NCBI GenBank assembly: GCA_013306675.1
Contig: JABLUY010000181.1
Coordinates: 16,100 to 80,099 of the forward strand
Direction: 5' to 3'
Length of the DNA: 64,000 nucleotides
Source: Thraustochytrium sp. TN22
Taxonomy: Eukaryota; Sar; Bigyra; Thraustochytrida; Thraustochytriidae
Shown here: piece by piece, positions 1 through 64,000 of the stretch
Position numbering within the stretch: position 1 is the stretch's first letter
How the letters are laid out: each line of letters opens with the position of its first letter
Translations under genes and position numbers: made by a program
The notes under the pieces: generated by a model
The model's input: the letters and a program-made list of their open reading frames with translations, nothing else
Told to the model about the DNA's origin: nothing
Database searches by the model: none

Positions 1-3000
1 TCCTCAATAAAGGGCGTGCCGTCGCCCTCGTCGCCGGTGAGGGCGGCGACCTTGGAGAGAAGACACTCCATGAGGTGGGCAATGGTCATGCGGCTGGGAA
101 TGGCGTGCGGGTTGACGACGATATCCGGCGTGACGCCGTCCTGGGTGAAGGGCATGTCGTAGGCGCCATACGTCATGCCGCAGGTACCCTTTTGGCCGTG
201 GCGCGAGGCGAACTTGTCGCCAATCTGGGGCACCATGACGGTGCGGTACTTGACCTTGACAAACTTGAAGCCCTCGGCGTTGGTGGTGAGCATGACCTTG
301 TCGATGATGCCAGACTCGGAGGACTTGAGCGCGTAGGAGCCGTCCTTCTTGTTCTGGTGCGTGACGCCCTGGGTGCCGGCGGCGCCGACAGGGATCGTCT
401 TGCCAATGATGATGTCCTCGCCGGAGACGCGCATGCCCATGGGCACGAGACCGTCCTCGTCGATCTTGTCGTAGTTGCCGTGCTTGAGGCCCATGCAGGT
501 CTCGCGTGTGGGCTTCTCGAACATCTCCATGAGGCCGGTGGCCTTGTCCTCGCTCTCGGCCTCGGAGTAGGAGCGGTAGTAGACGGAGCGGAAAAAGCCG
601 CGGTCGATGGAGTCCTGGTTCATGACGAGCGAGTCCTCCTGGTTGTAGCCCGTGTAGGTGGCGATGGCCACGGTGGCGTTGATGCCGGCCGGGAGCTCGC
701 GAAAGTGCATGTGCTTCATGGCGCGCGTGGTGACGAGCGGCTTCTGCGGGTAGTAGAGCACGTGCGCGAGCGTGTCCATGCGCTGGCTGAAGTTGGACGT
801 GTAAATGCCCATGGCCTGCTTGCCCATGGCGCTCTGGTACGTGTTGCGCGGGCTCTGGTTGTGGTCCGGGAAGGGAATGATGGAGGCGCAGATGCCGAGA
901 ATGACAGAGGGGTGAATCTCCATGTGCGTGTAGGTGCGCGAGTAGGAGTTGCTGCGGGAGAGCGAGCCCGGGTCCATGGCGATCATGACGGTCTCCTCCT
1001 CCTCGACGTCAACGTACTCGACGAGGCCCTCCTCGAGCAGGTTGTTCCAGCCGTAGCGCGAGGCGTTGAGCTGGCTCGAGACCTCGCTGGCCGTGTCCGA
1101 GTGCTGCTCGTCGTCGACGACGGTGCCCACGTTAGCGGCGGCGGCGGTCTGCAGCAGGCGCTGAATGTGCTCCTTGCGAATCTTGGTGCGATCGCCGTTC
1201 TCCACGATAAAGAGCGGCCGGCAGCAGCGACCCGGGTCAGTGTGGATGCGCAGCTCCTTGGCGTAGATGTCGCGCACGATGGATACCTCCGAGTCGATGG
1301 TGATCTTGCGGCGCAGCTGCAGCAGCGTGCCGACAAGCATCTCCGGGTCGCGCGAGATACCGACCCAGCTGCCGTTCACGAAGACCTTGCTGGAGCGCGC
1401 GATGACGCTGGGCGAGATCTCCTCGAGGTTCTCCATGGACCACTCGCCGAGGAGCTCGAGAATGTCGGACTGCGGCGAGCCGACCGAGACGTAGCACATG
1501 AGCGCGATGTTCTTGACCAAGCCCACGGCCTGGCCCTCGGGCACCTCGGCCGGGCACATGTATCCCCAGTGCGTATTGTGCAGCTGGCGCGGCTTGGCCG
1601 ACTTGCCCTCCTTGGCCAGCGGCGTGTTGACGCGACGCAGGTGCGAGAGCGAGGAGGCAAAGGCCAGGCGGTTGAGGACCTGCGAAACACCGGCGCGCGT
1701 CGCCTCGCCCTGCAGGCCCCAGTTGCCCGTTGCCAGCGCGTACTTGAGGCCGTTGGTGATGGTCTTGACCTTGAGCGCCTTGGTCAGGTTGAAGTCCAGC
1801 GAGTTGTCCACGCACCGCTGCAGGTACGCCATGACGTCCTTGCGCAGCTTCTTGATGAGCACGCGGAAGAGGCCAGACAGCAGCGGGCCGGCCAGGTCCA
1901 GCCGCTTGTTGGCGTAGTGGTCGCGGTCGTCCTCCGTCTGCCGGTTCAGCGCGCACATGAGCACGCGGTTGACGACGTAGCCCAGAAAGTACGCCTTCTT
2001 GCCCTCCTGGTTTGGCTCCAGGCCCACGTGCGGCAGCAGCTCCTTCTCCATGAGCTGGCGCGCGTACTCGATACGCTGGCCGCGGCCAATGCTCGTCACG
2101 CTGCCGCGACGCCCGATGTAGTCCAGCGCCACGCGCCGGTCCTGCACCACAAAGGCCTCCTCCAGCGACGACCGGAACCTGTCCATCATCTCCGAGTCGT
2201 CGAACTGGTAGCAGATGCGCTCGAGGATCTCGCGGTCGCGCACGCACCCGAGCGCGCGGAAGAGGATCACCACCGGCACGCTCTGCTTGATGTACGGGAT
2301 GACGCAGTGGATCTGGTTACCCGAGGTTGCCTCGCGCACGGAGCTGCCCGCGTACATTTGCACGTACATGGTGCTCGCCGGCCGCGCGCCCTGCTCCACG
2401 TGCGAGCGCACCTCGGCCGCCCAGCTGAACTTGCTCGGCGGCCGCTTCTCGAAGCAAAAGACAGAGTTGTTCGCCAGGCGCTCCTGCGCGATCAGCACCT
2501 TCTCGCTGCCGTTGATGACAAAGTACCCGCCCTGGTCGTACACGCACTCGCTCAGCTCCGCCACCTCCGCGTCCGTCTTGCCCTTGAGCACGCAGAACTG
2601 CGACCGCAGCATGATGGGCACCATGCCGATGAACTCGCGCTCCGTGTGGCCCTCCACCTCCGACATGTCGCCCTCGTCCAGGTCGTCGCCCTCCGACGCC
2701 TGCATCTGCTTGTGCGTCACGTCAATGTACAGGGGCGACGCATACGTCAGGTTGCGCAGCCGCGCCTCGTGCGGGTACAGCGTCGACGCCGTGCCATCGC
2801 TCTCGCGCAGAATCGGCGGACACATGTAGATCTGCCCAAAGCGCAGTTGGTGCATGCTCGGCTGGATCTGCTGCCCCGGGATATGCTGGTAGTTCATCCG
2901 CACCTGGATGTCCGGCGAGTCCGCGATCAGCTCCTGCATCGAGTTGTTGATGAACTCATCAAAGCTGTCCAGCTGCTGCCGCACCAGGCCCTTCTCCTCG

Positions 3001-3182
3001 AAGTACGTCGTCACCACGGCCCACGCGTCGTCGGCCGTGATGTTCGCCTCCTCCATGCCGCCGCCGCCGCCCGCGCCGTCCATGTCCACGTCATCGTCCT
3101 GCGTCGGGTCCACGTACGTGTCGCGCTGCTCGCCGTCCAGCCCGTCGTCCTCGTCGCCGTACGTGTTGTACAGGTCCTCCAT
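1..3182 (-). CDS. RPB2: RNA polymerase II second-largest subunit RPB2, 3' end outside window
   Basis: Second-largest catalytic subunit of nuclear RNA polymerase II, forming one wall of the active-site cleft. The minus-strand frame from the ATG at 3180-3182 stays open to the left edge, about 1,060 codons. It starts [14 protein letters not shown] and carries the hallmark RPB2 blocks: [19 protein letters not shown], the hybrid-binding block [15 protein letters not shown], and [20 protein letters not shown], the last in the form typical of Pol II rather than Pol I or III. An acidic N-terminal extension (about residues 8-40) and a short polar insertion near [14 protein letters not shown] look lineage-specific. 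RPB2 proteins are usually about 1,150-1,220 residues, so roughly the last 110-150 residues, including the zinc-binding C-terminal part, lie beyond the window. No intron is needed in the visible part. It is divergently arranged with the TBC1D19-like gene. Very confident identification. Confidence 0.97.
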
Positions 3183-3358
3183 CCTCCCGCGCGCCGCCGC
3201 CGCGCGCCGCCGCCGCGCCCGCTCGCCGCTCCGCGCGCCGCCGCGCGCCGCAGCCGCCCGATGCGATCCCGCCGCCGCCCGCCGCCCGCCGCCGCCGCGC
3301 CGCGCGGGGCAGGGAGGGAGGGAGGCCGGCAGGCGAGGGAGGCCGACCGCGAGCGCCG

Positions 3359-3390
<32 letters not shown>

Positions 3391-4121
3391 GCGCGCGAGC
3401 GAGCGCGAGCGAGAGGCGCGGCGCGAGAGTGATTTGAATCATGGCAAACAACGGCGCCGCCCTTTCGGACAGTCCGGATATGGTTCGGGACGCGCTGGCG
3501 ACCGTCCGAAATGGGCCCTCAAGGTCGGGCACCAGGCAAGGCAAGCCCGAAACGCGCGGCCACGCGCGGCCAAAAGGGCACGTTCGCAGCGAGCTCGTGG
3601 AGGAAGTCAACGTTATTCCCGGGAGCGACCCGGGAGCTCTCTGTCATGGTTTGAGCTTGCTTGTCGGAGCCCTTCCGAGTCGAGCAAGCTGGTCGCGATT
3701 TGGAGCACGGCTGAAGCGTGCGCGTCAAGCTCATGAATGTAAAGACCGTGACGCCGGACGATCTTACTTGCTAGCTAGCCTTAGTGCACATCACAAGAGC
3801 TGCTGCATGTGCCAGCGTGAGAGCGGCGTGCGAACACAAGGCCTCTGCAGGCCTCTCGATCGTCGAGGAGGTCGAGTAGCTGCAGAGCTACAGGCAAAAA
3901 CTGTCGCGCTACGGCGGCAGCTGCTGCAGGCAAGACTTTCTTCGTCCAAGGAGTGCGTCCAAGGAGTGAACGAGCTCGCGGACTGTCGATCGCGCCAAGA
4001 AGAGCGCGCCAAGAAGAGCGTCAAGAAGCGCCCCAGGATGCAAAGGTTCTCCAACCGTCGTGCTGACACGACGCCTAGCAAGCAAGCAAAGCAGACTCTG
4101 GCCTAAACTCGAAATCAAACG
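3183..4121. other. Divergent intergenic region between RPB2 and TBC1D19-like
   Basis: About 940 bases separating two divergent start codons, so it should hold both promoters. Next to RPB2 it is almost pure G+C with a GCC-triplet run at about 3356-3390. Near the TBC1D19 side are short direct repeats (a 13-base unit twice at about 3943-3968, and a GCGCCAAGAAGAGC-like unit at about 3995-4020). I see no convincing TATA box. A 221-codon plus-strand frame (3441-4106) has no domain and unstructured composition; I do not call it a gene. Confidence 0.6.
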
Positions 4122-5119
4122 ATGCGGCTGGAGGAGTACACCGCGAAGCGCGGGGCGCGCGCCCAGCGGCGGTCGGTGGCGGCCGCCGCGGCCACCGTGC
4201 GCAGCTCGCGCGAAGACCCGGATGAAAACGGGCCCGGCGCGGCCGCCGCCGCCGTCATGGCCAAGTCGCGCGCGGTGCTGCGCGCCGGCGTGGAGGCCAA
4301 GAACGCCCACGTGCGCGCGCACCGGCTGCAGACGCGCCTGCGCGAGCGCGAGGCCGCGAGCCTGGCGGCCTTCGAGGAGGCGCAGCGCGCCTGGGACGAG
4401 AGCCTGCGGCGCGAGCTGGAGGACCAGGCCAGCGCCGAGCAGCGCTTCCTCTACGACGCGCAAGACCTGCTCCACAGCCTGCAGGCGCTGAGCAAGGCGC
4501 TGGGCCGCAGCGACGCGGGCTGGACGCTGTGCCCGCTCGGGCTGCGCGCTCGCTCGGTGCAGGAGCTGCGCGAGGTCTTTGGCGAGCTGGCACCCAGCCG
4601 GCCGCAGGTGGGCGTGGACCCAGAGGATGGCGACTTCCACGAGCGCCACGAGGCGCTTGGCGCGAAGCTCGCCAAGCTCGCCAGCGTGCAGCTCGTCGAG
4701 CAATACCTGCGCCAGGGCTGTCCGGCGTCGCTGCGGCCGCAGCTGTACCGCGCGGTGCTATTCCCAGCGGCGCCGCGACCCGTGGCGCGGCGAGCCGGGC
4801 CGGCCAAGGCCGTGACGGCCGCCTCGGCCGCGGCGACAGCCAACAGCGGCGGCTCCGCGAGCCACCGCAAACTTGGAAACAGCCACAGCCGCGGGCGCCT
4901 ACGAAGTCGTAGCCGCGGCGGCCGTCGGCGTCGTAGCAACGGTCGTGGGCATGGCGCGCACTTGGAGGCGCGCCCGGAGACGGGTGCGAGCGACAGCGAG
5001 GCAGCGAGCCGTAGCGGGAGCGACGGCGACAGCGAGAGCGGCAGCGAGAGCGGCAGCAGCGACAAGAGCCGGACCAGCAGCAGTCAGGACCAGCGCGTTG
5101 CGGCTGGCGGGGAGCGCCG

Positions 5120-5152
<33 letters not shown>

Positions 5153-5900
5153 AGAGCAAGAGCAACAACCGCAACAATCGCAACGACAGCAAGCGGTGGC
5201 TGCGCCTCCAAGTCGCGCGTTGGCGGCTCTCCTTGCCCGCCTGCACGCACTTGACACGGAGCTGGTGCGCAACAATGACAACTACTTCATCTTCGAGGAC
5301 CTCCTCCGGGACATCATTCCGGAGCTCTTCCGTAAGCACCTGGACTGGGTGCGGCTACACGCGAGCGTGGGGCCGCGGCGCGCCGGCGCGCTGCCGATTG
5401 TGCCGTACCGCGGACTGGCCCTACAGGCTGCGCCGCTCGCGTTTGTGTACCGAGAGCGGCGCGACATCGTGCTGTGCCTGCGTGAGATGTACGCCCGGTA
5501 CTGGTGCCAGCTCAACACGGTCCGCAACACGCCACCAGGAACGCAGCGGCTACATCTGCTGCCCAATTTGTGCGCGCAATTCGAGAGTCTGATCCAGGAG
5601 CGGTGCAGCGACGTCTTGCACCACATGCTTGCGCTGGACGTCCACCCTCTGCAGGTGGCCATGCCGTGGCTGCACCTGGCGTTCGCGGGCGCGCTCCCGG
5701 TCAATCAGCTGCTGCTGCTCTGGGACCGCATACTAGGGTACAACTCACTGCTCCTGCTACCAGTGCTGGCCGCGGCCATCTTTCAGTACCGGCGGCCGGC
5801 GATCCTGGCGGCAGGCTCGGCGCGCGAGGTGCGGTTGATGCTGGGCGAGACCGCGAACCTTCAGGTGATTGCGCTGGTGCAGTCCTTTCTGTTTCTGTAA
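4122..5900 (+). CDS. TBC1D19: TBC1D19-like TBC-domain protein
   Basis: 592-residue member of the TBC (Rab-GAP-like) superfamily, closest to TBC1D19. The C-terminal signature is LLLLWDRILGYNSL, then AVLAAAIFQYRR-type sequence and a terminal ...LQVIALVQSFLFL, matching the layout of the animal protein, which is about 526 residues. QYLRQGCPASLRPQLYR (about residue 195) is the first TBC helix, followed by NNDNYFIFEDLL and LREMYARYWCQL. As in animal TBC1D19, the catalytic IPxDxxR arginine finger and YxQ glutamine finger are not recognisable, and the usual RxxxW tryptophan is replaced by Tyr, so classical GAP activity is doubtful. A long Ser/Arg/Gly-rich insertion (about residues 230-365) with a CAG-encoded Gln run near residue 333 splits the domain; it has no counterpart in the animal protein. 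The start is the first ATG after an in-frame stop. Intronless; convergent with Rab11. The last 60 or so bases are duplicated downstream. Confidence 0.85.
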
Positions 5901-6064
5901 GATTCTTCTGTGTGATAGGCAAGTCTCAACGTAAATGATGAAGCCGTACGTTCACGTCCCTCTGTGTGTCTACTTTAGTAGCCTGCAAGGTGGCCGGCCG
6001 CCGGTCAGAGCCAGCGAGCGGCCCCACGCGCAGAGGCAAAAGGAGGCGGCGAAGAAGGGCTCTA
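5832..6064. repeat. Tandem duplication, copy A (TBC1D19 3' end plus Rab 3' flank)
   Basis: First copy of an imperfect direct repeat. It spans the last about 69 bases of the TBC1D19-like CDS, its stop, and the intergenic segment up to a position equivalent to the Rab11 stop codon. The first about 80 bases align with copy B at an exact offset of 240 with only a few substitutions. The remainder aligns with small indels (shared elements TAGTAGCCTGCAAGGTGGCC and GCGGCCCCACGCGCAG). Confidence 0.9.
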
Positions 6065-6071
6065 AGAGTTA

Positions 6072-6296
6072 CGGTCGATGTTGGGCGAGACCGCGAACCT
6101 TCAGATGATTGCGCTGGTGCAGTCCTTTCTGTTTCTGTACGTTTCGTCTGTGTGGTAAATGATGATGTCGAGTGGAATATCCGTACATTCACGTCCCTCT
6201 GTGTCTACTCTAGTAGCCTGCAAGGTGGCCGCCGGTCAGAGCAAGCGAGCGGCCCCACGCGCAGGGGTAAAAGGAGGCGGTGAAGAAGGGCTCTTT
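6072..6296. repeat. Tandem duplication, copy B, abutting the Rab11 stop codon
   Basis: Second copy. It begins with a relic of the TBC1D19 C-terminal codons in which the TAA stop has become TAC, so the relic is non-functional coding sequence. It ends at the real Rab11 stop (TAA at 6297-6295, minus strand). The two copies together fill nearly all of the 394-base convergent interval between the genes. Confidence 0.9.
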
Positions 6297-7248
6297 AGCA
6301 GCAGGAGTTGGAGGCCTTGTCTGCGCCGGTGTCGCCAGGGCCCGGGAGCGGCACGCCGCCGCCAGGCGCCGGCACGCCGGGGCTGTCGTCACCGGCGACC
6401 ATGGACTTGCGGCTCATCTTCTGGTAGATCTCTGTGAGGATGCGCTGGAAGGCCGTGTCGACGCCGGATGAGTCGAGCGCGGACGTCTCGATGAAGGCGA
6501 TGCCGTTGGACTCGGCGTAGGCCATGGCCTCCTCGGTGGAGACGGCGCGCAGGTGCCGCAGATCGCTCTTGTTGCCGACGAGCATGATGACGATGTTACT
6601 GTCGGCGTGATCGCGCAGCTCCTTGAGCCAGCGCTCCACGTTCTCAAAGGTCTGGTGCTTGGAGATGTCATATACAAGCAGGGCGCCGACCGCGCCGCGG
6701 TAGTACGCGCTCGTGATGGCGCGGTAGCGCTCCTGGCCGGCCGTGTCCCAGATCTGCGCCTTGATGGTCTTGCCGTCCGTCTTGATGCTCTTGGTGGCGA
6801 ACTCCACGCCGATGGTCGACTTGGAGTCCAGGCTGAACTCGTTCCGGGTGAACCGCGACAGCAGGTTCGACTTGCCCACGCCCGAGTCGCCGATCAGCAC
6901 CACTGCGCGCGCCCCGCCCGCGCCCGCCCCGGCACAACGCGCCCAACGCTCGCGTGCTCGTCAGTCTCCTGCTCGCTCGCCTAGAAGCCGTTCGTGGCCG
7001 CGGCCCACCCGCCGCCGCCGCCGCCGCCGCCGCCGCTCGCCGCGCGCCGCGCCGCGCGCGGGCGGGCGGGCGGCGCCGGCCGGCCGGCCTGGCGGTTGAC
7101 CGGCCGCCGCGGCCGGGCCGCGCGGCCGCCGCGCGGCCGCCGCGCGCCTCGCCGCCGCCCGCGCGCGCGCCGCCGCGGCCGCCTCCACGCCGCATGCATG
7201 CCACTTACCCTTGAACAGGTAGTCGTACTCGTCCTCCTGCTTGAGCAT
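6295..7248 (-). CDS. RAB11: Rab11/RabA-type small GTPase, two exons
   Basis: Recycling-endosome/trans-Golgi Rab GTPase. CDS is complement(join(6295..6902,7209..7248)), 215 residues. Exon 1 (40 bases) encodes [13 protein letters not shown] plus one base. The donor is GTAAGT at 7208-7203, and exon 2 resumes after CAG at 6905-6903. Splicing restores [19 protein letters not shown], the canonical Rab11 N-terminus, which decides the gene model; the uninterrupted frame starting at MVLIGDSG lacks the first strand. G boxes are all present: GDSGVGKS (P-loop), STIGVEF (switch I Thr), WDTAGQE, NKSD and ETSAL. The RabF-type Rab11 motif [21 protein letters not shown] is intact. The tail is Pro/Gly-rich (about residues 180-210) and ends SNSCC, a double-Cys geranylgeranylation site. 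Expected to bind GTP and act in exocytic or recycling traffic. Convergent with TBC1D19-like. Confidence 0.95.
6903..7208 (-). other. Intron of the Rab11 gene
   Basis: 306-base phase-1 intron with GTAAGT donor and CAG acceptor, placed just before the P-loop-encoding segment. It is almost entirely G+C, with GCC/CCG triplet runs (about 7010-7040), and lacks an obvious polypyrimidine tract. The correct Rab11 protein sequence across the join supports it. Confidence 0.9.
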
Positions 7249-7271
7249 GGTGCCCGCCTGCGCGCCTGCGC

Positions 7272-7272
7272 G

Positions 7273-7308
<36 letters not shown>

Positions 7309-7310
7309 CC
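7272..7310. repeat. (CCTG)n microsatellite
   Basis: About ten near-perfect CCTG units upstream of the Rab11 start, in its likely 5' UTR or promoter. Confidence 0.9.
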
Positions 7311-7360
7311 CGCTGCGCGCCGCCTCGGTCGTCCGGAGCGTGGAGGCCGCGGCGGCGAGC

Positions 7361-7406
7361 GATGAATGGATGGATGGATGGATGAATGAATGGGTGAATG
7401 AATGAA
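7361..7406. repeat. (GGAT/GAAT)n microsatellite
   Basis: About eleven four-base units, GGAT changing to GAAT with small interruptions. Confidence 0.85.
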
Positions 7407-8101
7407 CGAGGATGACCAGGATGCTCCAACGAAGGAGCGAGCGAGGCTGGCCGGCTGCGCGCTCCGGCCCAGCGGGCGCCCGCCGGCCGGCGGCCGCGCG
7501 CCCGCCCGCGCACTCGGCCCGGCGCGGGCGGCCGCGCCCGCGCGGCGACGGCGGCGGCGCCGCGGCCGGTCGGCGGGCGCGGGCGCGACGTTGGGCCGGC
7601 GCGGCGTGGCGTTGCACAGTGCGGCGGCTCCGACTAAGTTAGCCTAACTCGGAGGCGACTCGGAGGCACTGTGCAGCTGAGCTGGGCTGACAGGCCTGCT
7701 GTCAGTGCAGTGCTGTCAGGTGGTCAGTCAGTCAGAAATATCTCGAGCGCTCAGCTCAGCTTGCGAATGGGCGCGCGGGAGAACCAGGCGGAACGGGGCT
7801 CTCATGCGTGCACGCATGAACGTGGCCAACTCCAACTTGGAGAGCTTGGGTCGAGCTTGCGCCGCTTGGGTCGAGCTTGCAGTGGGTCGAGCTGGGGTCG
7901 AGCTGGGGTCGAGCTTGGGAAGGCAATCGCCTGCGTTTGCGGGCGTTTGCAGACCTTTGCAGTGATGGGCGGGCTGGGCTGTCTCGGTGCTTTGAGGCCG
8001 GCAGTGAAAGCTTTGCTCAGGACAAGGTCGCCGGACGAGGACGACCGGAGACGTCTCACAATGATGGCTTGATGAGTCATGTGACTAGCTTAGTTACATA
8101 C

Positions 8102-11100
8102 TTACTTGCCAGGCCTGCGGCGACGTTGCTTCTTGACAAAGGGAGGCGGCTTGGCAGCCGCGTTGGCGGCGTCCTCAGCCTTCTTGGCGTCAATCTTGCG
8201 GTTGGCCTTGGCGATGTAGACGAGCGCGGCGCGCTGGAAGTTGGACTCCTGAGGCGCGATCTGAGCGTTGACCTCGTTGCGGATGGCAAGCACGGCCTCG
8301 TTGGTGTTGCGCTTCTTGAGCGAAAGAGCCTGCTTGAGTCGCTCGATGTTGCCGCGGAGCTGCTCGCGCTTGTCCTGAAGGCGCTGGTCGAGCTTCTCGA
8401 GCTGGACCGCGCGCTCGTCGCGGATGCGCACGTCCATGTCAGCGACCTGCTGGTTGTGGTTCTTGGTGCGCTCGGTGCGCTGCGCAGGGGTGAGGTTAGG
8501 TTCGAGTTTGAAGCTGTCCTTGAGGAGCTGCCGCGCCTGCGTGAGCTCCTGGATCTTCTCTTCCGCCTCCTGAATGGTCTTGAGCTTCTCCTGCTGGACA
8601 AACTCGTCCAGGGTGGCGGTGAGGCCGTCGATCTCCTGGTTGGTCTCGATGCGCGCAGCCTCCTGCGCCTGCTCGAGCTCGCCGATCTTGATCTGCGCGT
8701 CGGCGTCGAGCGCCATGGCCTTGCCCAGGAGGTCGCCCCCCTGACGCTGCAGCTCGAGGCCCTCCTGGCGGAAGTCTGCCGAGTAGAACCAGTCGTCCTC
8801 CTCCGGCATCTGCTCCAGGACGCCCTCCAGGTCGGCGCGGACCTGCTCCATCTTCTGCTTGCCGCGCGTCACGATGGATGCCTGCGCCTGGCGCATCCAG
8901 CGCTGCAAAATGGCCGTGCTGGCGGCCGACAGCTGCACCGGGCCGAAGTTCATCGGGTCGTCCTTGGACGGGTCGTCCGCCTTGCCGGCAGCGCCGCCCG
9001 CGCCGCCCCTGCCCGCGCCGCCGCCCGGCCCGCCCGCCTGCGTACGCCGGCGCGACTTGCGGCGCGCCTCACGGCGCAGCTTGGCGTCCTTCATGCGGTT
9101 CGCGTACTCCTTCATCTGGTCGCGCGCCTCGGGCCGCGGGAAGTCGCCGCCCAGGCGCGCCCGCGCCGCCGTGAGCCACTTGGACATGGCGCGGCCCTCG
9201 ACCGAGGTGCGCGAGACGATGACCGGGTCGAAGACGTCGTCGTCCGCCTCGTCCTCCTCATCCGAGGAAATGTCCACGGCGCGCGCCACGCGGCCGCCGC
9301 CCGGCGCGCGAAGCGCGTCGCGCTTCTTGGCCATGTCGGCCTGGCGCTGCTGGTCCAGGCAGATCTGGCACCGCGTCGTGAAGCGCGCGTGGCCGCGGAA
9401 GAAGGCTTGCCACAGCGCGCCGTCGAAGCCCTTGCCCGGGTACGCCTCCTCGTATGCCTGGATGAGCTTGTCCAGCGCGCGAGGGTCCGGCTTGCCTTCC
9501 TCGTCCGCCAGCTCGGGCGACATCTGCACGCCGCTCTGCTGGTTGCGCCCGCACTGCGAGCACACGTCGTCGACCTGCTTCGCAATGTGGCCCTGCACCA
9601 GCTTGGCAAAGGCGCGCCGCTGCCGCGCGCGCTCCAGCCAGTACTGCGCGATAGCGCGCGACGACGCGCTCAGGGGCGCCTTGGACCAATTGCGCCGCAG
9701 CAGCTCCTGGTCGTCCTCCTCATCCGACGAGATGTCCTCACGGTCGCCCTCCTGACGCCGGCCCTCGCCCATGGCCACCAGGTCGTTGTACACGTCGCGA
9801 ATGTACTCAATATTGGGCCGGCCGTCCGGCCCGGGCATCTGCAGCGTGCGCGGCGTCAGCAGCTCCGCCAGGTGCTGCAAAATCCATGGCCGGTTGCGCT
9901 CCAGGAAGCGGTGGCGGAAGCGCTCCGAATTCATCGCCTGCAGCTCCAGTCGCTCCTGCTCCAGGTCCTCTTGCCGGCCGGCGCCCACCGCCAGCTTGTT
10001 GGCCACGTCATCGTCCACCGTACCCTCCAGCGACTTTAGCTTCCAGATGCCCATGCGGTCACCGGCGCGCCGCAGCAGCCGCTCGCACAAGTGGCACAGC
10101 AGCCACACAATCAAAGCGATTGCCGGCATCATCGGGTCCGCGAACAGGTTGTACGTGTTGCGAATGTGCACCGTGACGCCCAGCACCAGGAGCAGAATGC
10201 CCCATGCGTGCACGCCCGCCAGGAAAAAGTACTGCGACGAGAAGCACAGGCTGTCGATGAACTGCAGCTTGGGCGCGATGCTCTCGTCCAGCGTATCGGC
10301 GTCCATCTGCCAACGGTTCTCACGCACCGAGAACCGGTACTGTTGGTACGAGACATACTCGTAAATCTTGAAGCCCAGCGTGAGCTCCTGCGTGTGCAGC
10401 AGAAAGATGTCCATCGCCAGCGTGAACGGAATGATGAGCAGCGAGAACATAAAGTAGAACTTCAGGTCCGTCTCGCGGATCCCGTAGTTGTCCGGGATCT
10501 CCGTCGTCTTGTTGAAGACGATCAGAAAGATGTTCGCGAACGGCGCCATCATGAGCGCCTGCGCCGAGTTCACATACGTCGCATACGCACCCAGCAAGGG
10601 CTCCACACCCTCCATCTCCAGCGCGATCAGCTCGTTCACCTTCTTCCACTCCGCCTCCTCGCGCGCCCGCTGGTCGCGCGTCATCTTGCGCTTGTTGTTC
10701 ACGAAGCGACGCCGCAGCATCAGCTTCCACTTGGGCCACATCAGCACGATGTGGTCCGAAATCGGCTCCGCCACGAGCCGCTCCAGGAGCATCATGCCCA
10801 GCTCCACCTCGTACGAGACCACGAAGTCCATAAAGTCCGAGGCGCCCATGGTCACGATCATCTCCACTACCTGAATCACCACGATGAAGGGCGCGATCAG
10901 GTGAACGTCGCGCACCAGGTCCTGCAGCATCAAGTTCACCACCATCTGGCCCACCTTGAAACACACCAGGAATTCCACCACGTACGTCTCGAACCAGTAG
11001 CTGTAAGAGAACTCAAAGATCACCAGCAGCACCAGCGACTCCACGAGGCTCAGCAGCATCATATGCGTGCGCTTCCAGAACCGCGGACGCCACGTCACGC

Positions 11101-14100
11101 TCGGCTCCAACTCGTCATCCTGCAGCTCTTCCAGCTCGTCGCTGTCGCCGCGGTTCACGCCGTACTTGGCGCGCTCGTCCCGCAGCCGCTCGCTGAAGCG
11201 CTCCTTCGGGATCGCCAGCCGAATCGCCGCGCGCATCATGTAGAGCGCCACCAAAATAAAGACCAACCCCATCCGGCCCTTGCGGTATCGCTCGCGGTTC
11301 GTGTCCGTCAGAATCAGCGTGTCCTGAAAGTTGCCCGTGATGCCCTCAAAGGTGGGCGCTGACGGTGTCTTGGCAGGATCGTCAGATCCAAGGAAGGAAA
11401 ACCAGAACAGCGTCAGTAGCGAGGCCAGCGCGACCGGCACCGACGCCAGCAGCATGCCGTACGCCGATGGCTTGCCCACCGTGCGGTAGAACGAGAAGAA
11501 TTTGAACGGCGGCGGATGCTTGAGCCGCGTCAGCACGCGTGCAAATGCCCACAGCACGACGCCCACCATCGTGCTGCCGAAGCCCACCACCGCAAAGAAG
11601 AGCGCATACACGTCCCAGCTGAACTGGAACGTGTTGATCAAGTCAAACCACCCGAGCGGGCTCCAACGCAGGTACAGCGTGTACCCGTAGTCGTCGCTCT
11701 CGCACTCCTCAATGGGCGGGTCATACTTGGCGTATTTCTCCAGGGTCGCCGGGTCATCCGACACCGTGCACATCTCCCCGAATCGGATCGACCCATACAC
11801 CAGCGACTTTTGCTCCGCCGTGTACTGGTAGTACATGAGGAAGAGGTAAACCTGCCGCGGCACCAGATTCTCCTGGCTGCCGTAGTTCTCTTCGACGGCG
11901 ATCGGAATCAAGTTCTCCGTGCCGATCAACGAAGCAAGGTTGTCGCGCCGGCCCCACTTCTCCGAGTCCGTTGCAACGAAGTCTTCCACCGACACAGGGT
12001 ACTTGGTCACGTGAAAGAGCGTCGTCTCCTCCCCGGCCTCGTACCAGCGCGTCTTGCTCGCGGCCCGTCCAATGTTCTCCTCGTACGTGCACGAGAGCGA
12101 CATGCCCGGGTAGTCCGCCTCCTTGTCCGCGCAGTCGCTAGAGTCCACACAGAACTTGTCCGGCGCGTACAGCTCGTCCAGCTCGTCCGGCGGGAGCCGG
12201 CATTCGTCTGCCTGCGGCTGCATCTGGTCCTTCCATGGGTACGGGCTCACATAAATGGTCTCCTCCAGCGAGTAGTGCGTGCAGTGCGGCGCTGGATGCA
12301 TCTCGAGCACCTTGCTCATGTAGATGTGCGAGTCGTACTCGCGGCAGTTGCTAAAGAATGGCAGGTACTGCAGCGCAAAAAAGTCCGCGCCCTCGCTATC
12401 GACCAGGTCCCACCAGCCCTCATCGCGCTCCAGCACGTCCGCCAGGTCGCGGGCAACGTACTCCAGCGTCGCGTTGCTCGAATTGCTGCTCCCGCTCGTC
12501 AGCTCGTCCAAAGTTGTGTACGTCGCGAGTCCCCGTCGCTGCCGCCGTGATGAGGCCTCCTCGAACTCCGTGTTGGACCGCGTCCCATACTCCGGGTCGC
12601 CAATGAGCACGCGCGCCACGCGGTCGATGAAGGCCGCATTCTCCACCTCGTAGGCGCTGTAGTCCGTGCCGGAGGCTGAACCGGACGAGCGCATCGAGAG
12701 CGGCAGGTTGTACGGCAGGAGAAGGTCGTCGAAGTCGTCCTTGACCAGCACAGAGACGAACTGGTCTCGCGCGCCCCAGTTTGCTCGCGACGGCCGGTGG
12801 ATCACGATATCGCCTGCGGCGGGCGAGATGTCCTGAAACGGGCCGTAGTACAGACCGTGCACGAGCTCCAGCACGACCACCATCTCCAGGTCACGCACCG
12901 CCGCGACGTTGATCTGCACTAGCGCGTGCTTGTTGTCTGGGTAGTCCTCCGGCTCGTGGTAGACGTCCTCAAAGAAGTACGGCAAACCATGCCGCTCGCA
13001 GCTGCAGCACTCCGGCGTCTCGTCCTCGTCCAGGTCGTCACAAATGAATCGCACTTTGCACGGCTTGCAGTCAAAGTACACCGACAGCTGATAGTGGTCG
13101 TTGTACGTCAGGTTGCGCATCACGTCGCGCAGATCCAGAGTCACCACAGCGACGTCCCACGCCAGCAGTGAGACGGTGCCCATGCCCACGTAGCCGTTGG
13201 ACACGTAATCACCGAAAACTTCCGAGGCGAGTTCCTCGTCGCTCGCCTCTCGGTCCACCATCTCAAGAGTGCCCGTCCAGCCGTCCATGTTGACCAGCGG
13301 GTTCATGGGCACAATCGGCATGAGGCGCGTCAGTACTTCGTTGCCGTTTTTCACGCAGTTGTAAATGTTCGTCGCGCCCACCAGCGAGGTTGTGCCGTCC
13401 GGACACCGGGCCAGGTCCTGGCACGAGCATGCGTCCAGCCGCCCAGACTGCAAGAGGGCCTCTGCCGCCTCGCCGAAGAGATCGACAAACTGCACCGCGG
13501 CCCACAGGTCGTAGAGAATCGCGTCGATGTACGAGCATTGCTCGGTCGAGCTGCACGCCACCTTGTTGTCCAGCTGTATCTGGAAGGCGCCCTGATACGG
13601 GTTGTACGAGGTTGCCGTCGCCAGCACGCCGTGACGGTCGCGCAGCCGCGCACCCATCAAATCGGCTGAGTCCTCGTCGATCAGGTTCTCTTCCTCGTCG
13701 AACACGAAGGCCTTGAGGTCGTCATACGAGAAGAAGGACATGCTGCGTTTGTGCATCTGACCGCCGTCATTGCGGAATTTGAACAGCTGGCACTCCTCCG
13801 GGTTTTTCGTGCCGTCGCAGTAGGTTTCCATATCGTATAGCGTGGCCTCGCTCGCATTCTGCGCCAATTCCACCAGACCGCCGTGCGCCACGTCCTCGCA
13901 CTCAATCGAGGGGTCCAGTGCGTGGTCGCACAGCTTGCGCGCCTTGATGAAGCGCAGCTCGCTCGTCGTGTAGGCAAACTGCGTCGGGAAGGCCCCCTCC
14001 GCCGCATCGTCGCAGCTCGCCAAGCCCTGCTTGCACGCCCACAGCGCGTAGACCTGGAGGGCGCGCTCCTGGAAGGTGTTGCAGTGGCACCGCTGACGGT

Positions 14101-17100
14101 CTGACGTGTCCGTGTTGAGACGCCATGTATGATCGCGGCCGCAGAACAGGTTGTTCTCCACCGCCAGCGAAATGTAGCCGTCGTACAGACCCTCTGCCGT
14201 ACGCTTCATGCGGTAGGTCTCCTGTAGTTCCTCGTTGATGCCCTTGAAGCACCGGTCGTCATGCGCTGAGATCTCGCGCGGCTCGAAATTTTCCGGATCC
14301 CAAGTTGCCGTGTACAGGTAGGTGTGATACGGGTCGGCTGTCGTCTCGTTCAGCGACCTCCGAAGCGAGTCGGCCGCTACCATGCCCGTGTAAGGGTTGG
14401 CGAGGCCGGTGGGGCAAAAGTAGCCCACAGGGCACGGCTTGGACTGCGCCTGGCCCTTGCCCGTGCCGCGCTCGCAGTAGTAGCCCTCCTCGCAAAGGAA
14501 GTTGTAGCGGCCCTGCGGCGCCTCAAGGTTCACGTCCAGGGTCGTGCCAAAGTCGCAGTAGTACCCGGGCTCGCACTCCACGTCCAGCGCAGTCACCGCG
14601 TTCGTGCCCTCGCCGCATACGTAGCCCTCGTTGCATGGCTGCGCCTCGGCTTTGTTGGTGTACGCGCAGATCAGGTCCGCCTCGCAGGTGCCCACGACCC
14701 AGGAGTCCGCCCGCGCCGTTGTATTGTACGCAAAGTAGCCCGAAGTGCAGTTTCGCGACGCGTAGTACCAGGTCGAGACGGGCTGGTCGATGTACAGCGA
14801 GCCGCGCCCGTAGTAGCCCTCGTACGTGCCATCGCCGTAACCCTGGTGGTAGACGCCGCCGGATTGAATCTCGTACCGCGGGCCATGAAAGTCCTTGAAC
14901 CGCTGGTAGACCTTGCTGCCATCCGGCTGTGTGTTGCGGTAGCACTGCACGGTCGACGTGAACGCGGTCCCGTTCGGGTAGTACACGGTTTGCGACGTGC
15001 CCTGGATCGCCTCCGACTCCACAAAGTTGGGTCCACGCCCCAGCGAGTCCACGGGGTAGTCCAGGTAGCCGTAGTAGAAGTTGTCGCCCTTATTCAGGCA
15101 CTTGTACCGCGACTCGCTCAGACCGGTCGGCGTGTACGGAAGCGGAAGGTCGTCAAACGAACAAGGAAATGACATGCCGTCCATCGGGCACGTTACGCCG
15201 GGCGGGCAGATGGTGCACTCACTGCTGTTGCGCAGCTCCCAGTTCTTGGACCATGTGCCGGCCGGGCAGCCTCGGCACACCACGCTCTCGCCGGGCCCTG
15301 TCATGGTCTTGTACGTGCCCGGCGGGCAGATGAGCGCCTCCGACGTGCCGTCATTCACGCACTGCGTACCGGCAGGGCACGGATAGCAGGAGACCGTCTC
15401 GATCGTGGGCGCGTAGTAGCCCGGCAGACACTTGGCCGGCTGCACAGTACCCTCCATGTATGCAAAGGTGCCAGGGTCTGTCGGGATGGGCACGGCCGTG
15501 CCCGCCGGACAGTAAAAGCCCTTCGGGCACAGGCCCGAGCCCTTGGGCGACGTCGAGCCGAGCTCGCAGTAGAAGCCATGCGCACAGGGCTGCGCGTAGA
15601 GGTAGTCCCCCTCGCGCGACTCGTCGTAGCCCACACCGCCCGGGCAGTATGTGCCCGGGGCGCACGGATATGGGCGCAGCGTGGTATCGTTTCGGAAAAC
15701 GTCCGCGGTCATGGTCCCGTTCGGACAGAAGAAGCCGGCCGGGCAACGCATGTCCGGCTCGCTGAGGCCGTCCATACTGCACACGAAGCCCGGCGGGCAG
15801 GTGGCCGGGTCCACGCGGCCGAAGCCGGAGCAAAAGTACCCAGGCGGGCAGCTCGTGCACGCCGTCTGGCCCACCATGCTGTTGAAGGTAGTGGGCGGGC
15901 ACGGTAGCGGCGTGTCCATGCCCTCGCGCGGGCAGTACGTGCCCACTGGGCACGAGAGGCGCGCCCCGAACGGGCAGTAAAAGCCAGCCGGGCAGGACCC
16001 GGCGCCCTGCGGCGTCGCGCTTCCCTCCGGGCAGTACATGCTCTCAAAGCACGGCTGCGGCGTCGTGAAGTTCTTCATGTGCCGGTCGCCCACGGCCGTG
16101 CCGGCCGCGCAATAGCTGCCGGCCGGGCACGGCACTGGCCGCCGCAGGTTGAAGGCGCTATACTCGAAGGCGTAGTCCGTCACGCGCATCGCGTCTGCGT
16201 CGCTCAGGCGCATGCAGCTGTCATCCAGGCAGAATCGCCCACGCATCGGCACGAAGGGCGCCTCCGGGTCCAGCGGTAGCAAGTGCCGCTCGGACCAGAA
16301 GCGTGCCGGATAGCTCGTCACCTGCAGACCAAAGTCGTCCGTCGCGTTGCTCCAGCACGCCGTCTGCCGCGATCCCAGCACGAAATCGCCGCCGCGGGGC
16401 GCACGGTGCTTGCGAATCGTGCCGGCCAGCTCACCCAGCCGCCGTGAGGGCGTCAGCTGGCTTGACAGCACCGACGGGTCGCCGCAGGTCGTTGCGGTGG
16501 TTGCCGTACCTTCGAGGCAGAAGTGTCCTTCTGGGCACGGCTGCCGCGGCTCCTCGGTGCCCGTCACGTCGCACACGAAGCCTGCCGGGCATATGCGCGG
16601 CACGCGCATGCCCTCCTCCGGGCACGCGTAGCCGATCGGGCACCGCAGACAGCCCTCCGTGCCGGGCAGGGGCTGATACGTGCCCCGCGGGCACAAGGTG
16701 AAGTTCCCGTTGCCCGTGCCGGGGCAGTACGCGCCCGGAGGGCAACGCAGCGCATGAGCGGCGTCCGGACAGTACATGCCGCCCGGGCACGGCCCCCAGC
16801 TTTCAAACGTGACAAAGTCCGTTGAGTAATCGTACGCGTTGTTCGACGCCTCCACGACCAGGTGCCTTCCCACGGCATCGTCCCCCACGTCCGGCGACAC
16901 GAGCACGCTGCACAGGAGCAGCGTCGGGCTCAGGTACACGGCGCGAAACTCGTGGTGGCCCAGACGACAGCTGAGGTCCGTCGAGTTCACGAACCCGCTG
17001 CCCTGCACAAAGAGCGACAGCCCGCCCTCCGTGCCAAGGTAGCCGCCAGACGGCATTACGCTGGCGACCGCCGCCTCTTCAGTGTAGAGAAATCGCTTGC

Positions 17101-20100
17101 CCGTGTGGTGAAAGTCTGCGCCGTTGACCGTCGTCTCCACGTCCACGAGCCGGGATCGGTACAGTGGGAACCCGTGCGCGTCGGGGTACAGCGCAGTTCC
17201 GTCCTCGTGCACGTGGCGGCCGAGCGCAAAGTAGTCAAGCGCCAGGTCCAGGACCGGTGTCAGGCACTGAATCTCGCTCTCGTGCACGAAGCGCGCCGGG
17301 ACCACGAGGCGGCCGTCGAAGCGGCATGCGAGCGAGGTGGAGTTCGCAAACCCGGAACCACGCAGGACGAGCTTGGACGCCGGACGCGACGCCGCGCCGC
17401 TACGCGGCACCATGCTGCGCACCTCCGGAGCCTCAAAGACCAGAAGTTCCACGGGCAGGGCCACAAAGTCCAGTCCGTTGCTCGAAACCTCCACAAGTAC
17501 GCGAGCAGGCTCCGCGAAGGCATCCTCCGGCACGAAGCATACCAGCTCAAATGCATCGACCCACGTGGCGGCCACAACCACGGCCGGCACGGTCTCCAGC
17601 GCGTCAACGACGGAGAGCCGGCACACCAGCTCGTCCGTGGGCGCGAAGTTACTTCCCATAATGCGCAGCTCCACCTGCTTGCCCAGCGGAGCTTGTCTGG
17701 GGAAGACGTCGCGCAGAACGACCGGGTCGGTGTATGTGAAGTTGACGCCGGTCCCAACGAAGTTCGTCGCCCGCGTCCCGATGCGGACCTCGCGAGGGCC
17801 GGCCCATGCCACGGCGGGGCTAACACAGTACACGCAGCTCGCGTTCACGGCAAAGGCCTCGCTCGGCTCGGCATTGCCGAACTGGCACGCCAGCTCCTGC
17901 GCGCTGGCCGCCGCCGCTGCCGCCGCCAAATGATCGCCCAGCACCACCACCAAGGTGCCGCCGTTTGTCGAACCATGGTTCGGGTACACGCCACGCACCA
18001 CGGGAACTTCCGTGAACTCGTACGTGAGCCCGCTACTTGAGAAGTCCTGGCCGTTAATGGCCACCTCCACTTGCACCTGGCCGACGGGCTGAGCCACGCC
18101 CTCTTGCACCGTGCGCGTCCAGGCACGAGTACCCACGAGCGTGGAGGACCCCTCGTCCACGCCGAGCCGCGCGTAGGGCTCACCGTCGGCAAAGCTCACC
18201 GTCCAAGATTGCCCGCCAGTCGAGTTCGTGTCTGTCCTCGACACAACTGCGTCGTGCAGCCAGGGGTCGTCCAGCCGCTGCAGCGCGCGCTTGATGTCCT
18301 CCGCGGTGGTGTCCAAACCAATGCCGATGTCCAACGTGCGCTCGCGGCAGACGCCCTCGTAGCACGGTCCTGTCACCATGAGCGCCAGCGTACCGGAGAT
18401 GCGCGCTGTAGTGCCTGCCTGATTCTCGGTCACGACCACCTGCGCGAGGTTCTCAACATTATCGGTAATCAGCACCAGCGGATCCAGATCGCCGACGAGC
18501 TCTTCCAGCGCGGTCACCTGCCAGGTCGCGGCAGCCACCAGCGTCACCTGCACCGGCGTCGCGTTGTAGCCGTTGCCAACCAGCACCTCGGCGAGCGCGT
18601 CCGCAACCTCCTCCGCCGACGCGTCGACCGCGAGGGACTGCGTGAGCCGCGATGCAGGGCTGACATTGGGTGGGAACCACGTCAGAGGCAACTCCACCAC
18701 AAAGGTGCCCTCCAGTGCGTTCCCGTCATCTTGCAGCTCCACGGTCTGCACCTCGTTGTAGGTCTCCAGATCCAGGATGGTGACGCTCGCCGTCAAGCCG
18801 GCTGGGCCCTCCACAGCCCCCATGTCCACGGCAAGCAACGCGGAAGTGCTTCGCCCGTCCAGCGATTGATCGAGAAAGGTCACATCCCAAATCGCGCTCA
18901 GGCTGCCATCCGCGGCGGTCGTGAACCCGTCGTGCGTCACCTCCACATCGGAGATGTAGGGGAGCAGCTCCAGCGCCGCGGCAAGATCCGCGCCTGTGGT
19001 GCTGTTAAGCGGGAGCAGGTCGGTCTGCGAGGAGCCGCTGTCCCACGTCACACGAAAGTTCCCGTTCGCGCCAGGCTCCGCGGTGCCGTGCGAGGAAACG
19101 GCCACAACGGTGTTGGCGTCCGCAAAGCTGGCCGTCGATTGCAGCGGCGCGTACGCACTGCCCACGTACGGCATCTCGTACAGCCAAGAGATCTTCCCGT
19201 TGCTGTCCGGACCCACCTGAACCACCTCTACCCCTCCACTCCAGGGGTAGAGCGACTCCAGCGCTGCATGAATGTCAGCAAGCATGTCGTCCTGTCGCTC
19301 GGCATTTACCGCAACGACAATGTCCGGGTCGCTCGAGTTCTGCCGCTGCAGCCCCACCGAGCCCTCTGGACCCTTGGTGCCGTTCTGCACCCTGTTTACC
19401 GCTACAGGCTCCGCTGTGTCCGTCACGCCGAGCGTCGGCTGCGCCCCGTAGTTCCGCGTCCATCGCCCACCCACCATCGGCACGAAGCTTATTGCCCAAC
19501 GAGTCTCGCCCGCGGCATCTGGTCCGGAGCGCGTCACCTCGACGGCATCGATTTTATCCAGCGCCTCAAGCGCGGCACGCATCTCCTCCGCGCTGGTGTT
19601 GCGGCTCAGCGGAGAGGTGTATTCCGCATCATACGAGAGCGCAAAACTCCCGTCACGGGCCTGCAGGCGTGGTGCCAGCGCGTGCCAGCGCGCCACCGCG
19701 TTGGTGCCCGCCAGGGTGCCAGAAAACACCGTCTCCACGGCGAGCTCCAGCCCGCTCGACACGTTCCAGGCCCAGCCACCGTTGATGTCGCTGGCGGGCT
19801 CCCTGACAACGCTCAACACGTCAATCTGGATGTCTGCGAGTGCGTCAGTGACGTCCTGCGCGCTCGCATCGTACGCCAGCTGCCTAGACTCGAGGCCGTT
19901 GGCGCGCAGGCGAAAGTCACCGCTCAGCGATGTCCCGGTTCCCTGCACCTGCGTGGCCACCAGGACATTGACATCCGGGCAATCCAAGAGTGCGTCATCC
20001 ACGTTGCCGACCCGGTCCACGTAGGTGATGCGCCACATTCTGTCCACCGCGCCATTGTCCTCTCGCGAGACCTCGAGCGCCTCTCCGGTGCCGAACGCCT

Positions 20101-23100
20101 CCTCTAGAAGCGCCCGCACGTGCGCGGCACTGCTGCTGTACGAGAAAGAGAATGCCGTGCCACCCGCAGTGCAGGTCGTAGAGAACCCAACATCGACCGT
20201 AATGGACTGCACCTCGGCAACGCTGGGCGCTGTCAGGAGGCCCAGCGCGACATTTGCGCCAGACCCGCGCAGTGCGCCCAGACTCGCCTCCAACGTTGGC
20301 GGTAGCGGGTCGCCCTTGCGCGCCGCAAATCGCACCTCCCAGCGCCGCGCCCCGTTCAGGTCCGTCTGTGCAACGGTGACGGCCTCCACAGAGGACATGC
20401 TCCCGCCACGGGCGAGGAGATCATTCAGAAGACCCTGAAGCGTCGACGCGCTCGCGTCGTATGGGATGGCCACTTCCTGCACGCTGTCCGTGCACGTCAG
20501 GCAGCGCACCAGAAAGGAACCGTGAAGCGTCGAGCCGGACCCCTTTTGCATCTCCTCCACCGTGATGCTCGCCGAGTCGCCTTCAATGTTGGAATGCAGG
20601 TTCGAAGCATCTGCAATGAGCGGGGGCAGATCGCCAGCCAAGCTCATGAACGTAACGTCCCAGATAAACCGGGTGTCGTCCGCGCCGACGCCTCTCGTCA
20701 CCTCCACGGTGCCCATGCCGGGCGCCTGCGCATGGACCGCATCCTTGACGGCGTTCGCGCTTGCGTCATATGGGAGCCCACGCACGCGGTGCCCGTCCAA
20801 CGAAAAGCCCCAGGTGCCAGACAGGCGGCCGCCGGCATCGAAGGTCGTCGAGGTGGTGAGGCGCTGCACCTCATTCAAGCGTGCCTGGCGCTCCAGCTGC
20901 GCAGAGACTCGGAAGCCGTTCAAGCTAGCGTCGCCGTCCACGACGAAAACTGAGGGGTCCTGCGCGTCCGTCGCCATGGCCGGCGTCGACAATGAGATGC
21001 GCCACACGTGCTCGAACGGACCATCCACCACCTTGTCCACGCCGGAGAGCGGAAAGCCCGGCGCCTGAGCGAGGATGGCGGTCTCCACGTCCAGCGCGGT
21101 CGCATCAAAGTTGAGGGTCGCAGTCCACGCCGGAGTGGACTGGCCGACCAAAAGGGCTCCCAATGTGAAGCTGCCGCCCGTACCCGCCAGGCCATTCGTG
21201 TTGGAGACGGCCGTCTGCGCGCCGGTTCCGAGGAGGCTGTCGATCGAGCCGATCGACACTTGGAACGAGCGCGGCAGCTCCACGGTGTAGGTTCGCGCCC
21301 CATTGTGTCCGCTGTTGGGCGTGGTGCGGTCCATGGCGACCTTGAAGTCCGAGACCTTGTACTGCGGAAAGGCCGCGATGAATGGGTCGGTAAGGTCGTC
21401 CCCGCGCACTTTCGACAGGTTCAGCGCGACTTCCACTCGACGCCCAGTGTCCGAAACCACCTCGACGCCGAGGATCCCGCCGAGCGTCTCGCTCGTACCA
21501 TTGCGCAGCTCCAGAACGCTGCTGGAGCCCGCGTCAAAGAGAGTCAGCAGATCAAGGTCGCCATGGATGCCGTCGAAGCGCACCTCCCATCCTTGGAAGG
21601 AGGCGTCTGTGTGTGCCGCCGAGGCCACCGCCGAGACGCTGCCAGAGGAAAAGCCGGGAATGGACTCGACCCAGGCCGCCACCTGTGTGGCGTCGGTGAT
21701 ATCGCCCGTCGCCAGGAGTACGGAGCCCGTTACTGGGCCGAGCGCGACGCCCACATCTGAGGCGGTTCTGTCGAGAACCAAAATCTGGCGCTCGTCCACG
21801 GCCTGCGGGACCACCTCCGTCACTGTCGCGGCCACATCAGTTCCTAACAGGCCTCCCGCGTCAACTGCCATCAGCGCGGGCGCCCCGCTCGTCATGACCG
21901 GGAAGGTTACAAGCCAGGCGTGGCGCAGACCGGCCACGGTCTCACTTGCGTCGACGCTCACCGTGGCAGCGCCAAGGCCGGAGATGGATGTGATGACGCC
22001 CTGGAGCGTCGCGGCATCGGCGTCCGCGGCGACCGAGCCAGAGCCCGGTGTGCCATCCCAGCTCAATGCAAAGGTGCCCGTGAGGTCGGCGCTGGCCTCG
22101 AGGGCAAGCCGCTGTACCTGGCCCACCTCTGGGCTCGTCGTGCAGTCGAGTGTGATCGTGGCAATTGTACGCTGGAGGTCCTCGTCCGCACTCACCGTGA
22201 CGAGGTGCGACTCCGGGTAGAGAGCGCTGGAGGTTGTTTCGATCTCGACCACCTGGGCGCGGTTGGATGGCTCCAACGTTGTGGAGAGCTGGAAGATCGC
22301 CGGGTCCGTCGGACCCGGCAGCACGACCTCCTGCACGTCGGGCAGCACCGTGCGCCCGATCAAGCTGACGCGGATCTCGCCCTGCTCCGTAGATGGCGCG
22401 GGTGCCGCAATGGAGATGCGCTCTACGCGCGGCCGTGGGCCGGGGCCATCGAAGCCAACGAGCTCCACACGCGCGTCAGCACGCCGCTCCGGCACGTCAC
22501 AGCGTAGCGACGCCACGTCGCCGGCCTCCAACAGGTCCGCCTCCACAATTTCGGTGCCAATGCGGCACAGTAGGTGGCCGTCGAAGTCGCGCCGCGTGCC
22601 TGGGATGGGGCCAGCGTGCACCACGACGCTCGTCCCCCCAAGGCGGGTGCCGTAGGGCGGATCGACTGCCTGCACGACCACATCGCGATCGTACGTGAAG
22701 CGAAGATGCGCGTCCGTGAGCACCTGGCGCTGCTCGCCAACACCCAGGTCGAGCGCCACCGACTCCGGCTCTGATGTGGCGAAGAAGCTCGAGCGCGCGG
22801 GCGACGCGCAGGTGACCTCCCCGGACGCAAGCGTCGTTGCGCGCGTGCTCACCGTCTCGCCTTCATCTGAGAGGAAAAGGCAGTGCACGTCCTGACCGCC
22901 CAGCGCAAGCGAGCTCAGGCCTTGGCCCGAGAGCGTCAACAGTGTACCTCCGGAGACCGGACCGAACATGGGTTGCACCTCCAGCACCTGCGCCGGGACC
23001 GTGTCCTCATACGAGAAGTCCATCGCGCCGGCGAAGAAGTCCGCGCCCTCGTTCGCCGAGACGCGCAGCGACACCGTCTGGCCTCGCTCCACCCAAGGTG

Positions 23101-26100
23101 CGGTACACTCCAGTGCCATGCCGTCCGCCACGAGTGCCGCGGCCACGCTGCGGTCCCCAAACCAGCAGAACATGGACGGCAGGCCGGTGGCATTGGTTTC
23201 CAGCATCAAAGTCACCAAGGTGCCGCCGCGAAGCGGCGCCGATAGGGGTGTCGCGCTCACAACTACGGGCGCATCGAAGACGCGGAAGAGAAGCGGGCTG
23301 GCGAACTCCACACCGTTGGTCGTCAGGGACACGACGAGGTCATCCGCACTGAGCAGCGTCACCTCCAGCGCCTCGCTGGCGCTCGTCTCGAGGGACACGG
23401 CGCACGCTGTCGTCTCCGCGAGCCAGGTCGCCGTGACTCCGTCGTAGTAGGAGCGCAGAATGGCGATGCTCGCGCATCCGGTGGCGGCCTCGATCTCCGC
23501 GGCGCTGCTGTCCATCGCAAAGGCAGGGTTCGTGCCAAAGCTCAGGTCCGCAACACGGCTCTGCGTGCTGATCAAAACGCGCTCGTCGGGTGCAGGAGCC
23601 CCTGCGGGCCCCGGCACCGAGCACGACACCTGGCTCTCCGCAAGCCACGTTGCGGCGACTGAGCCCCTCTCCGCGAAGTCGCACCGAAGTACAAGGGAGC
23701 GCGGAATGTTGGCCCCCAGCAGTCGCAGCGCCGTGCCGCCAGCGCGCGGGCCGGCACCGACACTGAGCGCATCCAGATGAATGGCATCCTCATACCAAAA
23801 GCCGGCGGCATTCTGCGAGATGTCGAGGCCGTTCAGGGTCGCGCGCACGCTAACCGGGCCCGGCGCATGCGCGGGCAGCGTACATGCGAGCGTCTGCGGC
23901 CCGGCCAGCGTCGCCATCACCCTCGTCGGCGCATTGTCGCTGCCGCCCTCGATCAGGCAGCTCGCGTCCTCCAGGTGCGCGAGCTCGACGCCGCTCTGCA
24001 ATTGCAGGCTCAGGACGATGCCGCCACGTGTGTTTCCGCGCTCCGGCTGCACCTCCACGATGCGCAACAGTGGAATATACGTGAGGTTCACGTCAGAAAC
24101 AGCCTCGGTGGGCGCCGCGTGCACGGAAGGGTAGTAGCGCACGGTGAGCGCCACGCGCTCTCCCGCCGTATCAGCCTCAATTCCAACCTCAGCCGCGGGC
24201 GGCGACTCGCACGTGAGCGTCGAGGCATCCACGAAGCTTGCCAGGGTCTCAACACTCGAGGCACCGTGGCGAAAGACGCAAAAGACCGCCGCGGCCTCAT
24301 AGAAGCCGCTCCCATGAACTTCAAGGTGCGTCTGGCCCTGTGGGCTCGCGAAGAGCGGCGAGACGGACTGCAGTACCGGGCGGTCGTCGTACCTGTAGGG
24401 CAGCGGGTCCGAAAACTGCTGACCGTCCACGGTAACCTGCACGTGGCAGCACGCGGCTTGCAAGCGGTTCACGCGCAGATGAAAGCCCGTGCCCACGCCT
24501 AGGTCCGACGTCGCAGCCAGCAGCGAGAGCGGGCCAATGTTGGCGGGCTCGCCGCGCGACGTGAAGGTCACGCGCCACCGCACGGCGCTCGTCTCTCGCG
24601 AGTGCTCCTCAACCTGGACCGTACCGACTGTGGCCAGCTGCGCCAGCGCCGAGGAGAGCACGGCGGCGTCCGTGCTCGCGAAGGGCAAGTCCTCCGTCCA
24701 TGCGCCTTCAAAGCCGAGGCGAAAGCTGCCTTCCAGCTCCTGCACCCCTCGCGCTACCGCGATGAAGTCCGCGTGAACGTCGGTGCCGGTCATTCCACTC
24801 ACATCGACCGCGAAGCTGTGCGGCAGGCCGAGCAGGTCGTCGAAGCTGACTGCAATCTGCTTCGTCCAGGCATCCGACGTGACAGTGGTGATGGCGGATG
24901 TCACGGTGGCATTGACGCTAAGGTCCTCACGGATGGCAAGCTCGATCGACGCCGCGTCCACCGTTGCCGCCAAGGGCCGCGTCGTGCTGTCCGCAAAGGT
25001 CAGCGTAAAACTGCCGTCCACCGTGCTGCCCACCTGCATCCTGGTTGTGACGCATTCCACGGCGCTGGCCGGCGCGAGTCCGCTGGTGTCCACGGTAGCC
25101 AGCGGGAAAGCCCCGCTGCTGGGGAAGGTCGCGGTCCACGTGTAAGCCCCGTTGCGGTCTGCGGTCGCAGAGCGGGTTGTGCTCACGCCCGAGATACCGT
25201 GCAGTGCATCGAGCGCCGCCGCAAAGTTCGCCTCGCTCGCGTCGTGTGCCAAGGTCTGTGAGGCACCATTCAGGCTCAGGTCGAAGGTGCCCGCCTGCAC
25301 CGGGACGGAGGTGCCGTCCTGGATGGTGGAGACCAACACGGTGGCGTCATCCGTGGCAATGCCGTGAAGGTTGGCATCATCCGCGACGAGTGGGGCGAGA
25401 TCGCCGGCGTTGCCCACGAAGGTCACCGTCCACGCGAAGCCTCGACCCGCCGGCGCGCGTGTCACCTCGGCGTCTGCAATCGAATCGAAGGCATTGAGCG
25501 CGTCTTGGAGCGCGTCGGCGGAAACGTCAAACGGGAGGGCACTCGTGGTCTCGCTGCGGAAAGAAAGCGTGAAGCTGCCGCGGAGGGTGCTCGAGGCCTG
25601 CGTCTGGACGACCTGGACCTCGGGCAGATGCCCAGCAGAAGCATCGACACCCTGCGCCAGCAGCTTGAACGTCTGGATCTCGGCACGCGTGGGAAGCGAA
25701 ATGATGTCAATCGCGTAGCTGGTGGCAGTCGAATCCGCGCTCGTCGACACGTAGACCTCCTGTACCTCGTTCGTCTCCTCGCGGTCCGCAGGTGTGACGC
25801 AGTCGATAAAGTCGCCCTTGGGCGACACGTAGCCCGCCGGCACGAGGTCGTCGCCGATGCGACACGATGTGAGGGGCGAGCGCACAAGATTGCGCCCGTA
25901 CACACGAAGCAGCACGCCGCCGTGGGCAGGCCCTCGCGTGCTCGAGAGCCGCGTCAGCAGCGGGTTGGCGGTGAAGGTAAAGCCCAGCGATGGCGCCGCA
26001 AAGTCCTGCGCATTCAGTGTTACCGAGATGCGCGCGTGCGTTCGCTCGCTGGCGTCCGCGAGCTCTGGGGCGACACATTGGAGCGTGTCGGGAGCCGTGA

Positions 26101-29100
26101 GCGAGACGGGCACCCAGAGATCGCCGAACGCGGTCGCTTCAAAGGAGAAACGGCAAAAACTGGTCGCCGCCTCGAAGTGGAAGGGCTCCGGGAGGCCGAG
26201 AGCGCGCAGCGTGAGCACCGTGCCTCCCGATGCTGGGCCCTGAGGCGGAAAGACGCTTTCGAGACGGACCTCGGGCTCGTATGTGAAGACAGCACTCATC
26301 GAGTCCGGAACGGTCCAGTTCGCCAGCAGGTCGCGCTCGCCCTCGGATCGCGCCGCGCTGTGCACCGAGAGCCTGACCGCCCGCGCAAGGTCGGTTCGGT
26401 TCCCTGTCCATGTCGGAGTTACACAGACGAGCTGCTCCGGAGACACCTCGTCCGCGAGGACGACGCGATTGTCGAGCTGACACGTCGCGCCCGGCCCGAA
26501 GTTGGCGCCCTGCACCACGACGCGAGTGCCGCCGGACAGCGGCCCGCGCCTCGGCTCAATCGAGTACACAATCGGACGCTCTGAGTACGTATAGCTGACG
26601 AGGTCTGACGAGTAGTCGACTCCATTCGAGGTCACCTCCACGATGACGTCGCCGTGATGCACCGGCGCTGGCGCCGTGCAGCGGACCTCGGTCGGGGAGA
26701 CGTAGATGGCAGGCACAGCCTCGCTCATGCCGAAACGGCAATGCAGGAGCGCCGCGTCGACGAAATTGGTCCCGAAGACCGTCACCTCCGTGCCGCCCTC
26801 CGCCGCGCCCGAGGCGGGCCTCACAGCACGCACGTGAGGTACCGGCTCGAAGGCAAAGCGAGCTGCCGTCAGGGAGTCGTCCACGCCGTTTGACGCCACC
26901 GAGACGATGAGATCGCTGCCGCTGTATCCGCCATCCCCCAAGGATGCGGCGCTTGGCGTTGCGCAACGCACCTCCTCTTCGGAGATGAACTCTGCGGCCG
27001 TGCGAACCTGCACTGTGCGATTGCTAGCTGGTGCAAAGCCGCACGAGAGCTGCAGCAGGTCCGAGAAGCCGCGCCCTGACACGTACAGGAGCGTGCCGCC
27101 GCGCGAAGGTCCCGTGCGAGGGTAAATGGCCCGTACCTCCTCGTCCGAAATGTAGGTGATCTGCGCCTCGTCCGAGAGAAGCAGATAGCTGCCCGGGATT
27201 GGGGAGCGCAAGACGAGCGCCAGCTTCACTGTCGCGCTCGAGTCCTCGCTCCAGGCCAGCTCCGCGCGGCCCGGCGCCACGCAGCGCAGCAATGGCCCGC
27301 TCATGGAAGAATCCCCCGCTGCTGCCTGCGTCACGAGGTCCCTCGCGGACACGCCGTCGGAGCGTTCCACGCGGAAGCGACACAGGACGGCGGCGAGGTT
27401 CACGTTCGGCAATTCCTCAATCTGCACGGCGAGGGGCGAGCCACCGCGGCGCGGGAGCCAGCGCGGCGATACCATGGTGAGCGTGAGCGGGCTTATGAAG
27501 CGCAGCTGCAGCCCGCTCTCGGTGAAGGAGCCACCGTCGACGCTGACCTCGACCGCAAGGAGCGCGCCAGCCTCGCGGTCCGGCGCGTCGCAGACCACCT
27601 GCATCGGGCCGAGCCGGGTGCCGGGCACGATGGCGGCGCCAAAGCGGCAAGAGCACACCGCGTCCTCGCGAAGGGCGCCGACATTGGCCAGGGTCAGGAC
27701 GATGGGCGTCGTGCCCCGGCCCGAGACGAGTGCCGCCGGCTCAGCGGACACCAGCACGGCGTCCTGGCGGTACGCAACACGAGCCGCCGGGTGCTCCGCG
27801 TCCGTCATGTCGTGCAGCACGAGCTGCAGGCGCGCAGCAACTTCCTCGCCAGCGGCGAGATCGCACGGCGGCACGCTGACAACGAGCTCCTTTGGCCCAG
27901 CCTGGGTCGCCTCCAGCAGCACTGAGCTCAGGACACCAGAGTAGGAGAGGGACACGCGCACTCGGGCCGCGATCTCCGTCGCGAGAGGCTGCGCGAGTAC
28001 CAGGCGAACCTGTGTCGTCTGCGTCCAGCCCAGGACCCGCGGCGAGACGCTCTCCACGTGCAGCGGCTCGTGCGCGAAGATGGCTTCGTCAGCATGCCAG
28101 AGCAGGTCGTCGTCGCCAAGGTCCGCGTCGTAGACCGCTAGCACGCTGAGCGATGACCAGCCGGCCTCTGCAAAAGGCGGCGACGTGCAGACGACGGAAT
28201 CGGCGGCCACGAGCGCTACAGACCTTGTCTCGCCAAACACACAGTAGACCGAAGCGGCGTCTTGGAGGCGCCGCGTCTGGAAGGGAGCCAGGGCGACCGT
28301 AGCGCCTCCTGTTGCAGGGACATAGGTCCGGTTGAGCTGCGGGCTATCCAGGGTGGCCTCAACGAAGAGAGAGGTGGGCTCGAAGTCCACCCCGTTGTTG
28401 GAGACGAAGATCTCGTGCGCACCGGGACGCGGCGCCACGTCGCGCGGCCATGCGCAGCGCACGCGGTGCGGGCCCAGGTAGGTCGCCGTGAAGGCCGCTG
28501 CGTCATGCAGACCAATGCGGCAGCGCAGTGAGCCTGTGTCGCGAAAGCCGCTCCCTGTCACGATAAGGGACCCAGGGACCCCGGCTGCCACGACAGAGGG
28601 GTACGCGCGTTGAGCGACCACGTCAGCCGCCGCCGAGAAGTACACCGGCGCGGACCACGAGAGCCCGTCGTTGGTGACCTGCACGCCGATGACGCGCATG
28701 CCAGAGGCGTCTGCCGAGAGCGGCAGCGAGGGCACTTCGCAGACGATCTCCGCGGATGAGACAAAGTCTGCGGGTACGACCGGGGCGTCGGCGTCCAAGC
28801 CAAACCTGCACCGAAGGTCCGGGGTTGCCAAAAAGTCGCCGCCCTGCACGTGCACACGCGTGCCGCCGCGAGCGGGCCCCCAGGTGGGCTGCAGCGCGTC
28901 GACGCGGGCGTCGGCGTGAAACTTGTAGTGCAGCGTGAGCTGCGCGCTCGGGGCGACGCGGTCCAGGTCCATGGCGTCCACAACGCGTACGAGGTCGAGA
29001 GACGCCGGGCCGCGCCACGGCCAGCTCGGCGTGGTGCATGTGACACTCGAGGGGGACATCACTACAGCCGGCACAGTGCGAGTGGTCTGTGCAGCGCCCA

Positions 29101-32100
29101 TAAAGCGGCACAGCAGCGCGTCGCCGACCACAAAGCCGCTGCCGGCAATATTGAGCATGGTTCCGCCACTGATCGAGCCAGCGGCCGGCGAGACAGCCGC
29201 AGCGGCGTATTGCGGCACGTACTCGACGGAAGTTGAGGCGCTTGGGGGCGCATAGTCGCGGCCGTTATTGGTGATGGAGAGCAGAACAGGCCCTGGCTCG
29301 TGCGGCGGCGCCACGCACCGGAGCGTGGATGTGTCCACGAACTCAGCGGCCACTTGCACGCGGGTGCCAAAGCGGCAACGCAGCGCGTCGCCCTGCACGA
29401 AGTTGGCGCCCTGCACGGTCACCTTGACGCCGCCTCCCGCGTCGAGATGCGCCGGCTGCACCGTGTGCACCTCGATGGGCGCATGCAGCCGCAGGTCGCC
29501 GGCGCGTTCGAAGCGCGTCTCGTCAAAACTGAGCTCCAAGATAGCCTTGCCTGCGGAGAAGTGTGCCGTATTGAGTGGGCATTCAATGATCGAGGCCGCG
29601 TGCCGCGTCGCCTTGACTGTCATGGATAGCGCGCCCTGCGAGAGCCGGCAGCGAAGCGTCTGCACTTCCGGGAAGCTGCCGCCGTGCAGGGAGACAGCAA
29701 CGCCGTCCGCACGAATGGGCACGAGCTCGGGCCACACCTCGTCGATAGAAGGGGCCTGGAAGAAGGTGAAAGCTGCGTCGAGGCGCGCGACCTCGATGCC
29801 TCTGGGCGCGAGCGACGAAAACGCAGAGCTCGCGACGCCAACTTGGAGCAGCTGCAGGCCCATGGTACGCTGCGTGGTTCCAGCCTCGAGCGGGACCGCG
29901 GGCGTCTCGCAGACCAAGGTTTCGTCGTCCACGCGGACTGCCGAGGCATCCCAGCCGTCAAAGGAGCACACCCAGCCGTCAACGTCGCGAAAGCCCGTGC
30001 CCCGTACCGTGAGCGGCGTTCCGCCCAGCACCAGGCCGGCCGTGGGGGTCGCCTCCAGCACGGCCACCTGCGGAATGTACGTGAGTGGCTCCGGGGCAAG
30101 CGCCAGCTCCTGGCCATTGATCAAGAGACCCATGACGATTCTGCCAGGGCTCTGACGAGGCGCTTTGCAGGAGATCAGGTCTGCGCCCTGCACCATGGCA
30201 TCAACGACCACAGCAGTCCCGAACCTGCATTGCACCGTTCGACCACGTAAGTCGCCCTCAAGGCGCACGTGCAGCACGGAGCCGCCAGCCTCCGGAATGA
30301 GCGTCGGGCGCACCTCGACCACGCGTACAGGGTGCACAAAGTCCACCTCTACGTCGGTTTTCAGCTCGTTGCCACGGCCGTCGACAAGCGTCAACGGGGC
30401 CAGGGCGGTATCTGGCATGACTGGAGTGACGCAGACGATGGACTCGTCGCGGTGCTCGCGCGGCGCACCGCCAGAGACGCCTCCAAAGACACATGTGAGC
30501 GGGCCGGTGAGCTGGCGAAGCCCCGAGCCGGCGACGGTAACCTCCGAGCCGCCAGCCGTGGAAACCGCCACGGTGCGTCCGGCCTCAATGGTGGTCGCTG
30601 TGACCACATGGAGGACGTGATCGCACGTCTCCGGTAGCGGGATCCCGTCCGCAAGGAGGTCGACGCGGAAGCTGCCCTGGTGCGGAAGCACAACCTCGAG
30701 ACACTCCACGACGGCGCGCTCCTCCAGCAGGCGCGCCTCGAAGAGCTGCGCTTCACTTTCTCCCAAAGATAGCGAAGCCATCTGGTCGATGCCACGGAAG
30801 CGGCAACTAAAGCTGATCGTGTCGACGGCAGCAGGCAGACCCTCAGCGAGCGCCACGCGTACCGTCGGTGTACGCTGGCCCTGCGTCAGCGCCTGCGGGC
30901 GGATTGAAGCGCAGTGCGGCGAGGGGAGCACCTGGACATCGATCCCGAGGAGACCTGAGTGTCCGTCGTTGTTTGGCACGACGCGCGCGACGCCAGGCAT
31001 GTCGAGCACTGGGACCGCGCAGGCGACCCGCGCGGCGTCAAGAAAGGTGCGCTGCGTCACGACGGCGCCCTCGGTTGAGCCGAGGAACCAATGGCACGTG
31101 GCCGTTGCCGAGTCCACGTAATCCTTGCCCGTGAGCAAAACCGAGGCGCCCTCGCCGGTGACGAAGAGCACAGCGGGCTCCGCACGCTCTGGGAGAGGCA
31201 TCGTGAGGTACTGGAATGCGACGCTGCCGCGCGCGCGAATCGCGCCGTCCTCCGACTCGAGGTTCACCTGCACGAGACCGGCGGAGGACCGCGGGATGGC
31301 GGGCGTGGCGCAGGTGACCGCGGACTCCGAGAGCACCTCGGCCGGTGTGACGCCGAAGAGGCCAAAGTCGCACCACAGGCTTGTGTCCGCAACCCCGAAG
31401 TTGGAGCCATAGATTGTGAGCTGCGTGCCGCCTGCTGTGGACCCCTGCGTCGGGACGACTTCTCGAAGCATTGGCCGCTCCACGATTGTCCACACCAAGG
31501 GGCGCGCCGCGTAGGCCGGGTCTTGGCCGTTGCCGAGCAGCACGACCTCGTAGATGCCCGCGTGTCGGCCTGAGGTGGTGCACGTAAGATCTGTGTCCGA
31601 AAGCACCGTGGCCGGCACTGCCTCGATATCCTCGTCGAGGACACCATGGTTCCGGCGCAAGAGGCAGACCGCCTGCTCCCGGTCCAGAAGCATAAAGTTC
31701 GAGCCCTTGAGCGTGAGCTCCGCCGGGGTGTACGCGGCGGCGCGAGCCGGATGAATCTCGTGCACCTGGACGACCTCGTGGACGACGAACGTGAGGCCGG
31801 TGTCCTGGAAGTAGGTACCGTCCATGGAAAGAAAGACGCGAAGGTCCTCCGACAGGGCGCCGCCCTTTTGCGCGGCCGTAAGCGTGCAGTGCACCTCGGC
31901 GTCGGACACCCAGGTGGCGGTGACCTCAGCGTGCGCTCCGAAGCGACACGCAAGGGGCCCCGTGGCCCGAAAATTGGCGCCCTTGAGCGCAACGACCGTA
32001 TCGGCGTGAGCGTCTCCGCAGCGCGGCACGATGGAGTGTACAGAGGCGGCGGCAACCACAGACACCGACGTCTGCGCGCCGGTCCAGTCCTTTTCGTTGA

Positions 32101-35100
32101 CCGAAACGAGCAGCTGACGCACCGTGCCGGCCAACTCGGCCGGTAGATCTAGTGCACAGAAGAGTGCCGCTGCCTTGCTGTCGGAGGACCGCTGAACCTT
32201 GCCAACGATCTCGCCCAGCCTGCAGTGTGCGATCTGCCCAAGGTCTTCCAGGGCGCCGTGCACGTGCAGCTCCACACGGGCGCCCGCGTGTACAATGCGA
32301 GGCTCAACACTGAGCGGGCCCAGCACCGCGTGAAAGGCAAATCTGGGCAGGCTGGCAGCGGGCTGCCCGGCGAGCGTGGAGGTGCCCGCGTTGGTGGCCT
32401 GAACCGCAAAGACGCCTGGTTCGCGAACCTCTGGTGTCGCGCAGGTCACGTAGGTGTCCGAGACGAAGTGCGCGGCGGTTCGGGCCCAGGGCGCCGTCGA
32501 GTCGGAGGGCTCGTCCAGACGCCGAAAGAGGCAAGCCAAGGTGTCGGAGGCGACGAACTGCGTGCCCCGCACGCCCACGAGCGTGCCGCCGCGGACCGAG
32601 CCCGCCTTGGGCTCCACCGAGGTTGCGGTCGCACGCGAGAAGAAGATCACCGGCGCGCTCGCCGCGTAGGTATCCATGCCGTTGAAGCGCACGCGCAGGA
32701 TGGCGGGGCCCGGTCGCCGTGGCAGCGCGTCGCAGACCAGCTCAGTCGAGGACAGCAGACGCGCCGGGACCTCCTGGTCGGCACCGAAAATGCAAACGGG
32801 CGTGTGCTGCGGGTCGGTTGCCAGAAAGTTTGAGCCGCGCACGCGGACCTGGTCGCCGCCGCGCTCGGAGAGGGCGGACGGGCTCACAGAGTCCAAGATG
32901 GGCGTCGGCACGCACGTAAAAACGGGCGCCATGCCGTCGTCAGGAAGCGGTGCCAGCGAAGCGAGACGCGCCGAGGTCACGTGGACGGACACCGTGCGGC
33001 GCGCGTCGTTCGGCCAGGCCGCTGAGGCGCACGTCACCGTGTTCGCAGCGGCGCGCTCCGCCGGCGTGCAGAACCTCATGCGTTCGGGCGTCGCGTTGTC
33101 CTGAAAGCAGCACATGGGCGCGTCGGCGTCCGCGGCCTCGGCCAGCGCGTCGAGGTGCGCGTCGAGGTCGTGGCCGATGATGGTGAGCGGCGTGCCGCCC
33201 TGGGCCGCGCCGAAGGAAGGCGAGACATTCTGCACGCGCGAGACGGGCGTGAACGTGAGAGTGGCGCTACTGCGCACCAGCTCTGCGCTAGCGTCCTGGA
33301 GGGCAAGCGAGACGGTGACTCGGCCCACGCGCCGCCCGCGCGGCGCCTGGCAAACCGCGGTGGCGTCGTCGTGGACAACAGCTACAGTCCGCTGCTTGCC
33401 GTTATCGAAGCTGCAAAAGACTTCGCCGTCCGCGAGCCGCGCGAAACCAGCGCCGCGCACGGTCAAGCTCGCTTGCGCGCGCGTCGCGGCCAGTGGGACG
33501 CTCGCCGGACTCACGCTTGTCACCTTGGACTGTGGGAAAACGCGAATCATCTGCACGTGCATGTCCTCATCCGACCGCAGCCACTCGAGCGCGCCCTGCG
33601 AACTGCGCTCCGCGAGGCCGACGCGAACTGCGCCGACCGTCAGGCCCGCGGGCAACGCACAGCGCGCCAAGGTCGAGGCGACCACTTCTACGCGCGATGT
33701 CCAGCTGGGGACCTCCGGCTGATCGCCAGTGGCGAACGCGCAGACCAGCTCACCACGGGACGAGAAGGGCCCGCCCGTGAGAGAGAGCTCCGGCGCCTGG
33801 ACGAGTTGTTCCTGCGCAAAGGCGCGCGGGAAGACCTGCGCAAGCGCTGGCACGGGGCGCACCTCGATAACGGCGTGCGCGGGGCTGGTCCCGATCGCCG
33901 CTTCCGATGCAACCACACCGAGGCGCGTACCTGCCGCATCGCGCAGCGAGACGCTGAGCAGCTGGTAGGTGGCTGCCGCGCCGAGCGCAGCCTCAGGCAT
34001 TGCGCAAGCTAGCACACCGTCCGCCGCGACCGATGCGGCGCTCATGAGCGCGCCGGCGCTGCGGAGCGCATCACTGCCGACAGGTTCAAAAATGCAGGAT
34101 AGCGAGTCCGCGGCCAGGTCGCGGGCCCCGAGCTCTGCGACATGGACGTGCACAGGTCGGCCAGGAAGCACAAAGCTAGGCTCGACGCGCGTGATGGTCA
34201 TGTCCGGCACGTAGGAGAATAGTACAAAGTCCTCCACGTGCTGAGCCCAGGTCTCGTCCCACAGGCCCCAGCGACTGACTTGAACCGCCACCGAATGCGA
34301 AGCGAGGTGGGCCGGGGCGCGCGGCGCGCGGCACGTGGCGCTGTGGGCAGTCAGCACTGTGGCCGGGACGACGGTATCGCCAAAGCGGCACTTCATGCCG
34401 GTGCCAAAGTTCGTGCCGCGCACCGTCACCACGCGGCCCTCAGAGCGGCCCCCGCGTACGGGCTCCACCTCGCTGATCGTCTCCACGTCATAAAAGGTGA
34501 AGGCAGCGCTGTCATCGCTCTTGGCGGGCAGCGCTGTGCCTTGGTCCACCAGAGCCACGGCAAAGACCGCCCGGCCCGGTGCACGGCGCGGCGCTGGGCA
34601 CGCGAGGCGCCGCGCGTCTAGCCAGCGCGCCCGGACCGAGTCCTGCAAGCCGAAGCGGCAGCTTGCTTCAGCGCCAAGGCTCCGCAGGGGGCCGTCAACA
34701 GGCCTGTCCAGCGTCACGACGACCTCGCGACCGCCGAGCTCCGAGGTGCCCGAGGGCGAGACTCCGATCACCTCATACGGCTCGTGGTAGAAAAAGGCCG
34801 CCGTCGCAAATGCCTGGGCATCCCCGCTGGTCTTCAGCGTCACGGTGGCCCACCCGGGACCCGGAGAGGCGGGGAGGGAGCACGCGACGCTCTGAGACCC
34901 AGTCGCGCGGCACGGGACCTCGGCGGCCTGCTTGTTCGGCAGGATCACGGTGGCGCCCAGCGCGACGCCCGACTCGGGCAGGCCCTCGAAGTTCACGTCC
35001 ACGCCAGCTGTCCGTGGGCCGGCGAGCGGGACCGCAACGACGCGCTGCGCGGCGGGCCCAAAGTGAAAGCGCGGGCCCTGTGCTAGTGCCTCCGCCAGCA

Positions 35101-38100
35101 CGCGTGAGGCCGCGCCGGCGCGCTGCGTGCTGAGACGAATCAGCGCGACCGCGGCACCGCCCACGACGCGCTGCGGCGGGGTGAGGCAGGAGAGCACGCC
35201 ACGGCGACCCGGCACCGCAAATGCCGGTGTCTCCTTCCAGCGCTGCGAGCCGTCGAGGCCTTGGAAGGCGCACACGAAGGGATCGCGCACGATACCGGCC
35301 TCGCTCATCGTGTTCAGGTTCGTCTCCAGTACCAACACGGTGCCGCCGCCCACGGGCCCCCGCTCCGGCTCAAGGGCCAAGATGCGTGCCGCGGGCCGCA
35401 CCATGACGGGCTCTGGTGCCCGGGCTACGTCAACGCCCGCGTTTACGGAGAGCTCGACCGCAAAGACGCCGGCGCCGAGGCCCGTGGGCAGCGGACAGCG
35501 GACGAGACGGCCGATGGTCGCACCGACGACAACCTCCCGCCGTTCGCCATCCACGAAGTGGCACTCGAGACCCCGGCCGCCATGCGTGGCGGGCGCCGCG
35601 CTCTCCAGCCACAGCTGCACCTCTTCGCCGTCCTCGTCGACCTCCTGGTCCACGATCTTGCGGACCTGAAGCGGCGCGTGAATGTAGACATAACCCGCAT
35701 CGGCGCGCACATTCTCCGGCGCGGAACGGTCGACGAGCTGAATGCGCAGGTTGCCCGTCTGTAGAAGGTGCGGTGCGCCCTCTCGACGGGGCAGAGCGCA
35801 CGTCACGGTGCCCTGCACCGCGTCAATGGCGGTGACGGAAGTCAGATTTGCCAGTCCAAAGTCGCACGCCAGGTCTCCGCTCTCGACAGCGACCGCGCCC
35901 GGCCATCGCAGGCGTAGGTCGCGCGAGGCGAGTGCTGGGACGAGACGTGCATCCGGAAACGCGACGGTCTCGCCCTGTGCACGCAGGAGAAGCGGATGCG
36001 GGCTTGTGGCAAAGTCGCGGCCGTAGTTGAAGGAAACCTCGACCTCAACACTGCCGATCTCGCCCAGCGCTGGCACGGTGCAGGCTACAGCGTTGCCGTT
36101 CCGCACGCGACCGGCGACAACCACGCGACGTGCGAACCTGCAGAGCGCCACGGCATCGTCATCCGACAGCCCGGGTGGCAGAACAGCAGCGAGGTCGGTC
36201 TGCAAGTGGAGGACCACCTCAAGGCCGCCCGTGTGTGGCCCTTCGCGCGGTTGCAGATTGGCGACGACCAGGTCAGGTTCGACGCGAAAGCGCTCGAGCG
36301 CGCCGAAGAAGGCAATGCCGTCGACGCTGAGCGCCAGCTCCACCATTGTGCGGGCTGGGAGTGACGGCGCGCGGCAGGCCACGGCGGAGCGGTCGACCCA
36401 GCGTCCGGGCTCGGGCTCGAGACCGCCGAAGCGGCAAAGCACCGGACCGAGCAGGAGCATCGCGTCTGCCTCCTGGGCAAGCTGCACGAGCACCCTTGTT
36501 CCGCCGCGCGGGGCGCCTGAGGGTGGGAAGAAGGAGGCCACCTCGAGACCGGGCGCCACCACGACGCGCACGGCCTGAGAGACCTCAGCGCCGTCATTGC
36601 AGCTGACAGCCAGCTCCACTGTGGTAGCGACGCCCGTTGCGGCCTGAGCCGGCACCGCGCAGGCGAGTGCCGTACGATTGAGCAGCTGAGCCGGAGCGAC
36701 AGCATGCGCGCCGAAATGGCAGGTCCAGGATGCCGAGGTGGGCGCCTCGAAGCGGCCGCGGAGCAGCAGGTTTGCACCCGCATCGACCCGCGAGGGCGTC
36801 ACGGAAGAAATCAGCACCGGCGCTGCGTACAGGAAGCTGGCGTCCGAGGCGCTGCGGTGCAGGCCTCCGTTGTTGGACACCGTCACGAGCGCGTCGCCCG
36901 TCGCCGAGACGGGCGGCGACACGCAGACGGCTTCGGTTTCGGAACGCACCTCCGCGGACGCCGCGGCGGTGCGGCCAAAGTAGCAGGCAAAGGAGGGGCC
37001 TGCGCGAAAGCCAGTGCCGAAGACGGTGACGGCAAGCCCGCCGCGCAGAGAGCCGAGCGCCGGCACAATGGCTGAGACCTGGGCACGCGCCACGACGCGC
37101 AGTGAGAGCGAGTTCGAGTAGTCTTGCCCGTTGCTGGAGAGCGCGAGTTGGACGGGCCCAGGGCGGAGCTGGCGCGCGTCCAGCGCGCAGCGCACGAGCG
37201 AGGGCGTCACCAGCGTCGCTGGCGTGGGTTCCGCGTCGAAGCCGATTCGGCAGAGCAGGTCCGCGTCGTGATGAAACCCTGAGCCGGCCACGTGGATCTC
37301 GGCGACCTGATCCTCCGGCACCGTGTCCGGCCACAGATGGTCAAGCTCGACGGCGTCCTCGTAGCGAAAGCTGTGGCTCGTGTGCGCCCCCGTGCTGCGC
37401 TCCAGATCCTCGCGGCTCACGAGCGCCTCGGGCAGGACGTGCAGGCTTGCGAGGCCTGGGCCAGCGCGCGCAGGCGGCGTCGTACAGCTGAAGATGCTGT
37501 TGCCCTGCGGGCGCGCCTCCACCACGTCTCGGTTCGCGAACACGCACAAGAGGGCGCCCATGTCCGTCGCAATGCCGGTAACCTTGATAGAGACTTCTGT
37601 GCCGCCATGAACCTGGCCGCTGCGCGGTGCCACGGACACGACAGCGAGCCGGCGCTCCACGCGCACCGTGGCGCCCGGGTCGGGCGCGGAGAAGTCCTGA
37701 CCACCGTTGAGCGAGACGCGCACCGGGAGAGCCTCCTCCTCATGCCAACTCGCGGCGCCGAAGTCGGGCACGGTGCACTCGGCTTGCGTGCTGGAGATGA
37801 GGCGGCCTTCGCCGACAACGTCGCCGACGGCGCAGACCAGACCAGCCCCGCCGATATCGGCGGCCTGAAAGCCCGTGCCGAACACCTGCAGCGTGCTGCC
37901 AGGCAGCGCGATGCTTGGCTGCACGAAGGCAACGCGCGCAAGCATCGCGTAGTGGAAGGCCGCATCGCCCCCCTCAAAGTCCACCGCGTTGGCCGAGATC
38001 TCGACGGCGACCGCCTGGCGGCCGACCGTCGGGACATGGGGCGGCGCCACACAAGATGCGCGTTGCGTGCTATACACCGTGGCCGAGACAACCTGCGCCC

Positions 38101-41100
38101 CTCCAAAGCGGCACAGGAGCTCGGTCTCGAGCGGAAAGCCTTCGCCGCGCAGCTGGACCTCGGTCCCACCAGTCTCGGGCCCGAGCTCGGGCTCGATGCC
38201 GGCGAGGGAGAGCGGCGGCAGAAAGGAGAAGGTGACGACTCCCGCGTTGCGACGCGGCAGCGGCTGCGATGGCGTGCCGACCGCAAGGAAGAATGTCGCG
38301 CCGGCTGTGAGGTCTGCCACCGCTGGCGTCTCGCAGGAGACGGACGAGGCGGTCACATTGGCCACGGCTACAGCGTACGAGGAGTCGCCATTGTAGAACT
38401 TGCATTCCAGAGAGCGGTCCAACGGGAAGTGATCGCCCGCGAGCGTTAGCTGCGTACCGCCCGTTTGCGCACCGAAAGCAGGGTAAACTGCGAGGACGGC
38501 CGGCTCATCCAGGGTGACGAAAGTCGCCGCTGAGGAAAAGCTGACACCGCCGTTCCACGAGAGTTCAAGCGCGCCGACACTTGGACTGTCGGCCGCGACA
38601 ACCTCGCAGTACACCGCCGTGGTGCTCGCATCATGCACTACACGTGCCACTGAGACGCGGCCCGTCGAGGTGAGCCGGCACACGGGCACGAGCGCGGCGG
38701 AAGGCGGCGTCTCCTCGAGCTCCAGCCGCACCTCCACGGCCTCGCCCATGAGGACCGCGGCGGGCGTCAGACTCTGAACCGTTGGTGGGTCGAGCGTTGT
38801 GACGAGGCCAACTGCTGGAAAGACCGTGTGGAGCTCGCCGCTCCCGTCGCTGTGGTGGCCGCCGACCAGGTCGACACGGTAGGTGCGCCCAGCATCGCTC
38901 TCGAGGCCGGCCGGCCACGTACAGGTTGCGAGGCCAGCGCTCAGCGTTACCGGCGCCCTGGCCACAGACTCGGCTCCTTCAGCGGGAGTGATCGAGCAGG
39001 CGGTCCACGCAAAGCTTTCGAGCAGGCCAATTGCCGCCGCGGCGTCCTCGGAGAAGCTGATCCATAGGCTCTCCTGTCCGCCGGCATGGAGCACCGACGG
39101 CCAGAGCGCCACCGCGGGGTCGCCGCTGGCTGGCAGAAGAAGCACAAAACTTGCCGCACCGGCCGCGCGGTGCGGCACTTGATCGCCGTCCACAGCAACC
39201 GTGAGCTCCCACACCACAGAGAGCTGGCCGGCCGCGGCCGTCGTGGCTACCTCGAGCAGCGTGTCCGGGAGGGCGCAGCGCAGGCGATCGGCGCTCATGA
39301 ACGAGGCGGCAGTCTCCAGGTCCGCCGGGGCGCCCTCGGCATGGAAGACGCACGAGTACGTGTGCTGATCGCTGGGCAATGCCGGAATGCGCCCGAGCAG
39401 GTCGATCGTGGTGCGGGTCGAGCCGAGAGAACTTGCCGTGACCAGTTCTGGATCCGCACGCTCAATCTCGGGCGGGGGAAATCCTTGGACCAGCGTGGAG
39501 CCAGGCAGCGCCACGCGGCCGGCCGAAAATAGCACACCGAGCGAGTAGTTGCGCGCGGCTGCCCCCCCAAGGGGCGGCACCGGGCAAACGAGAGTGAGTG
39601 CGCCGGTCTCGTCATGGGCCACGACGCGGGCGGCAGATACCCAGCGGCTGTCCGTGCCATGCTCGAATGCGTCAAACTCGCACTGAAGGTCCGAGGAAGC
39701 ATCTACGAGGTTCGAGGGGACACCGACCGCATGCACGGCGACTTCATGACCAGCGCCCATGACAAAGGCCTGCGGAGTATCGTTCGGAACGATGGCCGCC
39801 GCGATGCCGGTGGCTACGTGCCACAACGTGAAGGAAAGCACCGGGACGTGCTCGCCAAGCCACCTGCGCTCAACGACACCAACGGCCTCGACGGCGTCGT
39901 GCGGGATCTCACAGCGCAGCTCGCGCTCCGCGGCCCAAGAGACTGGCCCGAGCAGGCGCTGGGCAGCATCCACACAGACCCAGTCGGCAGCGGCGGCGCG
40001 GGAGACTGCCTCGCTCAGTACCACGCTAGTCGTGGTCCCTACAAAGCCGTGAGCTGGCTCGAGAGCTGTCGCAGCGGGCGGCGATAGCACTTGCACACGG
40101 ACCGGATCCCGAGGGTTGACAACCACGTTCCCCTGCGACGCAAGCTGCAGGCGCAGGACGGTCACGTCGAGTCCGTGCGGGAGCGCGCAGGAAAGAGAGC
40201 TGCCGGTGGGGTCTTGATCCACGATTGGAGTGCTCGCAACCACGGAGCCGTCCGTGTCCAAAGTCCAAAGGCACTGCACGCGTTCCACATCAAGGTGGTG
40301 AAGGTGAGCACCCTGGACCTGGATGAGGTGATCTTCGGTGCCAACGTGCGCGGCGAGTACATGCGTGGGCGAGGCAGCCCAGACCTGCGCAGAGGGCAAA
40401 ACCTCGAAGAGGTCCAGGGCGCGCGTCGCGTGGAACCCGCCATCGAGCGACACACTGATCTCGTAAATATCCTCAGCGAGTGGCGGCTGCACCAAGGTGA
40501 GACGATCGACCTGCACAGCCCGTGCCGTCACGGTGTGCTGGTATCCCGTGGCAGGGCTCCTGAAAGTGCAGGTGACGCTGGACGCGTCATCAGCATTGAC
40601 TGGAAAACTGCCGTGCAGCGTGATGAGAACACCGCCAGAGGCTGTGCCAACCGCCGGAAGCAGATCGTCGATGACGATGGCGGGCTCAACGGGAAGTTCC
40701 ACCTGCGCGAAGGCGCCGGACATGGCGCAAGATTGCGAATGCTCGGCGTGCTCGAGCCAGAGCCGTGGGCGCAGACACAGAGAGGCGTTCTCACCCGGCA
40801 TGACGGTGGCAAGGCTCGCAAAGGTGCAGGCGACAATGCTTGGCGTGAGCGCATCGGCAGCTACGACGAGGGAGTCCCAGTCGTTGACGCTGCCTTGGAG
40901 CGGCTCCAGAACGCACTCGAGGTCGCCTGCGGAGGCGAGCGATCCATCATGCGTTACCTGCAGACGCGTGGCCTCACCTGCACGAATGGAGACGAAGGCG
41001 GGGCGGACCTCGGTGGCGCTCGCATCGGGGCCGAAGGTCAGCATCAGGCTGTCCTCTGCCACGAGCGGCAAGGTGACTTCATCGGAAGGCACGATGGCGA

Positions 41101-44100
41101 CCGCGACTTGGTCACCGGCGCCATCAATGTCGGCACGTGCGGGCGCGAGACAGACCACCCGAGAGCTCTGCACTTCGATGGCAGGCACTGCGACAGCGCC
41201 GTTGAAGACGCAGGCGGCTGTCGGCGCGGAAACGACGTCGCGTGTCTCGGTCTCCACAACGATTGGGAAGCCACCAGCCAGCGGCACGACTTGGGGCCAG
41301 ATCGAGACGAGGCGCGGCATGACCTCGTAGGCAAATGGGACGGGCGCGGTCGAGCCGATGTCAAACCCGTTGTTGGAGACGGCGACCCAGACGATGAGCC
41401 CGTCGGAGCGCGCGTCGAGGTCTGGGTTGGCGGCCAAAAGGGCGGCGCGCGCCGGGACCCGACAGGCGAGCTGCGACGAGCTCAGGGCGGCGTGCGCCGG
41501 CACACGCAGCACGCCAGGACCGTCTGCACGGCCAATGTGCGGGCGCGGCGCGAAGATGCAGGTCAGGTTGGCGTCTGCCGTGTGAAAGGCGGAGCCGAAG
41601 ACCTGAACGTCCGTGCCCCCGGTCGATGGGCCCCGTGCCGGCTCCAAACGCTGCACGATGGCGTCCGACGTGAAGGTGAAGGAGGCTGCGGTCTCATATG
41701 TTGCGCCGTTGCGCTCCAGACGCACGGCGGCGATCTGGCCTGCGCGACGGGCGGGTGGGGAGAAGCACGCGATGGTGCGGTCGTCCAGGCGGTGCGCGGC
41801 GACGCGGACACGTCCAAAGAGGCAGGTCCAGACATCGTGCGGGCGGATTGCGTCGGCGGTCTGCTGCGCGGCAAGGGTGAGGGTGAGGAGAACCTTGGTG
41901 CGGCCAGCGACCGCGCCGTGCGTCGGGTGTATGGACGACACGACGGGCGGGTTCCGGCGCTCGAGAGCGGCCGTGTTGCTGCGAAAGCCTGACTCATTTT
42001 CGACAGCGAGCGAGATGCGGCCCGGGCGTGGCAGGTCCTCGCGGAAAAGGTCTGCCGGTGGCATGCATTGCACGAAGTCGGTCCCTGACGTGCCGCTGAG
42101 GCCCTTGACAGCAGGCGCAGTGAGCTCTACGAGGCCGCCTGTATCGGCCTCGGGGGCGTACGCGAAGACACAGACCAGGCCCTCCATGGCTGCGCCGATA
42201 AAATTCAACCCTGTGACCGTGATAAGGTCCGTCTCGGCGGTGATTTCTCTCGGCGCCACGCCGCTGATGATAGGAATGGCGGCGAGGCGGGTCCCGACCC
42301 GCATACGCTGCGACGCGGAGAGCGCGCTGCCCTTGCCGTAGTTGCCGAGATCGTTGATGGTGAGTTCGACCTGGTCGTCACCCACGTAGCGCAGCGGAGC
42401 ATCAATGGTGATCTCTGCGAGCGCCGCGTTGACGTTGGCAAGCGTGCCGGAGAAGTCGAGCGCAGTTGCCGTACGCGGCTCAAGTGAGAGACCGGCCTCG
42501 CGCGCGAGCTGCAGACGTCCGTCTGAGTCGCCCTGCAGGCTCAGACTGACTTGCACCTCGTGACCGGCGGGCGCCTGGGCGGCGTCGATGTCAGCAACAC
42601 CAAAGTTGAGCAGGCCGAGCTGCACGTGGTCGTAAGGGCGCGTCGCCACGAGATTTTCTGCGTCGGGGACCGCATGCACAGTGATTGGCACCGTGACGCG
42701 CACCGCGGCCTGCGCAAGGTCCTGGACGTCGGCTTGGGCGGCGCCCTCGAGTTGCACCGAGTACGTCAGCGAGGCCATCGCCTCGCCTGTGGCGTGCGCC
42801 TCGGGTGCATACGTGAGGAAGGTGTCGTCCGAAGAGAGCTGAAGTGGCAAGTCTGCGCTGGTGATGAGAGCGTCGCCAAGCCCGCGGTAGAGCGAGCCGG
42901 TGGCCGGGATGGCTTGGAGGACTACCTTGAGCGCGCGTCGGCGCAGGTCCGTGGCGTTGAGCACGAAAGCCACGGGCGTGTCCTCTTCGGTCTCCACGCG
43001 ATCGTCGATGTAGGTCGCCGTGCTGGGCAGAATGGCCGGGACAGCCGTGGTTGCGGCGTCGAGCGAGACGAGCTCCAAGCTCGCCCAGGCGTCGAGGCCC
43101 CAGACGGCGCTGCGCGTCCGCGAGAGCAGGTTCCACTCGTGAAAGGGCAAGTAGGCAGCGAGCCCGTCCTCCATGCCCGTGCTGCTGTACCTGGCGAGGC
43201 GGGCCGCCTCGGCGGCGGTGAGCGCGCGCGTCCAGAGGTGCACCTCATCGAGCTGGCCAAAGAAGAGGAACTGGCTCTGGCGGGCCTCGTCCAGCGTGCG
43301 CGCGCCAAGCACGAGCGAGGAGGAGGGAGAGGGAGAGGAATGCACAGCGGAGGTGGCGACGCCGGCGCTCACGGGCGCCTCGAGCGCCAGGCCGGCGAGA
43401 TTTGCGTGCAGCCGCGAGCGCGCGGTCTCAACGCCCGCCACATAAAGGACGGCCTCGTTGTCATCCCACGACAGTGCGAGGTGCGTCCAGGCATTGAGCG
43501 GCGGCGTGTAGTAGGTGTTCCAGGCCCAGGCGCGCGCGCTGTCCTCGCCCATGGTCACGCGCAGATCGCTGGACTGCTTTTGCGGCTCCCAGCTCAGGGA
43601 AACCTGAAACCAGGACCCGGCGGGTCCGCGCAGCGAGGCGATGACAGCCTCGGTGCGACCCGTGGGCGCCGCCTTGGTCGCGCGCGTCGGGAAGACCCAG
43701 AAGCTGACAGCGAGCTGCCGCAAGGTTCGGCCTGCCGTGCTTCCGGCTGGCGGTGGCGCGAACTTGCGCAGCTCCAGGACCTGAGCGCCGGCGAGCTGCA
43801 GAGCATAATCGGCGGAGCGCGCAGCGAGCGGCGGGGGCACGCGCTCAAGGACTGTGCCGATGAGCGCGAGCTGCGCGAGCTCCGTTGCGGAAAGCGCTCT
43901 GCCGTAGAAGAAGGCGTTGCGCAGCGCGCCGCGCAGTCCACGGCCCAGGGCGAGTGTGCGGTCGGCGAGCCCGGTCGCGGCGCAGGTCGCACCAAGGAAG
44001 GGCAGACTGGCGGCGACAACGCCGTCCACAGCAATGCGGGCGACCTGCGCCTCGGGAGCCGTGTCGACGGAGACGGCGACAAGGGTCCAGCGCTCCCGTT

Positions 44101-44666
44101 GTACGGAGACGCCTGAGCGCAACAGGTCGCCGCTGCCCTCCAGGCGGAGCACCCACTCGCCCTGGTCAATCAGGAGCGACCAGCCGGCGGTCGGGTCCTG
44201 CCCAAGCGAGGTGATGAGCTCCGTCGCCTGGTTCTCGTTAAAATCCGGCGCGGTGGCCGTGCGTACCCAGACGCCGGCTGCGAAGGCCTGCCACTTGCAG
44301 GAACGCAGGTCAAGTGGCAGATCGGCGCGCGCCTGGCCGTCCATGTACAGCGCTCGCGTGCCGAGCGGGCCTGCGCTGGTGGACCTCCCGCCCAGATTCA
44401 GCGCTTCGAGCGCGAAGCCGTCCTCACTCACTGCGTACGGCGCCAGATTGCGCAGGACCTCCGGCATGTCGCTGGTCGCGTCCTGCGTATTGTCATCGTC
44501 CATCGGGAAGAAGGCCAGCAGGTCGTCTGCCGCAACCACCGCCGCTCCCGACGCGCTACCTGGGTCAGCGGCCCTCACCGCTGACGCTAGCACTGCGACC
44601 GCAGCAGCGATCGCCACTACCCATCCTTTGTTGTCGGCGCCCCTCACGCGCCTGCGCCTACCTCGG

Positions 44667-44699
<33 letters not shown>

Positions 44700-44743
44700 G
44701 TTGGCAGCGTCGGCGTCGGCAGCGGCAGCATGGCCTCCGCCAT
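8102..44743 (-). CDS. Giant intron-free IPT/TIG-repeat transmembrane surface protein, about 12,213 aa
   Basis: One uninterrupted frame. The preferred start is the ATG at 44743 (MAEAMLPLPT), because it leads into a Gln run, a basic stretch and a signal sequence (WVVAIAAAVAVLASAVRA, probable cleavage before ADPG). The frame is open to an upstream ATG at 44899, giving 12,265 residues; residue numbers below use that frame. Order: two LamG-like domains (about 120-575), cadherin-like region (about 610-870), IPT/TIG block 1 (about 880-6370), repeat block of unnamed type (about 6390-6820), TIG block 2 (about 6830-7480), second repeat block (about 7490-8940), TIG block 3 (about 8950-9365), Cys-rich Tyr-Cys-Pro modules (about 9367-10170), unclassified ectodomain (to about 11075), 8-10 membrane segments (about 11080-11610), and a cytosolic tail with coiled coil ending PPPFVKKQRRRRPGK. 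TIG and LamG domains are extracellular binding folds, so a surface adhesion or recognition receptor is likely, but ligand and role are unknown. Domain signatures continue throughout, so the frame is genuine. Possible proteolytic processing is noted separately. Confidence 0.93.
8105..10050 (-). other. Giant protein: cytosolic tail with CxxC pair, repeated Trp motif and coiled coil
   Basis: About 645 residues. It has an acidic motif DISSDEED twice, three copies of a motif centred on a conserved Trp (SKAPLSASSRAIAQYWLERA; PVIVSRTSVEGRAMSKWLTA; PVQLSAASTAILQRWMRQA), two CxxC motifs (CSQC and CQIC, about 63 residues apart) that could bind one zinc ion, and a Lys/Glu-rich coiled coil of about 200 residues before a basic C-terminus. 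Confidence 0.75.
10060..11660 (-). other. Giant protein: polytopic membrane domain
   Basis: Eight to ten hydrophobic segments, including YALFFAVVGFGSTMVGVVLW, GMLLASVPVALASLLTLFWF, MGLVFILVALYMM, MMLLSLVESLVLLVIFEF, LIAPFIVVIQVVEMIVTMG, FYFMFSLLIIPFTLAMDIFL, WGILLLVLGVTVHI and MMPAIALIVWLLCHLCERLL. I recognise no transporter or GPCR signature. The protein is therefore a multi-pass anchored receptor rather than a single-pass adhesin. Confidence 0.8.
14390..16800 (-). other. Giant protein: Cys-rich Tyr-Cys-Pro module array (GCC2/GCC3/ephrin-receptor-like)
   Basis: About twenty short modules of the type CPxGxYCPxGT, for example CPPGAYCPGTGNGN, CPAGFYCPFG, CPPGYFCSGFG and CPKGFYCPAGT. An interruption of about 200 residues (around 14660-15170) precedes the last modules CEPGYYCDFGT and CPVGYFCPTG. 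This matches the GCC2/GCC3, ephrin-receptor-like Cys-rich modules common in large protist surface proteins. Confidence 0.85.
16800..18060 (-). other. Giant protein: IPT/TIG block 3 (4 units)
   Basis: Four TIG units (VRGVYPNHGSTNGGTLVVVL, LRDVFPRQAPLGKQVELRI, VRSMVPRSGAASRPASKLVL, VASVMPSGGYLGTEGGLSLF), each with the CxFG/CRL...C pair, immediately before the Cys-rich array. Confidence 0.85.
18075..22440 (-). other. Giant protein: unnamed about 100-aa repeats, block 2 (about 12 copies)
   Basis: Continues the G(S/T)FxLxF ... GDLPPL repeat type. Recognisable openings include LTGTFALSWDG, LSGTWGFSLDG, LHGSFLVRC, LSGDFRLRANG, RDGSFALSYDA and GNFRVTWDSG. Recognisable closings include WDVTFMSLAGDLPPL and WRITYVDRVGN. 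Several copies are strongly diverged, so the count is approximate. Confidence 0.65.
22460..24400 (-). other. Giant protein: IPT/TIG block 2 (about 6 units)
   Basis: Six TIG units opening VLQSVSPLFASPQGQTHLEV, IVEVQPERGNTRGG, LDALSVGAGPRAGGTALRL, VVSATPLSAPLRGGTLVTL, VLEVQPMFGPVSGGTLLTL and VQAVDPPYGTRLGGTSVVV, placed between the two blocks of unnamed repeats. Confidence 0.85.
24440..25730 (-). other. Giant protein: unnamed about 100-aa repeats, block 1 (about 4 copies)
   Basis: Units follow the pattern G(S/T)FxLxF-xxxxxxLPxDxSAxxLxxAL-(D/E)VTR-xxxWTVTFxxxxGDLxPL. Examples: LRGSFTLSFRSETTSALPF, WTVTFVGNAGDLAPL and VDGSFTLTFADSTTRPL. I do not recognise a named family. I have an impression of similar repeats beside TIG domains in large stramenopile proteins, which I cannot verify here. 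Confidence 0.7.
25790..42268 (-). other. Giant protein: IPT/TIG array block 1 (about 56 units)
   Basis: I count about 56 successive units opening with patterns such as VEPARGPSTGGTDVQVFGSAF or VRAVRPASGAAEGGTEVTVFG. Each continues to a conserved Cys pair of the form 'CRFG...V...C.AP' about 25-40 residues later. Roughly ten are degenerate. Spacing is about 85-110 residues. The units are diverged in both protein and DNA, so this is an old array rather than a recent tandem expansion. Confidence 0.88.
42290..43070 (-). other. Giant protein: cadherin-like/Ig-like linker region
   Basis: Residues about 610-870, including VETEEDTPVAFVLNATDL, LTYAPEAHATGEAMASLTYSV and VELTINDLGNYGKG. These resemble the cadherin-like repeats of large extracellular proteins, with the 'DxGN.G' ending. 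Family assignment is tentative. Confidence 0.5.
43177..44540 (-). other. Giant protein: tandem LamG/pentraxin-like domains
   Basis: Two concanavalin-fold (laminin-G-like) units. The first runs from LLAFFPMDDDN to LRNAFFYGRALSATELAQL; the second contains LNAWTHLALSWDDNEAVLYVAG and FFGQLDEVHLWTRALTAAEAARLA. The closing 'G.LDEV..W.RAL...E...L' pattern is characteristic of this fold. It marks the N-terminal, outermost end of the receptor and suggests glycan or protein binding. Confidence 0.8.
44669..44698 (-). repeat. (CAG)10 run encoding poly-Gln in the giant protein
   Basis: Ten perfect CTG triplets on the plus strand, read as ten Gln codons just before the signal sequence of the giant protein. 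A pure trinucleotide run of this length is likely to vary in length between strains. Confidence 0.95.
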
Positions 44744-45449
44744 GGCTGCCCGTGCCAAGGCGGTGCCGCACCGGTGGCCCGGCGAGACGGCGCGCCGGCC
44801 CGAGGCCGTCCGCGGCGCGCGTGCGAGCGCGGCGGCCTGGCGGCCTGGCCTCGCCTGCTCTGCTCTGGCCTCGCCTCGCGCCCGCTCGGTTTTGAACACG
44901 CGCGCGGCGCCTTGCCTGTCGGCCCGCGTCGGAGACCGCCCGCGCCTGGGACAGCGCGGGTAATCCCACGCACCAACGGTCGCCGTCTCTTTCCCAGCGC
45001 ACCCCCCTGTTCCCAGTTCTTGCTGCTTACGGCAGCTGAAGCATGCGCCCGCAGGGGGGTCTCTTGCTTAATCTAACACTCCTTTGAAGCTCCCCGGGCA
45101 AACATTCTTGGCATTCTTGCTGGCTCGAATGTTGATCCGAGCGGGGGTACGTTCAGAGTCTGTTCGTGTGGGCAAATGAGAACCAGGTGTGTGCGCGGCG
45201 CGGGGCGGCGCGGGCCACCGCCGCGCGGGCTTGGTCCTGCGGTCCTGCGCGGCGTCAACGCCGCGGCGCGAGCGACGCACAGGCGCAGCCCGCGCGGCAA
45301 GGCAGGGCAGGGCTGGGCAGCACAAGGACAAGGCGGTGTGTGGTGTACAGTCCTGCTGCGCCCAGGTTGCGCTGCTGCGAGGCGCTGCGTCGCGACGCGC
45401 AGCTGCGTTGCGCTTGGGCAGTTTGCGGCGGGCGCGATCGCGAGACAGG
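44744..45449. other. Divergent intergenic region between giant gene and DIxGA-repeat gene
   Basis: About 700 bases between the two preferred start codons. Both flanking frames remain open some way into it (to 44899 and 45189), but the extra translation is Arg/Ala-rich and shows no domain. It presumably contains both 5' UTRs and a shared promoter. No clear core element seen. Confidence 0.55.
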
Positions 45450-46850
45450 ATGCGGCGCGCGACAAACGACGTGTCAGACATAGAGGGCGCAGCGCCAGCG
45501 AAGCGGTGGAGCAAGTGGGCGAAGCCGGACCTGTTCACGACGAGCGACATCGAGGGCGCAGCGCCCAAGGAGCTGCACCCGGCGCGCGTAAACAAGCCGG
45601 ACGGCACGGCGACGTGCGACATTGACGATGCCAAGCCGCACATCAAGATGTTCCGTACGAAGCGCGTGGTGGACCCGCTGAACCCGGTCTACAAACTGCC
45701 GACTGCAGTGCTGGCGCCGGCGCCGGAGCCGCGGTTCTTGCGCGACAGCATGGACGTGAGCGACCTGCCGGGTGCTCAGGTACGCAGGCCGCCCAAGGCG
45801 CGGCGTGACCCGCAGGACCAGCTCGTGGTCAAGGACATCCCGGGCGCGACGCAGGAGACCTCCTTCTTGGCGTACAAGCGGCTGCAGCGGTCGGAGAGCC
45901 ACCACAGCCCGCTGGATGTGCGTGACATTGTGGCGCGGCGCAAGCACACCAACCGCGTGAGCGACCCGCTGCGGCCTGTGTACTTTGTGAACAACCTGCG
46001 CATCCAGGACAGCCCGCGGACGCGCCCGCGGACGTCGGACGCAATCCGGACGCGCAACTCGGGCCGCGCGCTGCGCACGGATGACATCCCGGGCGCGCAG
46101 AGCGGGTCTGCGCTCAACCAGGAGCGCTTGCGGCGGCCGATCATCGCCAAGGAGGTAATCGACGGCTCGCACGCCGACTCGCTACAGCGCGGTTTGTGCA
46201 CGAAGCGCGCGCCCAGCAACCCGCTGCAGCCCATGTACCGCGACCTAGACGGCCAAACGAGTCGGTGCGCGACGGCGCCAGCCGGCCGCTCGCGGCGCAA
46301 GCCAGCACCGGACGCGTCTACGGCCTTGTCGACGCAGACGCAGACGCGGGCGCGGGCGCTGCAGGGCCCAGATGGCGTCGAGGCCGCATCCAACGTCGCC
46401 TGGGCGGCGCGAGCCGTGGAGGACGGCGCGCGGCCATCCTCCACATTGCACGGCGGTCTGCTGGGCTCCTTTTTCGGACCCGACCCAGACTGCCAGCTTC
46501 CTGTGGACTCCACCGACACGGCCGTGTCCATTGCGCTGCAACGCAAGGTGGTGGTGGTGAAGGATCGTCGTGTCGAGGATGGCCGGCACGGCGGAGCGCC
46601 GGCCGCAGGGCCATCTGCGTCGACGGCAGCGCCGCGCTCGCCCACGCCGCGCGTCAAGCTGTCCTTGACAAGCAGCAGCAACAGCAGCGGCAGCCAAAGC
46701 AACCCGGCCAAGGCCCTTGCTGATACGCAGCAGCAGCGGCAGAGCCAGCAGCGGGACCGCCTGGCGGTCGCGGCACTTCCCGACAGCCTGAGCGCGTCCA
46801 GCTGCCTGTTTCCGAACCGCATGGGCATTTCCAAGAGAAAGAAGAAGTAG
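45450..46850 (+). CDS. DIxGA-repeat protein of unknown function
   Basis: 466 residues from the ATG at 45450 (MRRATNDVSDIEGAAP). The frame is open up to an ATG at 45189, but those 87 codons look like GC-rich non-coding translation, while the repeated motif begins right after the chosen Met. The N-terminal half carries seven copies of a [VT]xDIxGA motif: VSDIEGAAP, TSDIEGAAP, TCDIDDAKP, VSDLPGAQ, VKDIPGATQ, a degenerate VRDIVARR and TDDIPGAQ. Interleaved are three copies of [ND]PLxPxY (DPLNPVYKLP, DPLRPVYFVN, NPLQPMYRDL). The C-terminal half is Ser/Gln/Ala-rich and probably disordered. Short DI(E/P)GA repeats like these remind me of conserved repeat proteins in flagellated protists, possibly cytoskeletal, but I cannot verify that and assign no function. 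Divergent from the giant gene, convergent with the GCIP-like gene. Confidence 0.75.
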   Translation: MRRATNDVSDIEGAAPAKRWSKWAKPDLFTTSDIEGAAPKELHPARVNKPDGTATCDIDDAKPHIKMFRTKRVVDPLNPVYKLPTAVLAPAPEPRFLRDSMDVSDLPGAQVRRPPKARRDPQDQLVVKDIPGATQETSFLAYKRLQRSESHHSPLDVRDIVARRKHTNRVSDPLRPVYFVNNLRIQDSPRTRPRTSDAIRTRNSGRALRTDDIPGAQSGSALNQERLRRPIIAKEVIDGSHADSLQRGLCTKRAPSNPLQPMYRDLDGQTSRCATAPAGRSRRKPAPDASTALSTQTQTRARALQGPDGVEAASNVAWAARAVEDGARPSSTLHGGLLGSFFGPDPDCQLPVDSTDTAVSIALQRKVVVVKDRRVEDGRHGGAPAAGPSASTAAPRSPTPRVKLSLTSSSNSSGSQSNPAKALADTQQQRQSQQRDRLAVAALPDSLSASSCLFPNRMGISKRKKK

Positions 46851-46870
46851 GCCAATGAAGTTGCCAGGAA

Positions 46871-46930
46871 CGAGAGAGGGAGAGAGAGAGAGAGCGAGCG
46901 AGCGAGAGAGAGAGAGAGAGAGAGAGAGAA
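46871..46930. repeat. (GA)n microsatellite
   Basis: About 60 bases of AG/GA dinucleotides with a short GAGC interruption, just after the stop of the DIxGA gene and inside its likely 3' UTR. Confidence 0.95.
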
Positions 46931-47041
46931 GCAAGGAAGAGAAAGAATCGGTGTGCGCTGACGGACTCGGATGGAGGAGGAGCAGTTATACGGTAAAACC
47001 ACGATGTTGTTCTTCTTACAAAAAACCAAGAGACAGAGATA

Positions 47042-48205
47042 TCATGAGTCGGAAGAGGATGTGATGGAGAGCGACTGCAGAGCGGCTGCAAGCGCGCCAG
47101 GGCCGTCCGCCTCTTCGGTGGACGAGCCAACGGCGGCCGCAAGGTCGCGCGCCTTCTCCTGGAGTGCGTCGGCAGCCTCGTCAACGAGACGGATGTCGTG
47201 CGGCGGATAAAGCTTGACGCCGAGCTCCACAACGGCCTTCTCCACGTCAGTGGCACGGGCCACGATCTGGTCGAGCCAGGAGACGTAGGACACGCTGGCA
47301 CCGGCGGCACCCCACGCGTCACGCTCGCCCACAGCCTTGGCCGTGGACTGCAGCAGACGGCCCGCGGCGCGCATAAAGGCCAGGCCCTGCTCGACGCAAG
47401 CGGCCTCGTCCTCGTCCATGTCCTCCTCCACGGCCAGGTCGTCCATCATGGCGTACCACTCATCGGATCCGATAAGCGGCTTGGAGCCGGTGCCACCGGG
47501 GATGTCGGTGCCGGCGCCGCTCGCGTCGCTCACGTCGACGTCCCCGTCCCCGTCGTGGCCTTCGTCGCCTTCGTCGTCGTCGTCGTCTTGGCGCGAGCGC
47601 TCCAGCATGTCCTGGAACTCGTCGTGCGTGTCCTTGACGGCGCGCGTGGCGCGCAGCAGGCGGCGCTTGGTGGCAGCGCGGTTTGACTTGGCCACGAGGC
47701 GCACGCCCTTGCAGGCGTCCCAAACGGCGCCGCACTTCTGCGCCGCCTCGGCGCCGAAGCCGGGCGCCTGCGCCGCTTCAAGCGGCTGGTCGAGCAGGTC
47801 CATCATGACGGCGAGCGCGGCGGCGACCTGGCGCGCCGTGGCCACCACCTCGTCGCGCGCCGCGGCGCAGCAGACGCCGCTGCTCGTCGCCATGAGGAAG
47901 GCGCACGTGAAGAGCAGCTCGGTCTGCTGCAGCAGCGCCTGCAGAATGGCGTGCCGCTCCTCGTCATTCCGGAGCGCCGCCCAGCCGAGCGCCACCTTGT
48001 TGGCCTGCTGCTCGATCTGCTCCGACGCGCGCGCCACCACGTCCCTGTACGCCTCGAAGTCCTTCTGCACCGTCGCGGCGCCCTGCTGCTGCGCAGCGCC
48101 GGCCTGCTCGCCGCCGCCGCCCGGCGCCTCCAGCAGCGCCGCCAGCTGCTGCACCTTGCCGCGCACCGTGGCGGGCGTCACGCGCCCGGTGCCCGCCTCC
48201 GCCAT
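47042..48205 (-). CDS. CCNDBP1: GCIP/CCNDBP1-like (Grap2 and cyclin-D-interacting family) protein
   Basis: 387 residues from the ATG at 48205 (MAEAGTGRVTPATVRGKVQQ). An upstream extension of the frame is Arg/Ala-rich and unlikely to be translated. The mostly helical N-terminal part (about 40-200) includes FEAYRDVVARASEQIEQQ, TELLFTCAFLMATSSGVC and a helix with KCGAVWDACKGV. An acidic insertion (DDDDDEGDEGHDGDGDVDVSD, about 225-245) precedes the C-terminal helices with WYAMMDDLAVEEDMDEDE and the family-typical ending VVELGVKLYPPHDIRLV. The animal protein binds cyclin D and Grap2 and inhibits transcription factors; in a protist only the fold can be claimed. Assignment rests on the helical layout and the LYPP motif, so I am moderately confident. 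Divergent with the SWIB gene. Confidence 0.68.
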   Translation of the reverse strand: MAEAGTGRVTPATVRGKVQQLAALLEAPGGGGEQAGAAQQQGAATVQKDFEAYRDVVARASEQIEQQANKVALGWAALRNDEERHAILQALLQQTELLFTCAFLMATSSGVCCAAARDEVVATARQVAAALAVMMDLLDQPLEAAQAPGFGAEAAQKCGAVWDACKGVRLVAKSNRAATKRRLLRATRAVKDTHDEFQDMLERSRQDDDDDEGDEGHDGDGDVDVSDASGAGTDIPGGTGSKPLIGSDEWYAMMDDLAVEEDMDEDEAACVEQGLAFMRAAGRLLQSTAKAVGERDAWGAAGASVSYVSWLDQIVARATDVEKAVVELGVKLYPPHDIRLVDEAADALQEKARDLAAAVGSSTEEADGPGALAAALQSLSITSSSDS

Positions 48206-49479
48206 GCCGTTGCGCCCCGCCGCGCCGCGCCGCGCGACCGCGAGTTCTGCTGCCCCCGCGCGGGCGTCGCGCCGCGGTCGTCGCGCCTGGCCACTCCCGC
48301 GGGGTGCCGCGCCCATTCCGCCGCGGTGCCGCGCGAACCGTTTCAGGTTCCGAGCCGGGCGCCGCCACACTCGCCGCGCCGCCGTTTCGGAAACCGCGCA
48401 CCTCTGCGGCTGCGGGCCCGCAGCGCGGCCGTTCTGTCCGCGCGCGAAGCAGCACTCGAGCGCGCTGCGGGCCGTGTGGGCGCGCGCGCGCGCGCTGCGG
48501 GCGGGGGATCGAGGTCGGGAGCGGCGGGGAGCCGAGGGCGCCCCGCATCCAAGGGGCGCGTGGAAAAAATCGTCTGCCCCGCAGCGCCCCCCTCTGCTGC
48601 CGGCGGCGCGCGCAGTGGCGCGCCACCGGCCGCCCCCGCGCCTCTGCCTCCCCCGCAGCGCCCCACTGGCGCGGTCGGCGGCTCCGCGGCCCGCACTGAA
48701 GGCGCCCAGCCGTCTCCGCCTTACCGGCCCGCCTCCTGCCCTCTCCACTCGCCCGCACGTTAAGGCGGCAGTCGCCGCTGGTTCTGGCCCAGCGACCGCT
48801 GCGCTGCGTCCCCTGTGGCGCGGAGCGGCCTCCGCCTCGCGCCCGCGCCCACTGCGGAGCTAGGAGGGCGCCTCGCCGAGAGGACGGCGGGGGGAGGCGG
48901 CCCCGCAGACGCGGCGCCCGGATTGGCCGCAATCCGCGGCCGGGCGCAAGTGCGCTTCCGCCGCTGCCGAAAGGGCGCGCCGGCGCGGCGCAAGTGAGGC
49001 TCCCGCGCCGGCAATGGGGGGCCTGCCCAGGCCAGGGCGCGGCCCCCCTCCGCCCTCTGGGTGGCGGAGGGGGGGGCGCCGCCGCAGGGGCGGGGAGGCA
49101 GAGGCGCCCCCTCTCGGCGGCCAGGAGCAAGGCCACGAGCGAGCAAAGCGGAGAAGAGGAGGGAAGAGCGCGGCACGGCACGGCGAGCGGAGAGGCGGCG
49201 GCGCGCGCGGCGCAGCGCGGCAGCGCGCGAGCGGCGGCGGCGGCGGCGGCCAAGCGCGGCCCGCGAGCCCGCGTCCGCGCCCGCCCTCGCGCCCGGCCCC
49301 GCCGAGAGTGCAGTAGGTTGGGATGCCGCCAAGGGGAAGGAAGCCGGGGATGCTGCCGGCTGGGCCGCGCCCAAGCCCCGTCCGTGCAACGAAGCAGCGA
49401 AGAAGCGAGGCGCGGAGGCTGACGGGGCGCGCGCGGCAGACGCAGGCGACAGACAGACAGAGACAGGCCGGCGGGGAAG
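48206..49479. other. Extremely GC-rich divergent intergenic region
   Basis: About 1.27 kb between the GCIP-like and SWIB start codons, with many G or C runs and alternating CG (for example GCGCGCGCGCGC at about 48481). Open frames occur on all strands because stops are rare in such DNA, but none shows a domain. Probably two promoters and 5' UTRs. Confidence 0.55.
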
Positions 49480-49957
49480 ATGGCGCAGCCGCAGGGCCAG
49501 GTGCGGCCGAGTCCCATTAGCAGGACGCTGTACCATCTGACATATGAGCTCTTCGAGGTCATCGAGCAGGCCACGGCCACACGCGCCGACGTGGTCAAGG
49601 GCATGTAGGTCGGCGCGTGTGTGTTGTGTGAAAAGGATGAGGACACCTGGGGCCCCGACAGGCGATGCTGACGTACATTTGCTCGCTTGTGCGCGCGCAG
49701 CTGGAACTATATCAAGCAAAAGAAGCTGCAGAACCCGGACAACCGGAGGGAGATCCTCTGCGACCAGAAGCTACGGCAGCTCTTCGGCAAGGAGAAGGTT
49801 GGTACGTTGTCCCTTTGCTGCCGATCGCTCGTCTCTGGTTCTGACGCATCCGCTCTCACCCTTTTCCCGACACTCTTGCGCAGGCATGTTTGAGATGAAC
49901 AAGCTCATCCAGCGGCATATTCTGTCTCGTGTCGTGGAGATCGACGAGCACATGTAA
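49480..49957 (+). CDS. Small stand-alone SWIB/MDM2-domain protein, three exons
   Basis: CDS is join(49480..49604,49701..49801,49884..49957), 99 residues, MAQPQGQVRPSPISRTLYHL to VEIDEHM. Two introns (96 and 82 bases, donors GTAGGT and GTACGT, acceptors CAG) were placed so the reading restores the SWIB core: ADVVKGIWNYIKQKKLQNP, then NRREILCDQKLRQLFGKEKV, then GMFEMNKLIQRHIL. Read without splicing, the frame ends at a TAG in the first intron. The SWIB fold is a p53-binding-like module found in SWI/SNF subunits (SMARCD/Rsc6), UAF30, and small nuclear or organellar proteins. This protein is little more than the domain. No organelle-targeting peptide is evident, so a nuclear chromatin role is the default, but that is inference. 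Convergent with the bestrophin gene. Confidence 0.88.
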
Positions 49958-50045
49958 TTCCCACTCACGTTCACTTCAAGAGAGATGCGCCTTGGTGCCC
50001 TCGTTTTTTTTTTCCTCGAGTCGCACCTTGGCGTCCTCGATTTCC

Positions 50046-50130
50046 GCCAGCCAGCCAGCCAGCCAGCCAGCCTTGGCCTTTAGGAACTATGCTAGCTAGC
50101 TAGCTAGACGTGGGCGGGGGGGGGGGGGGG
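50046..50130. repeat. Cluster of simple repeats: (CAGC)n, (GCTA)n, G15
   Basis: Three low-complexity tracts in the convergent gap between the SWIB and bestrophin genes: about six CCAG units (50046-50072), GCTA units (50091-50107) and a run of 15 G (50116-50130), with a poly-T tract near 50005-50014. No other feature in this 259-base gap. Confidence 0.9.
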
Positions 50131-50216
50131 TGGGCGGGCGGGGCAGTCATTAGCAATGAATCACACACAGCCTTTTTGTTGCTCTCCTTTAGTCATTGCT
50201 TAATCCTTGCCACTCC

Positions 50217-51875
50217 TCACGCAATGTGCATGACGTGTGGACGATGGTATTTGCGATAGTACGTCGGGTTGCCGTGCGGGTCTCTCAAAAGGTCGCGCGT
50301 GGTCACGTGCACGTGTGGGATGCGCAGAAAGCGGATGATCTTGTGTACAAAGGACTCGGTGTCACATGGCAACGACTCCGTCGCGAACTTGGTGTAGTTC
50401 ACGTACATGTTGGGCTTGTTTGCGATGCATGAGTACGGCTGTAGCTGCTCATCCGCAGGCTGCTCGCTGCTGTTCTCGCTACTACTGCGCCGCCGGAAGC
50501 GCGAAGACGAGGCCGCCGAGGGCGCCACGCAGGGGTCTCTCTCCTTGACGCGTACCTGTACGCGTACCTCGCCGCCGTCGTGCGTTTGGCCCTCGCAATT
50601 TAACGCCTCTGCCTTCTCCTTCTTCGCTGTGGTCGCCGTTGCCGTCGTCGTCGCCGACTTTCCGTGCTGACTGTGAGGCTCGTTAAGCGCTGGGTCCTTC
50701 TTGCCCTCTTGTTCCTTCTCATTGTAGGACGCGGTGGCCGGGGATGCCGGGGCCACCGGCGCCGAAGGCTGGGTGGGCGACGGTCGCTCCTGCGCGTCTG
50801 GCGTGTCGGCGAGGCGAGACGCTGCTCGCGCCAGCTCGCCAACCTCCGCCAGGAGGGCGTCGGGCTCTTCGTCACGGCTCGCGTGCACGGAGAGGCCGTT
50901 GACGTCGACGCTCATGGCGCGCGTGAGCGTGTTCGGCAGGTCTGAGAACTCCACGGCATCCATGTCCGTGGCAAAGACATGCTCCATGTAGCGGAGCGGA
51001 AGGTCGTTGGTGTTGCCGTCGAAGGGGTTTTCCAGCATGGCGGCTGCCAGATTCACGCTGCACAGGACCCAGGTCGACACGAAAGCCAGCACGCCCGCCA
51101 ACGCGCCGGCGCCCGGCAGGGCCGCGCCGATGAAGACGGGCGTGGCGAGCAGCCAAAAGTGCACCACCAGCACGGTGATGACCAGGTACGGGTACGGGAA
51201 GGGGCTCTCGGCGATGTTGCAGCACAGGTGAAAGTAGCGGCTCGTGTCGTCCGCCAGCGCAAAGAGTCGCCCGAGCAAGGGTGGCGCTGCTGCGAAGGTG
51301 TCCGGGTACCGCAAGATGGATTGCTCAATCCACGACATGACGATGTCCGTGCGGTAGCGCGTAGGCAGCAGGACGTCGAACTCCTCTGCGGTGCACAGGT
51401 TGTCCGCGCCGCGGTCGATCACGTCCGGCAGCGTCTTGCCCAGGAAGCGCGCGATTGACACCTTGTGATAGAGGCGGATCCAGCGAAAGATGTTCTGGCG
51501 CCGACCCAAGTTGCGGTCCAGCGGCCTGCCGTCGTCGTCCTCGACTTTGCAGAACGTCTTGACGCCAATGGCCATCTGCGTCAACCTGGACGCCATGAGC
51601 CCGTAGTTTTGCTGCGCGAACTGGAAGCGCTTCACCGCCAGCTGCGAGCGGTAGACGACCACGAAGCCGACGAGAAAGGAGAAGGCCCCAAAGTACACGC
51701 GCGACGAGTCCACGTGCAGCGCGACCCACCTTTTAAAGTCGGGCACCTCCGCTGCGCACGCCGCGATGATCGCGCTTACCAGCGCCGGCGCCAGCGTCCC
51801 CGAAGCCAGCAGCGGCGACCCGGTCACGTGCAGCAGGGCGCTCAGCCCGCCAGCCCACAGGTCGTACACGATCAT
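50217..51875 (-). CDS. Bestrophin-like anion channel (plant/fungal-type bestrophin/RFP-TM family)
   Basis: 552 residues. Bestrophins are pentameric, mostly Cl-/HCO3- permeable channels. Start MIVYDLWAGGLSALLHVTGS fits family N-termini. The first membrane helix is around residues 58-82 (FGAFSFLVGFVVVYRSQLAV), a position where family members have 'VYR...Y.R'. The pore-neck region is SPFPYPYLVITVLVVHFWLL (224-243), equivalent to the IPFPY block. The acidic calcium-clasp-like motif is ENPFDGNTNDLPL (282-294), the form seen in plant and bacterial bestrophins. The long tail (about 300-552) is acidic, Ser/Thr/Ala-rich and probably disordered until a conserved-looking last 75 residues (YVNYTKFATESLPCDTE onward). 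Location (plasma membrane or organelle) is not evident. Divergent with the NHL gene. Confidence 0.85.
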   Translation of the reverse strand: MIVYDLWAGGLSALLHVTGSPLLASGTLAPALVSAIIAACAAEVPDFKRWVALHVDSSRVYFGAFSFLVGFVVVYRSQLAVKRFQFAQQNYGLMASRLTQMAIGVKTFCKVEDDDGRPLDRNLGRRQNIFRWIRLYHKVSIARFLGKTLPDVIDRGADNLCTAEEFDVLLPTRYRTDIVMSWIEQSILRYPDTFAAAPPLLGRLFALADDTSRYFHLCCNIAESPFPYPYLVITVLVVHFWLLATPVFIGAALPGAGALAGVLAFVSTWVLCSVNLAAAMLENPFDGNTNDLPLRYMEHVFATDMDAVEFSDLPNTLTRAMSVDVNGLSVHASRDEEPDALLAEVGELARAASRLADTPDAQERPSPTQPSAPVAPASPATASYNEKEQEGKKDPALNEPHSQHGKSATTTATATTAKKEKAEALNCEGQTHDGGEVRVQVRVKERDPCVAPSAASSSRFRRRSSSENSSEQPADEQLQPYSCIANKPNMYVNYTKFATESLPCDTESFVHKIIRFLRIPHVHVTTRDLLRDPHGNPTYYRKYHRPHVMHIA

Positions 51876-52448
51876 CGGCCCTGGCCCTCAGCTCGCCCGC
51901 CACCACCGCCGCGCTCACAGTCAGCGATCCAGCTACGCGCCGCCGCCCCTCCCGCGCCTCGCTGCGCGTCGAGCCGCGCTCTAGCTTGGTCGTTTGCTGG
52001 GCTGGCTGGCTGGCTGCGTGCCGCCCAGCCCGAGGTCTGGTCGCCAGGCCAGGTCGAAGGGAGTGAGGCCCAGCCCCTGCCCGCCGGCGCACTGCATCTG
52101 CCTGTAGAAGAAGAGGAAAAGTAGCCGTCGTCGTCGTGCCAGGCCGAACGGCGCACGGCGTGACGCGAGGGCCGGCGCAGGCGCCGCCTTGGCCCGAGAT
52201 CGCCAGACCCCGCCTCGACAGGCACGCTTGGAGCAAGCTGGCAGCGCATTTGCAGAACAGACGCGCGCGCGCATGTATGCACATGTAACAGGACGCCGCG
52301 GGGGTGTCCCGGGAGGCGATATGGCCGGGTACGGGCTCGCGCAAGGCGCAAGGGCAACGGCCAACTCCGTGCGTGCGTGCTTGCCGTCACGGCGGAGCTC
52401 CTCTCGGACGCGCAAGGCGCTGGCCGGGCAGAGGGAGGGGCCGTCGCG
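51876..52448. other. Divergent intergenic region between bestrophin and NHL genes
   Basis: About 570 bases between two divergent starts, probably a shared promoter. Contains a short GCTG repeat (about 51996-52012). No gene or clear core-promoter element seen. Confidence 0.55.
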
Positions 52449-53649
52449 ATGTTTGTGAGCAGGTGGGCGGCCGTGACCACCGGCGGAAACGCCGCGAGGC
52501 GCGCCGTGGCCGCCTCGGACGCGGGGCACGTCTATGTGGTGCGGCCCGAAGACCTGAGCGTGCAGCAGCACTCGGCGACCGGCAAGCCGCTAGCCAAGCT
52601 CGCGGACCCGGAGCTCTGCCTGCCGGAGGATGTCGTCGTGCGCGCGGGGCCCAAACCGCTCACGGAGGACGTCTTCGTGCTGGACGCCGGCGACCCGGCC
52701 GTGTTTTGCTTCCGGGTATCAGCCTCCGGCGTGACGTGCCTCGGCTGCATCCGCCACGCGGCGCTGCGCTCGCCCAGCGGCCTTGCGCTGCTTGGCGATG
52801 ACCGAGTTGTCGTGACGGACGCTGAGGCGCACCAGGTGCACATCCTGGCCCTCGGCTCGGCAAACAATCCGACGCAGGGCGCGAGACTCGTCGGCAGCTT
52901 TGGCTCGCACGGCGCAGGTCCGGGCCAGTTTGCCGCGCCTTCTGGCGTCGCTGTGAGCTATGCGCGCGGCGAAATCTACGTCTGTGACACGGGCAACAAC
53001 CGCGTCCAGGTCCTCTCCAGCAGCGGCGCCTTCGTGCGCAGTTGGGGCGCAAGCGGCAGCGAGAACGGATTCTTTCGCCGGCCCTCTGACCTCGCGGTCT
53101 CCGACAAACTCGGCGTCGTGGCCGTCGCGGACGCCGGCAACGACCGCGTGCAGGCCTTCGACCTCCACATGCTCGGTCGTCTCGTCTGGGTCATCGCGAG
53201 CCCGCTCCAAGAGCCCTCCGCTCTTGCCTTTGATGAGGACGGTGATGTCGTCGTGGCCGACACTCACGGGGCGCAATGGTTTGCGCCGCCGGGCGGAGAT
53301 GATGACGATGATGATGACGACGACGACGACGACCTGCCCGAGAGTGAGGAAGCGGACGGGGACGACGAAAGCGGGAGTAGCTCAGAGCTTTCGAGTGACG
53401 ATGACGACAACGATGAAGACGACGACATGGGGCTGTCCACGCCAAGTCTCGCGCTTCCTGGGCCAAAGGCCAGCTCTGAGAGCACCACTTCGGCGCGGTT
53501 TGTACCTGGGATGCACTCTCCTCGTTCGAGACGCCCGAGTACGGAGTCGAGGCTTTCTGAGCACCAGCAGGCTTTTTTGGACCTGGGCAAGTCCGCGTCT
53601 CCGGGTGCTGACAGGCTATTCACTAAGGTTGCCGTGCTCGCGCAAGACC

Positions 53650-53689
<40 letters not shown>

Positions 53690-55007
53690 TGATGATATTG
53701 ACGATGACGATGACGATGCTGACCAGACTGTCACGAATCGAAAAGGGGAGAAAGCTAAGAACCACGACGATGGCGATAATTATGACGACGACGACGACGA
53801 CGACGACGACGTGGTGGAGGACCATGAGGAGGACGAGTACAGCGGAGAGGATGGCACTGTCGTGACTCGCTATCTGAGCTCCACTTTGCCAAATCTTGCA
53901 AAAGGGACGTCGCAGCATCTTTCCGAAACCACCACTGCAAAGCAGTCGAACGCGCTTGCCAGGCAGTCAAAGAACGTGTCGCCAGGGCAAAGCGAGAATG
54001 CGGCCGGGGCATCAAACCAGCGTCTGGGGAGCCGAGCGACCAAGTCGCGCAAAGCCGGTCGCAACGTGCATCGTCAGTATATGCAGGCCTTCCTCGACGC
54101 CCAAGAGGTGGTTCTGGCCTTGCGCAAGCAGGTGACGGAGCTCGAAACGAAGCGCGACCAGGTCAAGGGCGAAAAGTCCGCCGTGGAGCGCAAGCTGGAC
54201 GCCGTGCTGGACCTGAACAACACGAACCGTAGCTTTGCGGCAGTGGAGCTGCAACAAGAGGCGGCGCGCTCGCGTGCTCTGGAGTCCGCCGAGGCCATCG
54301 AGGCCTGCAAGGACGCGCTCGCGCTCGAAGAGCGCATCCTCGAGCTCAAGCTCATGCGCAAAGACCTCGAACGCAGCCTTCCGGACATGCGTCGCGAGGT
54401 CGCCACCGCGGAGCGGAGCGCCCACCGACTTGCGCAAGTTCGGGACGCGACCACAGTGAAACTCGCGCGCCATGGCCGGGGAGCCACGGCGCCTGGCACG
54501 ATGCAGGCCCTCGCCAGCGCGCTGCAACTGCGCGAGCGCGCGCTGCAGCAGGCTGAGGCGACGCATGAGAATACGAGCAAGGAATTGCTCGGTCGCAAGG
54601 ACGAGGTCGCTGGCCAACTGCGTGAGTGCGCGGACCAACTCGAGGCGGCGCGCGCTGACCTGGAGACCTCACGGCTGCGAGCCGCTTTGGGCACCTCCGA
54701 GCCCGGCGACAGGGCGCTTCGCAAGCTTCGTGCGTACTTCGACGAGCTCGGGGGAGAGCTTGCCGTCTTGCGAACCGCCTTTCACCAGGAGGCGACGCCT
54801 CAGGATGGCATGGAGGTAGATTGCCATCAGGCACTGCGGGCCCTGCAGATGTGTGCGCGCCTCCTGCGCCCGGCAGCGGCACGTGAGCTCACATTGACGG
54901 CCGTGCAGCAGTATGTGCAGCTCGCTACGCAGGCTGTCAGCGACGACCTCCGCTTGGACTTTAAGACCTTTCATGAGGCATACAAGGATCTCGTCCAGTC
55001 TCGATAA
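52449..55007 (+). CDS. NHL-repeat protein with poly-Asp tracts and C-terminal coiled coil
   Basis: 852 residues from the ATG at 52449 (MFVSRWAAVTTGGNAARRAV). The frame also has an upstream ATG at 52377 adding 24 low-information residues. The N-terminal third is a beta-propeller of about five NHL repeats. The clearest are GPGQFAAPSGVAVSYARGEI followed by YVCDTGNNRVQVLSSSG, and FFRRPSDLAVSDKLGVVAVA followed by DAGNDRVQAFD. The middle (about 280-480) has three Asp runs encoded by GAC/GAT repeats, with Ser/Glu-rich sequence between. The last third (about 535-775) is a coiled coil beginning MQAFLDAQEVVLALRKQVTE. NHL propellers mediate protein or RNA binding in scaffold and TRIM-type proteins; there is no RING or B-box here. 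Function unknown. Convergent with the next gene. Confidence 0.8.
53648..53720. repeat. (GAC/GAT)n run encoding poly-Asp
   Basis: The longest of three Asp-codon runs in the NHL gene; the others are at about 53299-53333 and 53787-53811. The mix of GAC and GAT indicates an older or interrupted expansion. Confidence 0.9.
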
Positions 55008-55268
55008 GGTAGCAGGCTGTGGCCAAGCTTTCTTTAGAAGCTCTGTGGATGTTCGCGCGCGAGCGACCATGCTATCCTGGCGAGTCCACCATAACTTTTC
55101 GCGAGGCTTCCAGGTTTCTCTCGTCGTAAACGAACGCAGACTAAGTTTGCAAGATGGAGCTTGGTGGTGATGACCATGGAAAAAGTCTTGGCCGCCGGAT
55201 ACCAGCCAGACACATGGAGTCAGTGAGTTTGCGCAAATTTTGTTTGTGGTGAGCATCCCAATACAATT

Positions 55269-58200
55269 TTAGACTTTGAGGCTTCCGTGGGCCTCAAGCA
55301 AGTGCTCCGCGCAGCGGCCCTGCCACCATAGCACCTGCTTTTCATACTGCGCAAGCTGGCGCTCGAGGTCGCGCTCCTCATCGTCCTTGGCAACTTCAGG
55401 TTCCTCGTCATCCTGGTCGTCCTCGTCATCCGCATTTTCGAGCTCGACATTGTGATGCTCGCCCGCCATCGGACTGCTTGGAGCTCTGGATGCGCGCACA
55501 GGTTTCTTGCGCCGCAGACCCAGCTTGCGCTCGATGCGTCCAATCTCGCCCTGCAACTTGGCTTGCTCGTCCTCGATCTGGGCGATGCGAGCGCGCTGTG
55601 CCAACGCCATGGAATCCATTGTCGCACGAGTAAGCTCGCGCAGCTCCGCCTGGAGCTTGCGGTTCTCGATGCGCGCGCCCTGTGCCTGCGCTAGTGCAGC
55701 TGGACCCGGATCGTCCTGAGCGAGCGAGTCCTCCTTGTGGGCGAGCTCGTCGCGTAGGGCATCGACCACCTTGAGAGCGCGCGCATGCAGCTTGCGTACC
55801 TTGATGAGCTTTGACACGAGCTGATCGCCAGCGCCGCCGCCGCCCTCGGCGGCGGTACCGCCACCGCCGCTGCTCATCGTGCCGAAGTCTCCGCGCATCT
55901 CGCCCACGAGTCGGTGAATGGCGGCCCAGTCTGCTTGTACGGTCCGGAGCGTGCTGCGGCGGCGCTGCACCTTTCCGCTTCCATCGGGCCCGCGACCTTC
56001 ACCGGCGCTCTCGCCTCCATGGCCGTTGTAGTTTTCGTCGTTGCCATCGTCGTCGTCGTCGTCGTCGTGAACAGTGGCCCCGTTCGCGACAAGTTGGCCC
56101 TCGAGCCCGGCCTCCTGCGTTTCGAGAGCCTTGACCTGGTCCTCCATGCTCAGCAGCGCCAGCAGGCTAGCCTTGTTCTCCTCGGCCACCGTGCCTGGCT
56201 GCATGTCATTGCCGCGCGCTCTGGCCAGAGCCTCCTCGTGCTGGCGCTCCGCAGCGACTAGATCCAGCTCGGCGCCCGTGAGGCCCTCCACCTCATCAAG
56301 CAGCTCGTGGCGGAGCTCGAGCAACTCGTGGAGCTCCTGGGCAACCCGCGCGTCCAGGTCCTGCAGGGAGTGCTCGCGAGTGCCAACCTCGCGACGGAGG
56401 TCATCCTCCTCGATGCTGGCCTGCGCGAGCTGCTGCGCTAGTTCGGCTTGGGCAGCGCGGAGGTGCTCTACTTCGTCACGCGCAAGATGGACATCTGCGC
56501 CGCGTTGCGCAGTCGTCCCGCTGTGGTCATCCGGCGGGACTGCTTCCACCACGCAGAGAAGGAGCGGGTTGGCTGGCGATGAAGCCCCGTCAGCGAAATA
56601 AACGTCATCCGCAAAGTCGTACGATTGCCCCGCGCACATGCTCGTGATTGCGACGGCGTCCCGCACGATGCGCATCGCGGTCCAGAGCGAGTGTGACATG
56701 CCCTCCGGCAGTCGCAGGCTCTGCAAATTCTCACCAGAGATATCGCCTGGGTCGAGGCCGTCGAGACTCGACAGGCTTCCCTTGAGGTCTTGAATGGTCG
56801 AGTCCACGCGCCCGAGCGCCCCCCCCTGGAGCGTGGCAACCTGCGTGGTAAGAGATTGGAGATCCGGGCCGCGCAAAAGGCCCGCGAATTGGTCGCTCGG
56901 CATCCCGAGGAGCACGCTAACAACCGGGTCGACCTTGGCAAGAGCCTCGCACAGATAGCCCTTAACAAACCTGAGCAGAGCGATGTCGCGCTTGGCCACG
57001 GCGAAGGCAGCCTTTACCGCCGCGACAGCAGCCGCGTCTGGGTCGCCTAGATCGTCGCTGCCATGCGCGGACACCAGGGCTCGCTCCAAGGCGTGCTTGC
57101 GGTCAATCGCGGCACCAAGGAGAAGGGCGAGGTCCTCGCGCTCCTTGCGCAACATCGCAGGCGACTCAGCATCGTCGTCGTCGCCGTCCACCTCCGCATC
57201 CGCGCAGGGGCCGCCCTGGGACCGACGGAGGATCCGCGTGTCGAGTTCGTCCACGCGCTGGCGCAGCGCGCGAAGCTCCGCATCCAGGTCCGCGTCCTGC
57301 AGGAGGAGGGCTTGCGCCGCGTCAGGATCTCCCGCGGCCTCGAGCGCCTCCTGCGCGCGAGAAGCTTCTCTCTTGAGGCGCTGTAGCTCCGACCCTGCGG
57401 TGGCCTGCTCCTGCTGCTGTGCCTGCACGTGCACGAAGCTCACGTGCACGCCCTGGACAAAGGGCTTGGCTTGTTCGCACAAGGCCTGCAGGCCTTCCTG
57501 GAAGGTTGAAACTCTGTCCTTGAGGTCGACCTCGAGGCGGCGGCGCAAACTGTCCTCAGCGTCGCGAACGCGCTCGACAACGTCCAGTGCCGTGCGGCCG
57601 GGACCATTCGTATCAAAGAGCCCCGCAGTACGCGCCACGTCTGCGGTGGCCGAGAAGCGTTTGTTCGCGCGCGCCTGGGCGCCATGCTGCTGGAGCGCCT
57701 GGGCCGCGTCCGCCTGGCGGTACACGTTGAGCAGCTTGGCGGTCTCCTGTTCGAGATGCACCCAGTCTGCCTTGTAGCGCGCCATGCAGTGCTGGTTCTG
57801 CGTGTAGGCGGCCTCCAGGGCGCGGATTGCGCGCTCTGTACCCTCTTTGGCTGCCTCGTGGAGCGTCTGGATCGCCCGGGTATCGGCATGGATCCGTGCT
57901 GCAATCTTGCGGACAATGGCAAAGTTCGCGAGCGCCTCGCGCAGGGCCGTCCCTGCGGCCTGTTCCAAGAAGCGCTGGAGGCTCGCGCGGGGTGAAAGCT
58001 CCCGCATGACCGTGCTGAGACTCGTGGCAAGGCCGCATAGCGAGGCTCGGGCCTGCAAGACGGCGCGCTCCGCTGCGAGCTCTGCTTGTGGCCCAAAAGC
58101 GAGCAGCTTGGAGGCCTCGAGAAGGTCGTGCTGACGCTCGTGTCGCAGCACCGCGTAGCGGCGCTCGGCTACCTTGGCGCGCACCGTCATTTGTGTCTGC

Positions 58201-60860
58201 TGTGCCTCGTGCAGCCCATGCAAGATATCCTTGGCGCGCGCGAGCAGCGCCGCGTTGACGACTTGTGCGCTGCTAAAGTCCTGCTGGACGCGCTGCAGCT
58301 GGACTGCGCAGGCCTCCATGGCCGAGGCGACCTCTCGGTCGGCGTCGTCTAGGCGCTGCTGTGCCTCGTTGAGCGCCAGCCGCTCCTGCGCGAGCTCCGT
58401 CTGGCTAGCCTGTACGCCCTGCTGCGCCTCCATGGCCGCACGTTGCAGCACCTGCAGCTTCTGCATGACTCGCTGCTGGTCCTCCTTGATCTTGGTCCGG
58501 TTGCGCGCCGCCCCCTGCAGGACGCGCCCGCACGTGCGCGTGATACGATATCGGCAGCCCACTTGTTCGCGCAGCGCACCTAGTTCGTCGCCATCCACGC
58601 CTTTTTCGACACCCTTGCCGTCCAGCACGAGCTTGACAAAGTCCCTGTATATGACCTCGGCGCTGGATACCAGCACGCGAACGTCGACGAGGTCGGCCAG
58701 GCCCTCATCCTCTGAGGAGCAAAACTCAATCTCCTGCTCCAGGAGCGAGAGGCGCTCCATAGCATCCTCCAGCTCCTCGGCCCGGTTTTGTGCGGCTTGC
58801 TTGAGCTCGCTGCATTGCGCCGCCTTGGCAGCCAGGTCGCTCTGCAGCCCCACCAGCTTCGAGACTAGGTTGACTTGGTGATCGATCTCCCCACCCTTGG
58901 ACGCGAGCAGGCCGTTCGCGTCCAGCAACGCAGCGTCGAACCTACCATTCCTCGCGTTAGTTCCTTGCTTGGTGGCGCGCAGCCGCTCCTGCGCTGCGCC
59001 CAGCTCGCGCTCGCCAGTCGCCAGTCGGCTCTCAAGCTGCTGGACTTCGGTTCCTCGGACTCGCAAGCGGTTTTCCAGGTCCACGACTTTTCGCTCGAGC
59101 TGCTCAAGCTGCAACGTGCCAAGCGGGGCACCGGACGCTTTCCGCGCTGTCGCGAGAGCATCCTCGAGCCGCTGTCGCTCGGCCTCCTTTTGCTGCTCAC
59201 GTCGGCTCTTGCGAAGGTGCTTCCTGATGGCGTTTTCCACGTCGGCAGCTTGCTCTGCGAGGTTTGCGTTGGTCTCCAGTACTCGATCATGCTCCGCGCG
59301 CAGCGTGTGCAGAGTCTGCGCAAGCAGCCGCTTCCGCTCCACGAGGGCGCGCCGCTGGCGTGCTCCACGCTTCGTACGGCTGCCCTTCTCAGCCGCTTGG
59401 GGGTCGAGCCTGCTGCTGCTGCTGCTGCTGCTGCCGTCGCTGCCGCCGCTGATCCTCGCTTCAATGTTGTTGCTGTCGCTCCCCTTCTCTTCGTGTGGGC
59501 CAACATGCATTGGCACGTCCTTACGGGACGTCGCGCCGTTTTGCGATCCCTTGCGGCCGTCGGGCGCGCTGAGGAGCAGAACCTCGTCCAGTCGTTTGGT
59601 CTGTTGCAGGCATATGGCCTTGGCATCCTCGTTGCCGCTCGTTTCGAGGGCGCCGGTGATTTCGTCCAACTCGCGCTCGTGATGCCGCAAGGTGGCCTTG
59701 AGCTCGCTCACATTTTTTTGCGTGTCGTTGATCAGCCCACGCAGCTTCTCGATGCGCTGTGCGGCGGCCGCACGTGCGGCCGTCACTACCGCCGCGATGG
59801 CCGCCTTGGGGTCTTCCGGCTCGGAGAGGCTCGCCACCGAGGACCGCCGCTGCTGCAGCAGAGACCACATGGCCAGTTTCTCATCCAGCTGCGATTGCAG
59901 CACGGCGAACTGGATCTCCAGCTCGTGTTGGCGAATCTGGTCCTCGCTGACGCGTACGCCTCGACGGGCCACCTGCTGCTGCGGGCGAGTGCCCACAGCC
60001 GCGCGCCGCTGGCGTAGTACGCGCGCCTGCTGTTGGAGGCCGGCGTAGAAGCTGTTGAGCGCGTTGAACTCCTGGTACTCGACCTCGAGGACCTGCGCGT
60101 CGACAGCGGCCTTGCTCTCAACAAAGTCTCGCTCACGCTCGTCCGTGAGCGCGAGCTTGGCGTCCAGAACACCATTGTCCTCGGCCAGCCCGCGTGCCGC
60201 GCGCGCCAGCCAGTTGCCGCATCCGCGAAAGGCAGTCTGCTTGGCCATGGACGAGAAGCGCCCCACAAGACGCTCCAGTGTGTCTTTGGAGTCGCGCGCC
60301 AGCATGAGACGTTGCGTCGCGTCCAAGTCGCGCGCGCGACCGGCCTCGAGCAGGTCGAGCACCAGCGCCAACGCCTCGTCCGCATCCTGCTCGTCCTGGT
60401 CTGGCGTCGCCAGCGCCCCCAGTGAGACGAGGGACGACCTCTGTCGCACCAAGCGCGCCGTCGGCTGCCACTCCACGGAGAGCCCTTGCAGAGTGCTGAA
60501 TGCCTCGTCGAACCGTCGCTGCGACGCTTGCACGAGCTCGAAGTGGCCCATCAGGCTGCGAGGCTGCGCGCTGCGCTCCGCGCCCTCCGCCACGGCCGCG
60601 TCGCGGAAGAGCCGCTCGCGTGCGCCAGCACGCTCCACGCGCGCCCGAAACCGCTCGAGCCGCTCTCCGCGCTCCGACTTGATGAACTGCGTCTTGTGCA
60701 CGATCTTGCGCAGAACCGACAGTCGCGCCGCCAGGTTGTGCAGGGACAGGCGCGCCGCAGACTCTTGCTCGCCTCGCTGCTGCGGCTGCTGCTCTTCTAG
60801 CTGCTGCTGCCCCAGCTGCACCTCCTCGTCCCCAGCCTGCCCCTCCTCACTCGCGGCCAT
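55269..60860 (-). CDS. Very large coiled-coil protein of unknown function, 1,863 aa
   Basis: Starts MAASEEGQAGDEEVQLGQQQ at 60860 and ends ...QGRCAEHLLEAHGSLKV. Almost the whole length is predicted coiled coil by eye: long Glu/Gln/Arg/Leu-rich helices with heptad spacing (LRVRGTEVQQLESRLATGER; EDALATARKASGAP). A break in the middle (about residues 1350-1450) reads GMSHSLWTAMRIVRDAVAIT and CAGQSYDFADDVYFADG, the only segment that looks globular. Low-complexity islands include a Ser run near residue 480 and an Asp run (CG-rich GAC codons) near 1600. The C-terminus is acidic (DDEDDQDDEEPEVAKDDEER). No motor, SMC or myosin head is present, so it is more like a scaffold or cytoskeletal protein, but I recognise no family. 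Intronless. Its 3' end converges on the NHL gene, 261 bases away. Confidence 0.8.
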   Translation of the reverse strand: MAASEEGQAGDEEVQLGQQQLEEQQPQQRGEQESAARLSLHNLAARLSVLRKIVHKTQFIKSERGERLERFRARVERAGARERLFRDAAVAEGAERSAQPRSLMGHFELVQASQRRFDEAFSTLQGLSVEWQPTARLVRQRSSLVSLGALATPDQDEQDADEALALVLDLLEAGRARDLDATQRLMLARDSKDTLERLVGRFSSMAKQTAFRGCGNWLARAARGLAEDNGVLDAKLALTDERERDFVESKAAVDAQVLEVEYQEFNALNSFYAGLQQQARVLRQRRAAVGTRPQQQVARRGVRVSEDQIRQHELEIQFAVLQSQLDEKLAMWSLLQQRRSSVASLSEPEDPKAAIAAVVTAARAAAAQRIEKLRGLINDTQKNVSELKATLRHHERELDEITGALETSGNEDAKAICLQQTKRLDEVLLLSAPDGRKGSQNGATSRKDVPMHVGPHEEKGSDSNNIEARISGGSDGSSSSSSSRLDPQAAEKGSRTKRGARQRRALVERKRLLAQTLHTLRAEHDRVLETNANLAEQAADVENAIRKHLRKSRREQQKEAERQRLEDALATARKASGAPLGTLQLEQLERKVVDLENRLRVRGTEVQQLESRLATGERELGAAQERLRATKQGTNARNGRFDAALLDANGLLASKGGEIDHQVNLVSKLVGLQSDLAAKAAQCSELKQAAQNRAEELEDAMERLSLLEQEIEFCSSEDEGLADLVDVRVLVSSAEVIYRDFVKLVLDGKGVEKGVDGDELGALREQVGCRYRITRTCGRVLQGAARNRTKIKEDQQRVMQKLQVLQRAAMEAQQGVQASQTELAQERLALNEAQQRLDDADREVASAMEACAVQLQRVQQDFSSAQVVNAALLARAKDILHGLHEAQQTQMTVRAKVAERRYAVLRHERQHDLLEASKLLAFGPQAELAAERAVLQARASLCGLATSLSTVMRELSPRASLQRFLEQAAGTALREALANFAIVRKIAARIHADTRAIQTLHEAAKEGTERAIRALEAAYTQNQHCMARYKADWVHLEQETAKLLNVYRQADAAQALQQHGAQARANKRFSATADVARTAGLFDTNGPGRTALDVVERVRDAEDSLRRRLEVDLKDRVSTFQEGLQALCEQAKPFVQGVHVSFVHVQAQQQEQATAGSELQRLKREASRAQEALEAAGDPDAAQALLLQDADLDAELRALRQRVDELDTRILRRSQGGPCADAEVDGDDDDAESPAMLRKEREDLALLLGAAIDRKHALERALVSAHGSDDLGDPDAAAVAAVKAAFAVAKRDIALLRFVKGYLCEALAKVDPVVSVLLGMPSDQFAGLLRGPDLQSLTTQVATLQGGALGRVDSTIQDLKGSLSSLDGLDPGDISGENLQSLRLPEGMSHSLWTAMRIVRDAVAITSMCAGQSYDFADDVYFADGASSPANPLLLCVVEAVPPDDHSGTTAQRGADVHLARDEVEHLRAAQAELAQQLAQASIEEDDLRREVGTREHSLQDLDARVAQELHELLELRHELLDEVEGLTGAELDLVAAERQHEEALARARGNDMQPGTVAEENKASLLALLSMEDQVKALETQEAGLEGQLVANGATVHDDDDDDDGNDENYNGHGGESAGEGRGPDGSGKVQRRRSTLRTVQADWAAIHRLVGEMRGDFGTMSSGGGGTAAEGGGGAGDQLVSKLIKVRKLHARALKVVDALRDELAHKEDSLAQDDPGPAALAQAQGARIENRKLQAELRELTRATMDSMALAQRARIAQIEDEQAKLQGEIGRIERKLGLRRKKPVRASRAPSSPMAGEHHNVELENADDEDDQDDEEPEVAKDDEERDLERQLAQYEKQVLWWQGRCAEHLLEAHGSLKV

Positions 60861-62400
60861 TGCGGCTAAGGCCGGGCGCCCGGGCGCCAGGCCGGCCAGT
60901 CGGCGCCTCCTTCACGCGCACGCCGGCGTGCCTTGCCGCGCGCGCGCGCGCGCGCGCTCCCCGCGATCGGTGACTGCTGCAACTCCTGCGGCAGGGATGC
61001 CGAGCCTGCAGTGGGACGCGGCGCCGCGCCGCCGCCGCGTCCCACAAGGGTGGGTCGCTTGCGACCCGTTCGGCGGGCGCGCTCCGCCACCGGCAACGGA
61101 CGCGGCCACGCGCGCCCGGCGCCAAGCGGAGGCGCTGCGCTGGCGCCAGGAGCAGCGGGAGACGGGGTCGAGTCACGGTGTTTGGAAGGCTTGATTGCCG
61201 GCCCGGCCCACTCACAACAAAGGAAAGTCGCTGCGGTGGCGCGCCCGTAAGCCGGACAGTAAGTAACGTTAGGATGAGCATGAATGAGCCCGGCTCGCCC
61301 ACCGGTGGCACGGCGAATTCGGCACGAGAGAGACAAAGGACAGGATGCTGGGGTTGTCTTTCGTCTGTCAGCTGCCTTGAAGGTTGTGAAATGGACTTGG
61401 CAGCCGGTTTCCATCCGCCCAGTGTGGGTAGCTAGCTAGCTGCGAGCAGCCGGTGAGGTCTCCCTCCGCCTACGAGGCCACGAGCGACCAGAAAGATGAT
61501 CCTGATCAGGAAGTCCTGGGCCCGGTCACAATAGTCCTTCATCTGCACCCTGAGCCAGGCGGTCACTGGCGGTGGCGGTGCACCTTGCCAGTGGTGTCGT
61601 GAACGGTGCCAGCTTTGCTACATTACCTTATACTGAGACCCAGGCACGGGCGGCCACAACCACTCCACGTGGCGCGCGGTCTGAGTGCATGAACGCACCT
61701 GCGCAAGCCGCGCAGCCGACGAGATGGTGCAATAGCGCGATGACGGCCTTGCTCGTATCCGAGCTGGCGGCGCACGCAGGTCACTTCGTCTCGGCCGCAA
61801 ACCCGTCACGCGGTCGACGGTCAGCGGCAAGGCTTAGTTAGAGTCAAAGGAACTTATGGTCTGCATGATTATCGAGCTCACTCAGAGCACGGGTAGACCT
61901 TCTCTGGACTGCTCGGTGAATGATCGATTGCAGGCGGCAATCGGCTTGCGGAGCGTCCTCAGTGCCAGATGAGAGGACGGCGCCGCAGCGCGAACGCAGA
62001 AAAACAAAAGAGAGACGAAGCCACAGGAATCGAGGCTTCCACGTCGGTCTAGTGAACGGCCATCGGGTAGGACGGCCAGAGCGGCGTGCCAATGCGGAGG
62101 CAGTTGCCATAGCTGGTTTGAGCTGGACTCCAGTTCGACAGACTGATGTGCACAGGCGCTGGGGAATCCTGGCAGCACAGAGCCGTGAGGCTTGCGGCGT
62201 ACAAGCTCTCTAAGTGGCTGAAAATCTCGCTCGTAATTTGTGAAATCTTTCATTGTCAAGATGTTATTTGACTTGATGCTCGGCGGGCTCGGGCACGCCC
62301 TCGGCGGCCCTACCCCGCCCCACCTGCTCGGCAAGTACTAGCACGAGAGAGAGAACATAGTTGGGCCAATCATCTTGGTCTGCCAGCTGGCCTAGCCTGC
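60861..62400. other. Region without a recognisable gene
   Basis: Upstream of the coiled-coil gene (its probable promoter lies at about 60861-61200, with alternating GC at about 60939-60957). Beyond that the base composition becomes more even and frames are short and uncharacteristic. It holds an adapter-like 14-mer (61315-61328) and, at about 61575-61611, a minus-strand stretch resembling the DTTGEVLT part of the inverted-repeat arms described below. I see no tRNA or protein-coding gene. Confidence 0.5.
61315..61328 (+). other. Exact match to a common EcoRI cDNA-cloning adapter
   Basis: GAATTCGGCACGAG is identical to the adapter widely seen at the 5' ends of cDNA/EST clones. It may be chance or a trace of vector/adapter sequence in the source. 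No cloning-vector backbone is visible next to it. Confidence 0.6.
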
Positions 62401-62615
62401 GGCGCTGGTCAAGGATTCAGACTCGGTAGTCGGTGATGACGTCGCCTGCCTGGCCGGGTACGGCCGAGTGAACCGTACGGTCAGGCGGTCATAGGGTCGG
62501 TCATGTGTGTCTATTCCCTTCAGCCTCGGCCAGATCACGGTGCTGTACTAGTAGGTGAGTACCTCGCCGGTGGTGTCGTGTACAATGCCGTCCTTGTCGC
62601 CATACTTGACCTTGA
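62401..62615 (-). repeat. Inverted-repeat arm A (decayed coding-like unit)
   Basis: Read on the minus strand, this arm encodes LKVKYGDKDGIVHDTTGEVL, then TY-stop-YST, then a stretch similar to arm B (PRLKGIDTHDRPYDRL ... RPYPARQATSS). The in-frame stop and small indels mark it as a degenerate copy. Clearly homologous to arm B in opposite orientation, by eye about three-quarters identical. Confidence 0.75.
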
Positions 62616-62639
62616 GTTTCTAAAGGTCTTGAATGCCAG

Positions 62640-62850
62640 AAAATGCTATGCTTTTGAAAACAGAAAACATGCCAAATAATCAAATATTAGAATAATAAAG
62701 GTCAAAATTAAAAAAATCTGTAATAATTTGTTGCACGGATTTACTAGACTTCAAAAATAAGATTTATTTTGAAAACATTTTATCAATTTAATAGATGTAC
62801 CCACTATAAAAATTTTTTATTGGTTTCTTCAGCAGATGATTGCTAGCAAT
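62640..62850. other. AT-rich island
   Basis: About 210 bases dominated by A and T (runs such as AATCAAATATTAGAATAATA and TATAAAAATTTTTTATTGG), in sharp contrast to the GC-rich surroundings and lying between the two inverted-repeat arms. No open frame of note. Confidence 0.9.
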
Positions 62851-63022
62851 TTCCTACGAGCGGGCATTTTTTAGCCCATCTCAAAGCTTGTACGCCGAGA
62901 TCATCCCGCCTCAGGGCCGCTGGCACCTCCCAGCACCTTTTGCCGATCGCGTGGGCCATGTCTGGGACCTCCCGGCGACCTCTGGCTCAGTTTTCAGCAT
63001 CAGCGGCGACCTCGGCGGCACT

Positions 63023-63246
63023 CAAGGTCAAGTACTTGTACGGCGGCAAGGACGGCATCGTGCAAGACACCACCGGCGAGGTGCTCACCAGCTACTACAG
63101 CACCGCGAACTTGCCCAGGCTCTGCAGGGCAAGGGATAGATTTTACCGGCCCCATGACCGTCTCAGACGACCGTACACATGGCCAACCCCGGCCGGGAAG
63201 GCAACGACGCCGGCGGTTGCCGAGCCCGACTCCGGGGCCAGCGCCG
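63023..63246 (+). repeat. Inverted-repeat arm B (coding-like unit)
   Basis: Plus-strand copy. In one frame it encodes LKVKYLYGGKDGIVQDTTGE, VLTSYYSTANLPRLC and RPHDRLRRPYTWP, ending near EPDSGAS. The frame is open for 111 codons from 62940 but has no recognised domain. Homology to arm A is strongest from ACTCAAGGTCAAGTA through CACCACCGGCGAGGT. Probably a relic of a repeated gene or mobile element. Confidence 0.75.
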
Positions 63247-63249
63247 CGA

Positions 63250-64000
63250 GCCAGGGCCCTAGTAGGCTAGACTAGACCTCTTGAAGAATAAACAAGTTGC
63301 TCGATCTCGCGCTCTTGCCGAGCTGACGGTCCTGGCGCTGAAGATGAAGAGCCGCCGTGCAATTAGCGAGGCCGAGCCCCTGGGCACGAAGTTTGACAGA
63401 CGGATTTGTGGCAAAGCTCGCAAGCCAGGCGCGTTGGGCGGCGCGCAAGGCAGCGTTGCGTCCGCGCTGCGGATGCTCTTCGATTGGTGTGCTCTGCCTG
63501 CGTCTAGCTGCCTGTACTGGGGAGGAAGAGCCCGAGGTCCGCGTGCGCGTGCTTTGGTCAAGGCGAGCAGGCGCGATGCGCTCGTCGCGCAGTGGCCGCA
63601 CCCGGGGTGCTTGCACGCCAGCCAGGAGGCACAGGACAGCGCGCGAGGCAGCGTTGAGACCGCCTCGTCGAGCTGCGTCGATTGGCGCACATTCCACGCT
63701 CCTGCCTGCCCGCGGCATCGCCTGAGACCCGCCCCGCCGTCTGCGACGCTCTGCTTGGCCCCTACAGTCAAGCAGGCGCGCTGCGCTCGCGGTGCAGGAG
63801 GCGCAGCAAGGCGCGACCGTGTCACTGTCAGGCCGCGGCGCGCTACGGCGGTGAACTTTGCTGTTGCAGGCCACGAGAATCCGCACGCCTTCGCTCGCTT
63901 GGCCAAGTCGGAGCTCTCCGCGCCGCGCGAGTCGAGCAAACCCCGCGCGTGCTGGGCGACCAGGCTGCACGCGCGGACGGACGGGCAGAGCAGAGCAAGC
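63250..64000. other. Right-end region without a recognisable gene
   Basis: GC-rich again. Two overlapping minus-strand frames of about 226-232 codons and a plus-strand frame of 122 codons cover much of it, but all three are Arg/Ala/Ser-rich, mutually antisense and without domain features, so I call none. A spliced gene extending beyond the window cannot be excluded. Confidence 0.45.

Follow-up and report, generated by a model that had tools for sequence, protein, structure and literature searches.

A single unbroken open frame of 36.6 kb lies on the minus strand of the window (the whole 64,000-nucleotide stretch of thraustochytrid DNA that was analysed) and, judging from its sequence, one unbroken gene here probably encodes a giant protein of the cell surface. 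We refer to this frame and its product as C90. Our preferred reading, which we hold with slightly better than even confidence, is that C90 is a thraustochytrid single-frame gene for a giant contact receptor or adhesin. C90 is a concrete candidate, open to experimental test, for the means by which a labyrinthulomycete senses surfaces or keeps hold of them. It also connects giant eukaryotic proteins with a domain known from phage particles.

Size, continuity and genomic relatives of the open frame

The C90 frame extends from an ATG at 44743 to a stop at 8102 (12,321 codons when counted from stop to stop), and its product has 12,213 aa and a mass of 1,299,176 Da (1.299 MDa), in agreement with the single frame of about 12,200 codons and 1.3 MDa described in the first-pass annotation. 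There is no N anywhere in the window. Within the same 36.6 kb, this frame has 1 stop in 12,214 codons while each of the other five has 82 to 312, which places its length far beyond chance. The overall GC content by codon position is 0.68/0.51/0.82. The third position was the GC-richest in 25/25 consecutive stretches (24 of them 500 codons long, the last one shorter), a pattern that speaks against both a long concealed intron and a join made in untranslated DNA. The earlier description of the gene as intron-free stands in that the frame is uninterrupted; the term here denotes an open frame, read from DNA alone. C90 would not be one gene if the frame resulted from an assembly join, was a pseudogene or comprised several genes read through. 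We regard this as highly improbable, given the lack of N, the constant codon signature and the lone stop, and given that the TIG domains, cysteine modules, membrane domain and tail recur in the same order on another contig (C35). The features of C90 are as follows.

8102..44743, minus strand: whole open frame, 12,213 codons plus stop
44561..44743, minus strand: N-terminus with a signal-like hydrophobic segment (aa 41-59), from hydropathy and ATG context
43205..43720, minus strand: Laminin_G_3, best of 2 stretches (aa 342-513), Pfam E 1.3e-21
25739..42274, minus strand: TIG array 1, 56 copies, two weak (aa 824-6335), from Pfam and a genome-built TIG profile
24545..25597, minus strand: phage-virion-like repeats, block A, 4 copies (aa 6383-6733), from the repeat profile
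22463..24379, minus strand: TIG array 2, 6 copies (aa 6789-7427), from the genome-built TIG profile
18179..22096, minus strand: phage-virion-like repeats, block B, 12 copies, one weak (aa 7550-8855), from the repeat profile
16829..18004, minus strand: TIG array 3, 4 copies (aa 8914-9305), from the genome-built TIG profile
14414..16789, minus strand: cysteine modules of GCC2/GCC3 (Ephrin_rec_like) type (aa 9319-10110), from C35 alignment and motif count
11624..14413, minus strand: extracellular juxtamembrane region, no named domain (aa 10111-11040), no Pfam match, partly aligned to C35
10091..11611, minus strand: polytopic membrane domain, about 9-11 segments (aa 11045-11551), from hydropathy and alignment A1 to C35
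9287..9754, minus strand: cytosolic module with two CxxC pairs, conserved in C35, alignment A4
9578..9706, minus strand: cytosolic W-L motif, copy 1, alignment A3
9125..9253, minus strand: cytosolic W-L motif, copy 2, most diverged, alignment A3
8840..8968, minus strand: cytosolic W-L motif, copy 3, alignment A3
8144..8653, minus strand: possible coiled-coil tail (aa 12031-12200), from heptad periodicity only

Pfam profiles, hydropathy and alignment to C35 bore out the domain order and the surface-receptor anatomy that had been proposed. The C35 contig carries a frame of 10,347 codons (10,067 aa from the likely ATG) which has, in the same order as C90, a TIG array (57 copies at E<=1e-4), cysteine modules, a membrane domain, the two-CxxC tail module and W-L motifs. 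It differs from C90 at the N-terminus, where three related units are visible by eye and Pfam finds Cadherin_4 and no LamG, and also by eye in having no coiled-coil-like extension. The repeat profile detected no copy of the phage-virion-like repeat in C35, so that this repeat falls outside the core common to the two proteins, which may be alternative or partner receptors. A further contig, C66, holds a frame of 16,302 codons. This frame opens with a signal-like start, contains the C90-type repeat and has units that by eye resemble FN3. With frames as long as those of C35 and C66 in the same genome, the length of C90 is not the lone exception it had been taken for. TIG matches were also found in six frames of 4,300-4,700 codons and one of 1,286. 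Very long unbroken genes therefore recur in this genome, which bears on the making of such transcripts and proteins. PUFA-synthase genes are also present in the genome, pointing to a thraustochytrid or stramenopile host; a PUFA synthase gene arrangement of this kind is typical of thraustochytrids.

The ectodomain and its phage-virion-like repeat

The two domain families first named for the ectodomain, LamG and TIG, scored over their Pfam cut-offs: Laminin_G_3 reached 77.8 bits against 27.6, and PF01833 (IPT/TIG) reached 399.5 and 470.7 bits against a curated cut-off of 20.9 in the two scanned pieces of C90, which overlap by 100 aa. The TIG_plexin profile also matches C90 over its cut-off. Using a profile built from this genome, we counted 64 TIG copies at a domain E<=1e-4 and 66 at <=0.1, in agreement with the 60-66 first estimated. 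Since the best score among four reversed or shuffled decoys was 1.2e-4, the last two of the 66 copies lie inside the decoy range. Closer to the membrane, aa 9319-10110 contain nine [YF]CP motifs and a run of C-x2-G modules. These had been annotated as Tyr-Cys-Pro modules of GCC2/GCC3 type, and the motif count and the alignment to C35 are consistent with that name, but a Pfam scan across the whole C90 protein gave no Ephrin_rec_like match. The name comes instead from C35, which holds 4 Pfam Ephrin_rec_like stretches and to which aa 8887-9858 of C90 align at 32%. The ectodomain carries 46 N-glycosylation sequons.

The repeats that had been left unnamed are present in 16 copies, one of them weak (0.006, with a best decoy of 0.051), but they do have relatives, by profile matching, in phage virions and planctomycetes. 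Specifically, the C90 repeat profile (alignment A2) matched 9d93_Ma, the Bxb1 tail-tip protein, with an E of 3.3e-28, and an HMM built from phage sequences returned 10 hits on the C90 protein at E<=0.05 (best 2e-9), 8/10 of which beat the best decoy (0.009). Profile matching with the (unnamed) actinobacteriophage virion repeat is thus reciprocal. The Bxb1 relatives are the tail-tip cage gp23 (3 stretches) and the major capsid protein, and others occur in mycobacteriophage minor tail proteins and a Gordonia phage tail sheath. These profile comparisons relate the C90 repeat to a domain found in the tails and capsids of actinobacteriophages. Like C90, gp23 and a Timshel protein carry the repeat in tandem, and related actinobacteriophage tail proteins share it; however, its phage carriers are virion parts of 583-685 aa, whereas C90 has 12,213 aa. 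Giant repeat proteins of Planctomycetota (L042-L044) also contain arrays of the repeat (9, 13 and 9 copies at E<=1e-3), but these proteins are bacterial and, unlike C90, lacked TIG matches at E<=1e-5 across the frames that were scanned. A TIG profile found one weak match (E 0.004) on a Skog phage protein, overlapping its C90-type repeat.

A single C90 repeat matched 474 of 50,697 phage records at E<=10; among the 15 matches listed, which include several pairs of records from one phage, twelve had E<=4e-4 and the last had an E of 9, a chance value. With tblastn, the 1,325-aa repeat block matched no phage at E<=1e-3, and 1/14 copies matched in PHROGs. A pattern made from one repeat was matched by 88 genome-contig and 11 viral-contig stretches, 0 of which were relatives. 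The same kind of search with the C66 repeat (alignment A5) yielded 5 relatives among 104 stretches, and a C66 stretch matched 277 phage records at E<=1e-3 and 1/72,556 plasmids. Transfer from phage to eukaryote was considered as a direction and is unsupported: in a comparison restricted to the 57 copies that had E<=1e-5 and covered 45 or more model positions, the C90 repeats were about equally near all groups, with mean identities of 0.285 to phage, 0.273 to planctomycete, 0.276 to actinobacterial and 0.292 to C66 copies. Ig-like domains of phage Douge have been tested for glycan binding, according to the available portion of PMC13033339, and any glycan binding by the C90 repeat would be an analogy with these. 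The Douge chain is absent among the 7 PDB sequences matched by the C90 repeat profile at E<=1.

Membrane domain, cytosolic tail and possible function

The polytopic membrane domain noted at the outset was recovered as about 9-11 hydrophobic segments that can be aligned to C35 at 35% identity. The first inner loop, between segments 1 and 2, has 6 K+R and 0 D+E, which fits an N-terminus outside the cell. This domain had no match in Pfam or the PDB, and 45 stretches in viral contigs matched its pattern, 0 of them relatives. Pfam, the PDB, viral contigs and this genome were the libraries covered, and among them only this genome yielded a relative, C35. A profile of the CxxC module found C90 and C35 only in this genome at E<=0.1, and the combination of membrane domain and cytosolic tail is likewise common to these two only. 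The identity of the membrane domains, together with the conserved tail module, suggests that the membrane and cytosolic parts are maintained by selection. Of the coiled-coil tail that had been described, the long tail is present, but the coiled coil itself amounts to a modest heptad periodicity. The last 2,913 aa of C90 gave nothing convincing against the PDB (best E 0.018).

We propose that C90 would enter the secretory pathway and display its ectodomain of ~11,000 residues as a stalk of about 80 small domains. At about 4 nm per domain, the length of a small domain, such a stalk would measure a few hundred nanometres if straight and could keep both the LamG domains and the phage-virion-like repeats at a distance from the cell. 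If the protein touched a surface or a particle bearing glycans, that contact might be relayed through the cysteine modules to the polytopic domain, and the two-CxxC module and W-L motifs might dock partners that anchor or signal. A more specific version, which we consider doubtful, is that the membrane domain and cytosolic module form a new class and that the 16 domains shared with phages and planctomycetes hold bacterial or algal surface glycans hundreds of nanometres off, making C90 a prey or substrate sensor. Alternatively, C90 could be a structural fibre belonging to the cell coat, the flagellar hairs or the ectoplasmic net, with arrays that give both length and strength and a membrane part that anchors them. 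The long, uniform TIG array would suit a fibre, as would C66, a giant frame that combines a signal-like start and FN3-looking units with the same repeat. A simple anchor, however, needs neither a polytopic domain nor a conserved two-CxxC tail, and LamG near the N-terminus suggests binding, so that we judge a fibre rather unlikely and favour the contact receptor or adhesin.

Comparison with known receptor families

Among the papers listed, none was on the C90 protein by title and start of abstract, and no paper on thraustochytrids with a TIG domain was found. The terms sought had 0 occurrences in PMC11573180, the portions of PMC12288469 and PMC11951076 available to us held nothing decisive on the C90 protein, and 'tig', 'plexin', 'lectin', 'ephrin' and 'fibronectin' were absent from the main text of a recent ectoplasmic net proteome study (PMC12221091).

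Among TIG proteins, Fibrocystin/PKHD1 has G8 and parallel beta-helix repeats beside TIG, neither of which was among the C90 Pfam matches at E<=1; C90 accordingly does not belong there. Plexins resemble C90 in their TIG domains, and plexin-A1 was the best PDB match (E 7e-7) of aa 1-4900, the part of the TIG region searched as a whole. However, plexins have Sema, PSI and cytosolic plexin domains, none of which was among the C90 Pfam matches at E<=1, and they are single-pass proteins, unlike the polytopic C90, which sets C90 apart from this family.

Meckelin (TMEM67) is a ciliary receptor with a Cys-rich ectodomain and a polytopic domain. By eye, a giant meckelin relative was plausible, given the similar order of parts and short look-alike stretches, but family search, hhalign and local-shuffle alignment were all unsupportive: the one PF09773 (meckelin) match in the genome lies on C401, with C90 and C35 unmatched; a C90/C35 profile gave a probability of 0.2% and E 0.25 by hhalign; and the pairwise z scores were 0.8 and -1.0. 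A giant meckelin relative is thus hardly credible on the sequence evidence.

The cysteine repeat modular proteins (CRMPs) of apicomplexans and ciliates have a role in regulated exocytosis. The comparison of their core was made with an in-genome family (C11 and C99) which we take to be CRMP-like. Measured against local shuffles, the membrane domain gave z scores of 2.1 (C90 with C11), 0.3 (C35 with C11) and 1.3 (C90 with C99), whereas an unrelated control, C35 with bestrophin, gave 2.6 in the same test. No relation of the membrane domain to this in-genome family emerged from that test, and we consider it improbable that C90 is a member or cousin of the CRMPs, although the general plan is alike. 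As described in the available portions of PMC9815656 and PMC9670195, CRMPs have a large N-terminal ectodomain, ephrin-receptor-like cysteine modules, nine membrane segments and a cytosolic C-terminus. C90 shares with them a giant modular ectodomain, such cysteine modules before the membrane domain (by alignment to C35 and not by direct Pfam match), a multi-pass domain and a cytosolic tail; unlike C90, the CRMPs in those descriptions have no TIG array. Most likely, C90 belongs among the giant modular multi-pass surface receptors, which are a known kind.

The giant frame and its domain order

The window covers positions 16,100-80,099 of contig C90, in an assembly of 37.9 Mb, and carries on its minus strand a single frame of 12,213 codons plus stop at 8102-44743, with a product of 1,299,176 Da. 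We speak of a single exon here in the sense of a frame that is uninterrupted in the DNA. The ATG lies in the context GCAGCCATGGCGG. Judged from sequence, the frame looks coding along its whole length: between 82 and 312 stops interrupt each of the five alternative frames across the interval, GC content runs 0.68, 0.51 and 0.82 over codon positions 1 to 3, and the third position has the maximum in every one of 25 successive stretches (500 codons apiece for 24 of them, fewer for the last). Beside this signature, we give very little credence to an artefact. The order of domains in the product is as follows.

aa 41-59: signal-like segment
two stretches of Laminin_G_3 (E 1.3e-21)
TIG array of 56 copies, ending at aa 6335
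phage-like repeat, 4 copies
TIG, 6 copies
phage-like repeat, 12 copies
TIG, 4 copies
aa 9319-10110: Cys modules
extracellular stretch without a named domain, between Cys modules and membrane domain
aa 11045-11551: membrane domain with nine hydrophobic peaks, perhaps up to 11 segments
cytosolic part of about 660 residues, after the membrane domain

TIG copies number 64 at E<=1e-4 and 66 at E<=0.1, the best score among four decoy sequences being 1.2e-4. TIG_plexin, Anth_Ig and the NCBIfam model CoaZ_rpt_PGGG also score above cut-off inside the TIG arrays, and are taken as the same Ig-like units read differently. We modestly favour a giant contact receptor or adhesin as the most likely role of this protein; that the same layout serves as a coat or hair fibre is a distinctly less probable reading.

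Several other frames were seen in the window.

75-3437, plus: 1,120-codon frame, no Pfam match at E<=0.01
4122-5900, plus: RabGAP-TBC frame (PF00566, E 2.3e-10)
50217-51875, minus: Bestrophin-like frame (PF25539, E 1.1e-16)
52377-55007, plus: NHL-repeat frame (PF01436, E 1.5e-25)
55269-60860, minus: 1,863-codon frame, no Pfam match at E<=0.01

A sister gene sharing the membrane domain and tail

When the last 1,199 residues were used as query, the sole match besides self (E<=0.01) was a 10,347-codon frame on contig C35. Two parts of the window protein align with its product, aa 8887-9858 at 32% identity and aa 10532-11801 at 27%. The two membrane domains are 35% identical in their alignment (A1), and had no match in Pfam or the PDB. 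Both tails contain two common CxxC pairs and three copies each, variably diverged, of the motif FGPVxLSxASxxIxxxWL; at E<=0.1, a genome-wide search for the tail module brought up these two proteins alone. The genome also encodes meckelin in one 1,224-codon frame (C401:145829-148252; PF09773, E 1.7e-174), which suggests that the organism probably builds cilia; that the window protein is itself a meckelin relative we consider highly improbable.

The host and its other TIG-bearing frames

On contig C124, one 3,044-codon frame matches the PUFA synthase family omega_3_PfaA, scoring 2539.7 bits with its in-frame neighbours (cut-off 1010.1 bits), and further matches start about 2.6 kb off in an opposite-strand frame of 2,083 codons. 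A divergent PUFA synthase gene pair is typical of thraustochytrids. TIG matches also occur in frames of 4,300-4,700 codons on C277, C11, C99, C399 (two, about 15 kb apart) and C409, and in a 1,286-codon frame on C40. The C11 frame has about 10 membrane segments by hydropathy and the order C-type lectin, Cys modules, cadherin and TIG, the names other than TIG being assigned by eye. Judged by the general plan of cysteine repeat modular proteins (CRMPs) and the domains given for them in PMC9815656, the C11 family looks more CRMP-like than the window protein, for which a CRMP-like trigger of secretion is an unlikely role.

The phage-like repeat and its relatives

The repeat left unnamed in the first-pass annotation has 45 matches in the genome: 34 in a still longer giant frame on C66, four on C90 and seven on other contigs. 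The C66 frame, with at least 34 matches, has a signal-like start and FN3-looking units, as read by eye at its two ends only. Frames on C126, C420, C93 and C446 (7,961, 3,692, 3,698 and 1,669 codons) match as well. Among prokaryote genomes the repeat was found at five loci, three planctomycete frames and two actinobacterial loci with one copy each.

C66:165526-214431, minus: giant frame, 16,302 codons
L042: planctomycete frame, 4,060 codons, runs off the locus, 9 repeat copies
L043: planctomycete frame, 3,040 codons, runs off the locus, 13 repeat copies
L044: planctomycete frame, 2,494 codons, 9 repeat copies

A profile built from 14 copies (A2) matched the Bxb1 tail-tip cage protein gp23 in three stretches (E 3.3e-28) and the Bxb1 major capsid protein (E 5.8e-6). 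A single copy matched minor tail proteins of mycobacteriophages and tail sheaths of Gordonia phages, with 38.6-40.5% identity among the matches listed. An HMM of window copies found three copies in a Timshel protein and one in a Skog protein (2e-12 to 4e-14; 200 shuffled sequences reach 0.003). The reciprocal HMM from these phage copies found 10 places in the window at E<=0.05 (best 2e-9), eight of which beat the best decoy (0.009). Phage copies of the repeat are not closer to those in the window than planctomycete copies are, a pattern that favours no direction of descent. In phage Douge, according to PMC13033339, Ig-like domains bind mycobacterial glycans; purely by analogy with them, glycan binding would be a candidate role for the phage-like repeat.
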